Assembly: GCF_034424625.1 (NCBI RefSeq)
Contig: NZ_CP139977.1
Span: 1-64,000 of the forward strand
DNA from: Janthinobacterium lividum
GTDB lineage: Bacteria; Pseudomonadota; Gammaproteobacteria; Burkholderiales; Burkholderiaceae_D
Length of the DNA stretch: 64,000 nt
Direction: 5' to 3'
The notes beneath the pieces were generated by a model that was not told the origin of the DNA, did no database searches, and saw only the letters and a program-made list of their open reading frames with translations. Made by a program: the position numbers and the translations under genes. How positions within the stretch are numbered: position 1 is the first letter of the stretch; each line of letters opens with the position of its first letter. Below are positions 1-64,000 of this stretch, piece by piece.

Positions 1-3000
1 ATGTCAACCGTGACTAACACACAAAACGCATCAGGGCAGCCGACCCTCCCCAGAAATAAGAAGAGAGAAGCTATTCCAGCCCTCACCGGATATGACTACC
101 AAGTATGGGTAGCAATGAGTCAGTGGTTCGATCTTTCTGATAATGCCGTGCTCTTCATGGAAGGCGCTGAGGACTTGGATAACGTCGAAGAGCACTCCGC
201 CGAAACAGTACAAATTAGGCATACTCAGGCAAAAATTTCCTTAAATACCTCCTATGCAAGAGAGGCAATAGTAAATTTTTGGAATTTATTGCAACGAGAG
301 CAACATGGCCGTGATATCAAATACCTTTATCTGACTACGTCTGAAGTTACCCTTGAGAATAATGCAAATTTTGGCGGAATTAGTGGAATAAATTTTTGGG
401 ATACAGCCAAACATAATCAAGAGCACGCATTACACCTTGCGAAATATTTGGCTATGGGAATTTCCGCACCCCAATCGTTGCTGGAATTTTTAAAATCAGA
501 AGATCCTCAACAACTTCAGTCAAAATTATTTTTGAGGTTTACATGGCTAACCAGTCAGCCCGGCATTGATATCGTTAGCGAAATCGTTTTAGATAAAATT
601 CAAATAGCTCTAAAGAAAATTTATGAGCATGATTATCCAAAAGCAAGTCTGGAACAAATCCGCGCACAACTTCACGGCTATTGTTGGGAACAACTTCGAA
701 AAAATGACTTGTCAGAACGAATACTTACAAAAAAATCACTTTTAACTGAGTTGCAAAAAGCTGCAACTATCACTGTAACTCTCCCCTTACACGCATCCGC
801 ATCTATTCTCGGGATGGCGACCCATCTAAACCTACACGGCAGTGCACTAACTATTGCCATGCTGGTTGAATCCGTGCCTATCCTTCCTGCGCCTACGTTA
901 CTCCGAAAAAGCCTCACCGCGTCCGTCAAATCAAAACTAGACGCATACATCCCGGTATTGCTAACTGGCACTGTCCACCAAGGCAAAACTACAATCGCGA
1001 GCATCGTTGCAAATGCACTCGATCGGAATGCTTTCTGGGTTGATTTAGCTGATCGTCCCGCCGGACAGATTCGTGAAATTTTCAATTTCTTTTCGCTATT
1101 CATTGAGAAGCCAGACTTCCCGAATCTTATAGTTTTTGATGATATAAACACCAACCCAAGTCAGCAAGCAATCTACTCGCGTGCTCTACAAAAACTAATA
1201 TTCAAAGCTAACAATCTTGGAAAATCACTTCTTCTAACCGCGCGCGGCAGTTCGGAAGCGGTAGATGCGCAGTTCAACGCACTCAACGCTGAGACGGTGG
1301 AAGTAAAATCAATGTCACTCAAAGACATTGAAGTAGAAGCAATCGAGTTAGGTTGTGACGCCTCGCGTGCCACGCAATGGGGCGCTATAGTTGAAATGCA
1401 AACATCAGGCCACGCAAAGTTAGTACAAGTTCGATTGAACGAGCTTTGTGTTAAGGGATGGCTTCAACCCACAGCTGACGATTTTTTGGGAACCTCACAG
1501 GCTTTGCAAAACGAAAGATATATTGCAAGAGCATTACTATCGGAGTCACTTAATGCGAATGGAGATGAGGTAGAGTTTGTCTATACTGCGGCCGAGTTGA
1601 ACTTCTCTCCATCAAGGACAATACTATTAAATCTTGGAGATTTATTTCCAGGTATCTCATCAGCCGGTGATTTAGTTTCCCGCCTTGAAGGTAAATGGCT
1701 AGAGGCAGCAACCGGTGGTCGGCTTCGAGTAACACCACTCATAAAAGCTGAAGCAGGAGTTAATTGGAGTGAGGGAAAATTTCGCCTTGCTCATAAGAGA
1801 TTATTTGACGCCATATCTCAGCAAAATAGCATAACCCCAATAGAGGGTTCCGGCCTTATATTTCATGGATATATTTGCAAGGATGGCGAGCGATTAACCC
1901 AAGCAGTCGTTAATACGCTTGCAATCAAAGATTCTAGTTTGAAAGTGTTAGTTTTTCGTAATTTAACTTGGCTTTCTAGCATAGGTCATGAGATTGGAAA
2001 AAGTATATTTCCAGAACAAAAGCTGGCCGCTCTGTTTCTCCGAAATTTGCAATTTCAGATGGCTGCGCATGAGGAAAACGAGAATATTGAAAAAATCCTC
2101 TCTCTTTGGTGGTATGAGTTAGAATCCTCTATTGAGGAACTACAGGTGCGAATGTCGCAAATACTTCACGTGACGGTGTTGACTGCACAAATACATGTTC
2201 CAATGAAATTGGTGGCAAAAAGTGCAAAGCTATTTGAAAATGGCGATTCTCCCATTAGTTTAGATATAAAATCAAACCTCCTCAGCGACAAAAATTTTGG
2301 TGAAATCCCAAATGACAGCACGCCTTTTCAGATTTTTTTAGCCTTGAAACAAAATATCTCTACCAGTATAGAAACATTTGTCGACTTGGTATCATGGCTT
2401 GAAGTGGAAGAAGATACGCTTGTATTGCAATTCGACGAAATCATTGGATGGCCAATTTCACAGCATTGCGGAGCATTTGTTCACAGTGCTTGGGTTAATT
2501 ACAGCAAAAAAAATGTAACTTGGGTAGATTTACTCGATGTGTTCTATTCGGCTTGGCAACTATCGAAAAACCGAGGTATGAGGAATTTCGGCATTGAGAT
2601 AGCCAAAGCAATTTCTCTAATCGAATCAGAGTATAAAAATGAGCAGTTCATTGCGCTCCAAATTTTAGATGCTGCTACCAAAGACTTTGGTGCATCTGTT
2701 ATCTTAGAAGAACAGCGTGCGAACTGTTATTTCCACAGCAAACAGTACGACAATGTGGTAATCGTATGGCGTAACATAGATATACTTTTTCAAAAAAAGG
2801 TCATAGACCCATTCGCCTATCGTCGAGCAGGTATTGCGGCAGCAGAGATTAAAAATTGGGAACAGGCAGCTGCGTATTTTGAGGCTGGAGCTCGATGCCT
2901 TCCCGTCGGCACTCCGCTACCAACCAGGAGCTCGTTGTACGCTGAGGCAGCTCTGGCACACAGTAAAGCGGGGTTACTCGATAAAGCTGTAGAACTGATG

Positions 3001-4014
3001 CGCCAGTGCGAAGAAGAACTTCCCCAAGCTGCGTCGCTTGACGGAGATGCGCGCTGGGAAGCAACCTTGCGAGTGTTAGCAGCCGCCGCAATTCAAATTC
3101 GTGGCGATGCTCCATCAACCCCGACAGGAGAATCCTTCACGCTAAAATCCGGATTTAGCAGCAACCCTGAATTAAATATGCAAAAGACTGATAAGCTGCA
3201 GAAATTTCGATTAGCGATTTTCAAGCTTGAAGTCCATACATCCTATCTATACGTGCATACGGAAAATAAAAATTCGCTATATCAAATCAAAACTTTATCT
3301 CTCATCAACCCGCAAATTACATTTTTAGCGACAAACAATATGCTGGTACTTCAGCTTAGGCAGGGTATCAAAGCTTCATATTTTGAATATCTTGCGAAAT
3401 TCGTCGATGCATCTGAAGCTATGCGTTCGCAAAGTCCATACTCTACCCTCTCATACAGTGAGGAAAGTTTGGTTATTGGTCATCTCATCTTGCCGCTTCT
3501 ATTAAAAAAAATCGAAATTCAAGATTTCATTAAACTGTGCAACTCTAAAGAAAACCTGATTGACACAAAAGCGTCCTCTGTAGCTCTTACAGAAGTTATG
3601 AAACAATTCAAAAAAACTCCGAAAATGGCGGGAGAGACTTTAGTGGACGAAAATGCAGCGCTTGCCACGCGTGCCGGGGCGGCAATGGTTATTCTTAAGA
3701 GCGGAGGGAGCCGAGCAGACGCATTAACTGCCGCCCAAGCGCTACTTGCATTAGTATCGATGCGTGCTATTATTGCCATGAAATCGAGCGATATAGAATT
3801 TCAACTTGCAGCTGAATTTATCGAATTTTGGCGCCCCGTAGTTCTTGCTCCGGCTCAACTAAAAAATCCCGATTGGACGGTGCCTGCATTAAACGAAGTC
3901 TTTCGGGATGTTAGGCGAAAAAAAGCGGGCCTAAAGCAACTGTTAAAGTGTGCGTCTGCTGCTTCTGGCGTAAATATAGATGGAATAATATCTAGTATTC
4001 CTGAACGAAACTAA
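1..4014 (+). CDS. Avs-like STAND NTPase with N-terminal nuclease-type domain
   Basis: This 1337-residue protein probably senses phage and responds by nucleic-acid cleavage. The N-terminus (about residues 28-100) has the pattern GYDYQ, then EGAEDLD, then VQIRHTQAK. That resembles the DUF4297/Cap4 family of dsDNA nuclease domains, which keep E/D and Q-x-K residues. A P-loop, GTVHQGKT, lies at residues 323-330, and a Walker B segment LIVFDD at about 377-382. The rest is long, helical and repeat-like (TPR/HEAT style), as in STAND sensor regions. The frame opens at the first base with ATG, so a start further upstream cannot be excluded. Base use is AT-richer than the tra cluster. The order nuclease-NTPase-helical repeats fits Avs (AVAST) proteins, but the exact type cannot be named from sequence reading. 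Confidence 0.7.
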   Translation: MSTVTNTQNASGQPTLPRNKKREAIPALTGYDYQVWVAMSQWFDLSDNAVLFMEGAEDLDNVEEHSAETVQIRHTQAKISLNTSYAREAIVNFWNLLQREQHGRDIKYLYLTTSEVTLENNANFGGISGINFWDTAKHNQEHALHLAKYLAMGISAPQSLLEFLKSEDPQQLQSKLFLRFTWLTSQPGIDIVSEIVLDKIQIALKKIYEHDYPKASLEQIRAQLHGYCWEQLRKNDLSERILTKKSLLTELQKAATITVTLPLHASASILGMATHLNLHGSALTIAMLVESVPILPAPTLLRKSLTASVKSKLDAYIPVLLTGTVHQGKTTIASIVANALDRNAFWVDLADRPAGQIREIFNFFSLFIEKPDFPNLIVFDDINTNPSQQAIYSRALQKLIFKANNLGKSLLLTARGSSEAVDAQFNALNAETVEVKSMSLKDIEVEAIELGCDASRATQWGAIVEMQTSGHAKLVQVRLNELCVKGWLQPTADDFLGTSQALQNERYIARALLSESLNANGDEVEFVYTAAELNFSPSRTILLNLGDLFPGISSAGDLVSRLEGKWLEAATGGRLRVTPLIKAEAGVNWSEGKFRLAHKRLFDAISQQNSITPIEGSGLIFHGYICKDGERLTQAVVNTLAIKDSSLKVLVFRNLTWLSSIGHEIGKSIFPEQKLAALFLRNLQFQMAAHEENENIEKILSLWWYELESSIEELQVRMSQILHVTVLTAQIHVPMKLVAKSAKLFENGDSPISLDIKSNLLSDKNFGEIPNDSTPFQIFLALKQNISTSIETFVDLVSWLEVEEDTLVLQFDEIIGWPISQHCGAFVHSAWVNYSKKNVTWVDLLDVFYSAWQLSKNRGMRNFGIEIAKAISLIESEYKNEQFIALQILDAATKDFGASVILEEQRANCYFHSKQYDNVVIVWRNIDILFQKKVIDPFAYRRAGIAAAEIKNWEQAAAYFEAGARCLPVGTPLPTRSSLYAEAALAHSKAGLLDKAVELMRQCEEELPQAASLDGDARWEATLRVLAAAAIQIRGDAPSTPTGESFTLKSGFSSNPELNMQKTDKLQKFRLAIFKLEVHTSYLYVHTENKNSLYQIKTLSLINPQITFLATNNMLVLQLRQGIKASYFEYLAKFVDASEAMRSQSPYSTLSYSEESLVIGHLILPLLLKKIEIQDFIKLCNSKENLIDTKASSVALTEVMKQFKKTPKMAGETLVDENAALATRAGAAMVILKSGGSRADALTAAQALLALVSMRAIIAMKSSDIEFQLAAEFIEFWRPVVLAPAQLKNPDWTVPALNEVFRDVRRKKAGLKQLLKCASAASGVNIDGIISSIPERN

Positions 4015-4078
4015 GAACGCCTAGCAAAACGTCGTCCAGAGAAACAAACGGCCCCGAAGCTGGTCAAGCCCGCCTGAC

Positions 4079-4166
4079 ATCGTTTTCGGGAGCCCACCAT
4101 GGCCAAAGCCCTTCTTCCTGACGACCTGTGGGCGCTGATTCAGCCTTTGCTACCTGCAGGAGCCTA
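4079..4166 (+). pseudogene. IS5-type transposase N-terminal remnant
   Basis: The ATG at 4099 opens a frame reading MAKALLPDDLWALIQPLLP, which is typical of the start of IS5/IS427-group transposases. It stops within two dozen codons where dispersed-repeat copy A begins. The upstream bases also look like the leader of such an element. Only the first part of the transposase survives and it cannot be functional. A C-terminal piece of a similar transposase lies at 30137-30360 on the other strand, next to repeat copy J. Confidence 0.6.
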
Positions 4167-4569
4167 GGTGCCCTGCCAGGCTCCTGGTGTGCGATCTCGT
4201 AGCAGCCGGATCCAACGACAAGATCGGGGCTGGCCTGTCTAGCCGCCCTGCCCTGCAGACACTCATGCCGCGCGCTAGCAAAAGCCGGCCGTCCCTAGCC
4301 ATAGCTGCCGGCGAAGGATCGTTTATCCGATCGAGGCAGCAGCGGAGCGCCTGCTTTTACGCTCGATAGCGGCACAGTTGGCTACGATAAACTAGCCCGT
4401 CTTCTGCTTTGAGCGCTCGGCCAGATCGGGGACTTTGCGCGCTGGCGGTGGAGTTGCGATCACGGCTGACGCGACATGGCACCTGACGGTATCACGCCAC
4501 AACAGAAGCTTGCCATGGTCGCTTAACCTCTACTTTTAGGGCGCTCTAAAAATGGGGGGGGGGATTACC
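4160..4569 (+). repeat. Dispersed repeat, copy A (class 1 right end)
   Basis: First of eleven same-direction copies. It lacks the leftmost ~80 bases (joined instead to an IS5 remnant) but has the middle block containing GGCACAGTTGGCTACGATAA. It has the class 1 right end: GCTTAACCTCTACTTTTAG, a damaged version of the palindrome around GAGCGCTC, and a final GGGGATTACC. The inverted repeat CGATCTCGT / ACGAGATCG in the left part carries one mismatch here. Bases 4570-4784 hold nothing recognisable. Small frames inside the repeat are not genes. Confidence 0.85.
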
Positions 4570-4784
4570 TATAGACTTGCCAAAGGACCTCCGGCGAAGC
4601 TTCAACCATGTTTTGTTCTTTGTGCTAATAGCGAATATCTAAAGGGCTGTGATATGATTTTGGTCGGCTTGTATGGGCCCGCCAGTCCACCAACGGCAAA
4701 CACACAGTGAAGTCCTTCACTTACCTTTTCCAACGCAGCTCTCGTTAAGGTGGACGCCGGGAAGCGCGCGTTTGGAGAAGTTGC

Positions 4785-5693
4785 ATGAAAAAAAGTCCAT
4801 ACTCTGAGTTACTTGCTTGCCTCAAGAAACAAGCGATGCTCCTCGCTAATACCAACCAAGTTAGCTACATGAGGGCATTGGAAAGCTTAGTCCGTCAAAA
4901 CAATATCGAAGATCTTCACAGGCTCCAGTGTCTTGTAAAATCTGAGGCCCTCACCTCAGCTATCGGTGCGGCCGAAATACTGCCTTGTCCAAGATTAATG
5001 CAAACGATCTATAGGATTCGTATCGGTAAAAGCACCTGGTCGCTGAGGGTGTCAAAGCATGGGCCAAATCTTTACATCGAGGATCGTCCATACTGTGAAT
5101 TCGAAGATGATTCGCGCACCTCTGACCTAGGCCTATTCCAGGTTTTCGTCAGGGGTGTGAACATGCGTGATGGTCATGGGGACTACCCTAGGGATGGGTG
5201 GGTAGTGACCCGTTATGGCCACTATCGAGCACACACACTGGAATTCTTTTCCGATGAGGATGCGCAGGCGCTGTCGTACCACTTCGGAATTCCTTTCGCG
5301 CCAAAAACCTTCGGACGCTATGCGTCCTATTCGCAAAGCGAGTATTCGGAATTCTGCTTTCTAAAATCCCCCGCATTCGCAGCGTTGCGGAGGGCTTTTC
5401 GATGCGGCCAGATCACGTTGCCCCCAATGATCAGTTGGAACTATGGACTTTGTTCGCTTTGGCCTCACTTGGTCGCGATGTCCGACAAAGACTTCGAAGA
5501 TGTTGAACGTATCATGACCTGGTGCTTTCGAGCGATAGGTATGAAGCTCCCTCATGAGGCCCTTCTTGAGCGCTGGAGTGAGGTGCCAACACTAGGACTA
5601 ACTGGGATGGGCGTTAGTAGCCTGGGTGACATGTTTCGCCTGCGCAATGCAAGCCGCAAAAAGCGCCATTCCATCAGAGCGCAAAACAGCTAG
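4785..5693 (+). CDS. Hypothetical protein, 302 aa, alone between repeat copies A and B
   Basis: I do not recognise this protein. It starts at ATG 4785, a few bases after GGAGAAG. It has no signal peptide or membrane segment. The first ~70 residues look helical; the centre is mixed with several aromatic and Gly-rich strands; the C-terminus is basic. No nuclease, NTPase or protease motif is visible. It is the only gene between two co-oriented dispersed repeats, the same setting as the defence-like genes of the island. A role in defence or immunity is therefore possible but rests on context alone. Confidence 0.6.
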   Translation: MKKSPYSELLACLKKQAMLLANTNQVSYMRALESLVRQNNIEDLHRLQCLVKSEALTSAIGAAEILPCPRLMQTIYRIRIGKSTWSLRVSKHGPNLYIEDRPYCEFEDDSRTSDLGLFQVFVRGVNMRDGHGDYPRDGWVVTRYGHYRAHTLEFFSDEDAQALSYHFGIPFAPKTFGRYASYSQSEYSEFCFLKSPAFAALRRAFRCGQITLPPMISWNYGLCSLWPHLVAMSDKDFEDVERIMTWCFRAIGMKLPHEALLERWSEVPTLGLTGMGVSSLGDMFRLRNASRKKRHSIRAQNS

Positions 5694-5893
5694 CTAGTCA
5701 GCACCACTCAGAGGTGGATGAGCATGTCGCAGTTCGTTCACCTCAGGTACAGTAAAAGGTGCTCATCCGAGATGACGTTGGCGTTACCATTAGCTACCCT
5801 TCTGAAAATCCTGGAAGCGGAACCGAGAGTCTTACCAAAACGAAGCCATTCCCGAAATTTCGCCGCATCTTTTTCACAGGCGAATGGACAGCC

Positions 5894-6373
5894 TGAATCG
5901 CCACCGGTAACTTAGACTCTCCTGATCCATGGTTCTTGAAAGATATAAAACCGATGGATCGCGTTTGAGCCTGGGTGTCCGGCCAGGCACCTGGTGCGCG
6001 ATCTCGTAGCTGCCTGCTCCAACGCCAAGATCGGGTCTGTTTAGTCTACCTCCCCCTGCCCTGCAGAGACTCCTACCGCGCGCAAGAAAAAGTTGACCTC
6101 CCCTACCTATCACTGCCGGCGAAGGATGGCTTAGCTGACCGAGGCAGCAGCTGAGCGCCTGCTTTTGCGCGCTATAGCGGCACAGTTGGCTACGATAAAC
6201 TAGCCCGTCATCTGCTTGAAGCGCGGGATAAGATCGAGAACTTTGCACGCTGGCGGTGGACTTGGCATCACGGCCGGCGCGACATGGCATCTGACGGTAT
6301 CACTTCAAAACAGATGCTTGCCATGGCCGCTTAACCTCTACTTCTAGAGCGTGTAAAAAATGGGCGGATTACC
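5894..6373 (+). repeat. Dispersed repeat, copy B (nearly full, class 1)
   Basis: Best full-length class 1 copy, about 480 bases. The left terminus is TGAATCGCCACC, followed by TTAGACTCTCCTGATCCATG, the block with the CGATCTCGT hairpin arm, CCCTGCCCTGCAGAGACTC, and the GGCACAGTTGGCTACGATAA core. The right end reads GCTTAACCTCTACTTCTAGAGCG and closes with GCGGATTACC. Same orientation as all other copies. Bases 6374-6491 to its right hold nothing recognisable. Confidence 0.85.
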
Positions 6374-6491
6374 CCACGTAGCGTAAATTCGAACGACTAT
6401 ACCAGTCCAGCTGCACTGGACTGCCAAGTGCCGAGTAGGTGAGTCCGCACAGATTGACCAAGTCAATCCAACTAACTAGACCGAAGTTCTT

Positions 6492-6815
6492 TTAGGTTTT
6501 GTCCGTATCGGTACCGAGAACTCTTAATTGCTGAACCTCAAGTCGAATTGCTTCAGTAAGTTCGGAAACTTCAGAGGAATGAAGTCGGTATTCAGCTGTT
6601 ACCTGCTCTTGGCTCTTGTTGGCAAGAAAAAAAAGCTTACCAGCGACCTCTAGTAGCAGACCGACCAATTTAGAGCTTCGATTGAGTCTGTTGGCTTGCA
6701 CCCAGCGGTCGAGTGCTCCACTAGACATTCCGTAGAGTTCCTCGCGCCAAAGTGCGCTGTTCACAGCGAGAAGCACTTCTCGCTGAGCGACAATGCGATT
6801 GTTAAATTCAGTCAT
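6492..6815 (-). CDS. Small helical protein, third gene of the nucleotidyltransferase operon
   Basis: A 107-residue protein predicted by eye to be almost wholly alpha-helical, without signal peptide or membrane span. Its ATG overlaps the stop of the upstream nucleotidyltransferase gene by four bases (ATGA), so the two are translationally coupled. Size and position suggest a partner or regulator of the nucleotidyltransferase. MNT-type enzymes are often paired with small helical HEPN proteins, but I do not see a clear HEPN R-x4-6-H motif, so it should not be called HepT. Function unknown. Confidence 0.6.
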   Translation of the reverse strand: MTEFNNRIVAQREVLLAVNSALWREELYGMSSGALDRWVQANRLNRSSKLVGLLLEVAGKLFFLANKSQEQVTAEYRLHSSEVSELTEAIRLEVQQLRVLGTDTDKT

Positions 6816-7435
6816 CCTCTTACCTCTGCGAGTAGTTGACGTATCCAGGTTTGGATGGAAGGAACCGCCCTGAGTACAAGCATAACCTCTTCGTCTGACA
6901 GCGCAAGGCCTATCCCACGCGTTGACAGCACTCGCGCGCGCGTGAGGACGCCAAATGCTTCTGCGTCCACGCTTAGCGGTACATTGATCAACAAGGGGGA
7001 TCTCCTTGAAAAAACGGGATGGCCACGCCAGATCGAATAGCAGGTGGCAAAGTTTCTAATACCTAGGAACATACAAGACAGATTGAAAGTGGCGTTCACT
7101 CGAGTTTTCGATAGTTGATTAAACGAATCAGAAAAAAGGTTAGCGAACTTTTCGCAGTCCTCCGCTCCAGCCGTGTAGGCTGCTGGAGCTCCCAGCGACG
7201 CGATGAAGTCTATACCATCTGACGAAAACAGGAGCTTAGATTCCAAATGGAGGTGCCAAGCAAACGGATTTCCCTCTGCCCATAAGTTGCGCAATCGATC
7301 ATGCTGATATACCGAGAACTTTTCAGTATCAATGTCAGAATTGGGCCCAGTGATGCAGGCAAGGAGGTCGACATCTGATGACTTATCAACTTCACCCCGG
7401 CAAATCGAGCCAAACGCGTAAAAGTGCATGTTCAT
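6812..7435 (-). CDS. Nucleotidyltransferase (MNT/Pol beta superfamily)
   Basis: A 207-residue protein whose N-terminus reads YAFGSICRGEVDKSSDVDLL. This is the GS-x(10)-DxD catalytic signature of minimal nucleotidyltransferases, which transfer NMP to protein, RNA or small molecules. The two metal-binding aspartates are present. The C-terminal two thirds are longer than in minimal MNT antitoxins and probably carry a helical substrate or partner domain. The gene is the second of three, overlapping its neighbours by four bases on each side (7432-7435 and 6812-6815). The setting with a pentapeptide-repeat membrane protein upstream is unusual. Likely activities are AMPylation of a partner, as in MntA/HepT, or a nucleotide-signal role. 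Confidence 0.75.
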   Translation of the reverse strand: MNMHFYAFGSICRGEVDKSSDVDLLACITGPNSDIDTEKFSVYQHDRLRNLWAEGNPFAWHLHLESKLLFSSDGIDFIASLGAPAAYTAGAEDCEKFANLFSDSFNQLSKTRVNATFNLSCMFLGIRNFATCYSIWRGHPVFSRRSPLLINVPLSVDAEAFGVLTRARVLSTRGIGLALSDEEVMLVLRAVPSIQTWIRQLLAEVRG

Positions 7436-8280
7436 CGGCGGCCAAAGCGCTTGACTAGGAGCGCGGTGAGCAACGATAACGCAATAAGCTTTGCAGCAGT
7501 GATCGCCGACGCGGCTGCGATCGTGTGGGATGGACGAGAAAGTGTCCCGAGGAATATTGCCGGAGCGGCCTTTAGACTCTCCCAGTACTCCAGGATCGTG
7601 GCCGAGCCGCTGGAAGCATTTGCATCGTAGGCAGCAATGATCATCATCACAATAATGATCGTCCGCAGCAGCTTGGAAATACTCTCACCATTCCCCCAAA
7701 CAAAATGAAGCACCCAGAACTCAACCCAGGCCAAAAACTGGCGGACGCGCAGAAAGCCAGGGTACTTCTTACGGTAAAACTCATCCTCAGATTGCCAGGA
7801 CTCAAGTAGATGACGTGAGGTAGCATCAAGTTCTTGTGTGATTGCCTCATTCACCGCTTTTGCATCGCCAACTTGTTGGAAGTTCATACGCAATGAGCGC
7901 GCAAAACGCATCTTGAGGTTCTGCCGGCTGGGGTTCCAAGCAGTCAGAATATCAGAGTCAATTTGACAACGCTCGAAGGTCGCATAGTCAAATTTGCAAC
8001 CGGGAAAACTCGACTGATGCAGGTTAGATCCGATAAATCGGCACCCCGTGAAATCGCAGGAGTCAAAAACGCAGTTTTTAAAATAGCAGCCGTCAAATAC
8101 GCTATGTTCGAACGACACGTTCTTGAATGTAATTTTGCTCGCGTTGAGGCGGGTGAAGTTCTTAAATTTGAATGTAACGGCCTCGTCCGCAATGTTTTTG
8201 GCGACGTAGTGGTCAGTAATGTTCTGTCTATTCCCAAGAGAATAATCGGCCGGTATCGCAGACAAGTTATCGTCAGTCAT
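7432..8280 (-). CDS. Pentapeptide-repeat membrane protein, ion-channel-like
   Basis: A 282-residue protein. Residues about 36-115 form a run of pentapeptide repeats (A/C/S at i-2, F/L at i), for example FKNVSFEHSVFDGCYFKNC, expected to fold as a right-handed beta helix. A helical linker follows. The C-terminal ~80 residues hold two hydrophobic spans separated by a short pore-like loop, an arrangement seen in pentapeptide-repeat proteins fused to a two-helix ion-channel domain. It is first in a three-gene operon with a nucleotidyltransferase and a small helical protein. A membrane effector controlled by the soluble partners is a reasonable inference, not shown by sequence. Confidence 0.7.
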   Translation of the reverse strand: MTDDNLSAIPADYSLGNRQNITDHYVAKNIADEAVTFKFKNFTRLNASKITFKNVSFEHSVFDGCYFKNCVFDSCDFTGCRFIGSNLHQSSFPGCKFDYATFERCQIDSDILTAWNPSRQNLKMRFARSLRMNFQQVGDAKAVNEAITQELDATSRHLLESWQSEDEFYRKKYPGFLRVRQFLAWVEFWVLHFVWGNGESISKLLRTIIIVMMIIAAYDANASSGSATILEYWESLKAAPAIFLGTLSRPSHTIAAASAITAAKLIALSLLTALLVKRFGRR

Positions 8281-8644
8281 TTTAGGTTTCGTAATTGGGT
8301 TGGCTCATATTCGCTAAAATCGTGTCTTTTGATAAGCGGCTACGACCGAGAAGTCAAATGTGCGTATTATCCCCCTTCAGAGGTGATGTCGCACGGATTT
8401 TTGCGTAGAGGTTCCACCGTCGACGCAACTGTCGACCGGGTTGCATTGGCGCAACCGAGATTTTTTCTTCCTCAATGACCATTGGATGGGATAGACACAC
8501 TGCATTCTGCAACTTTTCCGGCTACTTCGAAAATCTTCAAGCTTCCCCAGCTAATTGACTGCCAAGAATAGGGCTTGCGCCCTTCACCAGTGTTCGGGTC
8601 TGACCAAATCAATCTGCGGTATCTACTTACTCTCGATTGACGGA
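8281..8644. other. Intergenic stretch without recognised features
   Basis: This 364-base gap lies between the start of the pentapeptide-repeat gene, which reads away to the left, and the end of the DEDDh exonuclease gene. The promoter of the three-gene operon should lie in its left part. I see no clear -35/-10 pair, no repeat copy and no convincing reading frame. Confidence 0.4.
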
Positions 8645-9208
8645 TTAGGTGCCGATTTCTGCATGATTTGCCCTAAGCATGTTGCAGAACAGTGCTCCTT
8701 GCTCAATCGCATCATCAAGTGCAACGTGCGTGTGGGGAAAATTGTCGAACCACTGTTTGGGCATGTTGCGCTTCGTGCTCTCGCGATACTCAGTCTTCAG
8801 AATTGCCATTGCATAAGATTTCATGTCCAGTGCTGAATGGCTGAATGGACTCTCGCCGACGAAGCGAATGAGATACCAATACACGAATAAGAAGTCGAAG
8901 CCTGCCGGATAGGCGACGAATACAGGCTTTCCCTTAAGCGACTTGATCCAATCAACGTAGGCTCGCATGGCACTTTCGGGCTTCTGTAATTCGCCTCTGC
9001 ACGCAGCCCACGCTTCTGGCTGCGTGGCCCACCAGTCGGCTGTCTTTGGATGAGGCGATGCGCCATCCAGCGTTTCAAGGTTCGCGGAGAAAGTTGAGAC
9101 GAGCTTCTTGTCTGGTGTATATGCGGCTGAGCCGAAGCTCAACATGGAATGAGGACCTGGGATTGGCCCGTCAGTCTCAACGTCTGTGCTTATGTATATC
9201 TCGGTCAT
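8645..9208 (-). CDS. DEDDh 3'-5' exonuclease domain protein
   Basis: A 187-residue protein beginning with [10 protein letters not shown] (Asp9, Glu11), the ExoI motif of the DnaQ/RNase H-like DEDD exonucleases. It ends with [13 protein letters not shown], the ExoIII motif with His and Asp. Its size and the DVETDG form resemble the small Rv2179c-type 3'-5' exoribonucleases rather than the proofreading subunit. No other domain is fused to it. It is a single gene on the minus strand, separated by 364 bases from the nucleotidyltransferase operon, so joint transcription is unlikely. Possible roles are RNA trimming or defence. The catalytic motifs are clear; the substrate is not. Confidence 0.8.
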
Positions 9209-9392
9209 GTGATTGAATTGTTGTGATCTGCAGCGCCTAACTGCAAAGATTTTCTGATAATTGTACCCAGGCTTGCGATGTCTAAAGCACCCTGGCCGCC
9301 TCTAGCCGATTATGGCACTACTAATCAAGCTATGTAATCGTTATTTTTTCGGGTGAAGCATAGCAACTTCAAGGATGATCCGCTTGGGTTCA

Positions 9393-9783
9393 CTAAAGGC
9401 TTGCAAGTCGCTTGAAATTGGTTTTTTTTGTAGGATTGGGTGTAGCTTGTTGTTGAATCGGTGACGTACGCGCCGTTCCCGTCCCTCCTATCCCCTTGTC
9501 CGGGCAAATCTGGCTGGTGTGGTACGGTGGCGCGGCCAGCAACGTGCTGCCGTTCCATTCCATCTTGTAGGCGAGTTGCTGCCTGAACTCGCCCCATCCC
9601 TGGTCGAGAATGGCGCGGTGCAACCCCCACTTTTGGCGCACCTTCTTGCCCGGCTGCCGGCATCAACCAACTGATGAACTTGATGCCGCCTACATCGCGA
9701 CCATTTGCGCAGTTGCTAGTCGACCTTGCGGCGGCGCCGACAGATGGTAGATCAGGGCCACGGCGCCGGCGTGGCCGGCTGTT
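9393..9783 (-). pseudogene. Chimeric TnpB remnant, first copy
   Basis: On the minus strand the middle encodes KWGLHRAILDQGWGEFRQQL and then AWNG-like and PPYHTSQ segments. These match residues ~295-335 of the full TnpB at 43438-44679. The zinc-finger Cys codons are then lost and replaced by unrelated sequence (reading GIGGTGTARTSP). The same junction and the same flanks recur at 42548-42945, so this is a defective unit that was copied as such. It has no start, no catalytic Asp and no terminal hairpins. About 140 bases to its right separate it from repeat copy C and hold nothing else I recognise. Confidence 0.7.
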
Positions 9784-9920
9784 AACTATTCCCCTGAGAC
9801 TGCTTCGGTAAATGTTGCGTCACCCATGCGGATCGGCCGTGTTGCCGAGCAGATCGTGCAACGCGGTCGGCCGATCAACTCCCAGTCATTCGCCGATGTG
9901 GCGAAGGCCTCGGATGACAG

Positions 9921-10247
9921 GTATCCTCCCTGCCCTGTAGAGACTCTTGCCGCGCTCAAGCAAAAGCTGACCTTCCCTACATATGACTGCCGGCGAAGGA
10001 TGGCATAGCTGGCAGAGGCAACAGCAGAGCGCCTGCTTTTGCGCGCTATAGCGGTACAGTTGGCTACGATAAACTAGCCCGTCATCTGTTTCGTGCGCTC
10101 AGGCAGATCGGGGGCTTTGCGCGCTGGCGGTGGAGTTGCGATCACGGCCGGCGCGACATGGCACCTGACGGTATCACGCCAAAAACAGAAGCTTGCCGTG
10201 GTCGCTTAACCTCTACTTTTAGAGCGCTCTAAAAATGGGGGATTACC
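9921..10247 (+). repeat. Dispersed repeat, copy C (left-truncated, class 1)
   Basis: It starts at the CCCTGCCCTGTAGAGACTC block, so the left ~180 bases are missing. It then follows the consensus to a perfect class 1 right end: the 18-base palindrome TTTTAGAGCGCTCTAAAA, then GGGGGATTACC. Same orientation as the other copies. Confidence 0.85.
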
Positions 10248-10463
10248 CGTCGTGCTGATATCCACCAAACGTTTCTCTCGATTGCCTGGATACTTATCTG
10301 CTGGCGATATATTCGGAGATTTTCTTAGGCCTTCTTAGTCTATCTTGTCTTGGCATCGATATTGGTTAATGAGACTGAACCGTGTAAGGTGTGGTATACA
10401 GCAGTGAGCCGCATTCCAATTTTTCTTATTTGGCAACTTGCCATCGTCGTAGTTTGGAGCAAT

Positions 10464-10811
10464 ATGAAGCATCCGTATCCACCGTATTCTGCCATTGAGC
10501 TTGCGCTGAACGAAGTTATTCTAGCTGCTCGCTTGAAAGGAGTAAGCTTCAAGAATACTGAATTGATTACTACGTCAGAGGAGTGGGATAGAGAACTTGT
10601 GGTTTTATTTTTTTATCAAAATAACACTGATTTGCAATGGAATCAAGAAACCGGCATTAATGAATGGTTGCAGCGAAAATTCGTTAATGAACTGAATGCC
10701 ACCAAAGGCCGCTATAGTTTTACTGAATTTCCAGAGATCACTTTCATGTTTGACTCCGAAGAAAATGTTAAGATGAATTTTCAAGGGGATTATTTTTTAC
10801 GGCTAAGGTAG
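10464..10811 (+). CDS. Small hypothetical protein between repeat copies C and D
   Basis: A 115-residue protein of unknown function. I chose ATG 10464 because GGAG lies five bases upstream; the frame also runs back to a TTG at 10350 without support. The N-terminal third looks helical. The rest alternates charged and aromatic residues in short strands (WDRELVVLFFYQNN, then FTEFPEITFMFDSEENVKM), a pattern like small soluble immunity proteins. No signal peptide or catalytic motif. It is AT-richer than the tra region and is the sole gene between two dispersed repeats. Confidence 0.55.
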   Translation: MKHPYPPYSAIELALNEVILAARLKGVSFKNTELITTSEEWDRELVVLFFYQNNTDLQWNQETGINEWLQRKFVNELNATKGRYSFTEFPEITFMFDSEENVKMNFQGDYFLRLR

Positions 10812-10869
10812 CGTCTCGTGACCACCGTTTAGTTCGCAATCCAGTTGCTGATACTCATTTTGGAAGGGA

Positions 10870-11240
10870 TGAATTGCCTCCCGTTGCTTAAACTCTCCTG
10901 ATCCATAGTTCTCAGAAGATGAAAGATCGATGGATCGTGTTAGTGCCCTGGAAGCCCTGCCCGGCGCCTGGCGTGCGATCTCGTAGTTGCCTGATCCAGC
11001 GATGAGATCGGGTCCGAGCTGTCTATCCTCTACCCTGCACAAGCGCCTACCGCGCGCTAGCAAAAGCTGCTTGGCCTTCGGTGAAGTTCTCCATGCACGC
11101 TTCCGTAGCTAAACCTCAACGTTAATCCCGGGTTCCGCGGGTCGCGGCGCAATCGATTCGAGTTCTCTTTCGCATCATTTCCGCTCTGCAAAGATGCATT
11201 TAAGTTAAAGTGTTGCATGATTCGATTGTATCCGCAGTAA
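10870..11240 (+). repeat. Dispersed repeat, copy D (class 3 right half)
   Basis: The left end is TGAATTGCCTCC, with consensus sequence through the CGATCTCGT hairpin to GCGCGCTAGCAAAAGCTG (about 11076). From there it departs from class 1 and class 2 copies and instead matches copy J: a block with GGGTTCCGCGG, TCGATTCGAG, TCGCATCATTTCCGCTCTGC and GATGCATTTAAGTTAAAGTG. Same orientation as the other copies. The right boundary is approximate. Confidence 0.75.
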
Positions 11241-11368
11241 GGAGTGGAGCCTCACCAATTGAACATGCGTACTTTACTGATGATGAGCGATATAAAAATG
11301 CCGTCCGCTACCGCTGGCGGAAAGACGGAACGGAGCGACTTATTCCGTCGGAGTGGCCAGCAAGATAA
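11213..11368 (+). CDS. Possible small ORF upstream of the DUF6361 operon
   Basis: A 51-codon frame opening with TTG at 11213 and reading, in its second half, a charged segment YFTDDERYKNAVRYRWRKDG. The amino-acid make-up looks protein-like, but there is no good ribosome binding site and the first codons lie in the copy D tail. It could be the end of a gene truncated by the repeat. I would not treat it as an established gene. Confidence 0.25.
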   Translation: MHDSIVSAVRSGASPIEHAYFTDDERYKNAVRYRWRKDGTERLIPSEWPAR

Positions 11369-11436
11369 GCTGCAATTCATGATTTAGTGCTTGCCGGATT
11401 CGCTCGACTCTATTGATAAACGTAGGTAACCTAGAT

Positions 11437-12633
11437 ATGAAAAAGAATCAGACAGTAGATCCATCATTTGGTTGGTCCTACTTATCCCGAGATGCCCTCG
11501 CTAGGGCAAAATCTCAGATGGAAGAAGAGTCAGTTGGTGTGCGAGACGAAATAGGGTTTCTAACCCTACACCAGCGATATGCTGACTACTTTTTCCCTGG
11601 CACATCGGTTTTACATAGCCGGGCACGCTATGCAGTAATGGTGCCATGGTTGTTTGAAGATCTGTCAAAGCTTAACGGCGATGCAGCAAGGAAAGCACTT
11701 ATTGAGAGGGAGCGGCAACTCGCGGGAAGGCTTAAGGGCGAAGGTATCATAGGAAAGCGAGTTTACCCAAAACCAGCTAGCCAGGCCCCGTCGACAATAT
11801 ATTGGAATGCACTTTCCGTCTGGGGAATCTTAAAACACGGCGCGAACAACCGAAAGATTTCACGAAGGCAGGCTCACAAAATGCTTAACTCGGCTACTGG
11901 AGCGAAGGACGACGATGGGCTGCCGTTGCTTTTGGCAGAGCACCCGTTTATACGCCTTCCCAAACGGCCAGCAACTTGGTTTGAAGGTGAGCTGACTCCA
12001 CGACTAACGAAAAAAGAAGCAGCTTTTCTACGAGACAGGCTTTCAATTTTGCCGCGTCTAGATGGCAGTAACGACTTGTCGCTACTGGCTCTCTTGGTGA
12101 AGACACAGTCCCCTGCCCCCGCGAGCATGTGGGGCGAAGAGGTTTTTACGCTTGATCCAAATAATAGCGCCGTACTGAGGCGAGCAGAACAAGCAGCTTA
12201 TCTTGCCGGCATCGGTCGAGCCATATACGACGGTTTAGTAGAGCTGCTGAGTTCTAACGATCAATCCCCCCTGCTATCGTCAAGGCACACCAATCATATT
12301 CCTGAGATCGTGAGCAAATATGGTAGCGCGGCTGTACAACTCGACATTGGCGAGCTGGAGCAAGACGTTGGGGTGCTTCCTAAGCAGCTAAAGACTGTTT
12401 TACTTGAGACGCAAAAGTGGATCGTGGCAGGCAAACACGCTCCCGAGAAGCTGCTCTCGTTTTACCGAATTGCAGAAGCCAGGAAGGGAATTCGCGCACG
12501 TTTGTCTGATAGCAATGAAGGTCGATTGCGCCGACGAGAATGGGCACTAGACGAACATGCGACTGCGACACCGCTGCACTATCGATGGACGCAAGTGTCC
12601 ACATTGCTGAATGACCTGGCGGACGCACAATGA
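11437..12633 (+). CDS. DUF6361-like protein, first gene of the helicase/PLD operon
   Basis: A 398-residue protein that opens with FGWSYLSRDALARAKSQ and has YFFPGTSVLHSRARYAVMVP near residues 50-70. I associate this pattern with DUF6361, a family of unknown function. ATG 11437 was chosen over the in-frame TTG at 11413; the RBS (GTAGGT) is weak either way. There is no membrane span and no catalytic motif I can identify; the protein looks like a helical scaffold or sensor. Its stop overlaps the next start (ATGA at 12630), so it is coupled to the PLD-like and helicase genes. It probably works with them as one anti-phage or restriction-like unit. Confidence 0.65.
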   Translation: MKKNQTVDPSFGWSYLSRDALARAKSQMEEESVGVRDEIGFLTLHQRYADYFFPGTSVLHSRARYAVMVPWLFEDLSKLNGDAARKALIERERQLAGRLKGEGIIGKRVYPKPASQAPSTIYWNALSVWGILKHGANNRKISRRQAHKMLNSATGAKDDDGLPLLLAEHPFIRLPKRPATWFEGELTPRLTKKEAAFLRDRLSILPRLDGSNDLSLLALLVKTQSPAPASMWGEEVFTLDPNNSAVLRRAEQAAYLAGIGRAIYDGLVELLSSNDQSPLLSSRHTNHIPEIVSKYGSAAVQLDIGELEQDVGVLPKQLKTVLLETQKWIVAGKHAPEKLLSFYRIAEARKGIRARLSDSNEGRLRRREWALDEHATATPLHYRWTQVSTLLNDLADAQ

Positions 12634-14429
12634 AAGAAACTTCGTTAGGGTGGCCTTACGTATCGTTCCTCGAAGGCTTGCATCCGACTCAGGAGCAAAA
12701 AGTAGAAGTAGCGCTCTTGGCCTCTTACTCCGCTGACATTGGCTCGATCGGTGCAGCGCTACTTGCGCTGGCAGGTAATGACAACGATGGGGGTAGTGGT
12801 AATGCGGCAGAATTCGCAGACGCAGTTGAACTATTAAGAGGAAAAGTCAGGATAGTGATCCAACGCGGTCGCTTGGCGAAATCTAAAAAAACACCAAAGA
12901 TTGCCAGCATTCTGGACCAATTCGTTAGGGAGGTAGCCCGTGATGAAGCATTTGGGAGCTGGCATCCCAAAGTCGCGCTGATTCGTTATCGTAATTCCGA
13001 TGCGACCCTAAGTTGGCGACTCTGGCTAGGCAGCCGTAATCTTACGGAGGGCGAAAATCTCGAACTCGGATTGCTGCTGGTGTCTCACGAACAATCTGGC
13101 ACCGCTATAGATGGAGTGCATCAGCTAGCCATTGCTATTGCTGAGCAGGCAGGCCTGCCGAAGATAGCTCCTCTTCGACTGGCCGACGAGGTTAGTAAAG
13201 TCAAGTGGAAGTCTCCCTTAGGTATAAAGGTTAACCGCATCCATTGGATGGACGGACTTGGTAATGCCCAGTTAACAAAACCAGAAAGTGGCACAAATCA
13301 TCTTGTGATTGTGAGTCCCTTTGTTGACAAGACTTTTCTCGACAGCCAGCGTTTAGAAAACGCAGAAAATCGATGCCGTGTTCTTGTTACGACAATGCAA
13401 GAGATCGAGCGTCTCGGTCCTTCACTTTCTGGCTTCAATGAGCTACGAGTACTTGCAGCCCCTGAATATCCTGTTTCAGACGCAGAACTGGACGACGACC
13501 CAGAGGACGCAACGCGCCCAGGAGAGGAAGAGCATGTTCATTTCGGATTGCACGCGAAACTGATTCTCGCCCAAAACAACACAGAGAATCGTATGTGGAT
13601 CGGTAGCGCAAACGCTACATCGAGGGCCTGGGCAGGTCGCAACGTCGAAGTTGTGGCAGAGCTAGCTGTCAGCGACGATATCGCGCGTGGCATGACGACG
13701 TTGATGCAAATTTCCAGCTTGGTCGAGTTGCCAAAATCTGTAGGAATACCAGATCCGACAATGCTCGAGAAGGAAAAACTCGAACAGGCGAGAACACAGG
13801 TTGCGGCGAAGTGGGCGGCGACGCTCAGCATTCAGGCCGACTTCCTTACCCTTACCCATTCTGATCACAATCATCCCGGACCGCATCCAACTGAGTCGGA
13901 CATACATTTGCAAGTCGCGACACTCGCCGGCCCACTTTTTACTTGGTCCCGTGGCGACAAATTTATCAATCTTGGCCCAGCGATAAAAGATGAACTAACA
14001 GAGTTCGTGCGACTACGGGTGAGCCGAGGCGATCTAGGTATAACTTGGATACAAAGGGCGCCGGCCATTCCGCCATTTGAACTAGAACGCGATAGGCAGG
14101 CGCTAGCCCGTTTTCTTGGAATGCGGGGCTTTCTTCTTTGGCTGATGGCTCTTCTGGATAACCATGACGGCGACGAAGCCGACTGGAAAAAAGGAGAAGG
14201 ATCTGGGTCAGTAAAAGGAGAGCCTAATGAGGCAATTCATTTTCCGGCCTTAGAGGAAATTTTGGCGGCGTGGACGAAGGATCCGAAAAAATTCGCCGAG
14301 ATCGACAGGCGAGTAAAGTCTTTTTTACCCGCAATCTTGGCTCAGTCAGACCAAACCAATGTCACGTTAATTGATGAGCTGAAAAGGTTCTCAAAACTTT
14401 GGAAGATGATACAGGAAGGACTGGGATGA
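12630..14429 (+). CDS. Phospholipase-D-like protein with two HKD-type halves
   Basis: A 599-residue protein with two PLD-like motifs. The first, around residues 110-140, is WHPKVALIRYRN followed by LWLGSRNLTEG. The second, around 303-330, is FGLHAKLILAQN followed by MWIGSANATSRAW. This bilobed H-x-K...S-x-N pattern is shared by PLD-family nucleases. Between them and after them are helical regions without other motifs. It overlaps the upstream DUF6361-like gene by four bases and is 22 bases from the helicase gene. PLD-fold proteins paired with large helicases occur in DISARM (DrmC) and Mokosh systems. This operon has no DrmB and the helicase lacks an obvious kinase domain, so it is only loosely similar to either. 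Confidence 0.75.
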   Translation: MKETSLGWPYVSFLEGLHPTQEQKVEVALLASYSADIGSIGAALLALAGNDNDGGSGNAAEFADAVELLRGKVRIVIQRGRLAKSKKTPKIASILDQFVREVARDEAFGSWHPKVALIRYRNSDATLSWRLWLGSRNLTEGENLELGLLLVSHEQSGTAIDGVHQLAIAIAEQAGLPKIAPLRLADEVSKVKWKSPLGIKVNRIHWMDGLGNAQLTKPESGTNHLVIVSPFVDKTFLDSQRLENAENRCRVLVTTMQEIERLGPSLSGFNELRVLAAPEYPVSDAELDDDPEDATRPGEEEHVHFGLHAKLILAQNNTENRMWIGSANATSRAWAGRNVEVVAELAVSDDIARGMTTLMQISSLVELPKSVGIPDPTMLEKEKLEQARTQVAAKWAATLSIQADFLTLTHSDHNHPGPHPTESDIHLQVATLAGPLFTWSRGDKFINLGPAIKDELTEFVRLRVSRGDLGITWIQRAPAIPPFELERDRQALARFLGMRGFLLWLMALLDNHDGDEADWKKGEGSGSVKGEPNEAIHFPALEEILAAWTKDPKKFAEIDRRVKSFLPAILAQSDQTNVTLIDELKRFSKLWKMIQEGLG

Positions 14430-14451
14430 AAATTTCTGAAGAGAGAAAACA

Positions 14452-17451
14452 TTGAGCACACCTAAACCGTTTCAAGCAGCCGCTGTGGATGCAGCATTGA
14501 AGGCTTTCGAAAAGAAACGCAAGCGAAACTTCCTAGTCGCCGATGAGGTCGGATTGGGAAAAACAGTGGTTGCCAAGGAAGTAGCCAAACTTATGGCTCA
14601 AAAGAGCACCGGGCAGTTTACGATCTACTACATAGCAAACGGCCAGGCTGTCTCAAATCAGAACAAGGAGAGAGTGGTTGGATTCTTAGATGACGTAGAG
14701 CGTAGCTGTGCGGTAAAGACTCCTGACAGACTTTCGCTGATTGCTGTCGCAAAACAGTCAAAGGCGAAAATCATCATATACGCATTGACGCCATCGACGT
14801 CGTTCCCCGGCGCAAACGCGCGCCTCACTGGAGGACGCAAAGAGGAACGCGCATTTTTACAAGTACTTCTCCATAAGGCGTATCCAAAAATCGCCAAAAC
14901 GCTGCCACCCGAGTTACTTATACTGACCGCTAAAAAGGAAAGCTGGGCAAGTCTTCTCGCCTCAAGTAACACAACGCTAAAGAGCTCTCCACCAAATCTG
15001 TTGGCACGCTTCAGAGAGGCCATAGAAGTCGAATTCGGACCAGAAGGAGCCAGTCGCCTTCAGACGTTATCTACGGGAAAGCCAAGAGAATTTATTGGCA
15101 AACTTCGTCGTGCTTTAGCTTTGGCCACGCTGCAAAATCAGCCTCCTGACCTGGTCATATTGGATGAGTTTCAGAAATATAGCGGTCTACTAGCAGCTCG
15201 AAAAACTGATCCATTAGTCGAAGTTCTGTTCGGGAAAAACAGTACCGAAAACCCACCGGCAGTTCTTCTTCTCAGCGCGACACCTTATAGAATGCACACT
15301 ACGCAATGGGGCGACGGCCGTGCCGCATTGGCGCACACTGAACTGCTAGACCTAATTGAGTTCCTTGGCGGCTCCGCCAAGAAGGAGCGCGCGCAGGTGC
15401 TATTTGAAAAATTTGGATCAAAATTGAAAGAAATTGCGACGCACAGAAGTGTGACACCAGCTGTGCTTCAGAGCGTTGCCGATGCTGAACAATTACGAGA
15501 CAAGTTGCGAAGCCTCCTCATCCCAATGATGTCGCGTACGGAGCGTGACAGTATCGAGCTTGGGAATACACAAGCTAAAACCCAACCTCTGACGGCAACC
15601 TCGACAAAGGAGGACTTCGGCGTATACAAATATTTAGCGAATAGTTTCCAAGAAAAAGTTAAGCACGAAGCGCTTCCTTACTGGTCATCGATTCCCCTAC
15701 CTTCGCAGGCGCTAGGACCGCAATACAGCGCCTGGAAAAATCGAATTATCCACCCGCCAGCGAAGCTACAAAGGATGACAGAAGAGGTGCGAAACTCTCT
15801 AAGGCCTCCACGCGAATGGGCCGATGCAAAGTTCCGTGCGCTCAGCAAAATAGTCCCGTCCGAGAGACTTGCAATCCCTTGGGTTGCACCTTCCCTGCCT
15901 TGGTGGCCGCTTTCGAGTGAATGGCAGCAAAATAATGGAGCTCCAAAGCTACTAATGTTTAGCCGATTCAGGGTAACTCCACCAAGCGTTGCCGCTCTGC
16001 TCAGCTTTGGTGTAGAGGCAAAATTCCTATCGAAGAAAGCGGGCTATAAAAAGGCTTACAAGCAACGACATTTCAAATTATCGGGCTCACCAGGCCCTGT
16101 GATGATGGCATTCCACCCTTCTCGTTGGTTAATAGAAAATACTGACCCTTTGACGGCGGGAGGTAAGTCATTGAAGGCCATCCGGGAAGCATTACGACGT
16201 CAAGTATTGTCTTCACTCCCCCACGATGTCGAGCATATCGAAATCGGGAGGCTGGCTCGGCGCCGACGTTCCATTGCGCATACCATCGGTTCATTAGAGC
16301 GCAAGTGTAAACTCGGACATATTTCGGCGACGGCGTGGTCGAGCTGTATAGGCGATGATCAAGCCGCAAAGAGCGCGATCAATAAATGGGACAAGTTCGG
16401 GCCGATGACCTCAATTTCCGAGGCTGAACTTATCGATCTCGTTGAGTATGCCCTCTCTGCTCCAGGGGTTGCGTTGGGACGAGCACTATGGCGACATGAC
16501 CCGACAATTTTGCACGCCAACCGCTATGCTGACCTCGTCAAGCTGTGCTGGCAGGGGTTCCGAAACTACATAGATAACCCTATATTTTTATCGTCTTTAC
16601 CTGGTGAAAATGCAGTCGCCAAAGTCATGACTGCCGTCATAGAGGGCGGCTTCGAAAGTATGCTCGACGAACATTTTTGGTTGCGTACACAAAGTTTGGA
16701 CTCTGGCCCAGCTGGCTTGGCTAACGACTTGCTCAAAGCACTAAACTTTCGCGCGGGTAGCTTTAGTTTTTACGGGCTGGACAAGGGAAAATCAGCCAAG
16801 GTACCAATCAGATGTCATGCCGCCGTGGCGTTCGGGGGGACAGAATCGGAGTCCGCTGAAATTATTGATAAAAACGGAGCCCCCCAAAAAGCCGCTACTC
16901 GACCGGAGGAGATCCGCCAGAGCTTCAATAGTCCGTTTTGGCCGCACGTGTTAACAACCACATCTGTCGGCCAAGAAGGATTAGATTTCCACCCTTGGTG
17001 CTCGCGCATTCTGCATTGGGATCTCACGTCCAATCCATTAGATTTGGAGCAGAGAGAAGGACGAGTGCAGCGTTACGCCGGATTAGCCGTGCGTAGGAAG
17101 CTGGCAGAGAACTTGAAGAGCAAAGTATTTTTGAAGGCGAATAGGTCCCAGTCCTCACCTTGGAGGCGCATCAAAGAACTTGCAGAACCACATTCTGACC
17201 GCAGTGGCATGTCTCCCTGGTGGGTATTGGAGGGTGCCGAGATTGTCAGGCACATATTCGAACGTCCGTTTGGGCGGGACGCCGAGAAATTCGCGAAGAT
17301 CAAGGAGCAACGCATGATTTATCGGTTAGCCTTAGGCCAACCAAACCAAGAGGATTTTCTGGAGGTGCTTTCGCAAGGAGGGAAAGACACGCGCGAACTG
17401 TTACGCCCTCTTATCTTGGATCTTTCAGCAATGGGGCTAAGGAAGCGTTAG
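14452..17451 (+). CDS. Large SF2 DEAD/DEAH-type helicase
   Basis: A 999-residue superfamily 2 helicase. Walker A is ADEVGLGKTVVAKE (about residues 31-44), the DExx box is VILDEFQKYSG (about 236), motif III is LLSATPYRM (about 276), and the C-terminal lobe ends with SVGQEGLDFH and QREGRVQRYAG (about 868-878). The two lobes are separated by about 550 residues of poorly characterised helical sequence, longer than usual. The start is TTG 14452 after GAAGAGAG; the upstream ATG at 14426 leads to an immediate stop. It is the last gene of the DUF6361/PLD/helicase operon. In such systems the helicase is thought to translocate on invading DNA while a nuclease partner cuts it. Confidence 0.85.
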   Translation: MSTPKPFQAAAVDAALKAFEKKRKRNFLVADEVGLGKTVVAKEVAKLMAQKSTGQFTIYYIANGQAVSNQNKERVVGFLDDVERSCAVKTPDRLSLIAVAKQSKAKIIIYALTPSTSFPGANARLTGGRKEERAFLQVLLHKAYPKIAKTLPPELLILTAKKESWASLLASSNTTLKSSPPNLLARFREAIEVEFGPEGASRLQTLSTGKPREFIGKLRRALALATLQNQPPDLVILDEFQKYSGLLAARKTDPLVEVLFGKNSTENPPAVLLLSATPYRMHTTQWGDGRAALAHTELLDLIEFLGGSAKKERAQVLFEKFGSKLKEIATHRSVTPAVLQSVADAEQLRDKLRSLLIPMMSRTERDSIELGNTQAKTQPLTATSTKEDFGVYKYLANSFQEKVKHEALPYWSSIPLPSQALGPQYSAWKNRIIHPPAKLQRMTEEVRNSLRPPREWADAKFRALSKIVPSERLAIPWVAPSLPWWPLSSEWQQNNGAPKLLMFSRFRVTPPSVAALLSFGVEAKFLSKKAGYKKAYKQRHFKLSGSPGPVMMAFHPSRWLIENTDPLTAGGKSLKAIREALRRQVLSSLPHDVEHIEIGRLARRRRSIAHTIGSLERKCKLGHISATAWSSCIGDDQAAKSAINKWDKFGPMTSISEAELIDLVEYALSAPGVALGRALWRHDPTILHANRYADLVKLCWQGFRNYIDNPIFLSSLPGENAVAKVMTAVIEGGFESMLDEHFWLRTQSLDSGPAGLANDLLKALNFRAGSFSFYGLDKGKSAKVPIRCHAAVAFGGTESESAEIIDKNGAPQKAATRPEEIRQSFNSPFWPHVLTTTSVGQEGLDFHPWCSRILHWDLTSNPLDLEQREGRVQRYAGLAVRRKLAENLKSKVFLKANRSQSSPWRRIKELAEPHSDRSGMSPWWVLEGAEIVRHIFERPFGRDAEKFAKIKEQRMIYRLALGQPNQEDFLEVLSQGGKDTRELLRPLILDLSAMGLRKR

Positions 17452-17838
17452 ATATTACCTATCCGTCAATACGCTCACTTTCGATTTACAGGGGAGTATT
17501 GAGGAATGGCTTTAGTAAGAATGTTCGGAGCGTAGAACGGGGGACTCTTTCCTCATCCGAGACGGTTGGTCTACATATATATGACGGCACCATTTCTTCG
17601 AGGAAACAGACGGAAAACGCCTGACCTACATCGCTAAAGGCAGCGCCCCTCGGCTTCGTTCCCCTGAAATCGCCCACGCGCGCCACGCTACTGCAGACCC
17701 AGGCAGCTGCAACCAATGGTGGGTGTGTGGCCTCCTCCTCAAAAATATGCAATGCGCCTAGTATGGATAAGGAGCGTCGAGGCCACCATGTGATAAGCGC
17801 CGTCCAAGCACCGCCTGTCTTTAGCCGTGCCCTTATCA
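17452..17838. other. Intergenic gap between convergent genes
   Basis: This 387-base gap lies between the helicase stop and the stop of the minus-strand PD-(D/E)xK-like gene. I see no repeat copy, no transposon remnant and no strong terminator hairpin. A short frame overlapping the helicase end is a shadow. Confidence 0.4.
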
Positions 17839-18978
17839 TCAAATCAGTTCATCCACATCGACGATACCGGTACGATCAAAGTAATCGGCCGGTGCGAGCA
17901 CCGTGCCATCGCGCAGCAAACTGATCGCGCCAAGATTCTCGGGAATGTAGATGTCATCGAGGTCCAGCTCTACCGTATTTCCTTGGAACGCCGCCGCACG
18001 GACAATGATGTGAAACCGTTTGCGCTCGATGCCGAAAAATTGAAGCGGCGGAGAAAGAACAAACGGATCGACATCCCAATAATTGCGAATTATAAATCTG
18101 CCGTCGATGACGCCAGTAGGAGGAATGATACCGCCGACAAACTCTCGCCCCGCAAGCGGGCCAGCATTGCAACGCCAGATTCCACGTCGCTGCCTTGCTG
18201 CTGCAGCTCGAAGCGGGAATGCGAATCGCAAGCTGTCAGCAATCACCGGCAACTGAAGTTTCTGATATACCGCCGCATAATGCCCCAGCACCATCGATAC
18301 ACCGATTTCCTCCGGATAACTATCTGTTCGCCGGCCTTCAGTCCACGGGTCTTCAACCCACAGCTTTGAATTCACCCGAGGTTGACTCTCGGTTCCCCAG
18401 CGCGCAGCACAGATAAAGCCCTTTACAGCCAGTTCGACCCCATTCGCATCGTGTAGGCAGGCCCGGCCTAATTGTTCTCGAAAAGACTCGAACTCTTTGG
18501 TGGCAAACGTCACGGAGCTGTACCGCCCTTTAGCCTCCAGCAGGCTGATACCCCTGCGGCTATCGATTCCGCACACATAATCGGGCAGGTCGCCTTTGGT
18601 GCGCCGGCTCCAGCGTGGCCCGCCATCTTTGCTTCTTGTAATGGCATCGCTGAAAGGGCAAAAATAGGTGTACCCGACATGGGTATACATAAACCAGCGC
18701 GCAAAAGCCTTGCCGAGTTCATTCGATATATTACGCTTCGATTCGGTATCCGAGCCGATTCCGCGCCCCTTGGTTCTCCAGTCGGTTCCTGACGTGATTT
18801 GACTCAGGTACTCAAAACTGCTTGATTTGGGTAAATCATCGCCATACTTGGCTGCCCAATAATGCCGGAACAAGTCCATCAAGGGGACCTCTAGCGACTT
18901 CAGTACCCCCCCTCCCGCATCAAGCAAAGTATTGGGAATAGTGGGAAATTGGTCCAGGGCCAGTTCAATGGTGCGCAT
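17839..18978 (-). CDS. Putative PD-(D/E)xK nuclease-like protein
   Basis: A 379-residue protein. Around residues 128-152 it has DLPDYVCGIDSRRGISLLEA then KGR, a D...E-x-K arrangement at the end of two predicted beta strands. This is the hallmark of restriction-endonuclease-fold enzymes. The family is not one I can name. No DNA-binding zinc finger or helicase motif is visible. It is convergent with the DUF6361/PLD/helicase operon and shares the segment between repeat copies D and E. It may be the nuclease arm of that system or a separate defence gene. Confidence is moderate because the motif is short. Confidence 0.5.
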   Translation of the reverse strand: MRTIELALDQFPTIPNTLLDAGGGVLKSLEVPLMDLFRHYWAAKYGDDLPKSSSFEYLSQITSGTDWRTKGRGIGSDTESKRNISNELGKAFARWFMYTHVGYTYFCPFSDAITRSKDGGPRWSRRTKGDLPDYVCGIDSRRGISLLEAKGRYSSVTFATKEFESFREQLGRACLHDANGVELAVKGFICAARWGTESQPRVNSKLWVEDPWTEGRRTDSYPEEIGVSMVLGHYAAVYQKLQLPVIADSLRFAFPLRAAAARQRRGIWRCNAGPLAGREFVGGIIPPTGVIDGRFIIRNYWDVDPFVLSPPLQFFGIERKRFHIIVRAAAFQGNTVELDLDDIYIPENLGAISLLRDGTVLAPADYFDRTGIVDVDELI

Positions 18979-19351
18979 CGCTATCCTAGGTTTGTGACGC
19001 TGCAGTGGAGTAGATGGCTAGCTCAATGGGATATCGAATTTTCGCGCGAGCCGCCAAAACCGTGCAGAGTAACATCTTGCAAACGCAAGAAATACTCACT
19101 TTGTCACGCCGACGTAAGTGTCTACTCAGCCTCCGACTAGTAATGTCGTTCGGACACGAGATGAAAGCTAGATCCGCGTACCAATGTGCAGCGGCGTCGG
19201 TCATGGAGTCGCCATGTTGATTGAACACGTCTGATCAGTCATCTTAATCCCGAACCTACGGTGGCCGTGATCGTTCCTCACCGCGGTGCGGCGCCTGTCA
19301 CATCACAGTTGCCATGGCTCCGAATGCAGCTCCCGCCTTCCCAGCGGGGAT

Positions 19352-19655
19352 TGAATCGCCACCATTAGCTTAGACTCTCCTGATCCATAATTCCTGAAAA
19401 AGAAGAACCGATGATCATGCTGAGGCCTGGGTGTCCTGCCAAGCACTTGGTGTGCGATCTCGTAGCTGCCTTATCCAGCGACGAGATCGGGGCTGGCCTG
19501 TCTATCTCCCTGTCCTGCAGAGACTCATTCTTCGCTCAAACAATAGCTGGCCATCCCTCGCAGGAACGCACGACGAGGGATGGCATATCTCATCGAGTTA
19601 GCTGCAGAGCTCCTGCTTCTGAGCACCATAGCGGCAACAGTCGGCCAGCTGTAGC
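19352..19655 (+). repeat. Dispersed repeat, copy E (right-truncated)
   Basis: Clean left end TGAATCGCCACC and a perfect CGATCTCGT / ACGAGATCG inverted repeat. It then degenerates through the AGCGGCAACAGTCGGCC region and fades before the core's end, just where the lipoprotein gene finishes. Same orientation as the other copies. Bases 18979-19351, upstream of the minus-strand nuclease-like gene, hold no other feature I can support. Confidence 0.8.
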
Positions 19656-19666
19656 AGGCTGTGAAA

Positions 19667-20449
19667 TTAGTCGCGGCATCGCGGATAGGAATCGCCATCG
19701 CTTGGGCCAGGTGGCATAAGTGTGTCGCGCTGGGCGACAATGACTGACAGTACAGCGTTGACAATGTATTTTTGTTCGAATATGGACCGATATATGTAGG
19801 CTACCGGCAAAGCATAATCTATTGCTGTGCTTGAGACGCCTTCTTTGAAATGCAGACTGGGAAATTTTCCTGCTTCGTTTAAGACGCGAGGTATGACAAT
19901 GCAATAATCGTTCTTCAGTTTGAGGAGTTTACGTAAATCGGACATACTGATGAGCGGAGTAAGGATTTCTTCGGTCGGATCAATTTGATATTCCAACTTC
20001 CGGTTTTTTGGCACTGTGGAACTGTGCTTTATTGCGACGAATCGGGGAACTCTTGAGGGGCCTACGTGCATTTGGTCGGAAAATCCATATTCAACCTTAA
20101 GTGCGGGGAGTTTGCTTACATTGCTGAACGTGATGGTTAGAAATAGCTCAGGGTCTGATGTCCACTGTACGAAATTTGCAGATGCGACAATCAATTTCGT
20201 CGGATGTTCGGCGATCAGGAGTGCGTTCTGGTGCCGCTGTAAGGTGTTCAGTTTAGAAACGTCAGCCAGATTATAGACCGTATATTGCGTTTGCAAAATG
20301 TTTGTAGACCTATTGTCATTCTTAATTGTTACATCCCGGGCCTGGCCAAAAGCCATTCGGTTATTTCCGGAAACTGTAGTCGTATTAGCGCAAGAAGCGA
20401 GTCCACACCAGAATGCGATGGCCAGCGCAGCTATATTGTGACGAATCAT
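19667..20449 (-). CDS. Putative lipoprotein of the GQARDVTI pair
   Basis: A 260-residue protein with a lipoprotein-type signal peptide ending LASC (Cys about residue 20), so it is likely anchored in an envelope membrane. Right after the Cys is TTTVSGNNRMAFGQARDVTI. An almost identical stretch, SGDNGTAIGQARDVTISNG, ends the upstream 89-residue protein. The remainder is a mixed alpha/beta domain of about 200 residues without catalytic motifs I can identify. Its start overlaps the upstream gene's stop by four bases. The two form an operon between repeat copies E and F. Function unknown; an envelope-located sensor or effector is speculative. Confidence 0.6.
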   Translation of the reverse strand: MIRHNIAALAIAFWCGLASCANTTTVSGNNRMAFGQARDVTIKNDNRSTNILQTQYTVYNLADVSKLNTLQRHQNALLIAEHPTKLIVASANFVQWTSDPELFLTITFSNVSKLPALKVEYGFSDQMHVGPSRVPRFVAIKHSSTVPKNRKLEYQIDPTEEILTPLISMSDLRKLLKLKNDYCIVIPRVLNEAGKFPSLHFKEGVSSTAIDYALPVAYIYRSIFEQKYIVNAVLSVIVAQRDTLMPPGPSDGDSYPRCRD

Positions 20450-20715
20450 TCACTTTCCTTTGGGCCATTACTTATCGTTACATCCCTGGCCTGCCCAATA
20501 GCCGTGCCGTTGTCCCCCGATATAAAATTTGTTGTAGTCGGCTTTCCAAAGTTAACAAAGATATAAGTAATCCCAAGAATAACCAAAGCTACGACAACGA
20601 GCACGGCAGTGCGTATCCCGGTGGCCCGAATTGAACGCCTGGTGACTTCAAGCGTATCCAAGCCACTGCCAGCGGGCTTGTTCTTTTTCATTTTTTTAGC
20701 TCCCATCATATCCAC
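20446..20715 (-). CDS. Small membrane protein with C-terminal GQARDVTI motif
   Basis: An 89-residue protein with a basic N-terminus, one transmembrane helix (about residues 36-55) and a C-terminal tail, SGDNGTAIGQARDVTISNG. The tail repeats the beginning of the mature downstream lipoprotein. The topology suggests an inner-membrane anchor with the motif outside or in the periplasm. The start could be ATG 20715 or one of the Met codons a few residues later. It overlaps the lipoprotein gene by four bases. The motif at the end of one gene and the start of the next suggests a local duplication or a shared binding element. Confidence 0.55.
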   Translation of the reverse strand: MDMMGAKKMKKNKPAGSGLDTLEVTRRSIRATGIRTAVLVVVALVILGITYIFVNFGKPTTTNFISGDNGTAIGQARDVTISNGPKESE

Positions 20716-20790
20716 ACTTTCTATTGTTATAGTGATCGTCGTCTCCTCAACTTTGACGACGCTGCATGAATATACAGAATTCTTGAGTGA

Positions 20791-21236
20791 TGAGTACGGT
20801 TTGACATAGATGATCCTTGGTTCTTGAAAGATGAAAAAACGGTGGATCTTGTTAGGAGCCTGGGTGTCCTGCTAGGCACCTGGTACGCGATCTCGTAGCT
20901 GCCTGACCCAACGACGAGATCGGGTCTGGCCTGTCTATCCCACCTACCCTGCAGAGGCTCATGCCGCACTCAAACAAGAGCAGATCTTCCCTCGCCATAA
21001 TGGATGGCGAAGGATGGCATATCCGATCGAGGCAGCGGCAAAGTGCCCTCTTCTGAGCGCGCTAAGGGCAAAGTTGGCTACGACAGCCTGGCCCATAATC
21101 TGCTTGAAGTGGTCGATGAAGTCGAGGATTTTGCACGCTGGTAGTGGAGTGCTCATCACGTGACTCCCAGATCGCTCAATTGCGAGAACAGTATTTTGAG
21201 CATCTGAAGAGCGTCTGGCAAACTCGTAGCGATTCA
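20791..21236 (+). repeat. Dispersed repeat, copy F (class 2, right inverted repeat)
   Basis: About 446 bases. The left end is degenerate (TGAGTACGGTTTG), and the body follows the consensus including a perfect hairpin. The right end is the class 2 form: CTCAATTGCGAGAACAG, then GTAGCGATTCA, close to the inverse complement of the left terminus TGAATCGCCAC. No target duplication is evident. In the core it reads GGCTACGACAGCCTGGCCCA, a diverged version of the other copies. Confidence 0.8.
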
Positions 21237-21303
21237 AATATCGTGTGAACTGCGATCCACGCGAGGGCGAAAAATCATCTGAAAAACTATAACCCTTTTT
21301 AGA

Positions 21304-22209
21304 TTACAGTTTGCCCATCAGATCAATGACAGCTTCGCGTACCCAGCGTTGTCCGCTGTGGTCATGGTTGCGCTCATGCCACAGCATGCTTACGGCGAAG
21401 CCCTGCACAGGGAAAGGACATCCGACCACCTTGAGCACTTCGCCGCAATTACGCACCAGTCGTTCCGGTACCAGGGCGACAAAGTCAGAGTGCGCGACGA
21501 TTTCAGGTACGAGCAGGAACGACGCCGCTGAAAGCACAACATTACGCTTATAGCCTAGCGCTGCGAGTCCGTCGTCCACAGGCGTCGTGAAGTCGCCCCC
21601 ACGCAGCGAGACGATAACGTGGTCCAGTCGTGCGAACTGTTCAACAGAAAGTCCTCGTCGCAGTCCGGGATGCCTATGTCTGCCGATGAGCACATAGTGC
21701 TCGTCAAACAGATGCCGGCTGCGTAAACTGACCGGAGCATGCTCGGGTGTCATCAGCGCCAGGTCCACTTCGCCGCTAGCCATCTGCACTTCCAACTGTA
21801 ACGGATCAAGATGGCGCAAAGCAAATCGCACACCGGGCCCACGCTTTCGCAGCGCAACTACCAATGGCTGGATCACCGTCTTCTGCAGGTAGTCTGTACA
21901 AGCGATGGTAACGGTAAGTCGGGCCTTTATCGGATCGAAGTGGCGGTGTCCAGTCAATGTGGCGCGCACCTGATCTAACGCGTGGCGAAGCGGATCAAGC
22001 AGTTCGAGAGCCTTGGCAGTTGGCAGCATGCCACGTTGCACTGGTATCAGTAAAGGGTCATCGAACAGTTCGCGCAGGCGGCTCAATTGTGCGCTAACTG
22101 CTGGCTGGCTAAGGTACAGGCGCTCAGCCGCGCGGGTCACGTTTTGTTCAACCAAAAGGGTTTCCAGTGTGACCAGGAGATTGAGGTCCAAACGCTTTTT
22201 GCTATCCAT
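21304..22209 (-). CDS. LysR-family transcriptional regulator
   Basis: A 301-residue LysR-type regulator. The N-terminal winged HTH reads LDLNLLVTLETLLVEQNVT and then AAERLYLSQPAVSAQLSRLR. The C-terminal part (about residues 95-295) is a periplasmic-binding-type effector domain. I chose the Met at 22209 (MDSKKRLDLN) because LysR proteins start a few residues before the HTH; the frame also runs upstream to 22305. It is divergent from the quinone oxidoreductase pseudogene (22304-23152), with 94 bases between, the usual arrangement for a LysR protein controlling its neighbour. Since the target gene is broken, regulation may now be without purpose. Confidence 0.85.
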   Translation of the reverse strand: MDSKKRLDLNLLVTLETLLVEQNVTRAAERLYLSQPAVSAQLSRLRELFDDPLLIPVQRGMLPTAKALELLDPLRHALDQVRATLTGHRHFDPIKARLTVTIACTDYLQKTVIQPLVVALRKRGPGVRFALRHLDPLQLEVQMASGEVDLALMTPEHAPVSLRSRHLFDEHYVLIGRHRHPGLRRGLSVEQFARLDHVIVSLRGGDFTTPVDDGLAALGYKRNVVLSAASFLLVPEIVAHSDFVALVPERLVRNCGEVLKVVGCPFPVQGFAVSMLWHERNHDHSGQRWVREAVIDLMGKL

Positions 22210-22303
22210 GAAATGGATAGTAGCAGAAAATTTTTTTGATTTCACAGATACCTTGAGGCAATGCAAACTGTCTCCACTCTCAATACTCTGTGAAAGCCAC
22301 GCC

Positions 22304-23152
22304 ATGCAGTCAACGAATAGAAAAATTCTTATCGTCCATGCTCATCCCGAACAGACATCCGTAACGTGTCAACTTGCCGAGATATCTGCCGAGGTACTGA
22401 AGGCTCAAGGCCACAAGGTAATGCAATCGGACCTATACGCCATGGGATGGAAGGCAGTGTTTGACGGCCAGGACTTTCCCAAACGAGTTAACCAGAAGCG
22501 CCTGTCTTTCATTGACGAATCTGGATAGGCCTTTTCCAACGGTTGCCAGACTCCCGACGTCGAAGAAGAGCAGCGAAAGATCCTGGCGGCGGATGCGGTG
22601 ATTCTGCTGTTCCCACTATGGTGGTTCAGCATGCCCGCAATCATGAAGGGGTGGATAGATCGCGTGTGGGCCTTTGGTTTGGCCTACGGCTACAAAGGGG
22701 CTGGCAATGCCTATCGTTACGGTGAGGGTGGCTTTGCCGGAAAGCGCGCACTGCTGGCGGTGTCAGTTGGTGGGCCGGCGGACGACTATTCTTCCCGTGG
22801 CATCAATGGGCCATTGGAGCAGCTGCTCTTTCCAATCACGCACGGCACTTTGTTCTTTCCCGGCATGCAGGTGCTACCCACATTCGCGGTATATGGGACT
22901 GCTCGAATCGATGGCAACGGCATTGCTGAAGCAACTATGGCCTGGCGCATCCGAGTGAAGCGACTGTTCGAGGACGTACCGATTGCTTTCCGTCAACAGA
23001 GCAGTGGCGACTATCCAGACCACCACGTGTTGGCTGACCACATCGCACCAACTCAGACTGGTTTGGCGGCTCACATCGCCGAGTCCTCGCGACCCGCCGC
23101 GTCCGAGGAATTCAGCGCCCCTGTCCCAACCGCCTTTGAAGGACTAAAGTAA
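22304..23152 (+). pseudogene. NAD(P)H quinone oxidoreductase, interrupted by in-frame TAG
   Basis: The frame encodes a flavodoxin-fold NAD(P)H dehydrogenase (quinone). The N-terminus is ILIVHAHPEQTSVTCQLAEI; after an in-frame TAG at 22526-22528 the same frame continues with ILAADAVILLFPLWWFSMPA and GWIDRVWAFGLAYGYKG, typical of the family. No frameshift is needed, so a single nonsense change splits a gene of about 282 codons. Family members reduce quinones or electrophiles with FAD/FMN. Expression was probably controlled by the divergent LysR gene. Restart at ATG 22631 or a nearby codon would lack the nucleotide-binding N-terminus. Confidence 0.8.
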
Positions 23153-23319
23153 AGACGAGTGCCATCCTCACGCATAGTACGGACGCCTCTGGCGACGCAC
23201 TGGACAACCTTCCCGCGCCAAATGCCAATGACTGCTGACACAAATGGTGTTCAGCAATCAAGCAACGGTCCGGCGACCGGTTAAACTAAGCCACCTGCCG
23301 TGTGGTTTGCCGGCACAGG

Positions 23320-23524
23320 GGTAGTTGCCTGATTCAACGACGAGATTGGGTCTAGCCTGTCTATCTCCCCTGCCCTGCAGAGACTCCCACCGCGCACTAG
23401 CACAAGCAGGCCTTCCCTAGCCGCAACTGCCGGCGAAGTATGGTTTATCCGATCAAGGCAGCAGCAGTGCGCCTGCTTTTGCGCGCGATAGCGGCACAGT
23501 TGGCTACGATAAGCTAGCCCGTCA
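23320..23524 (+). repeat. Dispersed repeat, copy G (truncated both sides)
   Basis: It keeps only the central ~205 bases: TAGTTGCCTGATTCAACGAC, the CCCTGCCCTGCAGAGACTC block, and the GGCACAGTTGGCTACGATAA core up to GCTAGCCCGTCA, where a DnaE2 fragment is joined. The left arm of the hairpin is lost. Same orientation as the other copies. Confidence 0.8.
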
Positions 23525-23885
23525 CCCACTCGCTCTCTTGCTCGAGCGCATCAACAAGATGCGCTTTGTGCCGTCGGACATCCTGGACACCTTCAGCGAT
23601 GCCCAGCTGGCCAGGGGCTACGACATCGTCACGGTAAGGCAGCGGCCGGAAACGGCCAAGGGGGGGATCTTCCTCACCCTGGAAGATGAATTTGGCACCA
23701 TCAACATCATTGTCTGGCCCACGCTGGTGGAAAAGCAGCGGGCCGAACTGATGAATGCCTCACTCTTGGGGGTGTACGGCATCTCGCAATCGAAGAGTGG
23801 CGTGCGCAACCTGATTGCCAAGCGGCTGGTCGATTGCTCACATCTGCTTGGACAGCTGGATACGAAGAGCCGGAATTTTCACTAA
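23525..23885 (+). pseudogene. DnaE2 (error-prone polymerase) C-terminal fragment
   Basis: About 115 codons encode FVPSDILDTFSDAQLA, VRQRPETAKGGIFLTLEDEF, IIVWPTLVEKQR and the final LGQLDTKSRNFH. This is the OB-fold and C-terminal end of DnaE2/ImuC, the mutagenic polymerase of the ImuA-ImuB-DnaE2 cassette. A full protein is about 1000-1100 residues, so over 85 percent is missing. The upstream part is replaced directly by repeat copy G. A TTG at 23538 could start translation, but the piece would lack the polymerase. Confidence 0.85.
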
Positions 23886-24087
23886 CGAGTGCACCTTCGC
23901 AATTAATTATGGCAACAAAGTGCCTACAGCAATCGTGGCGATTCAAACCCCTCCAAAACATCAAAGATGCTTTGACCTGAAAGTTGCTATGAAGTTTTAA
24001 AACTATCACTAACACGCGCACGCTAAGCATATTAAAATGATGATCAGTGAGCCGAACTCTCCGACTTCAATTTAGGAATTTTACGAA

Positions 24088-24990
24088 ATGTTTCCACACA
24101 ATGGCTCAATTAATCATCACTACATTCCGCAGTTTTACCTAAAGGGCTTTTGTCGTGATGACGGTACGTTCGACGTTTACGACAAGAGAATTGGAAAATT
24201 CAAGAAGTCGCCACAGACCCCAGCGATTGTTTTCTTTGAACCTAAGCGAAACAATATCAAGTATCGTGGACAAACAACGGACATTATCGAACAACAATTT
24301 TCACGCATAGAGGCTTCCCTATCAGAGTTATTTAAGTTGATTCGGAACGGGGCGTCAATGAAAACTCTGCTAAATCCAGATGGCGTTCGCTTACTGAAGT
24401 TTCACATGGCTCTCCAGTTTTGGCGGCTGCCTCGGCTAGATCAATTTGCGAATGAATTCCTGAAATCGCGCACGATCGAGCAGGTCGCGCACATGTGTAC
24501 GATTACTGTTCCACCATTATCTCCCAGTGAGATGTACAAGCTTCTACAAAGTGACGAGGGGTACCGAAAATTTGCAAAGGCATTTTTGCTTCCAATGACT
24601 ACATTTGATTTAAATCGACCGATTCCAGACCATATGGAGTGGAAAATCCTTGAGGCAGCGCCTGAAAGTGGATGGTCAAATCATCTTTGCACGGATGCTC
24701 CTTTTATTTTTTCTCAGCCAAATGACATCCTGACATTTTCAGCCCCATTTATCTTCCCGTTAACGAACTCGAAACTGCTTATCGGAGGGTATCGCTCGCG
24801 AGATTTCAGTTCCCTTGAGCCCATCATTTCGACGAAAATTTCGATACTCGCCTTCTTGCAGGCTAATCGATACATAGTTGGGTCGAATAAGGCATATTTG
24901 ACCGAAGTAATCGGTTTAGCCGCGAACTATAAAGACTTGCCCGGGATTCTGCGCCTTCAAGGGGAAGTCCTAAGCGTGCTCGCAGAATGA
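24088..24990 (+). CDS. DUF4238 family protein
   Basis: A 300-residue protein starting MFPHNGSINHHYIPQFYLKGF. The HHYIPQFYLKGF segment is the signature of DUF4238, a widespread but uncharacterised family often found alone in accessory islands. It also has the usual later Asp/Ser segment HLCTDAPFIFSQPND (about residues 195-210). No membrane span. ATG 24088 follows TAGGA by about ten bases. It stands alone between repeat copies G and H. The conserved His pair suggests a metal or catalytic site, but the activity is unknown. The neighbourhood suggests defence. Confidence 0.8.
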   Translation: MFPHNGSINHHYIPQFYLKGFCRDDGTFDVYDKRIGKFKKSPQTPAIVFFEPKRNNIKYRGQTTDIIEQQFSRIEASLSELFKLIRNGASMKTLLNPDGVRLLKFHMALQFWRLPRLDQFANEFLKSRTIEQVAHMCTITVPPLSPSEMYKLLQSDEGYRKFAKAFLLPMTTFDLNRPIPDHMEWKILEAAPESGWSNHLCTDAPFIFSQPNDILTFSAPFIFPLTNSKLLIGGYRSRDFSSLEPIISTKISILAFLQANRYIVGSNKAYLTEVIGLAANYKDLPGILRLQGEVLSVLAE

Positions 24991-25051
24991 ACTTGAGATT
25001 CTCGTCATGCTGTTCGCCAACACCTTGGTCGGTCACATTGCAACAAAGCGT

Positions 25052-25321
25052 CTAGCCTTGTCCCCCTTAATCACCGACGGCGAAGAACTGCATATCTAAA
25101 TGGGTCAGCAGCAGAGCGCCTGTTTCTGTGTGCTATGACGGCATAGTTGGCTACGATAAACTAGCCCGTCATCTGCTTCGTGCGCTCGGCCAGATCGGGG
25201 GGCTTTGCGCGCTGGAGGTGGACTTGCGATCACGGCCGGCGGACGGTATTACGCTAAAACAGAAGCTTGCCACGGCCGCTTAACCTCTACCTTTAGCGCG
25301 CTCTAAGACTGGGGGATTACC
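25052..25321 (+). repeat. Dispersed repeat, copy H (left-truncated, class 1)
   Basis: The right ~270 bases only: a degenerate start, then CAGCAGCAGAGCGCCTG, GTTGGCTACGATAAACTAGC, and the class 1 end GCTTAACCTCTACCTTTAG with a damaged palindrome and GGGGGATTACC. Same orientation. The stretch 24991-25051 upstream has no feature I can identify. Confidence 0.8.
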
Positions 25322-25397
25322 GGTAGAGCCGCCCCCTGGCTTAATCGGGATTCCAATATATTGACTGGACGCCTGCCGATCTCAGTACAATGCCTCG

Positions 25398-26168
25398 ATG
25401 AATGCGAACGATCCCTTCGACCGCGACAACTTGACCCCTGCAGAAACCCTTCTTGCCGGGCAGAAGATTGCCCGCGACTATTTTCAGGGCGAGCTGTATC
25501 AACGCGATGGCGTTTCCCGCCTCGAGGGAATCACTATCGATCAACTCGACGGCGCCAGGTTGGACCTCGACGAATCTGAGACCGGCAGGCTGTTCATGAT
25601 CCCGGATGGCTCCATTGTATGGGCGCTCGAAGTAAGGGAGCACGGCGAGGCGCCTGCCGGCTTGGAGGTCGTGTCGAACAACCTCTTCATGGCCGAAGAC
25701 GAGAAAACCAGTGTCATCGCCTACAGGGATGACGAGGGTGCATCCCTGCGCGTCGACGCGCTCTATATCCGCCGACTGATACTCGCCGTCGACGCGCCTG
25801 AACGCATGGCCACGGTTGCATTCGGCCTGATGGCTATCTCGGCTTACCGGCTAGGCTTTGGCCACATTTCGCTTTTCGCAGCTGGAAACGGACCGATCGA
25901 TCCAGACGACCCGGACGGTTTCGTTGGATTCGCTGTGTGGCCGAAATTCGGGTTTGACGCGCCACTCGAACCTGCCGAACTAAACATGGCACCATCCGAG
26001 CCCCTGCGTGCTTGCCGGACTGTCCAGGAGGTTATTGCTGTGGACCAAGACTGGTGGAATGTACACGGCCGGGGCCGGGATATGCGCTTTGACTTGAGCG
26101 CCAACAGTCGAAGTTGGACGATTCTGCTAAACTACCTGTATCAATCACTCCCCCCTGCCGGAGATTGA
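25398..26168 (+). CDS. Hypothetical protein, 256 aa, first gene of a two-gene cassette
   Basis: I do not recognise this acidic, soluble protein. Residues 1-40 look helical, followed by beta-rich sequence (RLFMIPDGSIVWALEVREHG). Around residues 130-170 is AVDAPERMATVAFGLMAISA, a helix of the kind seen in acetyltransferase-like or small-ligand-binding folds, but without diagnostic motifs. ATG 25398 lacks a good RBS. The GC content is close to that of the tra region and higher than that of the neighbouring Septu-like genes, so its origin differs. The next gene begins three bases after its stop. Confidence 0.6.
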   Translation: MNANDPFDRDNLTPAETLLAGQKIARDYFQGELYQRDGVSRLEGITIDQLDGARLDLDESETGRLFMIPDGSIVWALEVREHGEAPAGLEVVSNNLFMAEDEKTSVIAYRDDEGASLRVDALYIRRLILAVDAPERMATVAFGLMAISAYRLGFGHISLFAAGNGPIDPDDPDGFVGFAVWPKFGFDAPLEPAELNMAPSEPLRACRTVQEVIAVDQDWWNVHGRGRDMRFDLSANSRSWTILLNYLYQSLPPAGD

Positions 26169-26171
26169 ACC

Positions 26172-26417
26172 ATGACCGCTTTGAAGAAAACGCCTCCCAC
26201 CCAAAACAGTGCCTACAAATTGGCAGCGGCTGCTCGCCGCGCCAAGGTCGCTTCCATGCGTACTCCGATCATCGGTGAAGTCAAGCCATCCCAGGGCCGG
26301 ATCCGGGTCACGCTGGGTGGCAAAGCCATCAGCCGGGCCGCCCGTTCGGGCGTGTTCGGACCGTCTTCGATCGAAATTCCAGAATTTTCCAGCGTCCGGA
26401 AGCCCAAGCCAGCATGA
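26172..26417 (+). CDS. Small basic protein, second gene of the cassette
   Basis: An 81-residue, lysine/arginine-rich protein of unknown function. A helical N-terminal half (SAYKLAAAARRAKVAS) precedes a short strand region, RIRVTLGGKAISRAARSG. It starts three bases after the upstream gene, so the two are surely co-transcribed. Size and charge suit a nucleic-acid-binding partner or an antitoxin-like protein, but nothing diagnostic is present. Confidence 0.55.
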   Translation: MTALKKTPPTQNSAYKLAAAARRAKVASMRTPIIGEVKPSQGRIRVTLGGKAISRAARSGVFGPSSIEIPEFSSVRKPKPA

Positions 26418-26477
26418 TGAAGTGGCCAGTGGTCGCTTTTTTTTCGCGCGCGACACCCCTCCGGCAGTGCACAACCG

Positions 26478-26662
26478 TCATGCTCCAAGACGGCTAAGAA
26501 TCCAAGGAAGCCAAATAGCGACGCTCGCTGCCGCGCAGACAACTCCTCCAAGGAGGAGCATCGTCTTCCCGAATAAGCTCAACAGATAGCCGATCCAGTA
26601 CTTCTGTATACCAGCCAGGTAGGTCACTTCGTCCCTGGCGCTCCAGTTTTTTTCGCTGTCAT
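26478..26662 (-). pseudogene. Small membrane-protein ORF broken by an A7 tract
   Basis: On the minus strand GGAGGA lies ten bases before an ATG (26662) that reads MTAKK. A run of seven A then throws translation out of frame. With one more A the frame would continue as NWSARDEVTYLAGIQKYWIG and a hydrophobic helix ending in ILSRLGA, about 61 residues in all, to the stop at 26478. The strong ribosome site and the protein-like downstream frame argue that this is a real gene with a homopolymer frameshift. Slippage could still produce it. A GTG at 26627 could start a 49-residue form. Function unknown. The bases 26663-26809 to its right show nothing. Confidence 0.4.
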
Positions 26663-26809
26663 ATTTTTAATATCCTCCGCTTGCGCCGTTTCGCCGGCTC
26701 ACGTCCATTCTGGCGTCACAACACGATCCATGTGCAGTAGCATCGCTCGGACTTTAGTGTGCCAAAAGCCCGTTGGCGTGGTTGCACCGGGTTTCGTGCT
26801 CGCGATGTA

Positions 26810-27000
26810 TGAATCGCCACCAGCAGCTTAGACTCTCCTGATCCATGGTTCTAGAAAGATGAAAAAAGATGGATCGTGTTAAGGCCTGGGTGTCCTGTTA
26901 GGCACCTGGTACGCATTCTCGTAGTTGCCTCATCTAACGACGAGATCGACTCTGGCCTGTCTATCGCCCCTGTCCTGCATAGACTCCCCCGCGCTCAAGA
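26810..27000 (+). repeat. Dispersed repeat, copy I (right-truncated)
   Basis: The left ~190 bases of the repeat: TGAATCGCCACC, TTAGACTCTCCTGATCCATG, a hairpin with a damaged left arm (CATTCTCGT), and the CCTGTCCTGCATAGACTC block. It stops at GCGCTCAAGATGG, where AT-rich sequence leading to the Septu-like genes begins. Same orientation as the other copies. Confidence 0.8.
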
Positions 27001-27127
27001 TGGTTATATAAAATTGCAATAGTGGAAAAATTATTCAGAAAATTTAGAAATAAGATGAAAAGTCTGAATTGGAATTGAAAATTGGTACAAGATTTAGCTA
27101 CACATGGAATTATTGACTAATTTACAA

Positions 27128-28189
27128 CTAAAAGAGATGATTATTAAATACTTTATCTGCCATATCAAGGAATTTTAATATATCGCGCTTAGCTTTCCCG
27201 TGATACTCAGCAAGGATTTTCCTTGAGTCTAATGGAACATCTTTTAAGATCATTCGAACGCCCCAGCTCAATTCACGCGAATCATGTCTTTTTAGCCCAC
27301 GGTACTCCCGTTCCAGTTCTAATAACTTATGGTCTGCAATATATCTTCCTGGCAATCCAAAATCCACAACCGCATTCATTTTCCCTGCAGCAGATTTTTC
27401 TTTTATTTCTACAATTCTCTTTCCAGAAATGTCAGTTGACAATTCAAATTGAAAGTATGAATCAAAGGAATCGCTATACGGATTAATGTGAGTGGCGAGA
27501 TCAAACTGCTTTGCCCCTTTGTATCGAGAGTTACATATTCCACAGCAAGGAATCAGGTTAAATATTGAAGTGGAAAAATAGGGATGAGTCACTTTCGAAA
27601 AAAAATGATCCAAGTCTAACAATGCCCTTTTGCTTACTTTTTGAGCACCTGGATCTACCGGCACAACCTTAATTGGAAGCTCTCCACAATATGGACAATA
27701 GGTCGTAGGCTGCGTAATTTTATCTAATAGGTCGATGCAAAATTTTGAGCTTCGGTATTTCGTATAGTTAAATATTTCCTCAGAAATCAATGCGCCAAAT
27801 TTATTTTTCTTTCTACCCTTCACTCCATTGGTGCAAAATAAATTGGCCGGAGAATTTTTAATTATCTCTAATCGCATCAAATTTAACTCATCAGGGGCGG
27901 AAACGATAATCAGCTTTAAATTTTTTTCATTATCACTCAAAAGAAAATCAAAGAATGCACATTGTTCCCCTGCAATCTTCGCACTCTTTCTCGCATATTT
28001 CCCCAGATATTCTTGATCTAAGTTCTTGGATTTTTCTCGATATTTCCTCACAACCGAAATTAGTGACTTTTCCGAATAAATCCCAGCGGTTTGTGGGTTT
28101 AAAGAATTCCAATAATTGTCGGCCTGAGTTTCGAGGTATTTCTGGGGATTAACCGTGGTATTGCTCAAATGTTCAAGAATTTTAATCAC
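27128..28189 (-). CDS. HNH endonuclease, Septu PtuB-like
   Basis: A 353-residue protein with an HNH nuclease core. CPYCGELP is followed about 25 residues later by LDLDHFFSKVTHPYF and then NLIPCCGICNSRYKG; the four CxxC cysteines and the D-H...N pattern are intact. I chose GTG 28189, which overlaps the stop of the ATPase gene by eight bases and follows AAGGAAA. The open frame continues to 28270, but that would mean an 89-base overlap. In Septu systems an SMC-like ATPase (PtuA) and an HNH nuclease (PtuB) act together to cut nucleic acid during infection. The pairing and order fit. Base composition is strongly AT-rich. Confidence 0.75.
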   Translation of the reverse strand: MIKILEHLSNTTVNPQKYLETQADNYWNSLNPQTAGIYSEKSLISVVRKYREKSKNLDQEYLGKYARKSAKIAGEQCAFFDFLLSDNEKNLKLIIVSAPDELNLMRLEIIKNSPANLFCTNGVKGRKKNKFGALISEEIFNYTKYRSSKFCIDLLDKITQPTTYCPYCGELPIKVVPVDPGAQKVSKRALLDLDHFFSKVTHPYFSTSIFNLIPCCGICNSRYKGAKQFDLATHINPYSDSFDSYFQFELSTDISGKRIVEIKEKSAAGKMNAVVDFGLPGRYIADHKLLELEREYRGLKRHDSRELSWGVRMILKDVPLDSRKILAEYHGKAKRDILKFLDMADKVFNNHLF

Positions 28190-29900
28190 GATTAAATATT
28201 TCCTTAAGGCTATTAACATTCTTATTATTGTAAATTTCTTCGAATTTAAATTTAAATATTTTATCCCCAAGTATATTTAGAAAATCTTCGATGTATTCTT
28301 TTTCAATAGCTGTGTAGCTTTTATTGTCCAAGAGTTTCATGAAATCCCGAATTTTCAGAGATGAAAATAAACCACTGGTCATGCCTTCTAAGAATAAAGG
28401 ACCTGCATATAAATCGTACAAGTTAGCACCAAAAGTCTCCAGCGAGTGGTTGAAATTTTGTGCATCAGATTCGCGATCACCCAGTATCGCGATATTTTGC
28501 CTTGGTAGATCAGATATGAGTAAAGGTGAATGGGATGTTAAAATTAATTGAATCTTTCGATTAGTAGCTATTGACAATATTGTGAGTAGGCGATATAAAA
28601 AATCAACCTGCCATTTCGGATGCAGATATAGATCTCCCTCATCAATTAAAAGGATTACGTTATCCTCAGCAACCTTATCCAAAGCGGAAGTAAGAGTTGA
28701 AAATAGATTGAGATATGCTTTTTGGCCTGAACTCAATCCAAGCCAATCTAAGTTGATAAATCTTATGAAGCTCATATTTGCAGCATAGCTTTGCAGAAAA
28801 TTCCTGCTATACCCACTATATCTTATGATAAAACTTTGTTGCGACCTTTCTCGAATTGCATCGCTTGAATATTCCATGTCTAAGTCCGAACACATTGCTG
28901 GAAGATTCTCAATGAAATCAAATTGTTGCTTAAGCAGGATCCCGTCGGCAAGGCGTGGGTGTGAAAATATATCAAATTTCTCACTCTTAAAAATCCCAAA
29001 CTTCATACATCTTTTTTTTAATTCACGTATTAATTCTGCCAGAACTTCCTCAGTCGAAGTAAATCTGTCCATGACGTAACCGACATCAAAGTCAAGATCA
29101 ACTAAGTGATTCTCACCACGATCTGAAAATCTCACACTACCTAAGTAAGCATTTAAAAATCCAACATAGTATAAGTATTGGGACAACAGCGCAAATCTGG
29201 TCCTAGGTTGCAAATCTTTAGTTCGGCGACGGATAAATTTATGTAGTTCCGATAGATTTTTTGATGACAGAAGGTTTTGACGTATACCTGTAAATGTGTT
29301 GAATACGTTTACAGTGATATGAGCTGCGATCGGCTCTTCTATTTCCAATTCACTGAAATAAGGAGATTCAAGAAACGAAATTTGTTTTGAAAAATCCAAA
29401 TCCCATCGAAGTGCTGAGCGAAGATTTTTTGAATTTTCAGAAAGATCGAAGACTTCTTTACTGAAATTATTACGCCTCTGATCATTGACATTGGAAAAAA
29501 ATACGACGTCTAATGAGGATATATTGCCTCGGTGTTCTTCAAAATCTACGCACCTCGAAGTTGGAGGTGTCGGCGATGTAAAGTTGTAGTATCCGATATA
29601 TCTTTTCTTGCCACTCTGCTTTGTTATGACAAAAAAATCCTGCAATATCGATGTTTTTGATCCTTTTAATGAATTGCAAATCAATTCCAATGCATTACTT
29701 TTTCCAGAGCCATTTTTTCCAATTAGGGCTACGACATCAGTTACGTTGTAGGGAAAAAAATTTGCTGGTATTTTTTTTGTCCCTATTCGTTGAACAGAAT
29801 TCTTTTCTTTGCTGTACTTAAACTGAACCGTGGATGAAAGATTCAATTCAAAATCTTTCAAATTTTTGTATTCTTTAACCCAAATGTATATTATTTCCAT
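28182..29900 (-). CDS. SMC/OLD-like AAA ATPase, Septu PtuA-like
   Basis: A 572-residue ABC-type AAA ATPase. Walker A is GKNGSGKS (residues 61-68), the signature is LSSGQKAYLN, Walker B is VILLIDEGDLYLHPKWQ, and the H-loop is LILTSHSPLLISD. These motifs define the RecF/SMC-like AAA_15/AAA_21 ATPases used by Septu, retron-Septu, Gabija-like and related systems. No TOPRIM domain follows, which argues against Gabija/OLD. The HNH gene overlaps its 3' end, as in ptuA-ptuB. The upstream region (29901-30136) is very AT-rich and has a TATAAT-like box on the minus strand, without a convincing -35. The region is markedly AT-richer than its surroundings, suggesting recent acquisition. Confidence 0.8.
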   Translation of the reverse strand: MEIIYIWVKEYKNLKDFELNLSSTVQFKYSKEKNSVQRIGTKKIPANFFPYNVTDVVALIGKNGSGKSNALELICNSLKGSKTSILQDFFVITKQSGKKRYIGYYNFTSPTPPTSRCVDFEEHRGNISSLDVVFFSNVNDQRRNNFSKEVFDLSENSKNLRSALRWDLDFSKQISFLESPYFSELEIEEPIAAHITVNVFNTFTGIRQNLLSSKNLSELHKFIRRRTKDLQPRTRFALLSQYLYYVGFLNAYLGSVRFSDRGENHLVDLDFDVGYVMDRFTSTEEVLAELIRELKKRCMKFGIFKSEKFDIFSHPRLADGILLKQQFDFIENLPAMCSDLDMEYSSDAIRERSQQSFIIRYSGYSRNFLQSYAANMSFIRFINLDWLGLSSGQKAYLNLFSTLTSALDKVAEDNVILLIDEGDLYLHPKWQVDFLYRLLTILSIATNRKIQLILTSHSPLLISDLPRQNIAILGDRESDAQNFNHSLETFGANLYDLYAGPLFLEGMTSGLFSSLKIRDFMKLLDNKSYTAIEKEYIEDFLNILGDKIFKFKFEEIYNNKNVNSLKEIFNRD

Positions 29901-30136
29901 GAATTTCTTTCGTTGCTATTAAATTTTTATAAATATAAATTTCAGAGGTGTCGCAATTATAATATGTATGCATTGCCAACAGTCATTATTCCTGAATCGC
30001 GTCTAGTTTTTTCATGTTCTTGAAGCGAAGTCAACGACAGTTCCGCCTAGTGACGCAGACTGGACTCAGGTATATGATCCTGTTTCATGGGCGTGCTTTC
30101 CTGATTTTAGGTTCTACTTAGAGGGTGTAGACGAAA
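29901..30136. other. AT-rich upstream region of the Septu-like operon
   Basis: The promoter for the leftward ATPase/HNH operon should lie here. A TATTATAAT string appears on the minus strand near 29957-29966. No good -35 box lies at the usual spacing, so I do not call a promoter. No gene is seen. Confidence 0.35.
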
Positions 30137-30360
30137 TCAACGCTTAAAAGCGAGTCTGTTGAGTAGCATACGTGCTTCAGCCAACCACACCCAGGCTACC
30201 GAAACAGTGAATTTGCGGTCGTGATGCGTCACTCTGCGGCACCAGCGTTCCATCCACGCGTGTGTCCGTTCGGCGGCCCAACGCATGGGCAGGACCCTAA
30301 ACCCGGCATGCGCAGCTGCAGCATCTTCAGGGGGTGTCTTGGGATCGTGCAGCGTTCGCT
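30137..30360 (-). pseudogene. IS5-type transposase C-terminal remnant
   Basis: The minus strand reads FRVLPMRWAAERTHAWMERW and then WVWLAEARMLLNRLAFKR to a stop at 30137. This is the C-terminal DDE-domain end of IS5-family transposases (cf. FRVLPRRWVVERTFAWL), including the last catalytic Glu in the ERT motif. The N-terminal three quarters are missing; repeat copy J starts 20 bases to the right. It cannot be active. A matching N-terminal piece on the opposite strand lies at 4079-4166 beside copy A. Confidence 0.75.
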
Positions 30361-30380
30361 CGTCCCATTGGCCGGATGAC

Positions 30381-30762
30381 TGAATCGCCATCAGTAGCTT
30401 AGGCTCCCCTGATCCATGGTTCTTGAAAGATGAAAACCGATGGATCATGTTGGACATGGGCGTCCTGCAAAGCACCAGGTGTGCGATCTCGTAGCGGCCT
30501 GATCCAACGACGAGATCGGGTCTGGCCTGTCTATCTCCCCTGCCCTGCAGAGACTCATGCCGCGCTCAAGCAAGAGCTGCCTGAGCTTCGGCGGGTTCCC
30601 GCATTAACGTTCCCGCTGCAAAACGCCTTGTGACGGTAATCTCGGGTTCCGCGGTGCGCGGAGCAGTCGATTCGAGCTATCTCTCGCATCATTTCCGCTC
30701 TGCAACGATGCATTTAAGTTAAAGTGTTCCGTTGATAGATTGAGTCCGCAGCCAATAGCAGC
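30381..30762 (+). repeat. Dispersed repeat, copy J (class 3 right half)
   Basis: The left end is TGAATCGCCATC, with a perfect CGATCTCGT / ACGAGATCG hairpin and the CCCTGCCCTGCAGAGACTC block. After GCAAGAGCTGCC it switches to the class 3 right half shared only with copy D (CTCGGGTTCCGCGG, TCGCATCATTTCCGCTCTGC, GATGCATTTAAGTTAAAGTG). The right boundary is approximate. About 185 further bases before the next gene hold nothing I recognise. Confidence 0.8.
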
Positions 30763-30947
30763 CGATCGCCACTTCATTTTCTGATGCGGTTGTTCTTGTT
30801 ATTGGAAAGCTGGCTGGCTTCCTGAGCAGACGGTAGATTATAGGTACGAGAGTATTATTCGCGCCCAGTAGCGCTGCCTGAAATATACTGATCTCAGCAG
30901 GTTGTACCCAGCCTCGCGAACTTCATCATTTCGGGGAGCTAGACCAC

Positions 30948-31313
30948 ATGTGCCAAAGACTTGTATGTATAGTGTTGATCATAGCCACCCTTGCAGTGGG
31001 CTGCAGTGAGAAACCAGCCGCAAGCCTGTCATGCTCAATGATTTTCAACGGTAACCATCCGATGGACGCGCATATCACTATTTCGGCGAATGGGCAGACA
31101 GCGACCTTGGTCTGGGTTACCAAGACTCAAGACCTATCCACATGGATTATTCGTGGTCAACTTGATGGTAGGTTCTTCAAAGGAACCGTAGACGGAGATC
31201 TTGGGACGCATATATCCATTGATCGTACAACTGGGGAACTTGAGATGGCCGACAGCAAAGAACCCATTCGTCGCTATGTCGGAAAATGTGAAAGCTCAAA
31301 TAAGGATTTCTGA
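30948..31313 (+). CDS. Small putative lipoprotein
   Basis: A 121-residue protein with a signal peptide ending LAVGC (Cys about residue 19), so a probable lipoprotein. The mature part is a compact beta-rich domain with two more Cys residues (CSMIFNGN near the start and KCESS near the end) that may form a disulfide. I do not recognise the family. It lies between repeat copies J and K, 99 bases upstream of a PLD-like gene in the same direction, so the two may be co-transcribed. Confidence 0.55.
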   Translation: MCQRLVCIVLIIATLAVGCSEKPAASLSCSMIFNGNHPMDAHITISANGQTATLVWVTKTQDLSTWIIRGQLDGRFFKGTVDGDLGTHISIDRTTGELEMADSKEPIRRYVGKCESSNKDF

Positions 31314-31412
31314 GTTTGTATTAGTGAATCACCGAACCATTCATCCAACCTGAACGCGATAGCGCGCGCCGGTTAGCACGATAACGTTTGGCGTCAATTG
31401 GGAGTCACTGCC

Positions 31413-32237
31413 ATGTCGAACCTGAGTCTGTTAAGCCAAGACATTTGGGCGACTCTAGCGTCTGAGTCGGCTAAGTCCACTGGCATGACTGCTGCGGTCG
31501 CCTACGTCACGAATGTTGACGAGCTCCAGTTCCGGGCCAACGATACCCTCGTGCTCGATGCATCTCCCGCTTCAATCCAAGCCGGCAAGACCAGCGCACT
31601 CGTTGTCGAGCGGCTTTTCGACAAAGGCGTATTGCTTTATTCCTGTCCGAATCTTCATGCCAAGATATACGCATTTGGAAGTTCGGTCGTCGTCGGTTCA
31701 CCGAATCTTTCTTCGAGTTCCAGAAGCACACTTATTGAATGCGCCATCCTCTCACGCTCCCCCCTGCTCGTCGTGGAAGCCAGAAACTGGATTGAGCAGC
31801 TTGCCTCGCGCTCAATACAAATTGATCGGGACTACGTGAATCAGATAAAGTCAATCGCTGTCGAACCAGTAGTACCTCCGCAGGAAAAACCGGGCCTCAC
31901 AGGTCTTTGGTACCTGAAGACCGCCCCGAATGCTCTCTCGAACAACATGCGAGCCTATTTCTTAGCATTGATCATCGCTCAGCTCGGTACAGTTCAAGCG
32001 CAACGCGCGTTTCGGCTCTGGCCCGGAGCGGATTTCAGGCAACACAAGAAGGAAGGGCGATTGCAACAAGTCGGTGACCGTTACGTACTAACACCGCGGG
32101 GCGTCGACTATTTCTCCCTGCCGAAGCAGCGAGCAAAGGACGACCTGCTACAGCTATTCGTTGTGGCCGTGCGCACTGGCAACGGCGCAGACCTACCAGT
32201 AGACGAAACGCGAATGCTCCGCTTGTCCGAGGTGTAA
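31413..32237 (+). CDS. Single-motif phospholipase-D-like protein
   Basis: A 274-residue protein with one HKD-like motif at about residues 83-105: NLHAKIYAFG followed by VVVGSPNLSSSSRS. This is the H-x-K...S-x-N form seen in PLD-family nucleases such as Nuc/BfiI-like enzymes, which work as dimers when only one motif is present. The C-terminal half (from about residue 165) looks like a helical or winged-helix domain, possibly for DNA binding. ATG 31413 was preferred over the TTG at 31398 because GGGAG lies eight bases upstream. It is flanked by repeat copies J and K. Confidence 0.65.
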   Translation: MSNLSLLSQDIWATLASESAKSTGMTAAVAYVTNVDELQFRANDTLVLDASPASIQAGKTSALVVERLFDKGVLLYSCPNLHAKIYAFGSSVVVGSPNLSSSSRSTLIECAILSRSPLLVVEARNWIEQLASRSIQIDRDYVNQIKSIAVEPVVPPQEKPGLTGLWYLKTAPNALSNNMRAYFLALIIAQLGTVQAQRAFRLWPGADFRQHKKEGRLQQVGDRYVLTPRGVDYFSLPKQRAKDDLLQLFVVAVRTGNGADLPVDETRMLRLSEV

Positions 32238-32336
32238 ACGTTAAGCACAACACTTCATGTCAAACGTAGAAGTCTACTTGTCGATCTTCCCCGACGTCGA
32301 TTTCGGGGCGCAAGCGGATGGAGCCGATTAGCGCTC

Positions 32337-32770
32337 TGAGGCGCTGCCAGTAGCTTACTTTCATGATCCTTGATCCATGGTTCTTGAAAGAAGAAGAGCC
32401 GATGATCGTGTTGAGGCCTGGGCGTCCTGAGAAGCATCTGGTGTGCGATCGCGTAGCAGCCTAATCCACCGACGAGATCGGGGCTGGCCTGTCTATCTCC
32501 CCTGCCCTGCAAAAACTCCTACCGCGCGCTAGCAAAAGCGGACCGTCCCTGCCTATAACTGTCGGCGAAGGATCGTTTATCCGATCGAGGCAGCAGCAGT
32601 GCGCCTGCTTTTGCGCGCGATAGCGGCACAGTTGGCTACGATAAACTAGCCCGTCTTCTGCTTCGTGCGCTCGGCCACGCGCTGGCGGTGGACTGGTCAT
32701 CATGAGCATCCCAGCCCGCTCAATTGCGAAAAGCGGTAATTTGAGCGTCTAGCGAACTCGTGGCAATTCA
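32337..32770 (+). repeat. Dispersed repeat, copy K (complete, class 2, with target duplication)
   Basis: The best complete copy, 434 bases. The left end is TGAGGCGCTGCC, an imperfect match to the family end TGAATCGCCACC. The right end is CGTGGCAATTCA, nearly its inverse complement. The bases just outside are CTC on the left (32334-32336) and CTC on the right (32771-32773), consistent with a 3-bp target duplication. No transposase is encoded. TGA...TCA ends with a 3-bp duplication are compatible with mobilisation by an IS3-family transposase, but that is an inference. Confidence 0.8.
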
Positions 32771-33116
32771 CTCTACTATCCTATTGCGGACCAAGCTCTA
32801 ACCGTAACAGTACCCCGCATCTGACGATGCCTATTCGAGATGCGCCACGTTCGCCGCCATGGCGAATCCCAGTCACGGCTGGTCCTGATCGTGAAGGTTC
32901 TAGGCCGACGCAAGATGCCGAGCGACCTCACAAAGCTTGCCAAAGCCAAACAGCCGTAAGATGGCTAAGCGGCGACCGTGATGACGGGGGCATATGCCCG
33001 GCGCGCAGGTTGAACCACGATCTCGCCATGTTGGTCGAGCGACACATAAATGTGTGAGCCCATGTCAGGCATTGAGGCGTCCAATCCCCCCTTACTTTAT
33101 TCACTTGGGAAAGTAA
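32771..33116. other. Gap right of repeat copy K
   Basis: This 346-base gap lies before the end of the minus-strand nuclease-like gene. Short frames exist, but none has protein-like composition or a ribosome binding site. I see no repeat copy or terminator here. Confidence 0.4.
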
Positions 33117-34289
33117 TTAGGAGCTAGCAACCAGATCGGAGATAACTTTCCAACCAGTTTTGCAGTCGTCATGAGTAGCGTGTTGGCCTTTCGATATCCG
33201 CTGCGCCAATTTACGATGAAAAGCTTCCGCAAATACTCCCCAAGGGTAAAAGCCGAGCATTTTTACTTTGTGAGCGCGAATATCCTCTTCAAGTGATTCC
33301 CAGTCACAATATGTTTCATTGGATGGTTTGCACCACTGATTCATGAATATGCGTGCGTGCTTATCAATCAACGAAAGAGATCGGGTGTGCCCTCCCGGAT
33401 CATAGTATTTAACAATATGATGCAGTCGTTTAGCAAACGCATTAACGGGCGAAAACGGAGGATCTTGCTCTGCTAGGTGTCCGAGGTCCAGCAGCGGTGC
33501 CGCATTTACAAGCGTGAAACAATAGGGGACATGCTCATTGTCGGTCTGCCATAGAAAGGCGAAGCCGTGACTCCGTAGGGCTGTTCCTTTTCGCGCCATT
33601 GCCATCCCCGCCAAACGCATTCGAGGCACATATCTTGACAACGATTCGTCTTGCGGACCTAAACACTCCAGCCCGATCAAGTGCCCCCCAAGAGCATCCA
33701 TCGGAATTTTGGCGGCTTGTTCGGTATCGGTAAAGAATCGAATATCTTTTATTCGGAGTCGCTTTTCCCCGTTCTCTATCCATGGTTCCATACAAATGAC
33801 AGAACGCCCCAGCCAGACAACTTCGTTGAAGATGAAGTGCCTTAATAGTGGTGGCCAAGCGCTTGACACTATGACATTTACTATGTCGCTGTCGGCAAGT
33901 AGCGGCATATATTTTCGAATCGCAGCTGCATAGGCACCAATTTCGGTACCAGCTTCCCGAGTGGCTTGAACGCGATTCTTCAACTCAACGATGATTATTG
34001 ATTCCTTCTCTTGGTCGTACAAGATGAAATCAGGCCTAAGGGCTTCCATCTTTTTCAGCGATATGTTCCTGTCCGCCGTCAATATTTTCACATAGGTCAA
34101 CGCTCCCCATGCCAATTCATAGCTTTCGACGAATTTTTCCTCCGCGTAGCCTTTGGGCCTGAAATTTTCTAGGTAGAGAGAATTACTAACTAAGGCTTCA
34201 AATGCCATATTGTCATGCTCTAGTACACCCTCAATCCATTGCTGCATTGCAGCTTCATTGTCGAATAATTTTTTATCAGTCTTCTTCAT
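33117..34289 (-). CDS. PD-(D/E)xK nuclease-like protein
   Basis: A 390-residue protein. Around residues 89-113 it reads LRPDFILYDQEKESIIIVEL followed by KNR, a textbook PD...ExK arrangement (strand-turn-strand with Asp, then Glu-x-Lys). It is probably a DNA endonuclease. The nuclease domain sits in the N-terminal third; the rest is a mixed domain of unknown type. Shedu (DUF4263) proteins share the fold, but their nuclease domain is usually C-terminal, so I do not use that name. It is a single gene on the minus strand, just outside the repeat array. The upstream bases 34290-34471 show no clear promoter. Confidence 0.65.
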   Translation of the reverse strand: MKKTDKKLFDNEAAMQQWIEGVLEHDNMAFEALVSNSLYLENFRPKGYAEEKFVESYELAWGALTYVKILTADRNISLKKMEALRPDFILYDQEKESIIIVELKNRVQATREAGTEIGAYAAAIRKYMPLLADSDIVNVIVSSAWPPLLRHFIFNEVVWLGRSVICMEPWIENGEKRLRIKDIRFFTDTEQAAKIPMDALGGHLIGLECLGPQDESLSRYVPRMRLAGMAMARKGTALRSHGFAFLWQTDNEHVPYCFTLVNAAPLLDLGHLAEQDPPFSPVNAFAKRLHHIVKYYDPGGHTRSLSLIDKHARIFMNQWCKPSNETYCDWESLEEDIRAHKVKMLGFYPWGVFAEAFHRKLAQRISKGQHATHDDCKTGWKVISDLVASS

Positions 34290-34471
34290 TAGGAGTCACG
34301 GATATCCAGATATTGGCAGTAGTGTAAGTTATTCATACGTTCGGCGGCCGAGAGGCTTCGCTGCTCTACGCTCCAGCAAGTTGCCTCGATAGGTACTGAA
34401 CCTCATCATGCCTCAATGCAACATCCTGATGGAGCCCAAGATGAAGCAATTACCGCCAGCATCCAGTATGA

Positions 34472-34810
34472 CCAACATTAACGCCGATCAGCCCCCTCAA
34501 GCCCGGGACGAATGCGTACGAGGCGCTACTGCAATGTCCAAAGCGCAGCGTCCTTCCCTTCCGTCGGACCATCCGCCGCCAAGAACTGCGACAGATCCTC
34601 CCCCTGGCGGAAACAACGATCTACGAAATGGAGCGTCGCGGCGAGTTCCCGCGTCGCTTCAACTTGACGCCGCGCCGCGTCGTGTGGGATTTTGCCTAAG
34701 TGGAGGCGTGGATCGAGGTCCGCAAACAATCCCGACGCGCCGGCATTTCAAAACCGGATGTAAGCCTACGAAAAACTCGCCCTGGCCGGCCGGGCACGAT
34801 TGAGGAGTGA
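34472..34810 (+). pseudogene. AlpA-type phage/ICE regulator with nonsense codon
   Basis: The frame reads NAYEALLQCPKRSVLPFRR, then LAETTIYEMERRGEFPRRFN and LTPRRVVWDFA. A TAA at 34697-34699 follows, and then, in the same frame, VEAWIEVRKQSRRAG and on to TGA at 34808. AlpA-family excision or integration regulators have exactly this HTH (ETTIYEMERRGEFP) followed by a V-W-D-x-A-E-V-E-A-W segment, so the stop replaces what is normally a Glu codon. The first part might still fold as an HTH. Such genes regulate excision of islands; its loss would favour immobility. No good start codon is visible upstream. Confidence 0.65.
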
Positions 34811-34820
34811 GCCCATGCCG

Positions 34821-37800
34821 TTATTCGGGCCATAGACGTTCGATATCTAATCGATACTGCTCCTCGCTTAACGGTGGATCGTTGCGCCGAGATAGCCTTT
34901 CATCAGGCAGGCCAGCGATCGCACGGAACCGCGGATACAAATCGCGCCGCCGGTCAGCCTCGATCTTTGCAAGGGTTTCTTTAACTTGTCGAGAAAGGCC
35001 TCGCGGCGACCAAATTTGGCCTCGCTCATCAATGACGACCACCAGCGAACGATTAGTAAAGCTGCTGGTGTCACCGGCACGCCCGCTCGACTTACCTCTA
35101 TGGTATTTTTGGAGCGTGAGTACGATGACAAGGCTACGCTCGGATACCTTGAGCAGGGAAAGCAATTCGCCACGACCGATGAACAAGCGGTATCCAGTCT
35201 CGCTCCAGGCATAGTCCCCCCGCCCACCCTCGGCACCCCAGGCTTCGGCACGATACGCTGTTCTCCCGTCAATTGACCAGCGGCGGCCCACCTGATCGTC
35301 CGCACTTGTACCCAACAGGTCTCTCGTCCACTGTGACGGAAAAGGCCTGTCGAGTGCCGTGGCGGCACCATAAGGATCATGCCGATCAAGTTGGCGCTCG
35401 GCGTTTGGCGTCGTCTCCACCCATGGCTGAACCGTGTGGCCGCCGCCGAAGTGACGGACAATCTCATCTTCATCGTCAGGCAACCATTTGAAGAATGCTT
35501 CAGATGACAGCACCGTCATGGACACCGCTCGCGCATCACTCGCATTCGCCACTACGCTTCGAAGCGTGACTGTTGTGTCCCTCCCGATCGACCAACGTCC
35601 CGCAATCTGAAGCCAGTCGGCTGCCACCTTACCGTCCTGCAAACCGAGCAACGGTGTTAGCAGATTGCTGTCCTCGCGGACGGTGCTTCTCTCTCCACTC
35701 TCCGGCATAGGCATGTCCAGCTCCTTGGTAAGGTCGAGCGGAAAGGGATCGGTGAGATCGGCAAGCCAGAGGCCATCGTTTCTTGATAGTGTGTATTCCC
35801 TCAGGAACGTGGCCCAAGCATCGCCGTTCCAGTCATCGCCTGCAATTGCCCGTGTCGCCAGCAACTCGCCGGCAACAAGCATAAGTGCATGCCATCCGAG
35901 ATATCCCCCATACCTATCTCGGTCTGGAACATACCCCGAAGACCAGGATTCGTCATTGCTTCTACTGCGTGGGCAAACGTACATTCCTCGCACGGTTGCG
36001 TCCCAACGCCGCACCCACGCACTGATGCGGTCTTCCACCTCCCAGCCTGGACAAGCGAAGATGTGGCACAAACGCTCGACCTGATATTTGTTGAAGTCGT
36101 AGTCGAGGTGAAAGCCATCTTCTGGTCGCGGCGAGGAGCCGGGCCTGGTTGCATACCGGAACTCACGATAATCGGTTCCAGGCGCTGATGGGAAGGGCGA
36201 CCGGTTTGCGGAGCCAAGCTTAGCAAGCATAGCTTCGCGCTCTTCGGGTCTGAGTGCAGGCGCAAGCGCGCGAAGTATGTCTATCGCGAACGCACGCATG
36301 ACAACGTGCGGGAACTTCGTAGAACAGACGATCTGTTCAAAAAATGCGCGATGGGGTATAAATACGGTAGCGGCGTCCTTCGCTATGCGGGCGAGCGCCA
36401 TCAACAGCCAGAGCTGCGCATGCATTACGTAGAAAGGCAGCTTCGCATCGCCGAAAGGCAAATTCGAAGTTGCCCCGAAGCGGTCAATCAGCCTATCAAT
36501 CACATCTGATCGGCCAGCCGTCATCAAGCGCCGAACAGCATGGGCGGCACGCCAACGCATTGCTGCGACCGGGTGGCCCAGCCTCGCCCACACGAATCCC
36601 GCTACAAATGTTGCCTCATCGGGCGGCACTGTAAAACGCACGTTCCACGGTCCGTCACCAACTTCGGACGGCAACTTTTCATCTGTGTTTGCCAGAAACC
36701 GTTCGAGGCCTTCCGCGAGAGCACTGGCACTGACGTCAGGTGCCAGTCTTGCGGCGAGCGCGAGCCAAGCATTACCACCAAGACTGTCCGAGGTACTCCT
36801 AAGCGCGGCAACTACATGCTCGACAAGGGTGGCCCGTTTGGAATGAAAACTCAGCTCCAGCCCCCGCCAGCCGCCCCACGCGTCGTTGCTTGAACTGGCA
36901 AGTTCGGAGGCATGCTTGGTGGCCAGGCGCAGCCCCAAGTCAGGCAAAGCATCACGCATAGCCGCTGACGACCTCCCCCACTCCTCTAGGTAGCCGTCCA
37001 ATGCGTGGATTTTGTCAACAAGCGTGGCGGCCGTTGTTTCAACGACTGCGCGGACGAACCCCAGGCGCTCGGTGGGAGAGTTCGCTTGCTTAGCCAAATC
37101 GATTAGTGTTCGAACTGGCCAACGCCGCCCTGACTGGTCAATTTCTTCATTAAGGATCTGACGATCAATGTCATCAGCGTCCGTGAGATCCGCAGGAAAG
37201 ACGGGCGGCGGCTTCGCCGCAGCTGACGGAGGCATGACTGTTCGCGATTCTGATTGAGGGCCAAGGCGCGCAAGCAAGCCCTCGATTCGTAATAGCGCAT
37301 GAGAAGTGGCAGGAAGACCCTGCTCACATAGGTCATGTAGCCGCTGGATGGTCTCTCGTGCGGGAGACAGTTGATCCTCACGATCGATCTCGGTCAGAAG
37401 GAAATCGAAGAACCATTCCCATCGTTTTTGAGGTAGACGGCGAATGACTTCTGACGCGAAGTCTGATATGTGCCACGTCCACGTTTCGACTGGAGCAGCC
37501 AAGCCGAATAGCGCGACGGCGGCTTCCACCGAAAGCTTCGAATCACGAACGAGGATAGTTAACGCGGGACCGAGTGACAGTCCGAGCCTAGCCGCGTCAC
37601 GATCGTCCAGTCGTGCCAGCGTAGCCAACGTCGCTCGACCAGCAGTCGGTACCATCGTTTTCGCGTATTCAGTCCAAGGAAATTTGCCATCCTCGTTCTG
37701 ATTCAGCTCAAGGATACGCGCCATGGTGTGCGCCGACGCCGGCTGCAGTTCAGGACCCGAATAGCGGCCGGTCAGCTCCAACAAGTGGTTGGTACGATCA

Positions 37801-40800
37801 AAATCATCCGATCCAATTGCCTCGGCAAGATCAAGCGCACGACGAAAATAGGCCGCAGCCTCTTCAGTGCTTACTCGCCAGACTGCGCGAGCGAGATCAC
37901 CGTAGGATGATATTCTAGATCCGACATCGGTATCGAGCTGGATCTTACGCTCGACAAGACCGGCAAGAAGGAGCGCAGCATCATGGCACGGGGAGATGCG
38001 CGATAGTCGAGCAATCGAATTGGTCAGCTCCGGCGTGAATAGGCCTGGCGCACTCGCGATCCAGTCGGCCATGCGTTTCGCAAGCGAGGCATTGAACGCA
38101 CCTAACGCATCGGCAAGATCAAAAATCACTCGGAAACCGTTCCGTGTGAGATACGCCTTCCCATCACGATACGGATAGTTGGACGATTGCTCGACATCAC
38201 GGATAAGTCGTTCGAACGCTGCAACAACCATCTCATCTCGTGTCTTTCCACTCGGCGGACGAATGATGTCGGCGACATCCTGAGCATAGGTCAGCATCGG
38301 AAGAATCCGGTCGCCCAGCGCACGCGAGTAGTCTGAGCGTTTTTCCTCGTCGAGACCACACCGCCGCTTCCGTCGGAGTCGAGTTCCATCGAATTTCGGA
38401 GCCGCTAGCTTCTGGTTAAGCACCCGGCTGAAGGTCGCAGCGTCCCGCGATCGAGCACTTGCAGGCACCAACTCGATTAATTCCGCTGGTGCTATGTCAA
38501 TTAGGACGGGGCGCTTCCGGCTCAAAGCGGCTCGAACACCGGCGGCCAGTACGATCACATGGATCGCACGGTCGCTCGGATAGTGACTGGAATAGTCATA
38601 AACGCTTGGCGGTGTAAGTGCAGTTCCAGCGAGGATGCTTGCCGCCTCTTTCTCCATACCGAGCTCTATGGCAAGTGCCGATGCCAGCACACTAGCCATT
38701 GCCAAGCCTTCGCTTTTGCCGTTCGCAGAAGGTGCTGCAGCAAGTGCCGCGACAAGTCCTCTGGCGTAGGATAAGTCACGACCAACGAATGAAAGCGCGG
38801 CAGAGTAGAGTGCGCGAGATGGCAGGCGACAACGCAACAACCGCATTCCGATGCGGGTTTTGGGTGGATGCGCCGAACGCTGGTGTCGATCCAGAAGATC
38901 GAACAAATTCAGAAATTTGCCGAAGGCCACATCGTCGTCTTGACGAGCGAAAAACTCTGCAACGCGCACGTCATTGCCCGCCAGCATCTCGACATAGGCG
39001 AAGCCAATATCGTCCCACTGCCTTGAGGCACTCGATTTGCTAAAGCGCTCACTGCGTTTACTATGCGCGGCCCAATTGTGCCAATCGATTGATCGCCGTG
39101 CGTGGCGGCGGGCCTCGTCTCGGTCGCCTGCGAAGGCGTTCGCGAGTGCAAGCGCAGCGTGTTTCCCCCCAGGCCAGCCAACATTGGTCGCGGAAAGACG
39201 CCGCAAGGCTTCGGGGTCACCCGCTATTGCGGTGAGGTCAGGATGTTCGTAGAGGAAGCGGTCAGATCGCTCATGTCCCGCGGCAACGAGTGACGCTTCC
39301 AACAGCAGGCGCAGAAGATCGTCGGGCCGGCTCAGTTCTCCCGCCAAAGCTATCGCGGCGGTGATCCGCGATAGACGGATATCGCGTGCGCTTACCTGTG
39401 AAGCACCTCGTGGCACACGCAGATCATAGGCCAGTTCAATGAGCTGATCGGCATCGCACAGGGAGGTGAGCAACGCAGGCAGTGCCCGAGCTGCATAGTT
39501 TGAAGTGAGCTGGCGTTCTTGGAGTGTGGCAATTACGCGGTCTCGGTCAACCTGGCTCGCGCCATAGCTCGATCGGATCAGGGTCTCGGTCGGTTCATCT
39601 CGAAACATCAGACCGTGGGGCGTTCGCTCAAGCAAAGGGGCGAGGTCGGCAGCGAAACTTTCAACCTGCTCCGCGATCAAGCCGTGTGCGGCCGCCAGCT
39701 CTGCAATAGGAACAGGGGGCGCCAGCAAGGCAATGCCTGTGAGCAAGAGATCAATGTCTGCATCGCTTGCACCGCGAGCGCGTGCAGTTTCGCGCGCTTC
39801 GGTAAGGCGCTTGCGAATCAGCACGTTTAGCAAATCTTGCGGCTCTGCTGGTGTGTCTGGGAAAGACACGGGATCAAACGGTCGCCCAGTGGTAATCAGG
39901 CTGTCCAGACAGCGTGGGTTAAGGCCCGACCGAGTCTGCAAAGCGGCAATCTCATGAGCCGACGCATTCGGCACGCGCCGCTCAACAAGGGAGCGTACTT
40001 CGGAGTTAGTGAATAGTGGGATGGTGTAAGGTCGGTGCGAAGCACCACCGGTTGCCAGCGCGAGCCGTTCGGTTCGGCACGATGCGACGATGCGTACGCC
40101 GTCGATCGGATCTACGCTGATGCTACGCATGAGAAGGTGTGCGAACGATGATGTCACGGTATCCCGCGCGGCAAGCCCAGCGTGGTCGATCGCGTCCAGC
40201 ACCAGCGAAACACATGCATCGCTGCGAGTTTGCCTAGCTGTCTCCACCGACTGGGCAAGCCGTCTGCGGAATGCTCTCAGCAAGCTCGTTACATCAACTA
40301 CCGGCAATAGAATGTCGCACAGGCCTTGCCCGGCCATAAGGTTGGCAAGATGGACAAGCGTTCTTTCCGGGAGATGTCGGCCGTCGGCAGGATCCCGCCA
40401 GCGACCAGCGCCGAAACCATCGAAGAGCACCACGGGGCCATCGGCTTGCAATCGGTCGGCTAGGCCTTGCATCAGAACCGTCTTTCCCATCCCGCCCGCA
40501 GCATGGACAACGAGAGGAAGGCCCGTTTCTCGAGCGAAGGTTGCAATGTCTCCAAGGACGTCGCGCTGAATGACGATTTCAACTTCGGGAAACGCGTCAG
40601 GGGTGGGATACAGCCGATCCTCGTGCTCCACTTCCAACTCAGCTAGGACCGCTACCCGATCAACTCGTTTGTCCGTCTCGCTACCGGGACCGGCCTTGAT
40701 CCTGATAAGGTTCCGCAACTTGAGCAGGCGTTTCTCCGCATCAGGGTCTCCTGGTTCGCTCCATGCGGCAAGAGTTGTGGAAATCGCACGCTCAGCCTCT

Positions 40801-41396
40801 GTCAAGCTCCCCTGACTGCCCACCAAGTCCAGGCGTCGCAGCAGGTCAGCAAATGGATGAGGATAGTCTTTCATGGCTTCCGCGATCTGGCCTGTTTGAC
40901 TAGCAATATCACCGGATTCTTGCGTGCCTGCGATGAACGCAGAAATCGCTTTCCCCAAGTTCTCGTGTATGGGTCTGTTTGTCGCGAATTCATAGCGGAC
41001 TACGGCAAGAACGTGGTCATCGCCATGGGTCGCCCGCAGCTCAGAATCGGTTACAGCAAACTTGCAGAGAGTTGAAGCCAGGTCAGCAGCTCGAACTGCC
41101 TTTGAGGCGCTCGCGATCGAGTACTTGAACTGGACAACCTCGACCCGATGCGCCTGTGCAACATCCGTGGCGCCGTAATACCGAACAAGATCAGCAATCT
41201 CGACCGCGCCGATTTCCAAACTCTGCTCGTCCTGCGCGTCGAAACCTTCAAGCGTGATCGCTGTAAGGTTTGTCAGCGGTGGCAGGAGTTCAAGGGCGGT
41301 ACGCGCCGCCCAAGCTTCATGAAAGGCATGGCCCGCCTTTGATGCTCGAACTTTGTCGATTTTTATCGGCGTTGTGCCAGTATCGTGGTCACTCAT
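34821..41396 (-). CDS. Giant NTPase (2191 aa) with N-terminal nuclease-like domain
   Basis: A 2191-residue protein, the largest in the window. The N-terminus (residues about 18-125) has AGHAFHEAWAARTALELL, then EGFDAQDEQSLE, then VEVVQFKYS. This resembles the Cap4/DUF4297-type nuclease arrangement, with an acidic pair and Q-x-K. A P-loop, AAGGMGKT, lies near residue 300 and a Walker B segment, SLVLDAIDHAG, near 397, with R-rich sensor-type sequence after it. The remaining ~1600 residues are helical-repeat-like with an aromatic C-terminal region. The build is that of STAND/Avs-type defence proteins, unusually long. It follows the HTH gene by 21 bases and is probably regulated by it. GC content is high, unlike the 1337-residue relative at the left edge. 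Confidence 0.65.
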   Translation of the reverse strand: MSDHDTGTTPIKIDKVRASKAGHAFHEAWAARTALELLPPLTNLTAITLEGFDAQDEQSLEIGAVEIADLVRYYGATDVAQAHRVEVVQFKYSIASASKAVRAADLASTLCKFAVTDSELRATHGDDHVLAVVRYEFATNRPIHENLGKAISAFIAGTQESGDIASQTGQIAEAMKDYPHPFADLLRRLDLVGSQGSLTEAERAISTTLAAWSEPGDPDAEKRLLKLRNLIRIKAGPGSETDKRVDRVAVLAELEVEHEDRLYPTPDAFPEVEIVIQRDVLGDIATFARETGLPLVVHAAGGMGKTVLMQGLADRLQADGPVVLFDGFGAGRWRDPADGRHLPERTLVHLANLMAGQGLCDILLPVVDVTSLLRAFRRRLAQSVETARQTRSDACVSLVLDAIDHAGLAARDTVTSSFAHLLMRSISVDPIDGVRIVASCRTERLALATGGASHRPYTIPLFTNSEVRSLVERRVPNASAHEIAALQTRSGLNPRCLDSLITTGRPFDPVSFPDTPAEPQDLLNVLIRKRLTEARETARARGASDADIDLLLTGIALLAPPVPIAELAAAHGLIAEQVESFAADLAPLLERTPHGLMFRDEPTETLIRSSYGASQVDRDRVIATLQERQLTSNYAARALPALLTSLCDADQLIELAYDLRVPRGASQVSARDIRLSRITAAIALAGELSRPDDLLRLLLEASLVAAGHERSDRFLYEHPDLTAIAGDPEALRRLSATNVGWPGGKHAALALANAFAGDRDEARRHARRSIDWHNWAAHSKRSERFSKSSASRQWDDIGFAYVEMLAGNDVRVAEFFARQDDDVAFGKFLNLFDLLDRHQRSAHPPKTRIGMRLLRCRLPSRALYSAALSFVGRDLSYARGLVAALAAAPSANGKSEGLAMASVLASALAIELGMEKEAASILAGTALTPPSVYDYSSHYPSDRAIHVIVLAAGVRAALSRKRPVLIDIAPAELIELVPASARSRDAATFSRVLNQKLAAPKFDGTRLRRKRRCGLDEEKRSDYSRALGDRILPMLTYAQDVADIIRPPSGKTRDEMVVAAFERLIRDVEQSSNYPYRDGKAYLTRNGFRVIFDLADALGAFNASLAKRMADWIASAPGLFTPELTNSIARLSRISPCHDAALLLAGLVERKIQLDTDVGSRISSYGDLARAVWRVSTEEAAAYFRRALDLAEAIGSDDFDRTNHLLELTGRYSGPELQPASAHTMARILELNQNEDGKFPWTEYAKTMVPTAGRATLATLARLDDRDAARLGLSLGPALTILVRDSKLSVEAAVALFGLAAPVETWTWHISDFASEVIRRLPQKRWEWFFDFLLTEIDREDQLSPARETIQRLHDLCEQGLPATSHALLRIEGLLARLGPQSESRTVMPPSAAAKPPPVFPADLTDADDIDRQILNEEIDQSGRRWPVRTLIDLAKQANSPTERLGFVRAVVETTAATLVDKIHALDGYLEEWGRSSAAMRDALPDLGLRLATKHASELASSSNDAWGGWRGLELSFHSKRATLVEHVVAALRSTSDSLGGNAWLALAARLAPDVSASALAEGLERFLANTDEKLPSEVGDGPWNVRFTVPPDEATFVAGFVWARLGHPVAAMRWRAAHAVRRLMTAGRSDVIDRLIDRFGATSNLPFGDAKLPFYVMHAQLWLLMALARIAKDAATVFIPHRAFFEQIVCSTKFPHVVMRAFAIDILRALAPALRPEEREAMLAKLGSANRSPFPSAPGTDYREFRYATRPGSSPRPEDGFHLDYDFNKYQVERLCHIFACPGWEVEDRISAWVRRWDATVRGMYVCPRSRSNDESWSSGYVPDRDRYGGYLGWHALMLVAGELLATRAIAGDDWNGDAWATFLREYTLSRNDGLWLADLTDPFPLDLTKELDMPMPESGERSTVREDSNLLTPLLGLQDGKVAADWLQIAGRWSIGRDTTVTLRSVVANASDARAVSMTVLSSEAFFKWLPDDEDEIVRHFGGGHTVQPWVETTPNAERQLDRHDPYGAATALDRPFPSQWTRDLLGTSADDQVGRRWSIDGRTAYRAEAWGAEGGRGDYAWSETGYRLFIGRGELLSLLKVSERSLVIVLTLQKYHRGKSSGRAGDTSSFTNRSLVVVIDERGQIWSPRGLSRQVKETLAKIEADRRRDLYPRFRAIAGLPDERLSRRNDPPLSEEQYRLDIERLWPE

Positions 41397-41417
41397 GATC
41401 GGCTTGTCGTACCTGCG

Positions 41418-41942
41418 TCATCCTACCAAGGCTTCCAGCGCTTTGAACGCAGAACGTGGCAAGCGCCACCCCTCTTTCGCCACATTGCCCGGCAAGGCCA
41501 CCCGCGCCACGTCAAAAACGTCTTTGTCCAACACATAGTTGCCCTTGGCCTGCAACCAGGTCAGTACGTCCGCCAAGTGCCAGATCGACGCATTCCCTTC
41601 ATGCACTGGCGCAGGAAAACTACCCGGGTGAGCCAACATCAATTTGCGCATGTTCTGCCGCGACACCCCTACGATGTCTGCCACGTCGGTCAGCCCTACC
41701 AGATCTGGTGTCACTTCGATCAGCCGTGCCGACGGCGTGGCACGGTGTACATCTGCCTGCGCGCTACGCACAGCCTCGTCCGCATCCGTCGCCTCGCGAG
41801 CGAACTCTAGCACCAACCGCCCTGGTTGCACGATGCCTACCATAGCATCGTCGCAACCAGCTTCGCCCAAGCGTTCGACCAGCACATCCGAACCGTGAGC
41901 ATCATCGGCAAGCTGGTATTTCAATGTGAGGGTGTGTTCCAT
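41418..41942 (-). CDS. HTH DNA-binding protein preceding the giant NTPase
   Basis: A 174-residue protein. The N-terminal ~85 residues form an alpha/beta region (MEHTLTLKYQLADDAHGSDV). The C-terminal half holds a MerR/AlpA-style helix-turn-helix, LVGLTDVADIVGVSRQNMRK, then FPAPVHEGNASIWHLADVLT, where a Trp-containing strand precedes the recognition wing. ATG 41942 was chosen because AGGAG lies seven bases upstream; the frame extends to 42140. Its stop is 21 bases before the giant NTPase start. It is likely an autoregulator or an accessory sensor of that system. Confidence 0.65.
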   Translation of the reverse strand: MEHTLTLKYQLADDAHGSDVLVERLGEAGCDDAMVGIVQPGRLVLEFAREATDADEAVRSAQADVHRATPSARLIEVTPDLVGLTDVADIVGVSRQNMRKLMLAHPGSFPAPVHEGNASIWHLADVLTWLQAKGNYVLDKDVFDVARVALPGNVAKEGWRLPRSAFKALEALVG

Positions 41943-42246
41943 CGTGCTACTCCTTTGCTCCGTCATCGGTCTCATGCTGCTTACGATGCGTGGTGCAATT
42001 GTTCGCCACGCGCCGCAAGGCGCGAGCGTGAATATCGGGGTTCTTGGGTGTATTCCATATCGAGGCGATGCAAAACTCTCCACAACGGCACTGTTCGTCG
42101 TTTTACGGGCAATAAATACACCCTCAAGCGTGGTCGCCACAACCTCTACACGCCCCCTACTCTGCGCCGTACTTCAGAGCTTCCTCAATCTCTTTCTTCG
42201 GATGTAAAGGACGGGCCATCAATGATTTTCAGTATGGGGGGGGATT

Positions 42247-42274
42247 GGAATGATTGTCAAGAGACAATCATTCC
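42247..42274. promoter_or_regulatory. Perfect 12-bp inverted repeat
   Basis: GGAATGATTGTC and GACAATCATTCC are exact inverse complements separated by AAGA. No run of T directly follows on either strand (ATTTTT lies four bases off on the plus strand), so a terminator is possible but weak. It lies between the HTH gene, about 300 bases upstream of its start, and the integrase remnant. It could be an operator for the HTH protein, a recombination-site arm or a weak terminator. Confidence 0.45.
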
Positions 42275-42344
42275 GCCATTTTTAGGCTATTGCGCTCAGT
42301 GCCGGAACGACCACGTTTTCCGGCATCAGCTTCGGCACATAAAC

Positions 42345-42545
42345 CTATCCATCGCCCCAAGCATCAATCATGTTGGCCCACTCTTGCAGCATGTGGCTCC
42401 GCTGCTCGGCATACTCAGCCTTGTTGTAGACCGACCGGGAGGAACGTCCCTCCTCATGCGTTAAGGACTTCTCGATCCGGTCCCGGTTGAAGCCGATCTC
42501 GTTCAACAGCGTCGCCCCAGTGAGGCCCAAATCATGGACTGAATT
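42345..42545 (-). pseudogene. Tyrosine recombinase C-terminal remnant (P4-type integrase)
   Basis: The minus strand reads VHDLGLTGATLLNEIGFNRD, then IEKSLTHEEGRSSRSVYNKA and EYAEQRSHMLQEWANMIDAW to a stop at 42345. This is the end of P4-like integrases, with the box II His of IE-x-x-L-x-H and the nucleophile Tyr in SVYNKAEY. The Arg of the usual H-x-L-R is replaced by Gly. Everything upstream is lost at the junction with the TnpB remnant. It is probably the relic of the integrase that once inserted an island here. Confidence 0.75.
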
Positions 42546-42547
42546 GC

Positions 42548-42945
42548 CACGAATTCACTAGACACTCGCAAGTCGTTTGAAATGCGGCTTTTTGTAGGAT
42601 TTGGAGCAGCTTGTTGTTGAAGCGGTGACGTACGCGCCGTTACTGGCCCTCCTATCCCGTCGTCCAGGCACGCCTGGCTGGTGTGGTACGGTGGCGTGGC
42701 CAGCGACATGCCGCCGTTTCATGCAACCTTATAGCCAAGCCGATGGCGAAATTTACTCCATCCCTGAACGAGGATGGCGCGGTTCAGCCCCGACTTTTGC
42801 CTGACCTATTTGCCCGGCTACCGGCATCAACCAACTGATGAACCCGGTGTCGCCCACATCGCGACCAGGTGCTGCGTTGCTAGTCGATCTTGCAGCGGCG
42901 CGGGCAGATGGTCGATTAGGTCCACGGTGCCGGCGTAGCTGGTAT
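42548..42945 (-). pseudogene. Chimeric TnpB remnant, second copy
   Basis: The same defective unit as at 9393-9783. The minus strand encodes QKSGLNRAIL, KVAWNGGMSLATPPYHTSQ and then the foreign GIGGPVTARTSPLQQQA stretch in place of the zinc finger. It begins, on the minus strand, in a tail containing ATCGACTAGCAACGCAGCAC shared with the first copy. It ends in GTCTAGTGAATTCGTGGCAA followed by TTCA, which resembles the right end of dispersed-repeat copy K (GTCTAGCGAACTCGTGGCAA). Not functional. Confidence 0.7.
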
Positions 42946-42965
42946 GACTTAGGGAGATAACAGCG

Positions 42966-43345
42966 GACTATCGTCGCCGGACTAGTCAAAATCTGCCCCG
43001 AGATCAACCCAATGCGCGCGCAATGCATCGACGGTACGGGGAATGACGTGCAGCCGCCGTTTCTTCCTACCTTTGCCCGGCACCTTCAGCACATGCCACT
43101 GGGCGTGAGCACGTTGCTGCGGGCCGATACGGTTTCCGCGCGACGCACTCCCGAATCTCCCACCAACAGCAGCATCGTGAGGGCGATCCGGCCCCGCCCG
43201 CTGTCGGCTTGCAGGACACATCGCTCTAGCGCCGCGATCAAGACTTTCCAAGCCTCGGCCGTCATCGCCATGTCTACCTGGATCGGGGCGGTCTCGATAT
43301 CGACCTCGGGATCTTTGACCGCCAGCCAGGGATTGCCTCATGGGT
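42966..43345 (-). pseudogene. Second tyrosine-recombinase-like remnant
   Basis: Minus-strand pieces in two frames read [31 protein letters not shown] and [17 protein letters not shown], then after a frameshift near 43110 [20 protein letters not shown] and [19 protein letters not shown]. This is the central part of site-specific tyrosine recombinases (box I Arg in GVRRAE, the beta-hairpin GKGRKKR with the catalytic Lys). A TGA precedes the first piece and TAG follows the last. It is distinct from the P4-type remnant at 42345-42545. Confidence 0.65.
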
Positions 43346-43419
43346 AGCTGTGTAGGAAATCTTTCCGAGTATTGGCATTGCGGCTGTGAATCTTTTAGAC
43401 GCGGGCTTTCGCCTTTTGC

Positions 43420-43456
43420 CATTGACATCCTCCCCGCCTAAAGGACGGAGATTTCT
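43420..43456 (-). repeat. IS200/IS605-type right end (TnpB element terminus)
   Basis: On the minus strand, just past the TnpB stop, the sequence reads GAAATCTCCGTCCTTTAGG, then CGGGGAGGATGTCAATGG. An imperfect hairpin followed by this tail is the typical right end of IS200/IS605-family elements. For TnpB systems it is also the 3' part of the omega RNA that guides cleavage. The left end beyond 44679 was not clearly found. Confidence 0.6.
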
Positions 43457-44679
43457 ACTGCGCGGCGCGATGAGTTACGACGCGCTTCGATGGGTTCCTG
43501 CTTCTTCGAGCGGCCTGACTGCGCCATCTCTCCGCAGGCTGACAAGCGGTGCCCCCGCTCGAGCACATTAATCGCGCCGACGACATCGGCGTGTTTTTCG
43601 TAGCCACAATCGACACACAGGAACGACGCCTGCGTCTGCCGATTGTCTTTCGACACGTGGCCGCAAGCCGGGCATGTCTGGCTGGTGTGATGCGGTGGCA
43701 CGGCCAGCAACATGCCGCCGTTCCATGCCATCTTGTAGTCTAGCTGCCGTCTGAACTCGCCCCATCCCTGATCGAGAATGGCACGGTTCATCCCCGACTT
43801 CTGGCTGACTTTCTTGCCCGGCTGTTCGATGGTGCCTTTAGAGGACCTGGACATATTCCGTACCTGCAAATCCTCAATGCAGACGAGCGCGTGATTTCGG
43901 CTGATCGTCGTTGTGTTTTTGTGCAGGAAATCTTTCCGAGCATTGGCGATGTCGCGGTGAATTTTCTGGACGCGCGCTTTCGCCTTCCTCCAATTACTGC
44001 TGAATTTGACCTTACGGCCCATGCGGCGCTGGTAGCGCGCCAGGCGCTGCTGGTGTTTCTTGAAGCTGTTGAGCGGCGCGATGAAGCTGCCGTCGCTCAG
44101 GGTGGCAAAGCGGGCGATCCCAACGTCAATGCCGATCGCCGTCGCTGCTTTATGCAAGGGTAGTTCGACCTCGCGACGGGTCAGAATCGACGCGAACCAC
44201 TTGCCGCATGATTTGCTAATGGTGACTTTGCGCAACTCGCCGAGGACCTCGCGGCTGTTGCGGTAGCGCATCCAGCCCAGCTTGGGTAAAAAGATACGGG
44301 CGTTACCTTCATCGAGTTTGAACTCCTTCGAGCTCGCGTAGCGGAAGGCATCACCCGTACCCTTGCGTTTGAACTTGGGGAAACCAGCACGTTTCTCAAA
44401 GAAGTTTTTAAATGCCGACTCTAGGTCTTTTAAAGCTTGCTGCAAGGAACGGCATGGTGTGTCCGGCAGCCAAGGTGTGGCGGGGTCGTGCCGCCAGCTT
44501 GTGAGCACTTTGCACATGCCGGCGAAACCAATGTACCTTCCTCCAGCTTCATAGTTTTCTATTTGCATTGCCAACGCTTTATTGTAGACGAACCGGCAAG
44601 AACCGGCGAAGCGGCGCATGGCGCGCTCCTGTTCGCCGGTTGGTCTCAACTCGAACCTGTAGGCTTGATATCTTTCCAT
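43438..44679 (-). CDS. tnpB: TnpB, RNA-guided nuclease of an IS200/IS605-family element
   Basis: A 413-residue full-length TnpB. The RuvC-like residues are all present: Asp185 in AIGIDVGIARFAT, Glu269 in VCIEDLQV, and Asp365 in KHADVVGAINVLERG. The zinc finger CPACG...CVDCG (Cys336/339/355/358) is intact. The N-terminus YQAYRFELRPTGEQERAM is typical. TnpB uses an omega RNA from the element's right end to cut the empty donor site and retain the transposon. No TnpA (Tyr transposase) is adjacent, so the element needs a TnpA in trans. Two chimeric remnants with related sequence occur at 9393 and 42548. The protein looks active by its motifs. Confidence 0.9.
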   Translation of the reverse strand: MERYQAYRFELRPTGEQERAMRRFAGSCRFVYNKALAMQIENYEAGGRYIGFAGMCKVLTSWRHDPATPWLPDTPCRSLQQALKDLESAFKNFFEKRAGFPKFKRKGTGDAFRYASSKEFKLDEGNARIFLPKLGWMRYRNSREVLGELRKVTISKSCGKWFASILTRREVELPLHKAATAIGIDVGIARFATLSDGSFIAPLNSFKKHQQRLARYQRRMGRKVKFSSNWRKAKARVQKIHRDIANARKDFLHKNTTTISRNHALVCIEDLQVRNMSRSSKGTIEQPGKKVSQKSGMNRAILDQGWGEFRRQLDYKMAWNGGMLLAVPPHHTSQTCPACGHVSKDNRQTQASFLCVDCGYEKHADVVGAINVLERGHRLSACGEMAQSGRSKKQEPIEARRNSSRRAVEISVL

Positions 44680-44801
44680 GATTCTTCAAGCTTACTCGTG
44701 TGAAGGCAGTATCGGCCACAAGAAAGCTAGCCAATTTGCGCCGTATTTTGGCTTGACATGGGTCGCATACCGTACGGAATTGCAGCTCCGCTCTCCCTCA
44801 T

Positions 44802-45800
44802 CTACCTGAGCTGAAACCTCTGCCTCGCGATGATGTCGTCGAGCGAAGAAATGAGCGATGTTGAGACCAGGGCACCCATTTGGCCAAATCCACCAGGATG
44901 TGGTCCAAAGTTGAATGCAGTCCCCTCCTTTTGAGCATCCACGAAGTCATCCACCGTGCCGATGGCATCGATCAGGCCGATTTCCTTTGCCTCTAACCCG
45001 CTCCAGATTTCCCCGCTGGCGTAGTTAACGTCGTGCCTCAGGGCGCGGCCGCGCCGTTCCTCAAGTTCGCGCAAAAATGTCCGCCCTACCCTGTCCACCA
45101 AATCCTGCGCCTTGGCTTGCGCGTCTTGGCTAGGCGGTGTGAACGGATTCAAGAACGCCTTCAGGTGACCGGATGCATATACCTGCTGCGAGATTTCCAG
45201 GCGGTCCAGCGCACGCGACAGTTGCCATGGCGCGATGATGGCGCCAATCGATCCCACCAGACTATATTTCCCGGCGATGATCTTGTCGGCGTGCAAGGCA
45301 ATCATGTAGGCAGCCGATGCGCCGACGTTGCTGATCGCCGCCACTACCGGTTTCGGGTGTTTTTTCCTGAAAGAGTGAATCGCGCTTCCGATACGCTCGG
45401 CCTCGACGGGAGCGCCGCCGGGACTGTCTATCGCCAGAACTATCTGCGTAACGTTGCTGGACTCAAACGCCCGCTTCAGGGCCGGCACGATCTTGTCTGC
45501 GGACGCGAGTGAGGTTGCAGCGATCTCGCCTTCGATGTGCACTATGCCTATGACCGGGCCGAAGGGACCTATTTTAAACTGCAACATTTGCATGAAAAAG
45601 TACAGGCCGAACAGGAGTGGCATGAGAACGAGCAACGACTTCAGCGTCAAGGTGAGGCGGCGAGCAAATTTTCGATCCCGTTCAAGCGCCAGGCGTTCTT
45701 CCCTGAATCCCGCGCGTTGTTCGCGCATCTCGGCCAACATAAGTAGTGCGAGATTGCCGGCCTGCAGTTCAGCTTGACTCTTATCGTCTTTATTTTCCAT
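44802..45800 (-). CDS. S49 family (SppA/SohB-like) membrane peptidase
   Basis: A 332-residue protein with a charged N-terminus, one membrane helix (about residues 53-72) and an S49 protease domain. The domain includes VLAIDSPGGAPVEAERI, AISNVGASAAYMIALHADKI with the presumed nucleophile Ser162, and GHLKAFLNPFTPPS carrying the presumed Lys base. Stand-alone S49 peptidases are recurrent accessory genes in F-type conjugation clusters and may clear or process envelope proteins. ATG 45800 follows AAGGAAA. It lies downstream of the tra cluster on the same strand, 30 bases after the secreted 192-residue protein gene, so the two are likely co-transcribed. Confidence 0.85.
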   Translation of the reverse strand: MENKDDKSQAELQAGNLALLMLAEMREQRAGFREERLALERDRKFARRLTLTLKSLLVLMPLLFGLYFFMQMLQFKIGPFGPVIGIVHIEGEIAATSLASADKIVPALKRAFESSNVTQIVLAIDSPGGAPVEAERIGSAIHSFRKKHPKPVVAAISNVGASAAYMIALHADKIIAGKYSLVGSIGAIIAPWQLSRALDRLEISQQVYASGHLKAFLNPFTPPSQDAQAKAQDLVDRVGRTFLRELEERRGRALRHDVNYASGEIWSGLEAKEIGLIDAIGTVDDFVDAQKEGTAFNFGPHPGGFGQMGALVSTSLISSLDDIIARQRFQLR

Positions 45801-45830
45801 GGCGTTTCCTTGGGGGCTAGGCGCGATAAG

Positions 45831-46409
45831 TTAGCGACAACTGCCCCCCCAACCCAGTACGACAGTTTCCCAGGTCATCTTGTCACCACACGTTTTTTTT
45901 TCTTCTTCTCTCCGGTTTGGCTGTGCACTTCGCATCGGCGCACCGTCCGCGATCATGGCTTCCGTCGGTTTTGCTTTTTCCATTTCGGCTAATGCTGCGG
46001 TGGCTTCTTTGATCTTCGAGATCGGGCATTCCAGCATGAAAGCATGTGGGCGTTCTTGAGTAGCGGCAGATTCTCGTTTTACCGCAGAGGCGCTACATAG
46101 CTGAGCTGTAACGGCGCGAAAATATTGCTCGTCGAATTCTGTTCCATCCTCGGAGTGCAAAAGCAAAACCTGGCCATTTGTACACGCCTTTGTGACGAAG
46201 CGAAGGGCGAGCCGAGCATAAATTTCGCTCTCATCGCGCGTGCCGGCTTCAACGAAGGTCCTTTGCCCTAACCGACTCGTGGTCTTCGGCGCTAAATCGC
46301 AGACCGAGTCATCCGTCGGTTTTTTTGCGAAGGCTACAGCATGCGACGAAGTTGAAAAAAGACTTAAAGAAAGGAAAATCATAATTGATAAAAATTTCCA
46401 GCCATACAT
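45831..46409 (-). CDS. Secreted hypothetical protein of the transfer region
   Basis: A 192-residue protein with a Sec signal peptide (hydrophobic residues 5-18, cleavage after SSHA). The mature protein contains five Cys residues, suggesting disulfides consistent with the DsbC/TraF-type machinery nearby. No recognised domain. It is on the same strand as the S49 peptidase just downstream and the tra genes further upstream. The N-terminal coding part (46300-46409) is more AT-rich than the rest. Its ATG is about 116 bases from the plus-strand small membrane-protein gene, so the two are divergent. Confidence 0.55.
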   Translation of the reverse strand: MYGWKFLSIMIFLSLSLFSTSSHAVAFAKKPTDDSVCDLAPKTTSRLGQRTFVEAGTRDESEIYARLALRFVTKACTNGQVLLLHSEDGTEFDEQYFRAVTAQLCSASAVKRESAATQERPHAFMLECPISKIKEATAALAEMEKAKPTEAMIADGAPMRSAQPNRREEEKKTCGDKMTWETVVLGWGGSCR

Positions 46410-46524
46410 GATTTTAATGTCCTTCCGTAAGGTTATTCAGTCTGAATTTATATTTACATACTTGAAAAAAGAAAAAATATCACTATTATTTCCTTTCTTG
46501 GTCACCTGTTCGTGGAGGAAGTTC

Positions 46525-46851
46525 ATGATTCATTTAAAGAAAGTATTGATGTGTGGAATCGTCGGATCGATTTTCGGTGGCGTTCTCGGATATGGCGAAT
46601 CTACAACGGTAACAGCCATTTTTTCGATAATTGGTTTCATTTTTATTGTAATGCTATATGAATTGATTTACCTTATACATTATATAATTACGAAATTTCA
46701 CAAATGCAGTGGGGAAACCACATTACGCTCTCATGCTCATCGATACGATACCGATTTTTATGATGGAAATCTCATAAAAAATCCGTCATACAGAATCGAT
46801 GAGCATGGCAATTCAAGTTTGGATGCTAGATGGTTATCTAGGGAGAATTAA
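46525..46851 (+). CDS. Small inner-membrane protein next to traG, possible exclusion protein
   Basis: A 108-residue protein with two hydrophobic helices (about residues 8-24 and 29-55) and a hydrophilic tail (YDTDFYDGNLIKNPSYRIDE). I chose ATG 46525, which follows GGAGGAAG by six bases; the frame runs upstream but without support. It is convergent with traG, the stop codons lying only seven bases apart. It is the only plus-strand gene of the transfer region. In F and SXT/R391 a small inner-membrane exclusion protein (TraS/Eex) sits beside traG and recognises its C-terminus. That role is plausible here, although the orientation is opposite. Strongly AT-rich. Confidence 0.5.
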   Translation: MIHLKKVLMCGIVGSIFGGVLGYGESTTVTAIFSIIGFIFIVMLYELIYLIHYIITKFHKCSGETTLRSHAHRYDTDFYDGNLIKNPSYRIDEHGNSSLDARWLSREN

Positions 46852-46858
46852 TGTGCGT

Positions 46859-49723
46859 CTATTTATTTAATAATTTATTCAAATTATCTTTCGCCTTTCT
46901 TTTTAGATATTGGAAATGTTTGGCAACGACATCGGGATCTTCAGTAACTTGTTCATTTGCATTTCCAAAAAGAGATTTATCTGTCGCAATGTGCCCTGAT
47001 GGGTTTTCTTTAATGCCTGTAGATTTGTAAAAATCCTTCTTTGATTGATTTACTTCTCGGTCTAAAGCGTCGTATTTGTTAGAAATTTCCTTCTGCAATG
47101 GCGATGGGGATTCTTTGATTCTCACTTGTTCCTTTTCAACCCAGCTTTTTCCTTCTCGCTGTAAGCTTGTGCCGCTTGCATCGGCAACCTCCCCGCTGCC
47201 CCCTATTTTCCCGGAAGGTTTTTGATTCACCTTTAATTTGTTGTTTTTGTGAATTTTTATTAAATCCGGATTCAAAGACAAGTCGGATTTATCACGATGA
47301 TAAATTTCTCGAACAGCTTTAAATGAATTCGGAAGATTAGATTTTGCGCTAGGAATAATCGGTGACTTCGCGATACTACCTAAATGCGAATCAAATAGTA
47401 TTTGAGCGGAAGCGCTACTCTCGCCATGTGAGAGTAGCGCTTCAAACAAGTCGATGTTTTTAGGATTTTTTGCAAGATCGATGCTCATTACTTCACCGCG
47501 TTCAAATGCCCCGGAGACAGTTCTTGAATATTCTTCTTGTTCTCGAAGCGTTGCATCCGCTCTTTCAGATCTAGAAACAGAATTTGTCAATCTTGCAGCA
47601 ATCTCTTGCCCATTTCTATGGTCCGATATTACCGAATTCAATAAGCTAGTATTTTTGGCAAGCATTTCTCCCCATTCCTTAAATTTTGTTACTTCTTCAC
47701 TACTTAGTTTGTTTTTGATCTCTTTTAGTTGTTGGTCAATCGATGCGACGTAATCCTTGGCACCACGAGCAGATATACCGACGCTTCCGACTCCAGGTAT
47801 GCCGGGCTTAAACTCAACAGCGCCGCCAAATGCGACGGTTGCTACTTGCTGCTCGGTGGCCCCAGTTGCTTTGGCCACATTCTCGGCCACTTGGCGGAGC
47901 TCGTTCGTACGTTGTCCAAAACCTTCTGTACTAGCCCTGTTTGTACCTTTAGACGCGTTTTGAATACCAGAGGTTCCTTGCGAATGTGTTAGCGCGTCCG
48001 ACAGGACTGCGGCTTTATCATTGGTGGCTGCGATGGCCTCAGACTTTGCCGCGCTAGCGGACTTCCTAGCGGCTGCAACGTGCTGTTGCGTAATCTTGGC
48101 GTCGACGATCTTCGAAACAGGCCCCTCATTGGCAAATGCTTTTCCTGCCGTGATTCCAGACAGTTCACCACCTGTATACGTGTTCCCCGAAAAATCATTT
48201 TGCCGACTTCTGAAGAACGGTGACGAGCGGACAGGCGCCAAGGTCATCTGGTCCATGGCGACATTTCCCATAGATACGTTGCCTGTTGCCGCCGAATTGG
48301 TGGCAGTGGTCACATTGCCTTGCAACAGGCGCATGCCATCGACGAGCGCGGTGCCGAAGTTCTCCATGCGCTTGAGGGCAGCCCAGGCAATGAAGGGAAT
48401 GCTGATGGTCATATAGCCGACGACGGCTTCGCCAGAAATGGCGCTGGAAAAAATGGTCGAGGAAGTAGTCAGCGACAGGGCGTTGACCCCGTTGCCTACG
48501 CTGGCCGCGGCGGCCAAATCGCGCATTGCATACATGGTCGCAGCGTAGTTGAGGATGGCATACAACGGCGGCCAAAGCTGGATCCAAATAAGCACAGACG
48601 CATAGTTCTTGAAGCCAGCCACGGTATCTTTGCCGTTAGCCAGCATAAGGAGCAGGATCAGCAGCGGGAACATCGCGTACGCCACCACTTCGACCACGTT
48701 ACGGATGACGGGCAGTGCTTGTTCAGCTATTTTCCCAGCATTGATCCACGCCGCATTGGTCTGAACCACCGCCTGCGCGCGGCCGACAGCCAGCAGCATC
48801 GTGGCCGGATCGTTGTCCTTTTGGCCAGCCAGAAGGCTAGTGTCGTTCACAGCATTGATGAGTGCGTTTTGGCGGATGATATCAGCAGCGCTGGCCGAGG
48901 CATCGGCAATTTTTGCTTTCAGATAGGCTTGCTGTATCTGGTCCGCGATCAGGGCCGAGGCTACCGCCCCAGGAAGCGTCGGATTCATGCGGAATGCCAG
49001 TGTGCCCTGGATGCGCTGAACTTCGGCCGGCATTTTCGCCGATAGCTTTGTATATGCCTGAGGACAGGTGAGCACTTCCGAGGTACCGGCCGCATTCGTG
49101 ACGCCGGTAAACCTGGCAGGATTGGGATCCCCCATGAGCGCCCAAACGTCACCAGAGGTCGCAAATGCTTCCGGTGACAGGTAGCCAGAGGCCAGATCGA
49201 ACATCGTGCACTGGTGCAGAAAATTAATCAGATCGTTCCTGAAGTACGGACTTTGGAACACGACCTTGGACGTTTCGCGCACCAGCCGGCTGCCGAACAT
49301 GAGTCCATTGTTCTGATAGCTCAGCTTATCCGGCATGCCGGCCGGCCCCGGAATCACCTGCATGGCTGTTTCTTCGAGTTCCGTCAGACTATTGCCGACC
49401 GTACTGGTCAGCGAAGCAAGCACCGCCAGGCCGAACGGGACGTTGTCGACGAATACTTCGGCCGAACCTCCCGTCTTGTCGACAATACCGACAGTGACCT
49501 TTGGCACTACGAGTACTGAAAATACCAGGACGACCGAGGCGAGCCACTTCCAGCCCACCATCTTTTCCGGGGCGAAGGCATAGCCTACCAGTGCGGCCAC
49601 GAAGCCGCACACGGCGACGATGCCGAGAGCATTTCGGTAGGTGTTGGCGCCGACCATGGCGGCCACTGCATTCATCAGCCCGTACAAACTGTCCGAGTTC
49701 TGGTAAGCGAAAATTTCCCACAT
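46859..49723 (-). CDS. traG: TraG, conjugation mating-pair stabilisation protein
   Basis: A 954-residue inner-membrane protein. The N-terminal ~460 residues are the TraG_N domain with several membrane spans (MWEIFAYQNSDSLYGLMNAV, VVAYAMFPLLILLLMLANGK, VGYMTISIPFIAWAALKRME). The C-terminal half is a large hydrophilic, periplasm-facing region. In F this protein supports pilus assembly and mating-pair stabilisation; in F and SXT/R391 the C-terminus is also the target of entry exclusion. ATG 49723 follows AGGAGGT with ideal spacing. Last of the tra operon in this window. The C-terminal coding part (46859 to about 47700) is clearly more AT-rich than the N-terminal part, suggesting recombination. 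Confidence 0.9.
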   Translation of the reverse strand: MWEIFAYQNSDSLYGLMNAVAAMVGANTYRNALGIVAVCGFVAALVGYAFAPEKMVGWKWLASVVLVFSVLVVPKVTVGIVDKTGGSAEVFVDNVPFGLAVLASLTSTVGNSLTELEETAMQVIPGPAGMPDKLSYQNNGLMFGSRLVRETSKVVFQSPYFRNDLINFLHQCTMFDLASGYLSPEAFATSGDVWALMGDPNPARFTGVTNAAGTSEVLTCPQAYTKLSAKMPAEVQRIQGTLAFRMNPTLPGAVASALIADQIQQAYLKAKIADASASAADIIRQNALINAVNDTSLLAGQKDNDPATMLLAVGRAQAVVQTNAAWINAGKIAEQALPVIRNVVEVVAYAMFPLLILLLMLANGKDTVAGFKNYASVLIWIQLWPPLYAILNYAATMYAMRDLAAAASVGNGVNALSLTTSSTIFSSAISGEAVVGYMTISIPFIAWAALKRMENFGTALVDGMRLLQGNVTTATNSAATGNVSMGNVAMDQMTLAPVRSSPFFRSRQNDFSGNTYTGGELSGITAGKAFANEGPVSKIVDAKITQQHVAAARKSASAAKSEAIAATNDKAAVLSDALTHSQGTSGIQNASKGTNRASTEGFGQRTNELRQVAENVAKATGATEQQVATVAFGGAVEFKPGIPGVGSVGISARGAKDYVASIDQQLKEIKNKLSSEEVTKFKEWGEMLAKNTSLLNSVISDHRNGQEIAARLTNSVSRSERADATLREQEEYSRTVSGAFERGEVMSIDLAKNPKNIDLFEALLSHGESSASAQILFDSHLGSIAKSPIIPSAKSNLPNSFKAVREIYHRDKSDLSLNPDLIKIHKNNKLKVNQKPSGKIGGSGEVADASGTSLQREGKSWVEKEQVRIKESPSPLQKEISNKYDALDREVNQSKKDFYKSTGIKENPSGHIATDKSLFGNANEQVTEDPDVVAKHFQYLKRKAKDNLNKLLNK

Positions 49724-49747
49724 GACTATTTACCTCCTTCTTTTTTA

Positions 49748-51169
49748 TCAACGCAGATAGGCGGCCTGGCGTCCCAGCAGATCGAGTACCTGCTGCGGCA
49801 TATTGGCGCGCATTTGCCGTGACAGTTGTTCCAGGTGGTTGGACACCACCGTGATAGAGCCTACTTTCTGGTAGACGAGGGCCTTTTCGCGGGACAGCTG
49901 GGCCAGCATGTCTTTGGCACGCAGCCGGATTTCTTGCGCTCTTATCTTTTGTTGGGCGTTTAACGTGAAATCCTTTTCGAGCGCCCCCATACCCAACCTG
50001 AGGTTCTTCTCGAGAAACATGTAGGCGTAATCCGCGGCAATCACATCCCGATAGGTGGCAATCAGCTGCTCATTGGCTGTGGCAGAAGGAAACGATGCGC
50101 CGATCGACAGCATGCGGTAGACAGGCTCACTGGTCTGGTTCACAAAACCGACCTCCGGCGACATGTTGGGAATCGGTGTGCGCGTCTCGATTTTGTAAGC
50201 GATAGAACGCATCAGTTTTTCAACCTTGGCGGTAAATGGCGTGTGGACGTAGGCGGGATCCACGGTAACCTGGTCACACGTTGTAAAATTGTTGCACCGC
50301 AACACTGTTTGGTGGACGTTCCCGCCGCCAGCGTCCGACTGGCCATAGAGCAGCTGGGAGATGGAAGTGAAGGTCGGAGCAATTGGGTTGTCGTCTCGTC
50401 CTTCCGGATAGAAAATAACGGTGCCGACCATGCTCATGACCATTTCCCGCTCTTTGTCGTCCAGGTAGTTGCCAGCGAGCTTGAGCGATTCCCAGGTGAG
50501 GTTGCCGACGAACGGCGCCTTGTTTTTGACCAGGGGATCGGAGGATTTGCGCGCCGTATCGAGAATGGAGCCCTTGTCGGATTTGCAGCGGACGGCTGCG
50601 GCGGCATAGTCCGATTCGAGGCCCAGCGAGACGGCGATGTCCTCGCATGCCTTGCTGGAGCTGAACCCCGTGGCCTCGGCGGCCGACGAGACCAGGGATT
50701 TGGCGGTGTTGCAGGAATTGATTTGCGCATTCGTCATCATCGATTCGAGGTTTTTGGTCCACTTGGTGATACCGCCGAGCATCGGGGATACCGATTCGAG
50801 CGCGAGTTGAAACGCTACGCCCGGTAGCGCGGAGGTGACGTTCTTGAGCATGTTCTTGAATTCGGCCGCCGAAATGTAGGAGAACGAGCCGCCGAAAAGA
50901 TCGATGCCACCGCACCCGGCTTTGGCCGTCGGGTAGTTAATTGCCATTAATTGATACGTCTTGTTCGGCGCGCGCAGTATCAGGCTGCCGCCACTGTAGG
51001 TGTTGTAGACCTGGCCTCGGAAAGCGCCCGGGGCCGAGTAGTTGCCGATGGCGCCGAGGTCGTTGAACATCTTGTTGACTTCGGCATTCAGGTCACCGGC
51101 GAAGGCCAGATGGCTATAAAGGGTACTGCTGGACAGGGATAGTGCGATGATGAGTTTGCGCATAGGCAT
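49748..51169 (-). CDS. traH: TraH, conjugal pilus assembly protein
   Basis: A 473-residue exported protein. ATG 51169 after AGGAG gives a signal peptide ending HLAFA. The long frame to 51505 only overlaps traF in another phase and is not real. Mature features include FNDLGAIGNYSAPGAFRGQV, the conserved start of TraH, and a Cys-rich centre (NSCNTAKSL, KACEDIAVSLG). A C-terminal coiled-coil-like helix follows. F TraH is about 458 residues, so the length is normal. It works with TraF, TraU, TraW, TrbC and TrbI in outer-envelope assembly of the F-type pilus. It starts ten bases after the traF stop. Confidence 0.9.
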   Translation of the reverse strand: MPMRKLIIALSLSSSTLYSHLAFAGDLNAEVNKMFNDLGAIGNYSAPGAFRGQVYNTYSGGSLILRAPNKTYQLMAINYPTAKAGCGGIDLFGGSFSYISAAEFKNMLKNVTSALPGVAFQLALESVSPMLGGITKWTKNLESMMTNAQINSCNTAKSLVSSAAEATGFSSSKACEDIAVSLGLESDYAAAAVRCKSDKGSILDTARKSSDPLVKNKAPFVGNLTWESLKLAGNYLDDKEREMVMSMVGTVIFYPEGRDDNPIAPTFTSISQLLYGQSDAGGGNVHQTVLRCNNFTTCDQVTVDPAYVHTPFTAKVEKLMRSIAYKIETRTPIPNMSPEVGFVNQTSEPVYRMLSIGASFPSATANEQLIATYRDVIAADYAYMFLEKNLRLGMGALEKDFTLNAQQKIRAQEIRLRAKDMLAQLSREKALVYQKVGSITVVSNHLEQLSRQMRANMPQQVLDLLGRQAAYLR

Positions 51170-51179
51170 GATGAGCTCC

Positions 51180-52034
51180 TTAACGAGATGAAAGTGTTTT
51201 TCCAAAAAGTGTTTCGACGGCTTCTGCGGCGCGCGGCCGCAGGGCGTCGATCCGTTCCACCAGCTGGCCTTCCGACAGCACACCAAAACCGACCGGCATG
51301 ATCTTGCCGGTGATGGGCTGTGCCAAAAACAGCGCCGGAACTTGCTTGACGTTGAGCGTGGCGGCGGTACCGTTGTCGGTGCGGGCATTGGTAAAACCCG
51401 GCACCGCGCCGCCATCCAGGCTGACTGGCAGCACCTGGATACGGTACTTCGTGGAGAACGCCCGCAATACCGGCCCATAGGCATGGCAGTACGGACAATC
51501 GCCACGGAAGAAGAACATCAGGATGTGGTCGCTCCCGATGTTGGCGAGGGCGGAAGATCTCTCCTGCATTTGTACCTGTTCAAATACCTCCAGCGCCTGC
51601 GCATTGACGGGCCGGCCCTGCGTGGTGGGGTCCAGGTCCGGATTGGCCCACGCCACTTTCTGCGACAGGTCGGCGAACAGCGAGGCATTCCTGACGATCT
51701 TCGATTCGAGCTCCATGTAGCGGCGCACATTGGCGACAGTCGGGTTCATGACGGCGACGGCCTTGAGCTGTTCCAGCTGCAGTTGCAACTCACGCAGCGC
51801 CTTGACTTCAGGCGGCGGCTGCGGCGTGGTGGGTTTTGGTAGCGCGACTGGCGCAGGCGACACTATTTCCTTCTGCGGTTCGTACCTTGCCGGGTCGTCA
51901 TAAAAATGCCAGCCGCGCCGCACAGCGGCCTGCGCGCCAGCAGCGTGGCCTTGTGCAGGGACACTGGCGGGAACCTGGGCGTGTACGGCTCCGCATGCGA
52001 GCATCACTGCCAGACAGTATTGGTGCATTCTCAT
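51180..52034 (-). CDS. traF: TraF, thioredoxin-like conjugal transfer protein
   Basis: A 284-residue periplasmic protein with a signal peptide (ending VHA). The N-terminal region reads RRGWHFYDDPARYEP, typical of TraF, followed by a helical stretch. The C-terminal thioredoxin fold contains FFRGDCPYCHAYGPVLRAFS, with a CxxC pair; F plasmid TraF lacks this, but many relatives keep it. It is needed for pilus assembly, possibly by promoting disulfides in TraU, TraN and TraH. Starts four bases inside the end of the small secreted gene upstream. Confidence 0.9.
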   Translation of the reverse strand: MRMHQYCLAVMLACGAVHAQVPASVPAQGHAAGAQAAVRRGWHFYDDPARYEPQKEIVSPAPVALPKPTTPQPPPEVKALRELQLQLEQLKAVAVMNPTVANVRRYMELESKIVRNASLFADLSQKVAWANPDLDPTTQGRPVNAQALEVFEQVQMQERSSALANIGSDHILMFFFRGDCPYCHAYGPVLRAFSTKYRIQVLPVSLDGGAVPGFTNARTDNGTAATLNVKQVPALFLAQPITGKIMPVGFGVLSEGQLVERIDALRPRAAEAVETLFGKTLSSR

Positions 52035-52444
52035 AGCGATTTCTCCAGGCGCAGATGGGTGGGCGGCTGGCCATTGCGGCAGTAATTGATGCCGATATCG
52101 ATCGTTTGCCTATTTGGTGCCTGCCCCGGTGCGAGCCTGACGCCTTCCTGCCAAAAGCGGACGTTGAGCCGGCGGCAACCGTCCTGGGCGTAGCGGGCCA
52201 GTGTCGTCACATCCATGAAGAGCGCAGAGGTGGCAGAAAAGCGCTGGGTGATCGCATCCGCCACTTCTCCCGTCAGCATGCCGGCTGCACGGCCGTCGGG
52301 TGCATCGATGGCCGCCAACATCAGTACTTTCGGATCGTTCACCGCCACGCGTGGTGTGGCTTCCGGGGCCGCACAGGTTGCGGCGCAGAGCATGGCAGAG
52401 CAAAGGGCAAGCGAAACCCTGCGCATGGTGGTTCGATTCAGCAT
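52031..52444 (-). CDS. Small secreted protein between TraN and TraF
   Basis: A 137-residue protein with a signal peptide (cleavage near TCAAPEA). The mature part contains VLMLAAIDAPDGRAAGMLTG and Cys residues in DGCRRLNVRFW and INYCRNGQPP, which probably form a disulfide. I chose ATG 52444 after GGAGAGGGAA; this overlaps the end of traN by seven bases. No name in F. Its coupling to traN and traF suggests a minor T4SS envelope component of the lineage. Function unknown. Confidence 0.65.
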   Translation of the reverse strand: MLNRTTMRRVSLALCSAMLCAATCAAPEATPRVAVNDPKVLMLAAIDAPDGRAAGMLTGEVADAITQRFSATSALFMDVTTLARYAQDGCRRLNVRFWQEGVRLAPGQAPNRQTIDIGINYCRNGQPPTHLRLEKSL

Positions 52445-53751
52445 TTCCCTCTCCCCAGATAACACGCTGGCGCACGCTGGGCGGCAGCATCCTTGACTGC
52501 CGCCACGTTGGGCAGCGTCGGTACGATCGAGGCATAGAACTCGGTCAGCTCGAGCTTCGCAAAGTCGATGCTTTGCAATTGATCCACGCTAAAGCCGGAA
52601 CACGCTGGATTTTTTGGTGCTCCCCAGCCCATGCCGAGCTGCGCCCTCCCCTGTTCGTTGATCATCCTGGCCAGGCGCGAGTTAAAACAGCATTTAGAGG
52701 TCGTGTGCTCGATGCACGACACGCATTTCCCTAATACCCGGATGCAGGAGCTGCACCAGGTGCCGATGGTGTGACATAGCTGGGCGCCCTCCTTCATCGC
52801 CAGCTTTCCCTCACCGGCGTTGCAGGACATCATCGAGACCGCGATGTACATCACCGCAGTCATCGCCAGACTCCAGGGATTGAACGCGATCGCCAGGTGT
52901 TCGGTGGTGGCCAGCGTGATGGAACCTGCCGGCAGCGCCGTGCCATTGACGGCCACCGTCACACCAAACGTCGTATAACTGCCGCTGAAACCGCCACTGG
53001 TCAGCAGTGCCTTGGCGCCTTGCGTGATGAACTCGCGGTTGCCGCTGTTCATCAGGATGTCGAATACCAGGCGCGAGCCGATGCCAAACAGGGACTGGTT
53101 AGTAAAGTGGGCCCCGGCGCCATCCGTATAGCAGCAGTTTTTGAGGAGCCGGTTGCGGCAGGTATTACCCTCGCCATTGAACAAAGTCATGCTCTTCGGA
53201 TCGAGATAGACGCCAGCCTCGCGCACGGCCTCCATGTAGGTCATGACCTGCGCAAAATCGACGTCATTCGTATAACTCGTACTGAAGCATTGCGTACCGA
53301 GACAGAACGTTTTTGGCGCACATGTAGCGCCAGCGGGGCAGCCGGTGGTGTACGCGGCCAGCGCCGTCTCGGCACTCAAGGGATCGCGGGCGATGGCTTG
53401 CGCGGCGGCGATAGCCGGATCGGTGGCCAGCACGGGCGGGCGCGGCGTGTTGGCCGAGTTCAGGGCGCCCACTTGCGCCGCGCAGGCCGGGTCGCCGGGT
53501 GTCAGGGCGCAGGCCGCCAGGTGGGTACTGGCATCGCTTTTGAGGTTACTCTTGCCGTGGTAGACGGTTTCGGGTGGCGACAGCGTATAGCCGGGCACGT
53601 GGGCAGTGGCGCTCTGGGTGGTGACGCTGGCCCGGGCCGCCTGGTTGGCAGCCGTGGCGCCGGCCAGATCCTGGTTGACTTGCGCCAGGACAATGGCAGG
53701 CTGCATGCTGCTCAAGCAGCAGGCGGTCGTCAGGGAGATCAAACGGCGCAT
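52438..53751 (-). CDS. traN: TraN, mating-pair stabilisation outer-membrane protein
   Basis: A 437-residue exported, Cys-rich protein with signal peptide (ending VLAQ). About twenty cysteines cluster in segments such as CPAGATCAPKTFCLGTQCF, RLLKNCCYTDG, and GTWCSSCIRVLGKCVSCIEH; the final KCCFNSRLARMINEQGR is conserved in TraN. It is shorter than F TraN (602 residues), lacking most of the variable recipient-contact region in the middle. It sits in the outer membrane and stabilises donor-recipient contact. Disulfides probably need DsbC/TraF. It starts two bases after the trbC stop. Confidence 0.9.
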   Translation of the reverse strand: MRRLISLTTACCLSSMQPAIVLAQVNQDLAGATAANQAARASVTTQSATAHVPGYTLSPPETVYHGKSNLKSDASTHLAACALTPGDPACAAQVGALNSANTPRPPVLATDPAIAAAQAIARDPLSAETALAAYTTGCPAGATCAPKTFCLGTQCFSTSYTNDVDFAQVMTYMEAVREAGVYLDPKSMTLFNGEGNTCRNRLLKNCCYTDGAGAHFTNQSLFGIGSRLVFDILMNSGNREFITQGAKALLTSGGFSGSYTTFGVTVAVNGTALPAGSITLATTEHLAIAFNPWSLAMTAVMYIAVSMMSCNAGEGKLAMKEGAQLCHTIGTWCSSCIRVLGKCVSCIEHTTSKCCFNSRLARMINEQGRAQLGMGWGAPKNPACSGFSVDQLQSIDFAKLELTEFYASIVPTLPNVAAVKDAAAQRAPACYLGRGKC

Positions 53752-53753
53752 GG

Positions 53754-54530
53754 CTATTTCCTCATCCTCTCCAGGAAGCGGCCGGCGCTGCCGGCAAAGC
53801 GCGGTGCGCGTTGCTCGATGGTTTTGAGCGCGTATTCAAGCGAGACGTCGCCGGCGACGCGAACATAAGCATCCGGCGCGAAACAACTCCCTGCCCCGCA
53901 GGCCTGGGCGGGTGCGCCGGCACTTAGTAAAACGAAGGTCGGCGCCTGGCGTACGGCAAAGCGGTCAAATGCCTGCGGATCGATTTGCCATGCCACCTTG
54001 CGCTCGCCCATGATTTTTTGGACATGCACCACGGTTTTGACCAGTGATCCGTCGTCCAGGCCCCGTAGTAACAGGGTCGCCTGCAGCTGCGCGGCTTGCA
54101 TCGCCAGTTTATTCAGCGCGGCTTCCGGCATGGCGAAGGTCACAAAGACCAGCAGCCGGTCGCCATTCAACGCGGCAAGCGCGATTGGATTGGATGCCGC
54201 TTCATAGCCTTTGGCAATGGCGCCCAGATCAACGGGTGGCGTTGGGCGAGGCTGCGGCAAGGCGTCGATCCGCATCCGTGGCGTAGTGGGAGTTGGCCCT
54301 GGCGGCGGGTCCTGCGGCATGGGATTGGCCCGTACCGCGCGGGCGATATCCTGCTCGGTGATGACCGGCTGCAGCTTTTTGGCACGTTCGATGTCCGCGT
54401 CAGTGATCGTTGGTATCGCCTGCGCCGCCACGGCCTGGGCCAGGAACAGAGAACTTAGCCCTGCCATGGTACGCAGTGCAGCAGGCCTGGCGCCTGCAGA
54501 GGGCACTTGGATCGGATTAGTAGCCAACAC
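53754..54530 (-). CDS. trbC: TrbC, conjugal transfer protein
   Basis: A 258-residue exported protein of the F-type TrbC family. I chose GTG 54530, after AAGGA and overlapping the end of traU by 14 bases; TTG 54527 is equally possible. The longer frame to 54623 is a shadow of traU. A signal-like helix (about residues 18-37) is followed by a Pro-rich segment. The TrbC domain includes DRLLVFVTFAMPEAALNKLA and the final LEYALKTIEQRAP. It interacts with TraW and TraF in pilus assembly in the periplasm. A Cys pair in CGAGSCF may be structural. Confidence 0.85.
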   Translation of the reverse strand: MLATNPIQVPSAGARPAALRTMAGLSSLFLAQAVAAQAIPTITDADIERAKKLQPVITEQDIARAVRANPMPQDPPPGPTPTTPRMRIDALPQPRPTPPVDLGAIAKGYEAASNPIALAALNGDRLLVFVTFAMPEAALNKLAMQAAQLQATLLLRGLDDGSLVKTVVHVQKIMGERKVAWQIDPQAFDRFAVRQAPTFVLLSAGAPAQACGAGSCFAPDAYVRVAGDVSLEYALKTIEQRAPRFAGSAGRFLERMRK

Positions 54531-55524
54531 AGCAGTTCCTTTTTCGAAATAACATAAACGCAAAATCTTCGCCCTTGACGGGGTATTCCTTGCCCGATCC
54601 CCAGGCGATGGTGGTGCGGCCAAAAGGCTGGCAGCATTTGCCCAGTTCCTTGTCGGTGGCCGGAATGGGATACGTCAGCTGGGATTTGTAGGCCGTCTTG
54701 TCCATTTCCGGCAGGAAGTACGGACCGCACAGACCTTTCTGGCCATGCATGCCCCATGTCAGCAGTTCTCGGTGCATCTTGGCGGTGAGGCGCTGCATCA
54801 TCAATTCGGCGGTGCGCACCCCGCCCACGTGGTAGGCCGCGTGGCCATCGAGCGGGAAAAGACCTCCCTGACAGCCGGCGCACCAGAACAATTCCGGGCG
54901 GCCAAATCCCGCCGTGGCGGCAACGCAGTCCGCAGCGCAGGCGGCGACGGCGCCGGGATTGGCGAAGAGGACCGTTTCCGGATTGATAATTAAGGTGAGC
55001 TCATCATCGTTCCACAATGGATCGACCTCGGTCATGTACGCGATATCGAAGGAGCCGACTTCCAGGCAGGGGAAATCGGCGACCGCCTTGAGCCAGTACA
55101 TGACCGGATTGACATAAAAATGCGCCTGGTAGAAGGCATCCTGGGCGCCGCCTGCGTCCGTGGCCCGGGCGGATTCCGGCGCAGGGATGCCCGGATTGAG
55201 ATCGATGCCACCCAGGGACACCAGGCAGAACGGTTTGCGCACCACTTCCACGTGGCGCACGGGTTCCCAAAAGCCAATGGACAGGCCGATCAGCGGATTG
55301 ACTTTGCACGAACAAATCGGACTGGACGGATTGGCGGTGTCTTCCTGGCCGCCCAGGTTGCCCAGGGTGACACTGCCCAGGGAGATCGGCAGGATGCATG
55401 ACCAGCAGATATCCGTGATCGGGTTCGGGAAGGCGCCAGTGCAGGTTCCGACCGGCGCCGCCTGGGCATGGCCTGCCCCGATGAGGAGCAGGATCAAGCC
55501 GATGGTGTGTTTTAGTAGGCTCAT
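54517..55524 (-). CDS. traU: TraU, conjugal pilus assembly / DNA transfer protein
   Basis: A 335-residue exported protein. ATG 55524 overlaps the traW stop (ATGA), giving a signal peptide ending HAQA; the longer frame to 55650 is a traW shadow. Diagnostic TraU features are FPNPITDICWSCILPISLGS, the CSCKVNPLIGLSIGFWEPVR segment and the ending GRTTIAWGSGKEYPVKGEDF. Ten or more cysteines suggest disulfides. Length matches F TraU (330 residues). In F it is needed more for DNA transfer than for pilus outgrowth. Confidence 0.92.
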   Translation of the reverse strand: MSLLKHTIGLILLLIGAGHAQAAPVGTCTGAFPNPITDICWSCILPISLGSVTLGNLGGQEDTANPSSPICSCKVNPLIGLSIGFWEPVRHVEVVRKPFCLVSLGGIDLNPGIPAPESARATDAGGAQDAFYQAHFYVNPVMYWLKAVADFPCLEVGSFDIAYMTEVDPLWNDDELTLIINPETVLFANPGAVAACAADCVAATAGFGRPELFWCAGCQGGLFPLDGHAAYHVGGVRTAELMMQRLTAKMHRELLTWGMHGQKGLCGPYFLPEMDKTAYKSQLTYPIPATDKELGKCCQPFGRTTIAWGSGKEYPVKGEDFAFMLFRKRNCCVGY

Positions 55525-56213
55525 CTGGCCACCACGATTTCGTCGATGCGAAGGCGCATGCCTTCCTGGTAGACCAAGGCCGGGACGTGTCGGATGCCAA
55601 AGCGCCGCACTAGCGTGCCCTGCTGATCGAAGTAGATCCGCGTCTTCCACTGTTTCATCAGCTGCAAATACGAGCCGCCGACGAGTACCGGCTTGATCCG
55701 CGCGCCATCGCGCTGGAGCAGGCTGCGCGCCATCTTTGCCTGTATCGGATCGCGCGCGTCAAAAAACAGGAGGCTCTTGGACATGGACGTGATCGCCAGC
55801 GGGTTGGTGCGGGTGCCTGCGGGGAACAGGACGTGACCCTGTGCGTCGAGGATGTTCTTGTCGAGCACATAGGTGGGTTCAACATACAGAGTCCGTGGTG
55901 CCTTCGCCGGCGTCAAACCTGCCACCGGGGCCGGATTGGCCACGGCCGCCCTGCCTTTGGCGATCGCCTGCTCCTGCAGTGCGTGAAGCTGGCCGCTCTT
56001 TTCCAGCGCACGCAGGCGCTGGGCGATCATGTCGAGCAGGTTTTGCTCGGCAATCGGATACGTCGGCCCGATCGCGGCCAGTTCCTCGGCCTCTGCCAGT
56101 GCTCCCGTGAGGCCACTGGCCAGCAACAGGACGGACAAAATCCGCCTGGTCAGCTCACCGTATGGCAGGCAGTGAAAGCCCCGTGTCGTGGGTGCGGGTT
56201 CAAGTAATGGCAT
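55521..56213 (-). CDS. traW: TraW, conjugal pilus assembly protein
   Basis: A 230-residue exported protein. ATG 56213 lies eight bases after AAGGAAAAG and is preferred to TTG 56231. The hydrophobic signal helix ends near TGALA. The mature start LAAIGPTYPIAEQNLLDMI is characteristic of TraW, and the ending LVRRFGIRHVPALVYQEGMR followed by LRIDEI is conserved. It interacts with TrbC and is required for F pilus assembly in the periplasm. Its stop overlaps the traU start. Confidence 0.9.
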   Translation of the reverse strand: MPLLEPAPTTRGFHCLPYGELTRRILSVLLLASGLTGALAEAEELAAIGPTYPIAEQNLLDMIAQRLRALEKSGQLHALQEQAIAKGRAAVANPAPVAGLTPAKAPRTLYVEPTYVLDKNILDAQGHVLFPAGTRTNPLAITSMSKSLLFFDARDPIQAKMARSLLQRDGARIKPVLVGGSYLQLMKQWKTRIYFDQQGTLVRRFGIRHVPALVYQEGMRLRIDEIVVAR

Positions 56214-56227
56214 GATTTGCTTTTCCT

Positions 56228-56752
56228 TCAAAAGATCGGAATGACGACGCCCAGAACCGCGTCGGCGCGTACCAGGCCATTGATGCTGTAGCGTGAATCG
56301 AAGCTGTCCGGGCTGGTGCCTTGTACATAAAAATACGAGGGCGGAATCACGGTCTCGGCGATGGGTTCGAGCCGGAGGTGTTTAACGGTGGTATGGGTCT
56401 TGGCAATGCCGACCTCCTCGCCATTGACGAAAACATGGCGATCCCGGACGGTCACTTTGTCGCCGGCCACGCCGCGCACGATCTTGAAGAACGGCTGGTG
56501 GTGCAGGCCGGGGAAGATGCGGTACGCCGCCCCTTCGAATGCATAGACGACATAATCACCGCGATGGATGCCCTTCGCCCGGTAGTCGACCACTGCGACC
56601 GTGTAGGGCAAGCTGGGGGTCACGTTAAACAGAATCGGCAAGCGCGGTGTGGTATCGATAAACAAACGCACATAGGCGAGTGTCCAGATCGCGAGCAGCA
56701 CCAAGTACAGATACCAGCGTCTGCGCGCATGCTGAAAAAAATCGCGGGTCAC
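56228..56752 (-). CDS. S26 family signal-peptidase-like protein (TraF of RP4 / TrhF type)
   Basis: A 174-residue membrane protease. GTG 56752 overlaps the end of trbI (GTGA) and follows AAAGGT; the frame to 56845 is a trbI shadow. One N-terminal membrane helix is followed by NVTPSLPYTVAVV, where the Ser of T-P-S-L-P is the probable nucleophile. FFKIVRGVAGDKVTV carries the Lys base, and SPDSFDSRYSINGLV is the S26 C-terminal box. In RP4 this enzyme cyclises pilin; in SXT-type clusters trhF holds the same position between traC and traW. Pilin maturation is the likely role. Confidence 0.85.
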   Translation of the reverse strand: MTRDFFQHARRRWYLYLVLLAIWTLAYVRLFIDTTPRLPILFNVTPSLPYTVAVVDYRAKGIHRGDYVVYAFEGAAYRIFPGLHHQPFFKIVRGVAGDKVTVRDRHVFVNGEEVGIAKTHTTVKHLRLEPIAETVIPPSYFYVQGTSPDSFDSRYSINGLVRADAVLGVVIPIF

Positions 56753-57102
56753 AGTTTCACCTTTTTTCTGAGCAATGGAGTGAGATCGATCAGCGTCGCG
56801 CGGCTGCCGATCACCGCCGTTTTGTCGACCACCAGGCATGCGCACTCTTGCGGCAATTGCGCCAACGCAGCAGCAAAGCCGGGAACGAATCGTTCAGCAT
56901 CGGATATCGCCTGCCGTCGCTCTATGTCGGTACGGCTGTTCGTCATGGCTTTAAAGACCTGTTCCTGCTTTGCATTGAAGACGTTCGCCACGTCGACGAC
57001 CCCGATGACCAGCATCGGCCGCAGCACCAGCCGGTCATATGCCGCAATGCCGATCGCCACGAAGCAGGCCGATACGAAGATGTTGATCAGCATGATTCTC
57101 AT
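56749..57102 (-). CDS. trbI: TrbI, conjugal transfer protein
   Basis: A 117-residue inner-membrane protein with one N-terminal membrane helix and a short hydrophilic domain, as in F TrbI (128 residues). The segment GVVDVANVFNAKQEQVFKAM and its place right after traC support the call. ATG 57102 overlaps the traC stop (ATGA). F TrbI affects pilus retraction or length; its exact role is not settled. Confidence 0.8.
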   Translation of the reverse strand: MRIMLINIFVSACFVAIGIAAYDRLVLRPMLVIGVVDVANVFNAKQEQVFKAMTNSRTDIERRQAISDAERFVPGFAAALAQLPQECACLVVDKTAVIGSRATLIDLTPLLRKKVKL

Positions 57103-59666
57103 TGGAGTCCCCTGTCGGCCAGTACCCGGGCGATGGCCTCGTCGATGGAGTAGCCCTGGGCACGCAAGGCATCGATCGGCTTGTTGTCGTCCAGCTTGTT
57201 GGAAAACAGCAGCTGCGTGGCTGGATCAATGACCAGGCGTACGACGCCTTCGCCGATGGGCGACGAGACGTACATTTCCGCAAAGGCCCCCGCTTCCGTG
57301 CGCAGCGATTTGAGCAGCCGCTTTTTGGCCGCATCCATGACGATGCGCTTGTTGCTTTCCAGGATGTCAATCGACTCCGGTTTTTGCCGCAGCAAGAACA
57401 CCCAGTCGGAGCAGTTGAAAGCGGCTGTCATTTGCACCGAACCGTAATAGTCATCGGCACCCTGCGTCGCGGTGCCCAGTGCACCACCGTATTTGCGCGC
57501 GCGGCGGGCAGCTTCTTCCACCACGGCGGCCTTGACCGGGTCGTCCGCACCGATCTCGCCAAGCTGTTGCTTGAGTTCATCGATGATCAGGAGCTTCTTG
57601 CGATCGCGGTTCAGGTACATCTCGCCGGTGATCTGGTACATCAGCAGGATATTGACGACAGCATGCAGATCGGGCTTACGTTTGAGCTCTTCGTTTTCGA
57701 TCACGACGAAGTCATTCGAAAAATCGACGTTATTCTTGCCCTCGAAGAATCGTTCGTATTGCCCGTCTTTCGAGTACGGATTGAGCATGATGGCAAGATC
57801 GCGGATGCGGTCATCGCCTTTGATTTCGAGTTCCGCGATATTGCCGGTCTTGAATTCGTCGCGCAAGGCGGTGATCGTCAGATCATTGCCGTACGACTTC
57901 CATAGTTTCAGGAGGACCGTTGAAATGGCCTTGTATTGCACTTCTTGCAATTGCTGACTCATGGAACACATCTTCGCCAGGGCGGGCAACAGCATATCGA
58001 TGTCTTCGTGAATATCATTGACCGCCGTAAACGGGTTCAAAATGATCTTCGAGCGGGCGCTGAACTCCACGTGCGTGCCATTGGCTTTCTTGCACAGCTT
58101 CTCAAATGAGCGCCCGAGATCAAGCAGGCGCACTTGCGCACCGCCGGAACGGTATGACCAGGCTATCTCGTTGAGGGTGACGGACTTGCCGGAACCTGGA
58201 GCGCCGACGACGGCAAAATTGTAGTTGCCCAGGTCGTTGTCATACAGGTCCAGCGTCACGAGCTGGCCGCGGCGGCCGGCGAAGATGAGCGTTGGCGTGT
58301 CGGTTCCGCGCCATTCCGCCAGCAGGGGCGCGAGATGGATGGCGTTCGCCATGGATTTGCGTGTCACCCGCTTCATCTTCTTCATGTCATTGTGGAATGC
58401 GGGCGTCAGGGTCATGGGCAAGCTCGCCAGCAGCGCCTGGCGGTGCATGTACACATCGGCATTGAGTTCAAAGCCGCTGGCACGCCAGATGGCCTTGGCC
58501 GCTTCTGCCGCCGCCGTCGCCTCGGCGGGCGGGCTAAAAATGGCCAGCTGGTGGTACATCGAGACGAGGTTGCCGCCGACATCCATGGCGTTGGCGACGG
58601 CACTCCAGTCTTCCTGCTTCTTCTGCACGTCCGGCATGATGGCGGCCATCTTGCTGCCCGCGTTCTGTGTCGCGCGGATATGGTTCGCCGTAATCAATGT
58701 CCGCGTCGTATTCGTATCGAGGATGTGCACGCCCATGGTGAGCAGGAACGGCGCACGGTACTGCAGTGCCGGTTGCATGGCGTGGCCGATGAGCGCACCC
58801 ATCTGCCAGAGGGGGAAACGTCCCGGAAACGATTTAATGGAGAAGAAGCGTGCTTCCACCTGCTGCGGCTTGCCTGGCTTCGAAAACCGGATACCTTCGT
58901 TGGTCGGCTCCTGGACGGTATCGAAGTCCACAATCTGATCCCGCAATTCCCTACCCTCATCGTAGTGAATCCATGGGGTGAAACCGTCTGCGAGCCGGTG
59001 CGGATTGGTGAACAGTGCGCACCAGTTGATTAACGCGGCCGCATCGCATTCTTTGCTGGGTATAGAGGCGGCGTCAAGGGTGCTTGCCATCGAGTCGCGC
59101 AAACCAATCGCCGCTTCGCGCTTGCCGATATCATCGGCGCGTCCGTCCACCGTGACGCTCATCATCAGTCGAAAGTCGCGCAGCGTAAAATGAAATCCCT
59201 TGGTCAGGGATTTCTGGCTCCCGGCCAGCAGATGTTGCACGCGCTGGCGTGCCAGCTGGCGGTACAGGTTACTGTTCCGAGCCGGCCGGCCCCACTGCTG
59301 CGAGTTTTCATATTGATCCTCGTCTTCCATGCGCATGTTGGCATATTGAATCAGCGGGGCGCGGATGTCCGGCGAGCCAAACAGATGAAATTGCACACCC
59401 GTGTTCGCGGGACAGTTGGTGTACAGGCTTTGCAGCACCTCCACCATACGTTCGTCGGCACCGGCCTGGGGCATGAGTTCCAGCATGAAGCCGAGCCGGT
59501 GATGGCGATTGATGAACAGGTGCTCGCTGTCGACATAGGGACCGTACGGCAGCCAGCTGGAAAACTGATCCTTGGAAAACGCCTCACCTCGGCTTAATCC
59601 AAACAGATCCCAGAGGCCAGCGCGGATCCCTTCGCCATCGTTTTCTGACGTGAAGAACTTGAGCAT
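57099..59666 (-). CDS. traC: TraC, VirB4-type conjugation ATPase
   Basis: An 855-residue cytoplasmic ATPase. ATG 59666 after AGAGGA is preferred to 59687. The N-terminal TraC_F/VirB4 domain includes FSSWLPYGPYVDSEHLF. Walker A is VVGAPGSGKSVTLNEIAW; Walker B is KKLLIIDELKQQLGEIGADD, and the C-terminal arginine region is ARRARKYGGALGTATQGADD. Length matches F TraC (875). It powers pilus assembly at the inner membrane with TraV, TraK and TraB forming the core. Overlaps trbI by four bases. Confidence 0.95.
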   Translation of the reverse strand: MLKFFTSENDGEGIRAGLWDLFGLSRGEAFSKDQFSSWLPYGPYVDSEHLFINRHHRLGFMLELMPQAGADERMVEVLQSLYTNCPANTGVQFHLFGSPDIRAPLIQYANMRMEDEDQYENSQQWGRPARNSNLYRQLARQRVQHLLAGSQKSLTKGFHFTLRDFRLMMSVTVDGRADDIGKREAAIGLRDSMASTLDAASIPSKECDAAALINWCALFTNPHRLADGFTPWIHYDEGRELRDQIVDFDTVQEPTNEGIRFSKPGKPQQVEARFFSIKSFPGRFPLWQMGALIGHAMQPALQYRAPFLLTMGVHILDTNTTRTLITANHIRATQNAGSKMAAIMPDVQKKQEDWSAVANAMDVGGNLVSMYHQLAIFSPPAEATAAAEAAKAIWRASGFELNADVYMHRQALLASLPMTLTPAFHNDMKKMKRVTRKSMANAIHLAPLLAEWRGTDTPTLIFAGRRGQLVTLDLYDNDLGNYNFAVVGAPGSGKSVTLNEIAWSYRSGGAQVRLLDLGRSFEKLCKKANGTHVEFSARSKIILNPFTAVNDIHEDIDMLLPALAKMCSMSQQLQEVQYKAISTVLLKLWKSYGNDLTITALRDEFKTGNIAELEIKGDDRIRDLAIMLNPYSKDGQYERFFEGKNNVDFSNDFVVIENEELKRKPDLHAVVNILLMYQITGEMYLNRDRKKLLIIDELKQQLGEIGADDPVKAAVVEEAARRARKYGGALGTATQGADDYYGSVQMTAAFNCSDWVFLLRQKPESIDILESNKRIVMDAAKKRLLKSLRTEAGAFAEMYVSSPIGEGVVRLVIDPATQLLFSNKLDDNKPIDALRAQGYSIDEAIARVLADRGLQ

Positions 59667-59692
59667 ATTTGTCCTCTCTGAATGCAATACCG

Positions 59693-60355
59693 CTATTGGC
59701 TTGTCGCCGACGCTGGAGCCGGCGCGCCTTCTGGAACCGTCGTGACGGTCCCGATGGGAGGATCGGCAAGCGCTCCCGCTGGCGGCAAGGTTGGCCGTGT
59801 TTCGGCGCCGGAGTTGGCCTGTCCAGAGGGAGACGCAGTACCCGAAGATGACGCCTGCTGAGGTGCGGGCGGTTTCAGGGGAGCAAAGGCATCACGGATC
59901 TGCCGCTGCGCGTGGGCGATCTGCCACCGGCCAGAGTCTGTCTGCAGGTAGACAAAGGACTGATCGTGGAGATCATGGTCGCTGTCCTCCCACGGCTTGA
60001 TCCAGAGCCGCATGACGCGCGGCGGCGAGCGCAGTGCGGCGGGCTCGAACACAGGCGATCCCTGCATGGCGCTGCCGCTGGATGCAGCTTTTAGCATCGT
60101 GTACATGCTGCGCGGGGCTGTACGCGGCGTTCCTTTTGTGGGAACCCCTGTGGCCGCCGCACCGCCGCCCGATGGAAACGAGTTGTAGTAATTGCCGGAG
60201 ACGGAGTTGCACCGCACGCCTTCCGGCGCCTTGCAGGCATATTCGGACTTCCCGCCCAGGCCTGTCATGTCGCCGCACCCGGCCAGGATCGTCAGGCAAA
60301 CCGCTGTGGCCGACAGGTTTTTGATGCGCAATGAAATCGATGGATTCAGTTGCAT
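59693..60355 (-). CDS. traV: TraV, outer-membrane lipoprotein of the T4SS core
   Basis: A 220-residue lipoprotein; the signal peptide ends LAGC, with Cys27 as lipid attachment. The mature N-terminus GGKSEYACKAPEGVRCNSVSG is the conserved TraV motif with two cysteines. Proline/alanine-rich C-terminal tail. TraV anchors the TraK-TraB envelope-spanning core to the outer membrane (VirB7 analogue). It starts two bases after the dsbC stop. Confidence 0.9.
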   Translation of the reverse strand: MQLNPSISLRIKNLSATAVCLTILAGCGDMTGLGGKSEYACKAPEGVRCNSVSGNYYNSFPSGGGAAATGVPTKGTPRTAPRSMYTMLKAASSGSAMQGSPVFEPAALRSPPRVMRLWIKPWEDSDHDLHDQSFVYLQTDSGRWQIAHAQRQIRDAFAPLKPPAPQQASSSGTASPSGQANSGAETRPTLPPAGALADPPIGTVTTVPEGAPAPASATSQ

Positions 60356-60357
60356 GA

Positions 60358-61134
60358 TTACTCCTTTGGATTCTTGCTGGCTTGGTGGCTGGACGCGGCT
60401 TGCGCCAGATGGGCCTCGATCTCGCTGGCACTGATAAAACCGGTTTCCCGTGCGCCATCAGCAAAGACGAGGGTCGGCGTGCCCTGTATGGCTAATTTGC
60501 TGGCCAGGGCCAGGTTGCGGTCGAGCGGATGGGCGCATTGGGCTGGTGCGCCCTGTCCGTCCAACGTGCCGCTGACGGCGCTGCGCCAGGCAGCCAGGCG
60601 GTCGGCAGCACACCAGATGCGCATAGGTAAAGCCTGGTCCTGGAATGGCAGCATGAAGTTGTAGATGCGCAGGTTGGGGATATTCACCAGTTCAGGTTCG
60701 AGCTGGCGGCAATACGGACAATGTGGATCGGTGAAAAGATAAAGGACGCGTTCGCCCTTGCCCTGTGTGGAGACGATCGCATCAGTCAACGGCAACTGGC
60801 GGACATCGATAGCCGCTGCCGTCGGTGCTGCCGGGCTGGCAGCGTTGCTCCGCTGCTGCAGTTTCGGTGCTGTCAGGTCGCGCATGGCGCGCAGATCGAC
60901 CAGGCGGCCAAAAATCATGTAGTCAGAGTGTGTATCGGCGACGAAGCCGACGTTGTCGCCCATCCACACCTCGAAGACGTGGGGGATCGGTGTCGCCGTG
61001 ACCGTATCAAAGGCCGTGCCGGGATAGGTTTGCTTCAGCGTGGCGAGCAGCGTGTCCTCGGCCGTACTGGCGTGGGCGGCACATGTGGCGGCGCAGGCGA
61101 GTGCGGCGAGGCCCAGTCTAGTCAGCTTCGTCAT
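60358..61134 (-). CDS. dsbC: DsbC-like disulfide isomerase of the transfer cluster
   Basis: A 258-residue periplasmic thiol:disulfide isomerase. ATG 61134 follows GGAGG and overlaps the traB end by 17 bases; the frame to 61227 is a shadow. Signal peptide ending AAHA; N-terminal dimerisation region; then a thioredoxin fold with YLFTDPHCPYCRQLEPELVN (CPYC active site) and the cis-Pro segment IQGTPTLVFADG. It likely rearranges disulfides in the Cys-rich TraN, TraU and TraH. DsbC genes are commonly embedded in SXT-like and related F-type clusters. Confidence 0.9.
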   Translation of the reverse strand: MTKLTRLGLAALACAATCAAHASTAEDTLLATLKQTYPGTAFDTVTATPIPHVFEVWMGDNVGFVADTHSDYMIFGRLVDLRAMRDLTAPKLQQRSNAASPAAPTAAAIDVRQLPLTDAIVSTQGKGERVLYLFTDPHCPYCRQLEPELVNIPNLRIYNFMLPFQDQALPMRIWCAADRLAAWRSAVSGTLDGQGAPAQCAHPLDRNLALASKLAIQGTPTLVFADGARETGFISASEIEAHLAQAASSHQASKNPKE

Positions 61135-62500
61135 TGGAAACCTCCATCGTGCGCTCGGCAAGGCCGAGCTGATCCTGCCGGTTCGCGTCGCTTCGTGACA
61201 TGGGCCGCGCGGGAATGCGCACGCCACGGGTCAGCACCACATCCACTTTGCGGCCCGCATGCACCTCGATGACGGGAAACGTCTGTTCGGCCAGCCGGAT
61301 GTAATAGTTGGCCAGGTTGTTGAGCGCGCTCCCCATGCCATTGCCAATGCCGCGGCGGAATTGATCGCCGGTGCCGCCGGTTGTTGTCGACAGGGTGCCA
61401 AACGGCGAAGTGGTAAATGAGGTGTTGCCTTGTGCAAAACCCTGGCCAATACCGCTGACGATGCCGGCGCGCAGGCTGTTGGCCAGCAGCTGCCCCTGTT
61501 TGGAGACGAGCGTGCCGCGCAGCCCCAGGTTGCCATCCTCCCCAAAAATGTTGCCCTCGATCTTGACCTCGACCACCGAGCGGTCGTAGCGGATGCAGGA
61601 GAGTACGTCGGTGCGCAGATAGGCGCGTTCGGAACTGATGTCGCCATAGCCGGAGGCGACCACAAAGCATTCCTTGACGTCCGCGCGGAACTGATTCGGC
61701 AGGATGGCAGCGGCAGAAATTTTAATGAACGCCGGTAGGGGATTGCTTTGGGCCTGGCCGCCTGTCGGCGCATCGATCCCGCCGAGCAGTTCTCCCGGCA
61801 GGATGCCGACTGGCAGGAAGTCATCCAGGGTATTCGCTGTTTTTCCCAGGTTTGCCCCGATCTCGCCGGTGGATCCAGTGCTCCTGCTGGTCTCTGCCGC
61901 AGCGCTTAGGGATACGCGGATCATCGGGGCGGATGTTACCGGCGGCTCGCTTGGCCGCATTACGCCGGTGTTGCCACTGGCTAGATCGGTGGCGGGTTGC
62001 CCTGGTGGCGCGCTGCCTCCCGGTGGCGTGCCTGGAGGGTACTGCAACGGGGTCGCCACAGCTGGCTGGGGTGTTGGCGGCGTGACGGGGGCGGGCGGCG
62101 CTGGCGGCGGGCTCTGTTCTGCTGTCGCGGCCGTCTTTGCTTCCAGATCCGCCAGGCGCTTGAGCAAGGCGGCTTCGACGGCCTTGTGATCGCTGTTGAT
62201 TTTGTCTTGCGCTTCCTTGTCACTGTCATATTGCGCCAGCTTCTTGCCGGCGTTGCCGACCCATTGGTCTTCCGGCGAAATCTGGCCGGGCACCATCATG
62301 CTGGCACCATCCACATTGACGGTGGCGCGCTTGTCGGTCGACTTGGGAAGCTGTCGGGCGGGGCTGCCGGACTCGGAATAGGCCAATACCGCCCACAGCA
62401 CGCCTATGCAGGCTGTCACGATACTGGCGGCGGCCAGGTACTGCTGCTGCTTGGGCGTCAACCGTGCCGTGCAGGATTTCAATGTTTGCATGATGCGCAT
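61118..62500 (-). CDS. traB: TraB, T4SS core protein (VirB10-like)
   Basis: A 460-residue protein with a cytoplasmic N-terminus, one membrane helix (about residues 22-41), a coiled-coil segment, a Pro-rich periplasmic stretch (about 128-180) and a C-terminal beta-barrel domain. The latter has YLRTDVLSCIRYDRSVVEVK, GNIFGEDGNLGLRGTLVSKQ and the final VEVHAGRKVDVVLT-like strand. This is the layout of TraB/VirB10 proteins, which link inner and outer membranes. F TraB is 475 residues. Starts six bases after the traK stop. Confidence 0.92.
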   Translation of the reverse strand: MRIMQTLKSCTARLTPKQQQYLAAASIVTACIGVLWAVLAYSESGSPARQLPKSTDKRATVNVDGASMMVPGQISPEDQWVGNAGKKLAQYDSDKEAQDKINSDHKAVEAALLKRLADLEAKTAATAEQSPPPAPPAPVTPPTPQPAVATPLQYPPGTPPGGSAPPGQPATDLASGNTGVMRPSEPPVTSAPMIRVSLSAAAETSRSTGSTGEIGANLGKTANTLDDFLPVGILPGELLGGIDAPTGGQAQSNPLPAFIKISAAAILPNQFRADVKECFVVASGYGDISSERAYLRTDVLSCIRYDRSVVEVKIEGNIFGEDGNLGLRGTLVSKQGQLLANSLRAGIVSGIGQGFAQGNTSFTTSPFGTLSTTTGGTGDQFRRGIGNGMGSALNNLANYYIRLAEQTFPVIEVHAGRKVDVVLTRGVRIPARPMSRSDANRQDQLGLAERTMEVSNDEAD

Positions 62501-62506
62501 GGCGGC

Positions 62507-63313
62507 TCACTCCCCTGTCCGAATGACGTAGACCCGCGTGCTTTCATTCGGACGCAAGTTGAGGTTGTCGATGGCGACGGCCAGGACATCGCCATCGTCG
62601 CGGTCAAATTCCTGTTCTGCGAGCACCAGCGGCGCACCGCTGATATTGCTGAGTGCATAGGTCTCGCCGATGAGGCCACGGCCTTCAAACTGGCGGATGA
62701 GCTTCATTTCCGCTTCCGCCCATAGCAGGCGCGCTTCGTCGCGCTCTTCCATCCGGACGTCGTCGGGCACCTGCTCGGAAGCCATGAACATCAGCATCGA
62801 TTTCAGGGAGCGGATGAATGTGGCGGACCTCGCCGGCGCCGCGCCGCCGGTATTGGCTGTCTTGACCTGGCGTCTGGCCGACTTGTCTGAGATCACGATC
62901 GTGTCTGCCGGAACCTCCGCGCGGTTCAGACGCAAGGTGTAAGTGGCTGTGGCGGAAGAAATAAACAGATTGATCGGCTTTGCAGCAGTGCCCACCGGCT
63001 GAATATAGATTTCGCCTTTGGCCAGGTCGCAGGCAAGCGACAGCTGGCCGCCGGGATTGACGGCAGTGCCGGCGCCAGGCGCTGCGGGCAGGCTGGCGTC
63101 AGCCGGTTTGGGAGCACAATTGCTGCTCGAGTAGATGTTGCCAACGACGTCGATGATCTTGGCACCCTCGATGCGGATGCGCGTGGGTTCATGTGCGGCG
63201 ATGACCGCCTCGATGGTGGCGCCGTCCCTGACCTCTCTGGTCTGGTCGGCCCAAGCGGGGAGCTCAACGAGCCCCAGCAGCAGCCACGCCAGTGGCAGTA
63301 TCCGGTTTTCCAT
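62507..63313 (-). CDS. traK: TraK, T4SS core secretin-like protein (VirB9-like)
   Basis: A 268-residue exported protein (signal ending PAWA). The N-terminal part includes TIEAVIAAHEPTRIRIEGAK, a conserved TraK/secretin-like motif. The C-terminal beta domain ends in NLNLRPNESTRVYVIRTGE. TraK joins TraV and TraB to form the outer-membrane core. ATG 63313 after AGGAG overlaps the end of traE by 50 bases, an unusually long overlap but supported by the signal peptide. F TraK is 242 residues. Confidence 0.92.
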   Translation of the reverse strand: MENRILPLAWLLLGLVELPAWADQTREVRDGATIEAVIAAHEPTRIRIEGAKIIDVVGNIYSSSNCAPKPADASLPAAPGAGTAVNPGGQLSLACDLAKGEIYIQPVGTAAKPINLFISSATATYTLRLNRAEVPADTIVISDKSARRQVKTANTGGAAPARSATFIRSLKSMLMFMASEQVPDDVRMEERDEARLLWAEAEMKLIRQFEGRGLIGETYALSNISGAPLVLAEQEFDRDDGDVLAVAIDNLNLRPNESTRVYVIRTGE

Positions 63314-63866
63314 CTTTCAACTCCTTAAAATCTTTCAGATGCACGCGCGCGCCGCGGAAGACGAAGTCCGCACGGTAGGTCTTGAGGTTGTCAGAGGTAT
63401 TGGCCCCGTTCACCTGGGTTTTGAGGTAGCCGGTCATCGTGACCGATTGCGTTTCTTCGTCAGGTACCAGTTGCTGCATCTGGAAGTACGTGCTCGCATT
63501 GAGCTTCTTCAGTCTTGCCGCCTCCAGATCCTGGCGGGTCTTGATGCTGCCGGCGTTCTCCGGCAGGCACCAGCTGAGCAGCATGTCCTTCTTCCATTCG
63601 ATCGACTTCGGCGTGACGTCCAGCATCAGATAAGCGATATAGCCGGACATCTGTACCAGATAGTCGTTGCTGGCCTTGCCATCCTCGATCCAGAATGTTT
63701 TATGGATAGCCGGCGGCACAATGACAGTGCGTTCCGTGCCTGCGATGCGGACAATGATGGTCAACGCCAGCATCAGGCAGACGGAAAGGATGCCAATGGC
63801 CAGGCGCTGGTCGAAGACGCGGCGACGCAGTGCGCCCAGGTCATCCTGATAGGTTTCCAGTTTCAC
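63264..63866 (-). CDS. traE: TraE, pilus assembly protein (VirB5/VirB8-like)
   Basis: A 200-residue inner-membrane protein with one N-terminal helix (about residues 22-41) and a periplasmic domain. The domain contains TVIVPPAIHKTFWIEDGKAS, SNDYLVQMSGYIAYLMLDVT and LKTYRADFVFRGARVHLKDF, all typical of TraE. The start is GTG 63866 after AGGAGAG. Length equals F TraE (188) within the normal range. It lies 16 bases after the traL stop. Confidence 0.92.
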   Translation of the reverse strand: MKLETYQDDLGALRRRVFDQRLAIGILSVCLMLALTIIVRIAGTERTVIVPPAIHKTFWIEDGKASNDYLVQMSGYIAYLMLDVTPKSIEWKKDMLLSWCLPENAGSIKTRQDLEAARLKKLNASTYFQMQQLVPDEETQSVTMTGYLKTQVNGANTSDNLKTYRADFVFRGARVHLKDFKELKDGKPDTATGVAAAGAR

Positions 63867-63882
63867 GGTGCTCTCCTTGGTG

Positions 63883-64000
63883 CTACCCGACCATCTTGCG
63901 GATATGCGAGGGCGGGGTCGAGCGCATGGACGTCAGCGGGCTGACAGGCAGGTACCAGTACGCCCAGTGCAGGACAAAGGCCGGATGCTTGTCCGCCTTT
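63883..64000 (-). CDS. traL: TraL, partial (C-terminal end only)
   Basis: The minus strand enters the window reading HPAFVLHWAYWYLPVSP and ends RSTPPSHIRKMVG, then TAG at 63883-63885. The YWYLP and TPPSHIR segments are the conserved end of TraL, a ~90-residue membrane protein that is the first gene of the F-type pilus assembly block. The start lies beyond position 64000. Its position directly upstream of traE is the standard order. Confidence 0.85.
   Translation of the reverse strand, partial: KADKHPAFVLHWAYWYLPVSPLTSMRSTPPSHIRKMVG

Follow-up and report, generated by a model that had tools for sequence, protein, structure and literature searches.

Integrons carry sites in one direction, with exchangeable cassettes between them and a shuffled cassette order. 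Elements of the IS26/IS6 family form arrays of direct repeats with cargo between the copies. It has been proposed that this cargo and one repeat together form a mobile circle, and RecA is able to act between copies (PMC7986276). What defines the rAID arrays of Bacteroidales is a predicted tyrosine recombinase together with short genes in one orientation (PMC12247911).

The window studied here is the whole stretch of 64,000 bases from position 1 to 64,000, on the + strand, of contig NZ_CP139977.1 (C2 below), assembly GCF_034424625.1, Janthinobacterium lividum. It contains eleven repeat copies, named A to K, with cassettes of genes between them. As in IS26-type translocatable-unit arrays, the repeats are direct and the cargo lies in between. 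Unlike these, the Janthinobacterium repeats are mosaics of other insertion sequence (IS) families (IS3-family, IS30-type) without a whole transposase gene. They are also only about 75% alike and specific to the genus, they cross over at many internal places, and their cargo is defence, immunity and metabolism.

Like integron cassettes, these cassettes are exchanged as units, in shuffled order, between sites in one direction. The arrays differ from integrons in that no integron integrase scores over the cut-off in the 12 genomes searched, in that the repeat has no conserved attC-like fold, and in that crossovers are not at one fixed point. The rAID arrays are similar in lining up acquired immunity genes with conserved sequence between them, to which part of the array of J. 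lividum EIF2 may be compared. However, no regular recombinase was found at the Janthinobacterium arrays, genes point both ways, and immunity genes are seen in that part of the EIF2 array only. Defence islands also cluster defence genes on mobile DNA, but here one repeat family marks the limits of the modules, and exchange at these repeats is legible in the sequence. No description of such a repeat-bounded arrangement was found in those parts of the literature that the search reached.

Composition and direction of the repeats

The repeat is a composite of a left module of 200 nt, called L, and one of three right ends, called RY, R6 and R2. These right ends are insertion sequence remnants (IS3-type, IS30). 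An intact IS3-family element, with GGTAATCCCCC termini, ends in RY. The ends of a 1.24-kb element match R6, and its transposase we take to be of IS30 type. R2 terminates in the L tip, inverted. L is found in the genus Janthinobacterium only, and its mean column identity is 75% in an alignment of 59 copies drawn from all loci. The repeats measure 200-480 nt; none of those examined has a complete transposase gene, and no full-length parent element of L was identified.

The repeat is thus not one uniform unit but a mosaic of decayed IS ends, and the copies in the window are unequal. Repeat B (5894..6372) is a full L plus RY, and ends in GGATTACC, the right terminus of the IS3-family element. Repeats D (10870..11244) and J (30381..30758) join a full L to R6, which in D is an IS30 right-end remnant. 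Repeat E (19352..19647) has a full L and part of RY, and K (32337..32770) consists of L, RY and R2.

Four copies are truncated on the left. These are A (4158..4559; L model positions 73-200 and the IS3-type right end RY), C (9922..10246; the end of L, 155-201, and RY), F (20801..21236; L 20-200, RY and R2, ending in the inverted L tip) and G (23321..23530; L 114-200 and part of RY). In A, the beginning of a gene, judged by eye to encode an IS5-type transposase, stands in place of the left part, and G has a lone inverted tip, GTGGCGATTCA, at 23935-23945. Copy I (26810..26999) is L alone, without a right module. At least part of L is present in 10 of the 11 copies, the other being H (25066..25320), which is RY alone.

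L as a protein-coding sequence is rejected, since single-base gaps between copies break every frame. One + frame runs into TAG in copies that read A instead of G. An antisense ORF of L is recurrent, with a cluster of 33 ORFs. A conserved RNA or an attC-like fold is likewise rejected for L: RNAalifold on the 59 copies yields 0 pairs, while one copy folded as DNA has a z of -1.9. Matches of the repeat query in Massilia and Burkholderia plasmids are due to the IS3-derived right end and not to L. A search of a phage collection gave no matches, and the window has no tRNA and no Rfam family at the gathering threshold.

All eleven copies in the window are on the + strand, in the direction and within about 15 bases of the starts first described. 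The array they belong to is larger. It covers 85 kb with 22 L copies, all +, running from C2:387540 over the end of the 440-kb contig (440276/1) to 32337. The same genome has three more L copies at C2:302-308 kb, and three on contig C1 at 3882-3893 kb. Across 19 arrays in 12 genomes, on plasmid and chromosome contigs, the direction of L is that of its own array in 115 of 115 copies. Copies in opposite directions within an array, which the earlier work had named as evidence against its reading, are thus absent. Independent insertion in random directions would produce such agreement with a probability of around 2^-96, a figure that assumes independent copies, which copies arising by duplication are not. 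Seven IS3 or IS30 copies seen inside arrays lie in both directions, 1 with the array and 6 against it.

This uniformity also bears on the idea of a small MITE-like mobile repeat, inserted over and over into an existing island and always in one direction. The left edge is indeed sharp in 77 copies, a set selected for having the start of L, and R2-type copies do carry inverted tips. Among the 32 copies having both edges, three (K included) show a 3-base flank match. Given the shifts that this test allows, 3 of 32 is however about chance level, and no target duplication beyond chance was found in this set. In addition the right ends are of three different kinds, the left portion of L moves together with the preceding cassette, and the 115 of 115 count excludes insertion in random directions. 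Such an origin is highly improbable.

Cassette sharing between arrays

The comparison set holds 93 cassettes; the comparisons share members and are not independent. Between arrays, 12 pairs of cassettes from 6 families match from end to end. A shared edge was found in 57 cases. In 27 of these the next cassette is known on both sides, and in none of the 27 is it homologous; in the remaining 30 it is not known on both sides. Whole cassettes thus recur in related genomes with different neighbours, in the comparison of repeat-bounded segments that had been suggested at the outset.

Several cassettes in the window have counterparts in other arrays. E-F (19648..20800) is present complete in genome G007 at 99.9% identity. 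F-G (21237..23320) is complete, at 97%, in the C1 array of the window's own genome and on the J. lividum EIF2 plasmid p356839. C-D (10247..10869) has homologues of 93-95% over 621 bp in G002 and G028, extending to the right edge. H-I (25321..26809) has a 95% homologue of 1482 bp, which extends to the right edge of a cassette in G024, and copy H bounds this shared cassette despite being without L. A 429-bp cassette is a tandem double in G007 and single in G002.

Partial sharing shows the same boundaries. Among the 59 segments shared in part, the left end coincides with a repeat edge in both sequences for 17 and the right end for 13, where chance would give 0.16 and 0.18. Breakpoints unrelated to the repeats, the second finding that the earlier work had named as evidence against its reading, do occur but are not the rule. 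Of the 71 longest shared segments, 14 have no contact with any repeat edge, and one cassette family joins new DNA without a detectable repeat in both C2 and G028. In G015, the repeat of this same family begins within a gene.

Crossover positions and mechanism

Where cassettes share an edge, identity switches from cassette level to repeat level. This switch falls within the repeat in 44 of 57 comparisons (24 of 27 at right edges, 20 of 30 at left edges), with the support interval extending to the repeat edge in 14 of the 44. In the other 13 the change point is outside the repeat or unresolved. The positions are scattered from L8 to L192, with others in RY, R6 and R2, and several of their support intervals are disjoint.

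The tract of the E-F exchange, 19473-20896, has a single mismatch versus G007. The left end lies in repeat E at L125, or L109 when one mismatch is tolerated, and the right end in repeat F at L115, or L125 when one is tolerated. Both ends sit at the same point of the repeat to within about 10 nt, as a single crossover with a circle would leave them. In older whole-cassette pairs the left and right crossover positions are unequal.

A dedicated, integron-like site-specific recombinase could also move cassettes, using the repeat as its attachment site. Uniform direction, whole-cassette sharing and decoupled neighbours all resemble integrons, and in each of the two freshest exchanges the break lies within about L109-165. 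Against this, crossovers spread across the entire repeat, the 59 L copies have no conserved secondary structure, and copy H bounds a shared cassette without L. No enzyme common to the arrays came forward either. The integron integrase model TIGR02249 is over the cut-off in none of 12 genomes, ten of them with studied arrays (G028 and EIF2 lie outside this set). Tyrosine recombinases (PF00589), searched in 8 genomes, lie beside some arrays only, and inspection by eye of the 45 widest ORF families listed showed no recombinase. A dedicated enzyme is accordingly improbable.

Homologous recombination between the fossil repeats is probably what shuffles the cassettes, judging by the uniform direction, the whole-cassette sharing, the unlinked neighbours and the crossovers scattered within the repeat. 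The preliminary description had already put forward homologous recombination, and this now has support, since scattered crossovers fit it better than a site-specific enzyme.

In the proposed mechanism, the decayed composites of IS ends would now serve only as long direct homologies. Recombination between two copies, presumably by RecA, would loop out or insert one repeat and one cassette; alternatively, it would swap cassettes between plasmid or chromosome arrays of different Janthinobacterium genomes. Repeat polarity would be uniform because the insertion of a one-repeat circle by a single crossover preserves direction, whichever way the genes point. L copies share only short identical runs, with a median of 17 nt (at least 20 in 35% of pairs and at least 27 in 11%), and therefore such recombination should be rare, or need tolerant mismatch repair.

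The arrays might instead be the fossil of transposase action on insertion sequences that were then live, as translocatable units of the IS26 kind. RY and R6 are IS ends, R2 carries an inverted L tip, and IS26-type elements are described as forming direct-repeat arrays (PMC7986276). It is nonetheless unlikely that this explains the present arrays: no examined repeat copy has a whole transposase gene, L is without an identified full-length parent, and the cassette shared at 99.9% is recent and postdates the decay. Such action may account for the origin, but not for the recent shuffling.

Returning to homologous recombination, a wider and more tentative claim, which we rate just short of even, is that Janthinobacterium has a genus-wide, integrase-free exchange of cassettes. 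Fossil repeats would be the common homology, host recombination would take up repeat-plus-cassette units in a fixed polarity, and captured IS ends would be the entry door for genes. New genes perhaps enter via insertion sequences, those that have left remnants beside most cassettes. If this is true, a strain could acquire defence, immunity or metabolic modules via its own recombination, one repeat and cassette at a time, and might benefit in defence.

This bears on how defence islands gain and lose modules. Boundaries, exchange unit and crossover points are directly readable across 12 genomes, with no integrase found in those genomes that were searched, and the arrays offer a testable case in which IS decay products may suffice for integron-like turnover.

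Cargo of the cassettes

The genes between the copies had been called mostly defence-like. This is only partly correct, as just 3 of the 10 window cassettes have strong matches to defence models. Cassette D-E carries ZacA, ZacB and ZacC (11413..17451, +; PADLOC E 2.1e-81, 4.4e-111 and 3e-250). I-J carries PDC-M62A and PDC-M62B (27128..29900, -; PADLOC E 1.1e-76 and 5.1e-33), which are related to the Septu pair PtuA/PtuB. B-C holds a nucleotidyltransferase, a pentapeptide-repeat protein and an exonuclease effector (6812..9208, -; PADLOC E 3.1e-32 for the effector); the nucleotidyltransferase is weakly HalB-like, far under the cut-off.

Elsewhere in the window, F-G contains a LysR regulator and a flavodoxin-fold protein, and the single 260-aa ORF of E-F has 0 matches in Pfam, NCBIfam and PADLOC. 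In other arrays the cargo includes immunity and metabolic genes, among others. The L module is a handle for locating new defence and immunity genes by their position.

Part of the EIF2 array contains CdiI and Tdi1-type immunity genes. These genes prompted the idea of displaced toxin C-terminal arrays of the Rhs/CDI type, which was set aside, as gene direction is mixed and the repeat does not code for protein. The window has genes on both strands, and across the arrays cassettes reach a length of some 29 kb and hold genes of either orientation, which also sets them apart from integrons.

Exchange of whole cassettes

All eleven repeats of the preliminary description (A to K, + strand, 4160-32770) were found in place. 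Cassettes are named after the repeats on either side, so that E-F is the DNA between repeats E and F. Ten of the eleven carry all or part of a 200-nt left module, L, within which positions are written as, for example, L125.

In a comparison of 93 cassettes delimited by L-bearing repeats, twelve pairs from six families match over their whole length. Cassette E-F (19648-20800) has such a match in another genome of the genus, G007, and F-G (21237-23320) has one in contig C1 (6.3 Mb) of the window's own genome and one in J. lividum EIF2. E-F is present in 2 of 40 genus genomes; among the 40, F-G occurs at high identity in its own genome only, and additionally in EIF2.

A cassette edge is shared in 57 cases. 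The adjoining cassette is homologous in 0 of the 27 cases where the neighbour is known in both sequences; the other 30 lack a known neighbour. Across 117 repeat copies, the 21 clusters of upstream flank are decoupled from the 12 downstream types. Of the 71 longest shared segments, 12 begin and end at a repeat edge, and 14 do so at neither end. For the 59 partial segments, 17 left and 13 right ends coincide with a repeat edge in both sequences, where random placement of segments would give 0.16 and 0.18.

One cassette family then continues into different DNA in G015, G023, G028 and C2, the contig of 440,276 bases that has the window as its first 64 kb. At this join no repeat is detectable in C2 and G028, only an IS30-type remnant in G023, and in G015 there is a repeat that begins within a gene. 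Repeat-mediated exchange is thus the main process, though not the sole one. It had been proposed that this is a modular defence island, where cassettes could be deleted, duplicated or imported by homologous recombination between same-orientation repeats. This interpretation is borne out, and the chief prediction made from it holds, apart from the exceptions just given.

Composite repeats and crossover positions

The left edge of L is sharp in the 77 copies selected for having an L start. The flanks to its left are unlike, with two exceptions: some cassettes are shared, and in 21 of the 77 copies a palindrome with the pattern CCGCTTTGGGGCGGAAGCGGACGGTGCCAT lies to the left of L (for example at 3610-3650 of locus L027 and 296-336 of locus L029). 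In G015 an IS30-type element sits within this palindrome. Repeat A starts inside the beginning of an apparent IS5-type transposase gene (4050-4158); clusters with the same left flank are present in G024 and G023.

On its right side, L is followed by ends of several kinds, called RY, R6 and R2. RY is about 280 nt long and terminates at GGATTACC; intact IS3-family elements, with inverted termini GGTAATCCCCC, have this sequence as their right terminus. Within RY lies the 3' end of a transposase gene of the IS3 family. R6 (~175 nt) corresponds to the right end of an element of 1.24 kb, the transposase of which we take to be IS30-type; three intact copies of this element lie within arrays and one lies 18 kb outside. 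R2 (~85 nt) comes after a shortened RY and terminates in GTGGCGATTCA, an inverted copy of the L tip. R2-like ends also follow an IS3-type reading frame (judged by eye) in EIF2 and a TnpB-like sequence at 42540 in the window. The latter belongs to a TnpB-bearing (IS605-type) region at 42540-44700, part of which has an 81% copy at 9425-9724 in cassette B-C.

The interior of L is non-coding in the present copies, and no conserved fold was found. An antisense ORF recurs across L repeats (5874-6290, for example; 33 ORFs in one cluster, 11 genomes), and it may be mistakenly annotated as a gene. Flanks match by 3 bases in 3 of the 32 copies with both edges intact, about the chance expectation given the shifts allowed.

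Where two sequences have a common cassette before a repeat, cassette-level identity persists into the repeat and then falls to repeat level. This switch was located by a three-level change-point model in 57 comparisons, 27 right-edge and 30 left-edge. In 24 right-edge comparisons it lies inside L, at positions ranging from L8 to L192; in 20 left-edge comparisons it lies inside the repeat. Of the remainder, 13 of the 57 change points fall outside the repeat or are not resolved. The support interval extends to the repeat edge in 14 of the 44 comparisons with a switch inside the repeat. Some of these intervals share no position, for example L66-75, L83-116, L118-127, L139-149 and that from L184 on, and there is therefore no single crossover site.

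The freshest exchange is that of E-F with G007, which shows one mismatch across 19473 to 20896. This tract is bounded by L125 on the left and L115 on the right, or by L109 and L125 with one extra mismatch per side. Coincident ends are the trace expected of a single crossover with a circle that carries one repeat and one cassette. A second fresh exchange, of a 429-bp cassette in G007 and G002, has its right end at L139-149 and its left at L156-166, which is near, not equal. In older whole-cassette pairs the left and right crossover positions are not coincident.

Direction, distribution and machinery

An L profile search found 22 copies, all +, within an 85-kb stretch of C2 that crosses the contig end; C2 is presumably a circular plasmid. 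Further, smaller arrays lie elsewhere on C2 and on C1. L direction is uniform within arrays for 115 of 115 copies (19 arrays, some of them contigs of draft assemblies, in 12 genomes: EIF2 and 11 others). IS3 and IS30 copies within arrays served as a control; they occur in both orientations (7 seen, 1 with the array and 6 against).

The genomes carrying the repeat core belong to one genus, with J. lividum EIF2 and Janthinobacterium sp. TND4EL3, FT68W and 344 as named carriers; a pattern scan also matched two unrelated metagenome assemblies, regarded as chance. With 294 family genomes sampled, the L query matched at least 17 same-genus genomes (own included) and at least one 31-base stretch outside the genus, counts of genomes being lower bounds since few candidates were scored in each. 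An earlier draw with the 480-nt query gave matches in 24 of 37 genomes of the genus, some via the IS3 part only, and in 0 of 24 others.

No integron integrase exceeded the cut-off in 12 genomes, ten of which carry arrays. Tyrosine recombinases, searched in 8 genomes, are near some arrays only. Of the ORF families near arrays, the 45 widest were judged mostly by eye and, for two, by Pfam. None was recognised as a recombinase; those recognised include IS transposases, TnpB, LysR, the antisense ORF of L, plasmid genes, a DNA polymerase III alpha-type protein and an alpha-amylase. The longest identical run between L copies has a median of 17 nt, and is at least 20 in 35% and at least 27 in 11% of 3,916 pairs. 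Homologous recombination has a minimum length of about 25 nt.

The mechanism is likely homologous recombination at fossil composite repeats. Direct-repeat arrays are already known in outline from IS26, as is turnover of this kind from integrons. The present form, an array on dead IS ends with no integrase found, was absent from the results of the literature searches.

Cargo and neighbouring features

Strong defence matches occur in 3 of the 10 window cassettes (ZacABC, PDC-M62AB and an exonuclease effector). Weak matches in the window are a HalB-like nucleotidyltransferase, a DrmC-like and a specificity-like protein. PADLOC matched 0 of 10 further proteins, eight from the window and two from C2. 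Ten proteins chosen from the remaining C2 array include matches to PDC-M17AB, JukA and PDC-M01AB, and five without a match; others in that array are STAND-like, an alpha-amylase and a C39-type ABC transporter. Cassette genes lie on both strands.

EIF2 carries CdiI, Tdi1, other immunity-named genes, and PAAR and Rhs proteins. At 325000-334258 of its plasmid (locus L065, 18000-27419), a run of small genes lies between L repeats and is oriented as they are; with several immunity families (CdiI_2, Tdi1), it looks like an orphan-immunity array.

Adjoining the window's repeat array, and outside it, a 2191-aa protein is encoded on the minus strand (34821-41396); residues 1 to 786 match Avs3a (E 2e-198). 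Conjugation proteins TraG (N-terminal) and TraH are encoded at 46859-51505. About half of 34821-59000 has 93% likeness in EIF2 plasmid p356839.
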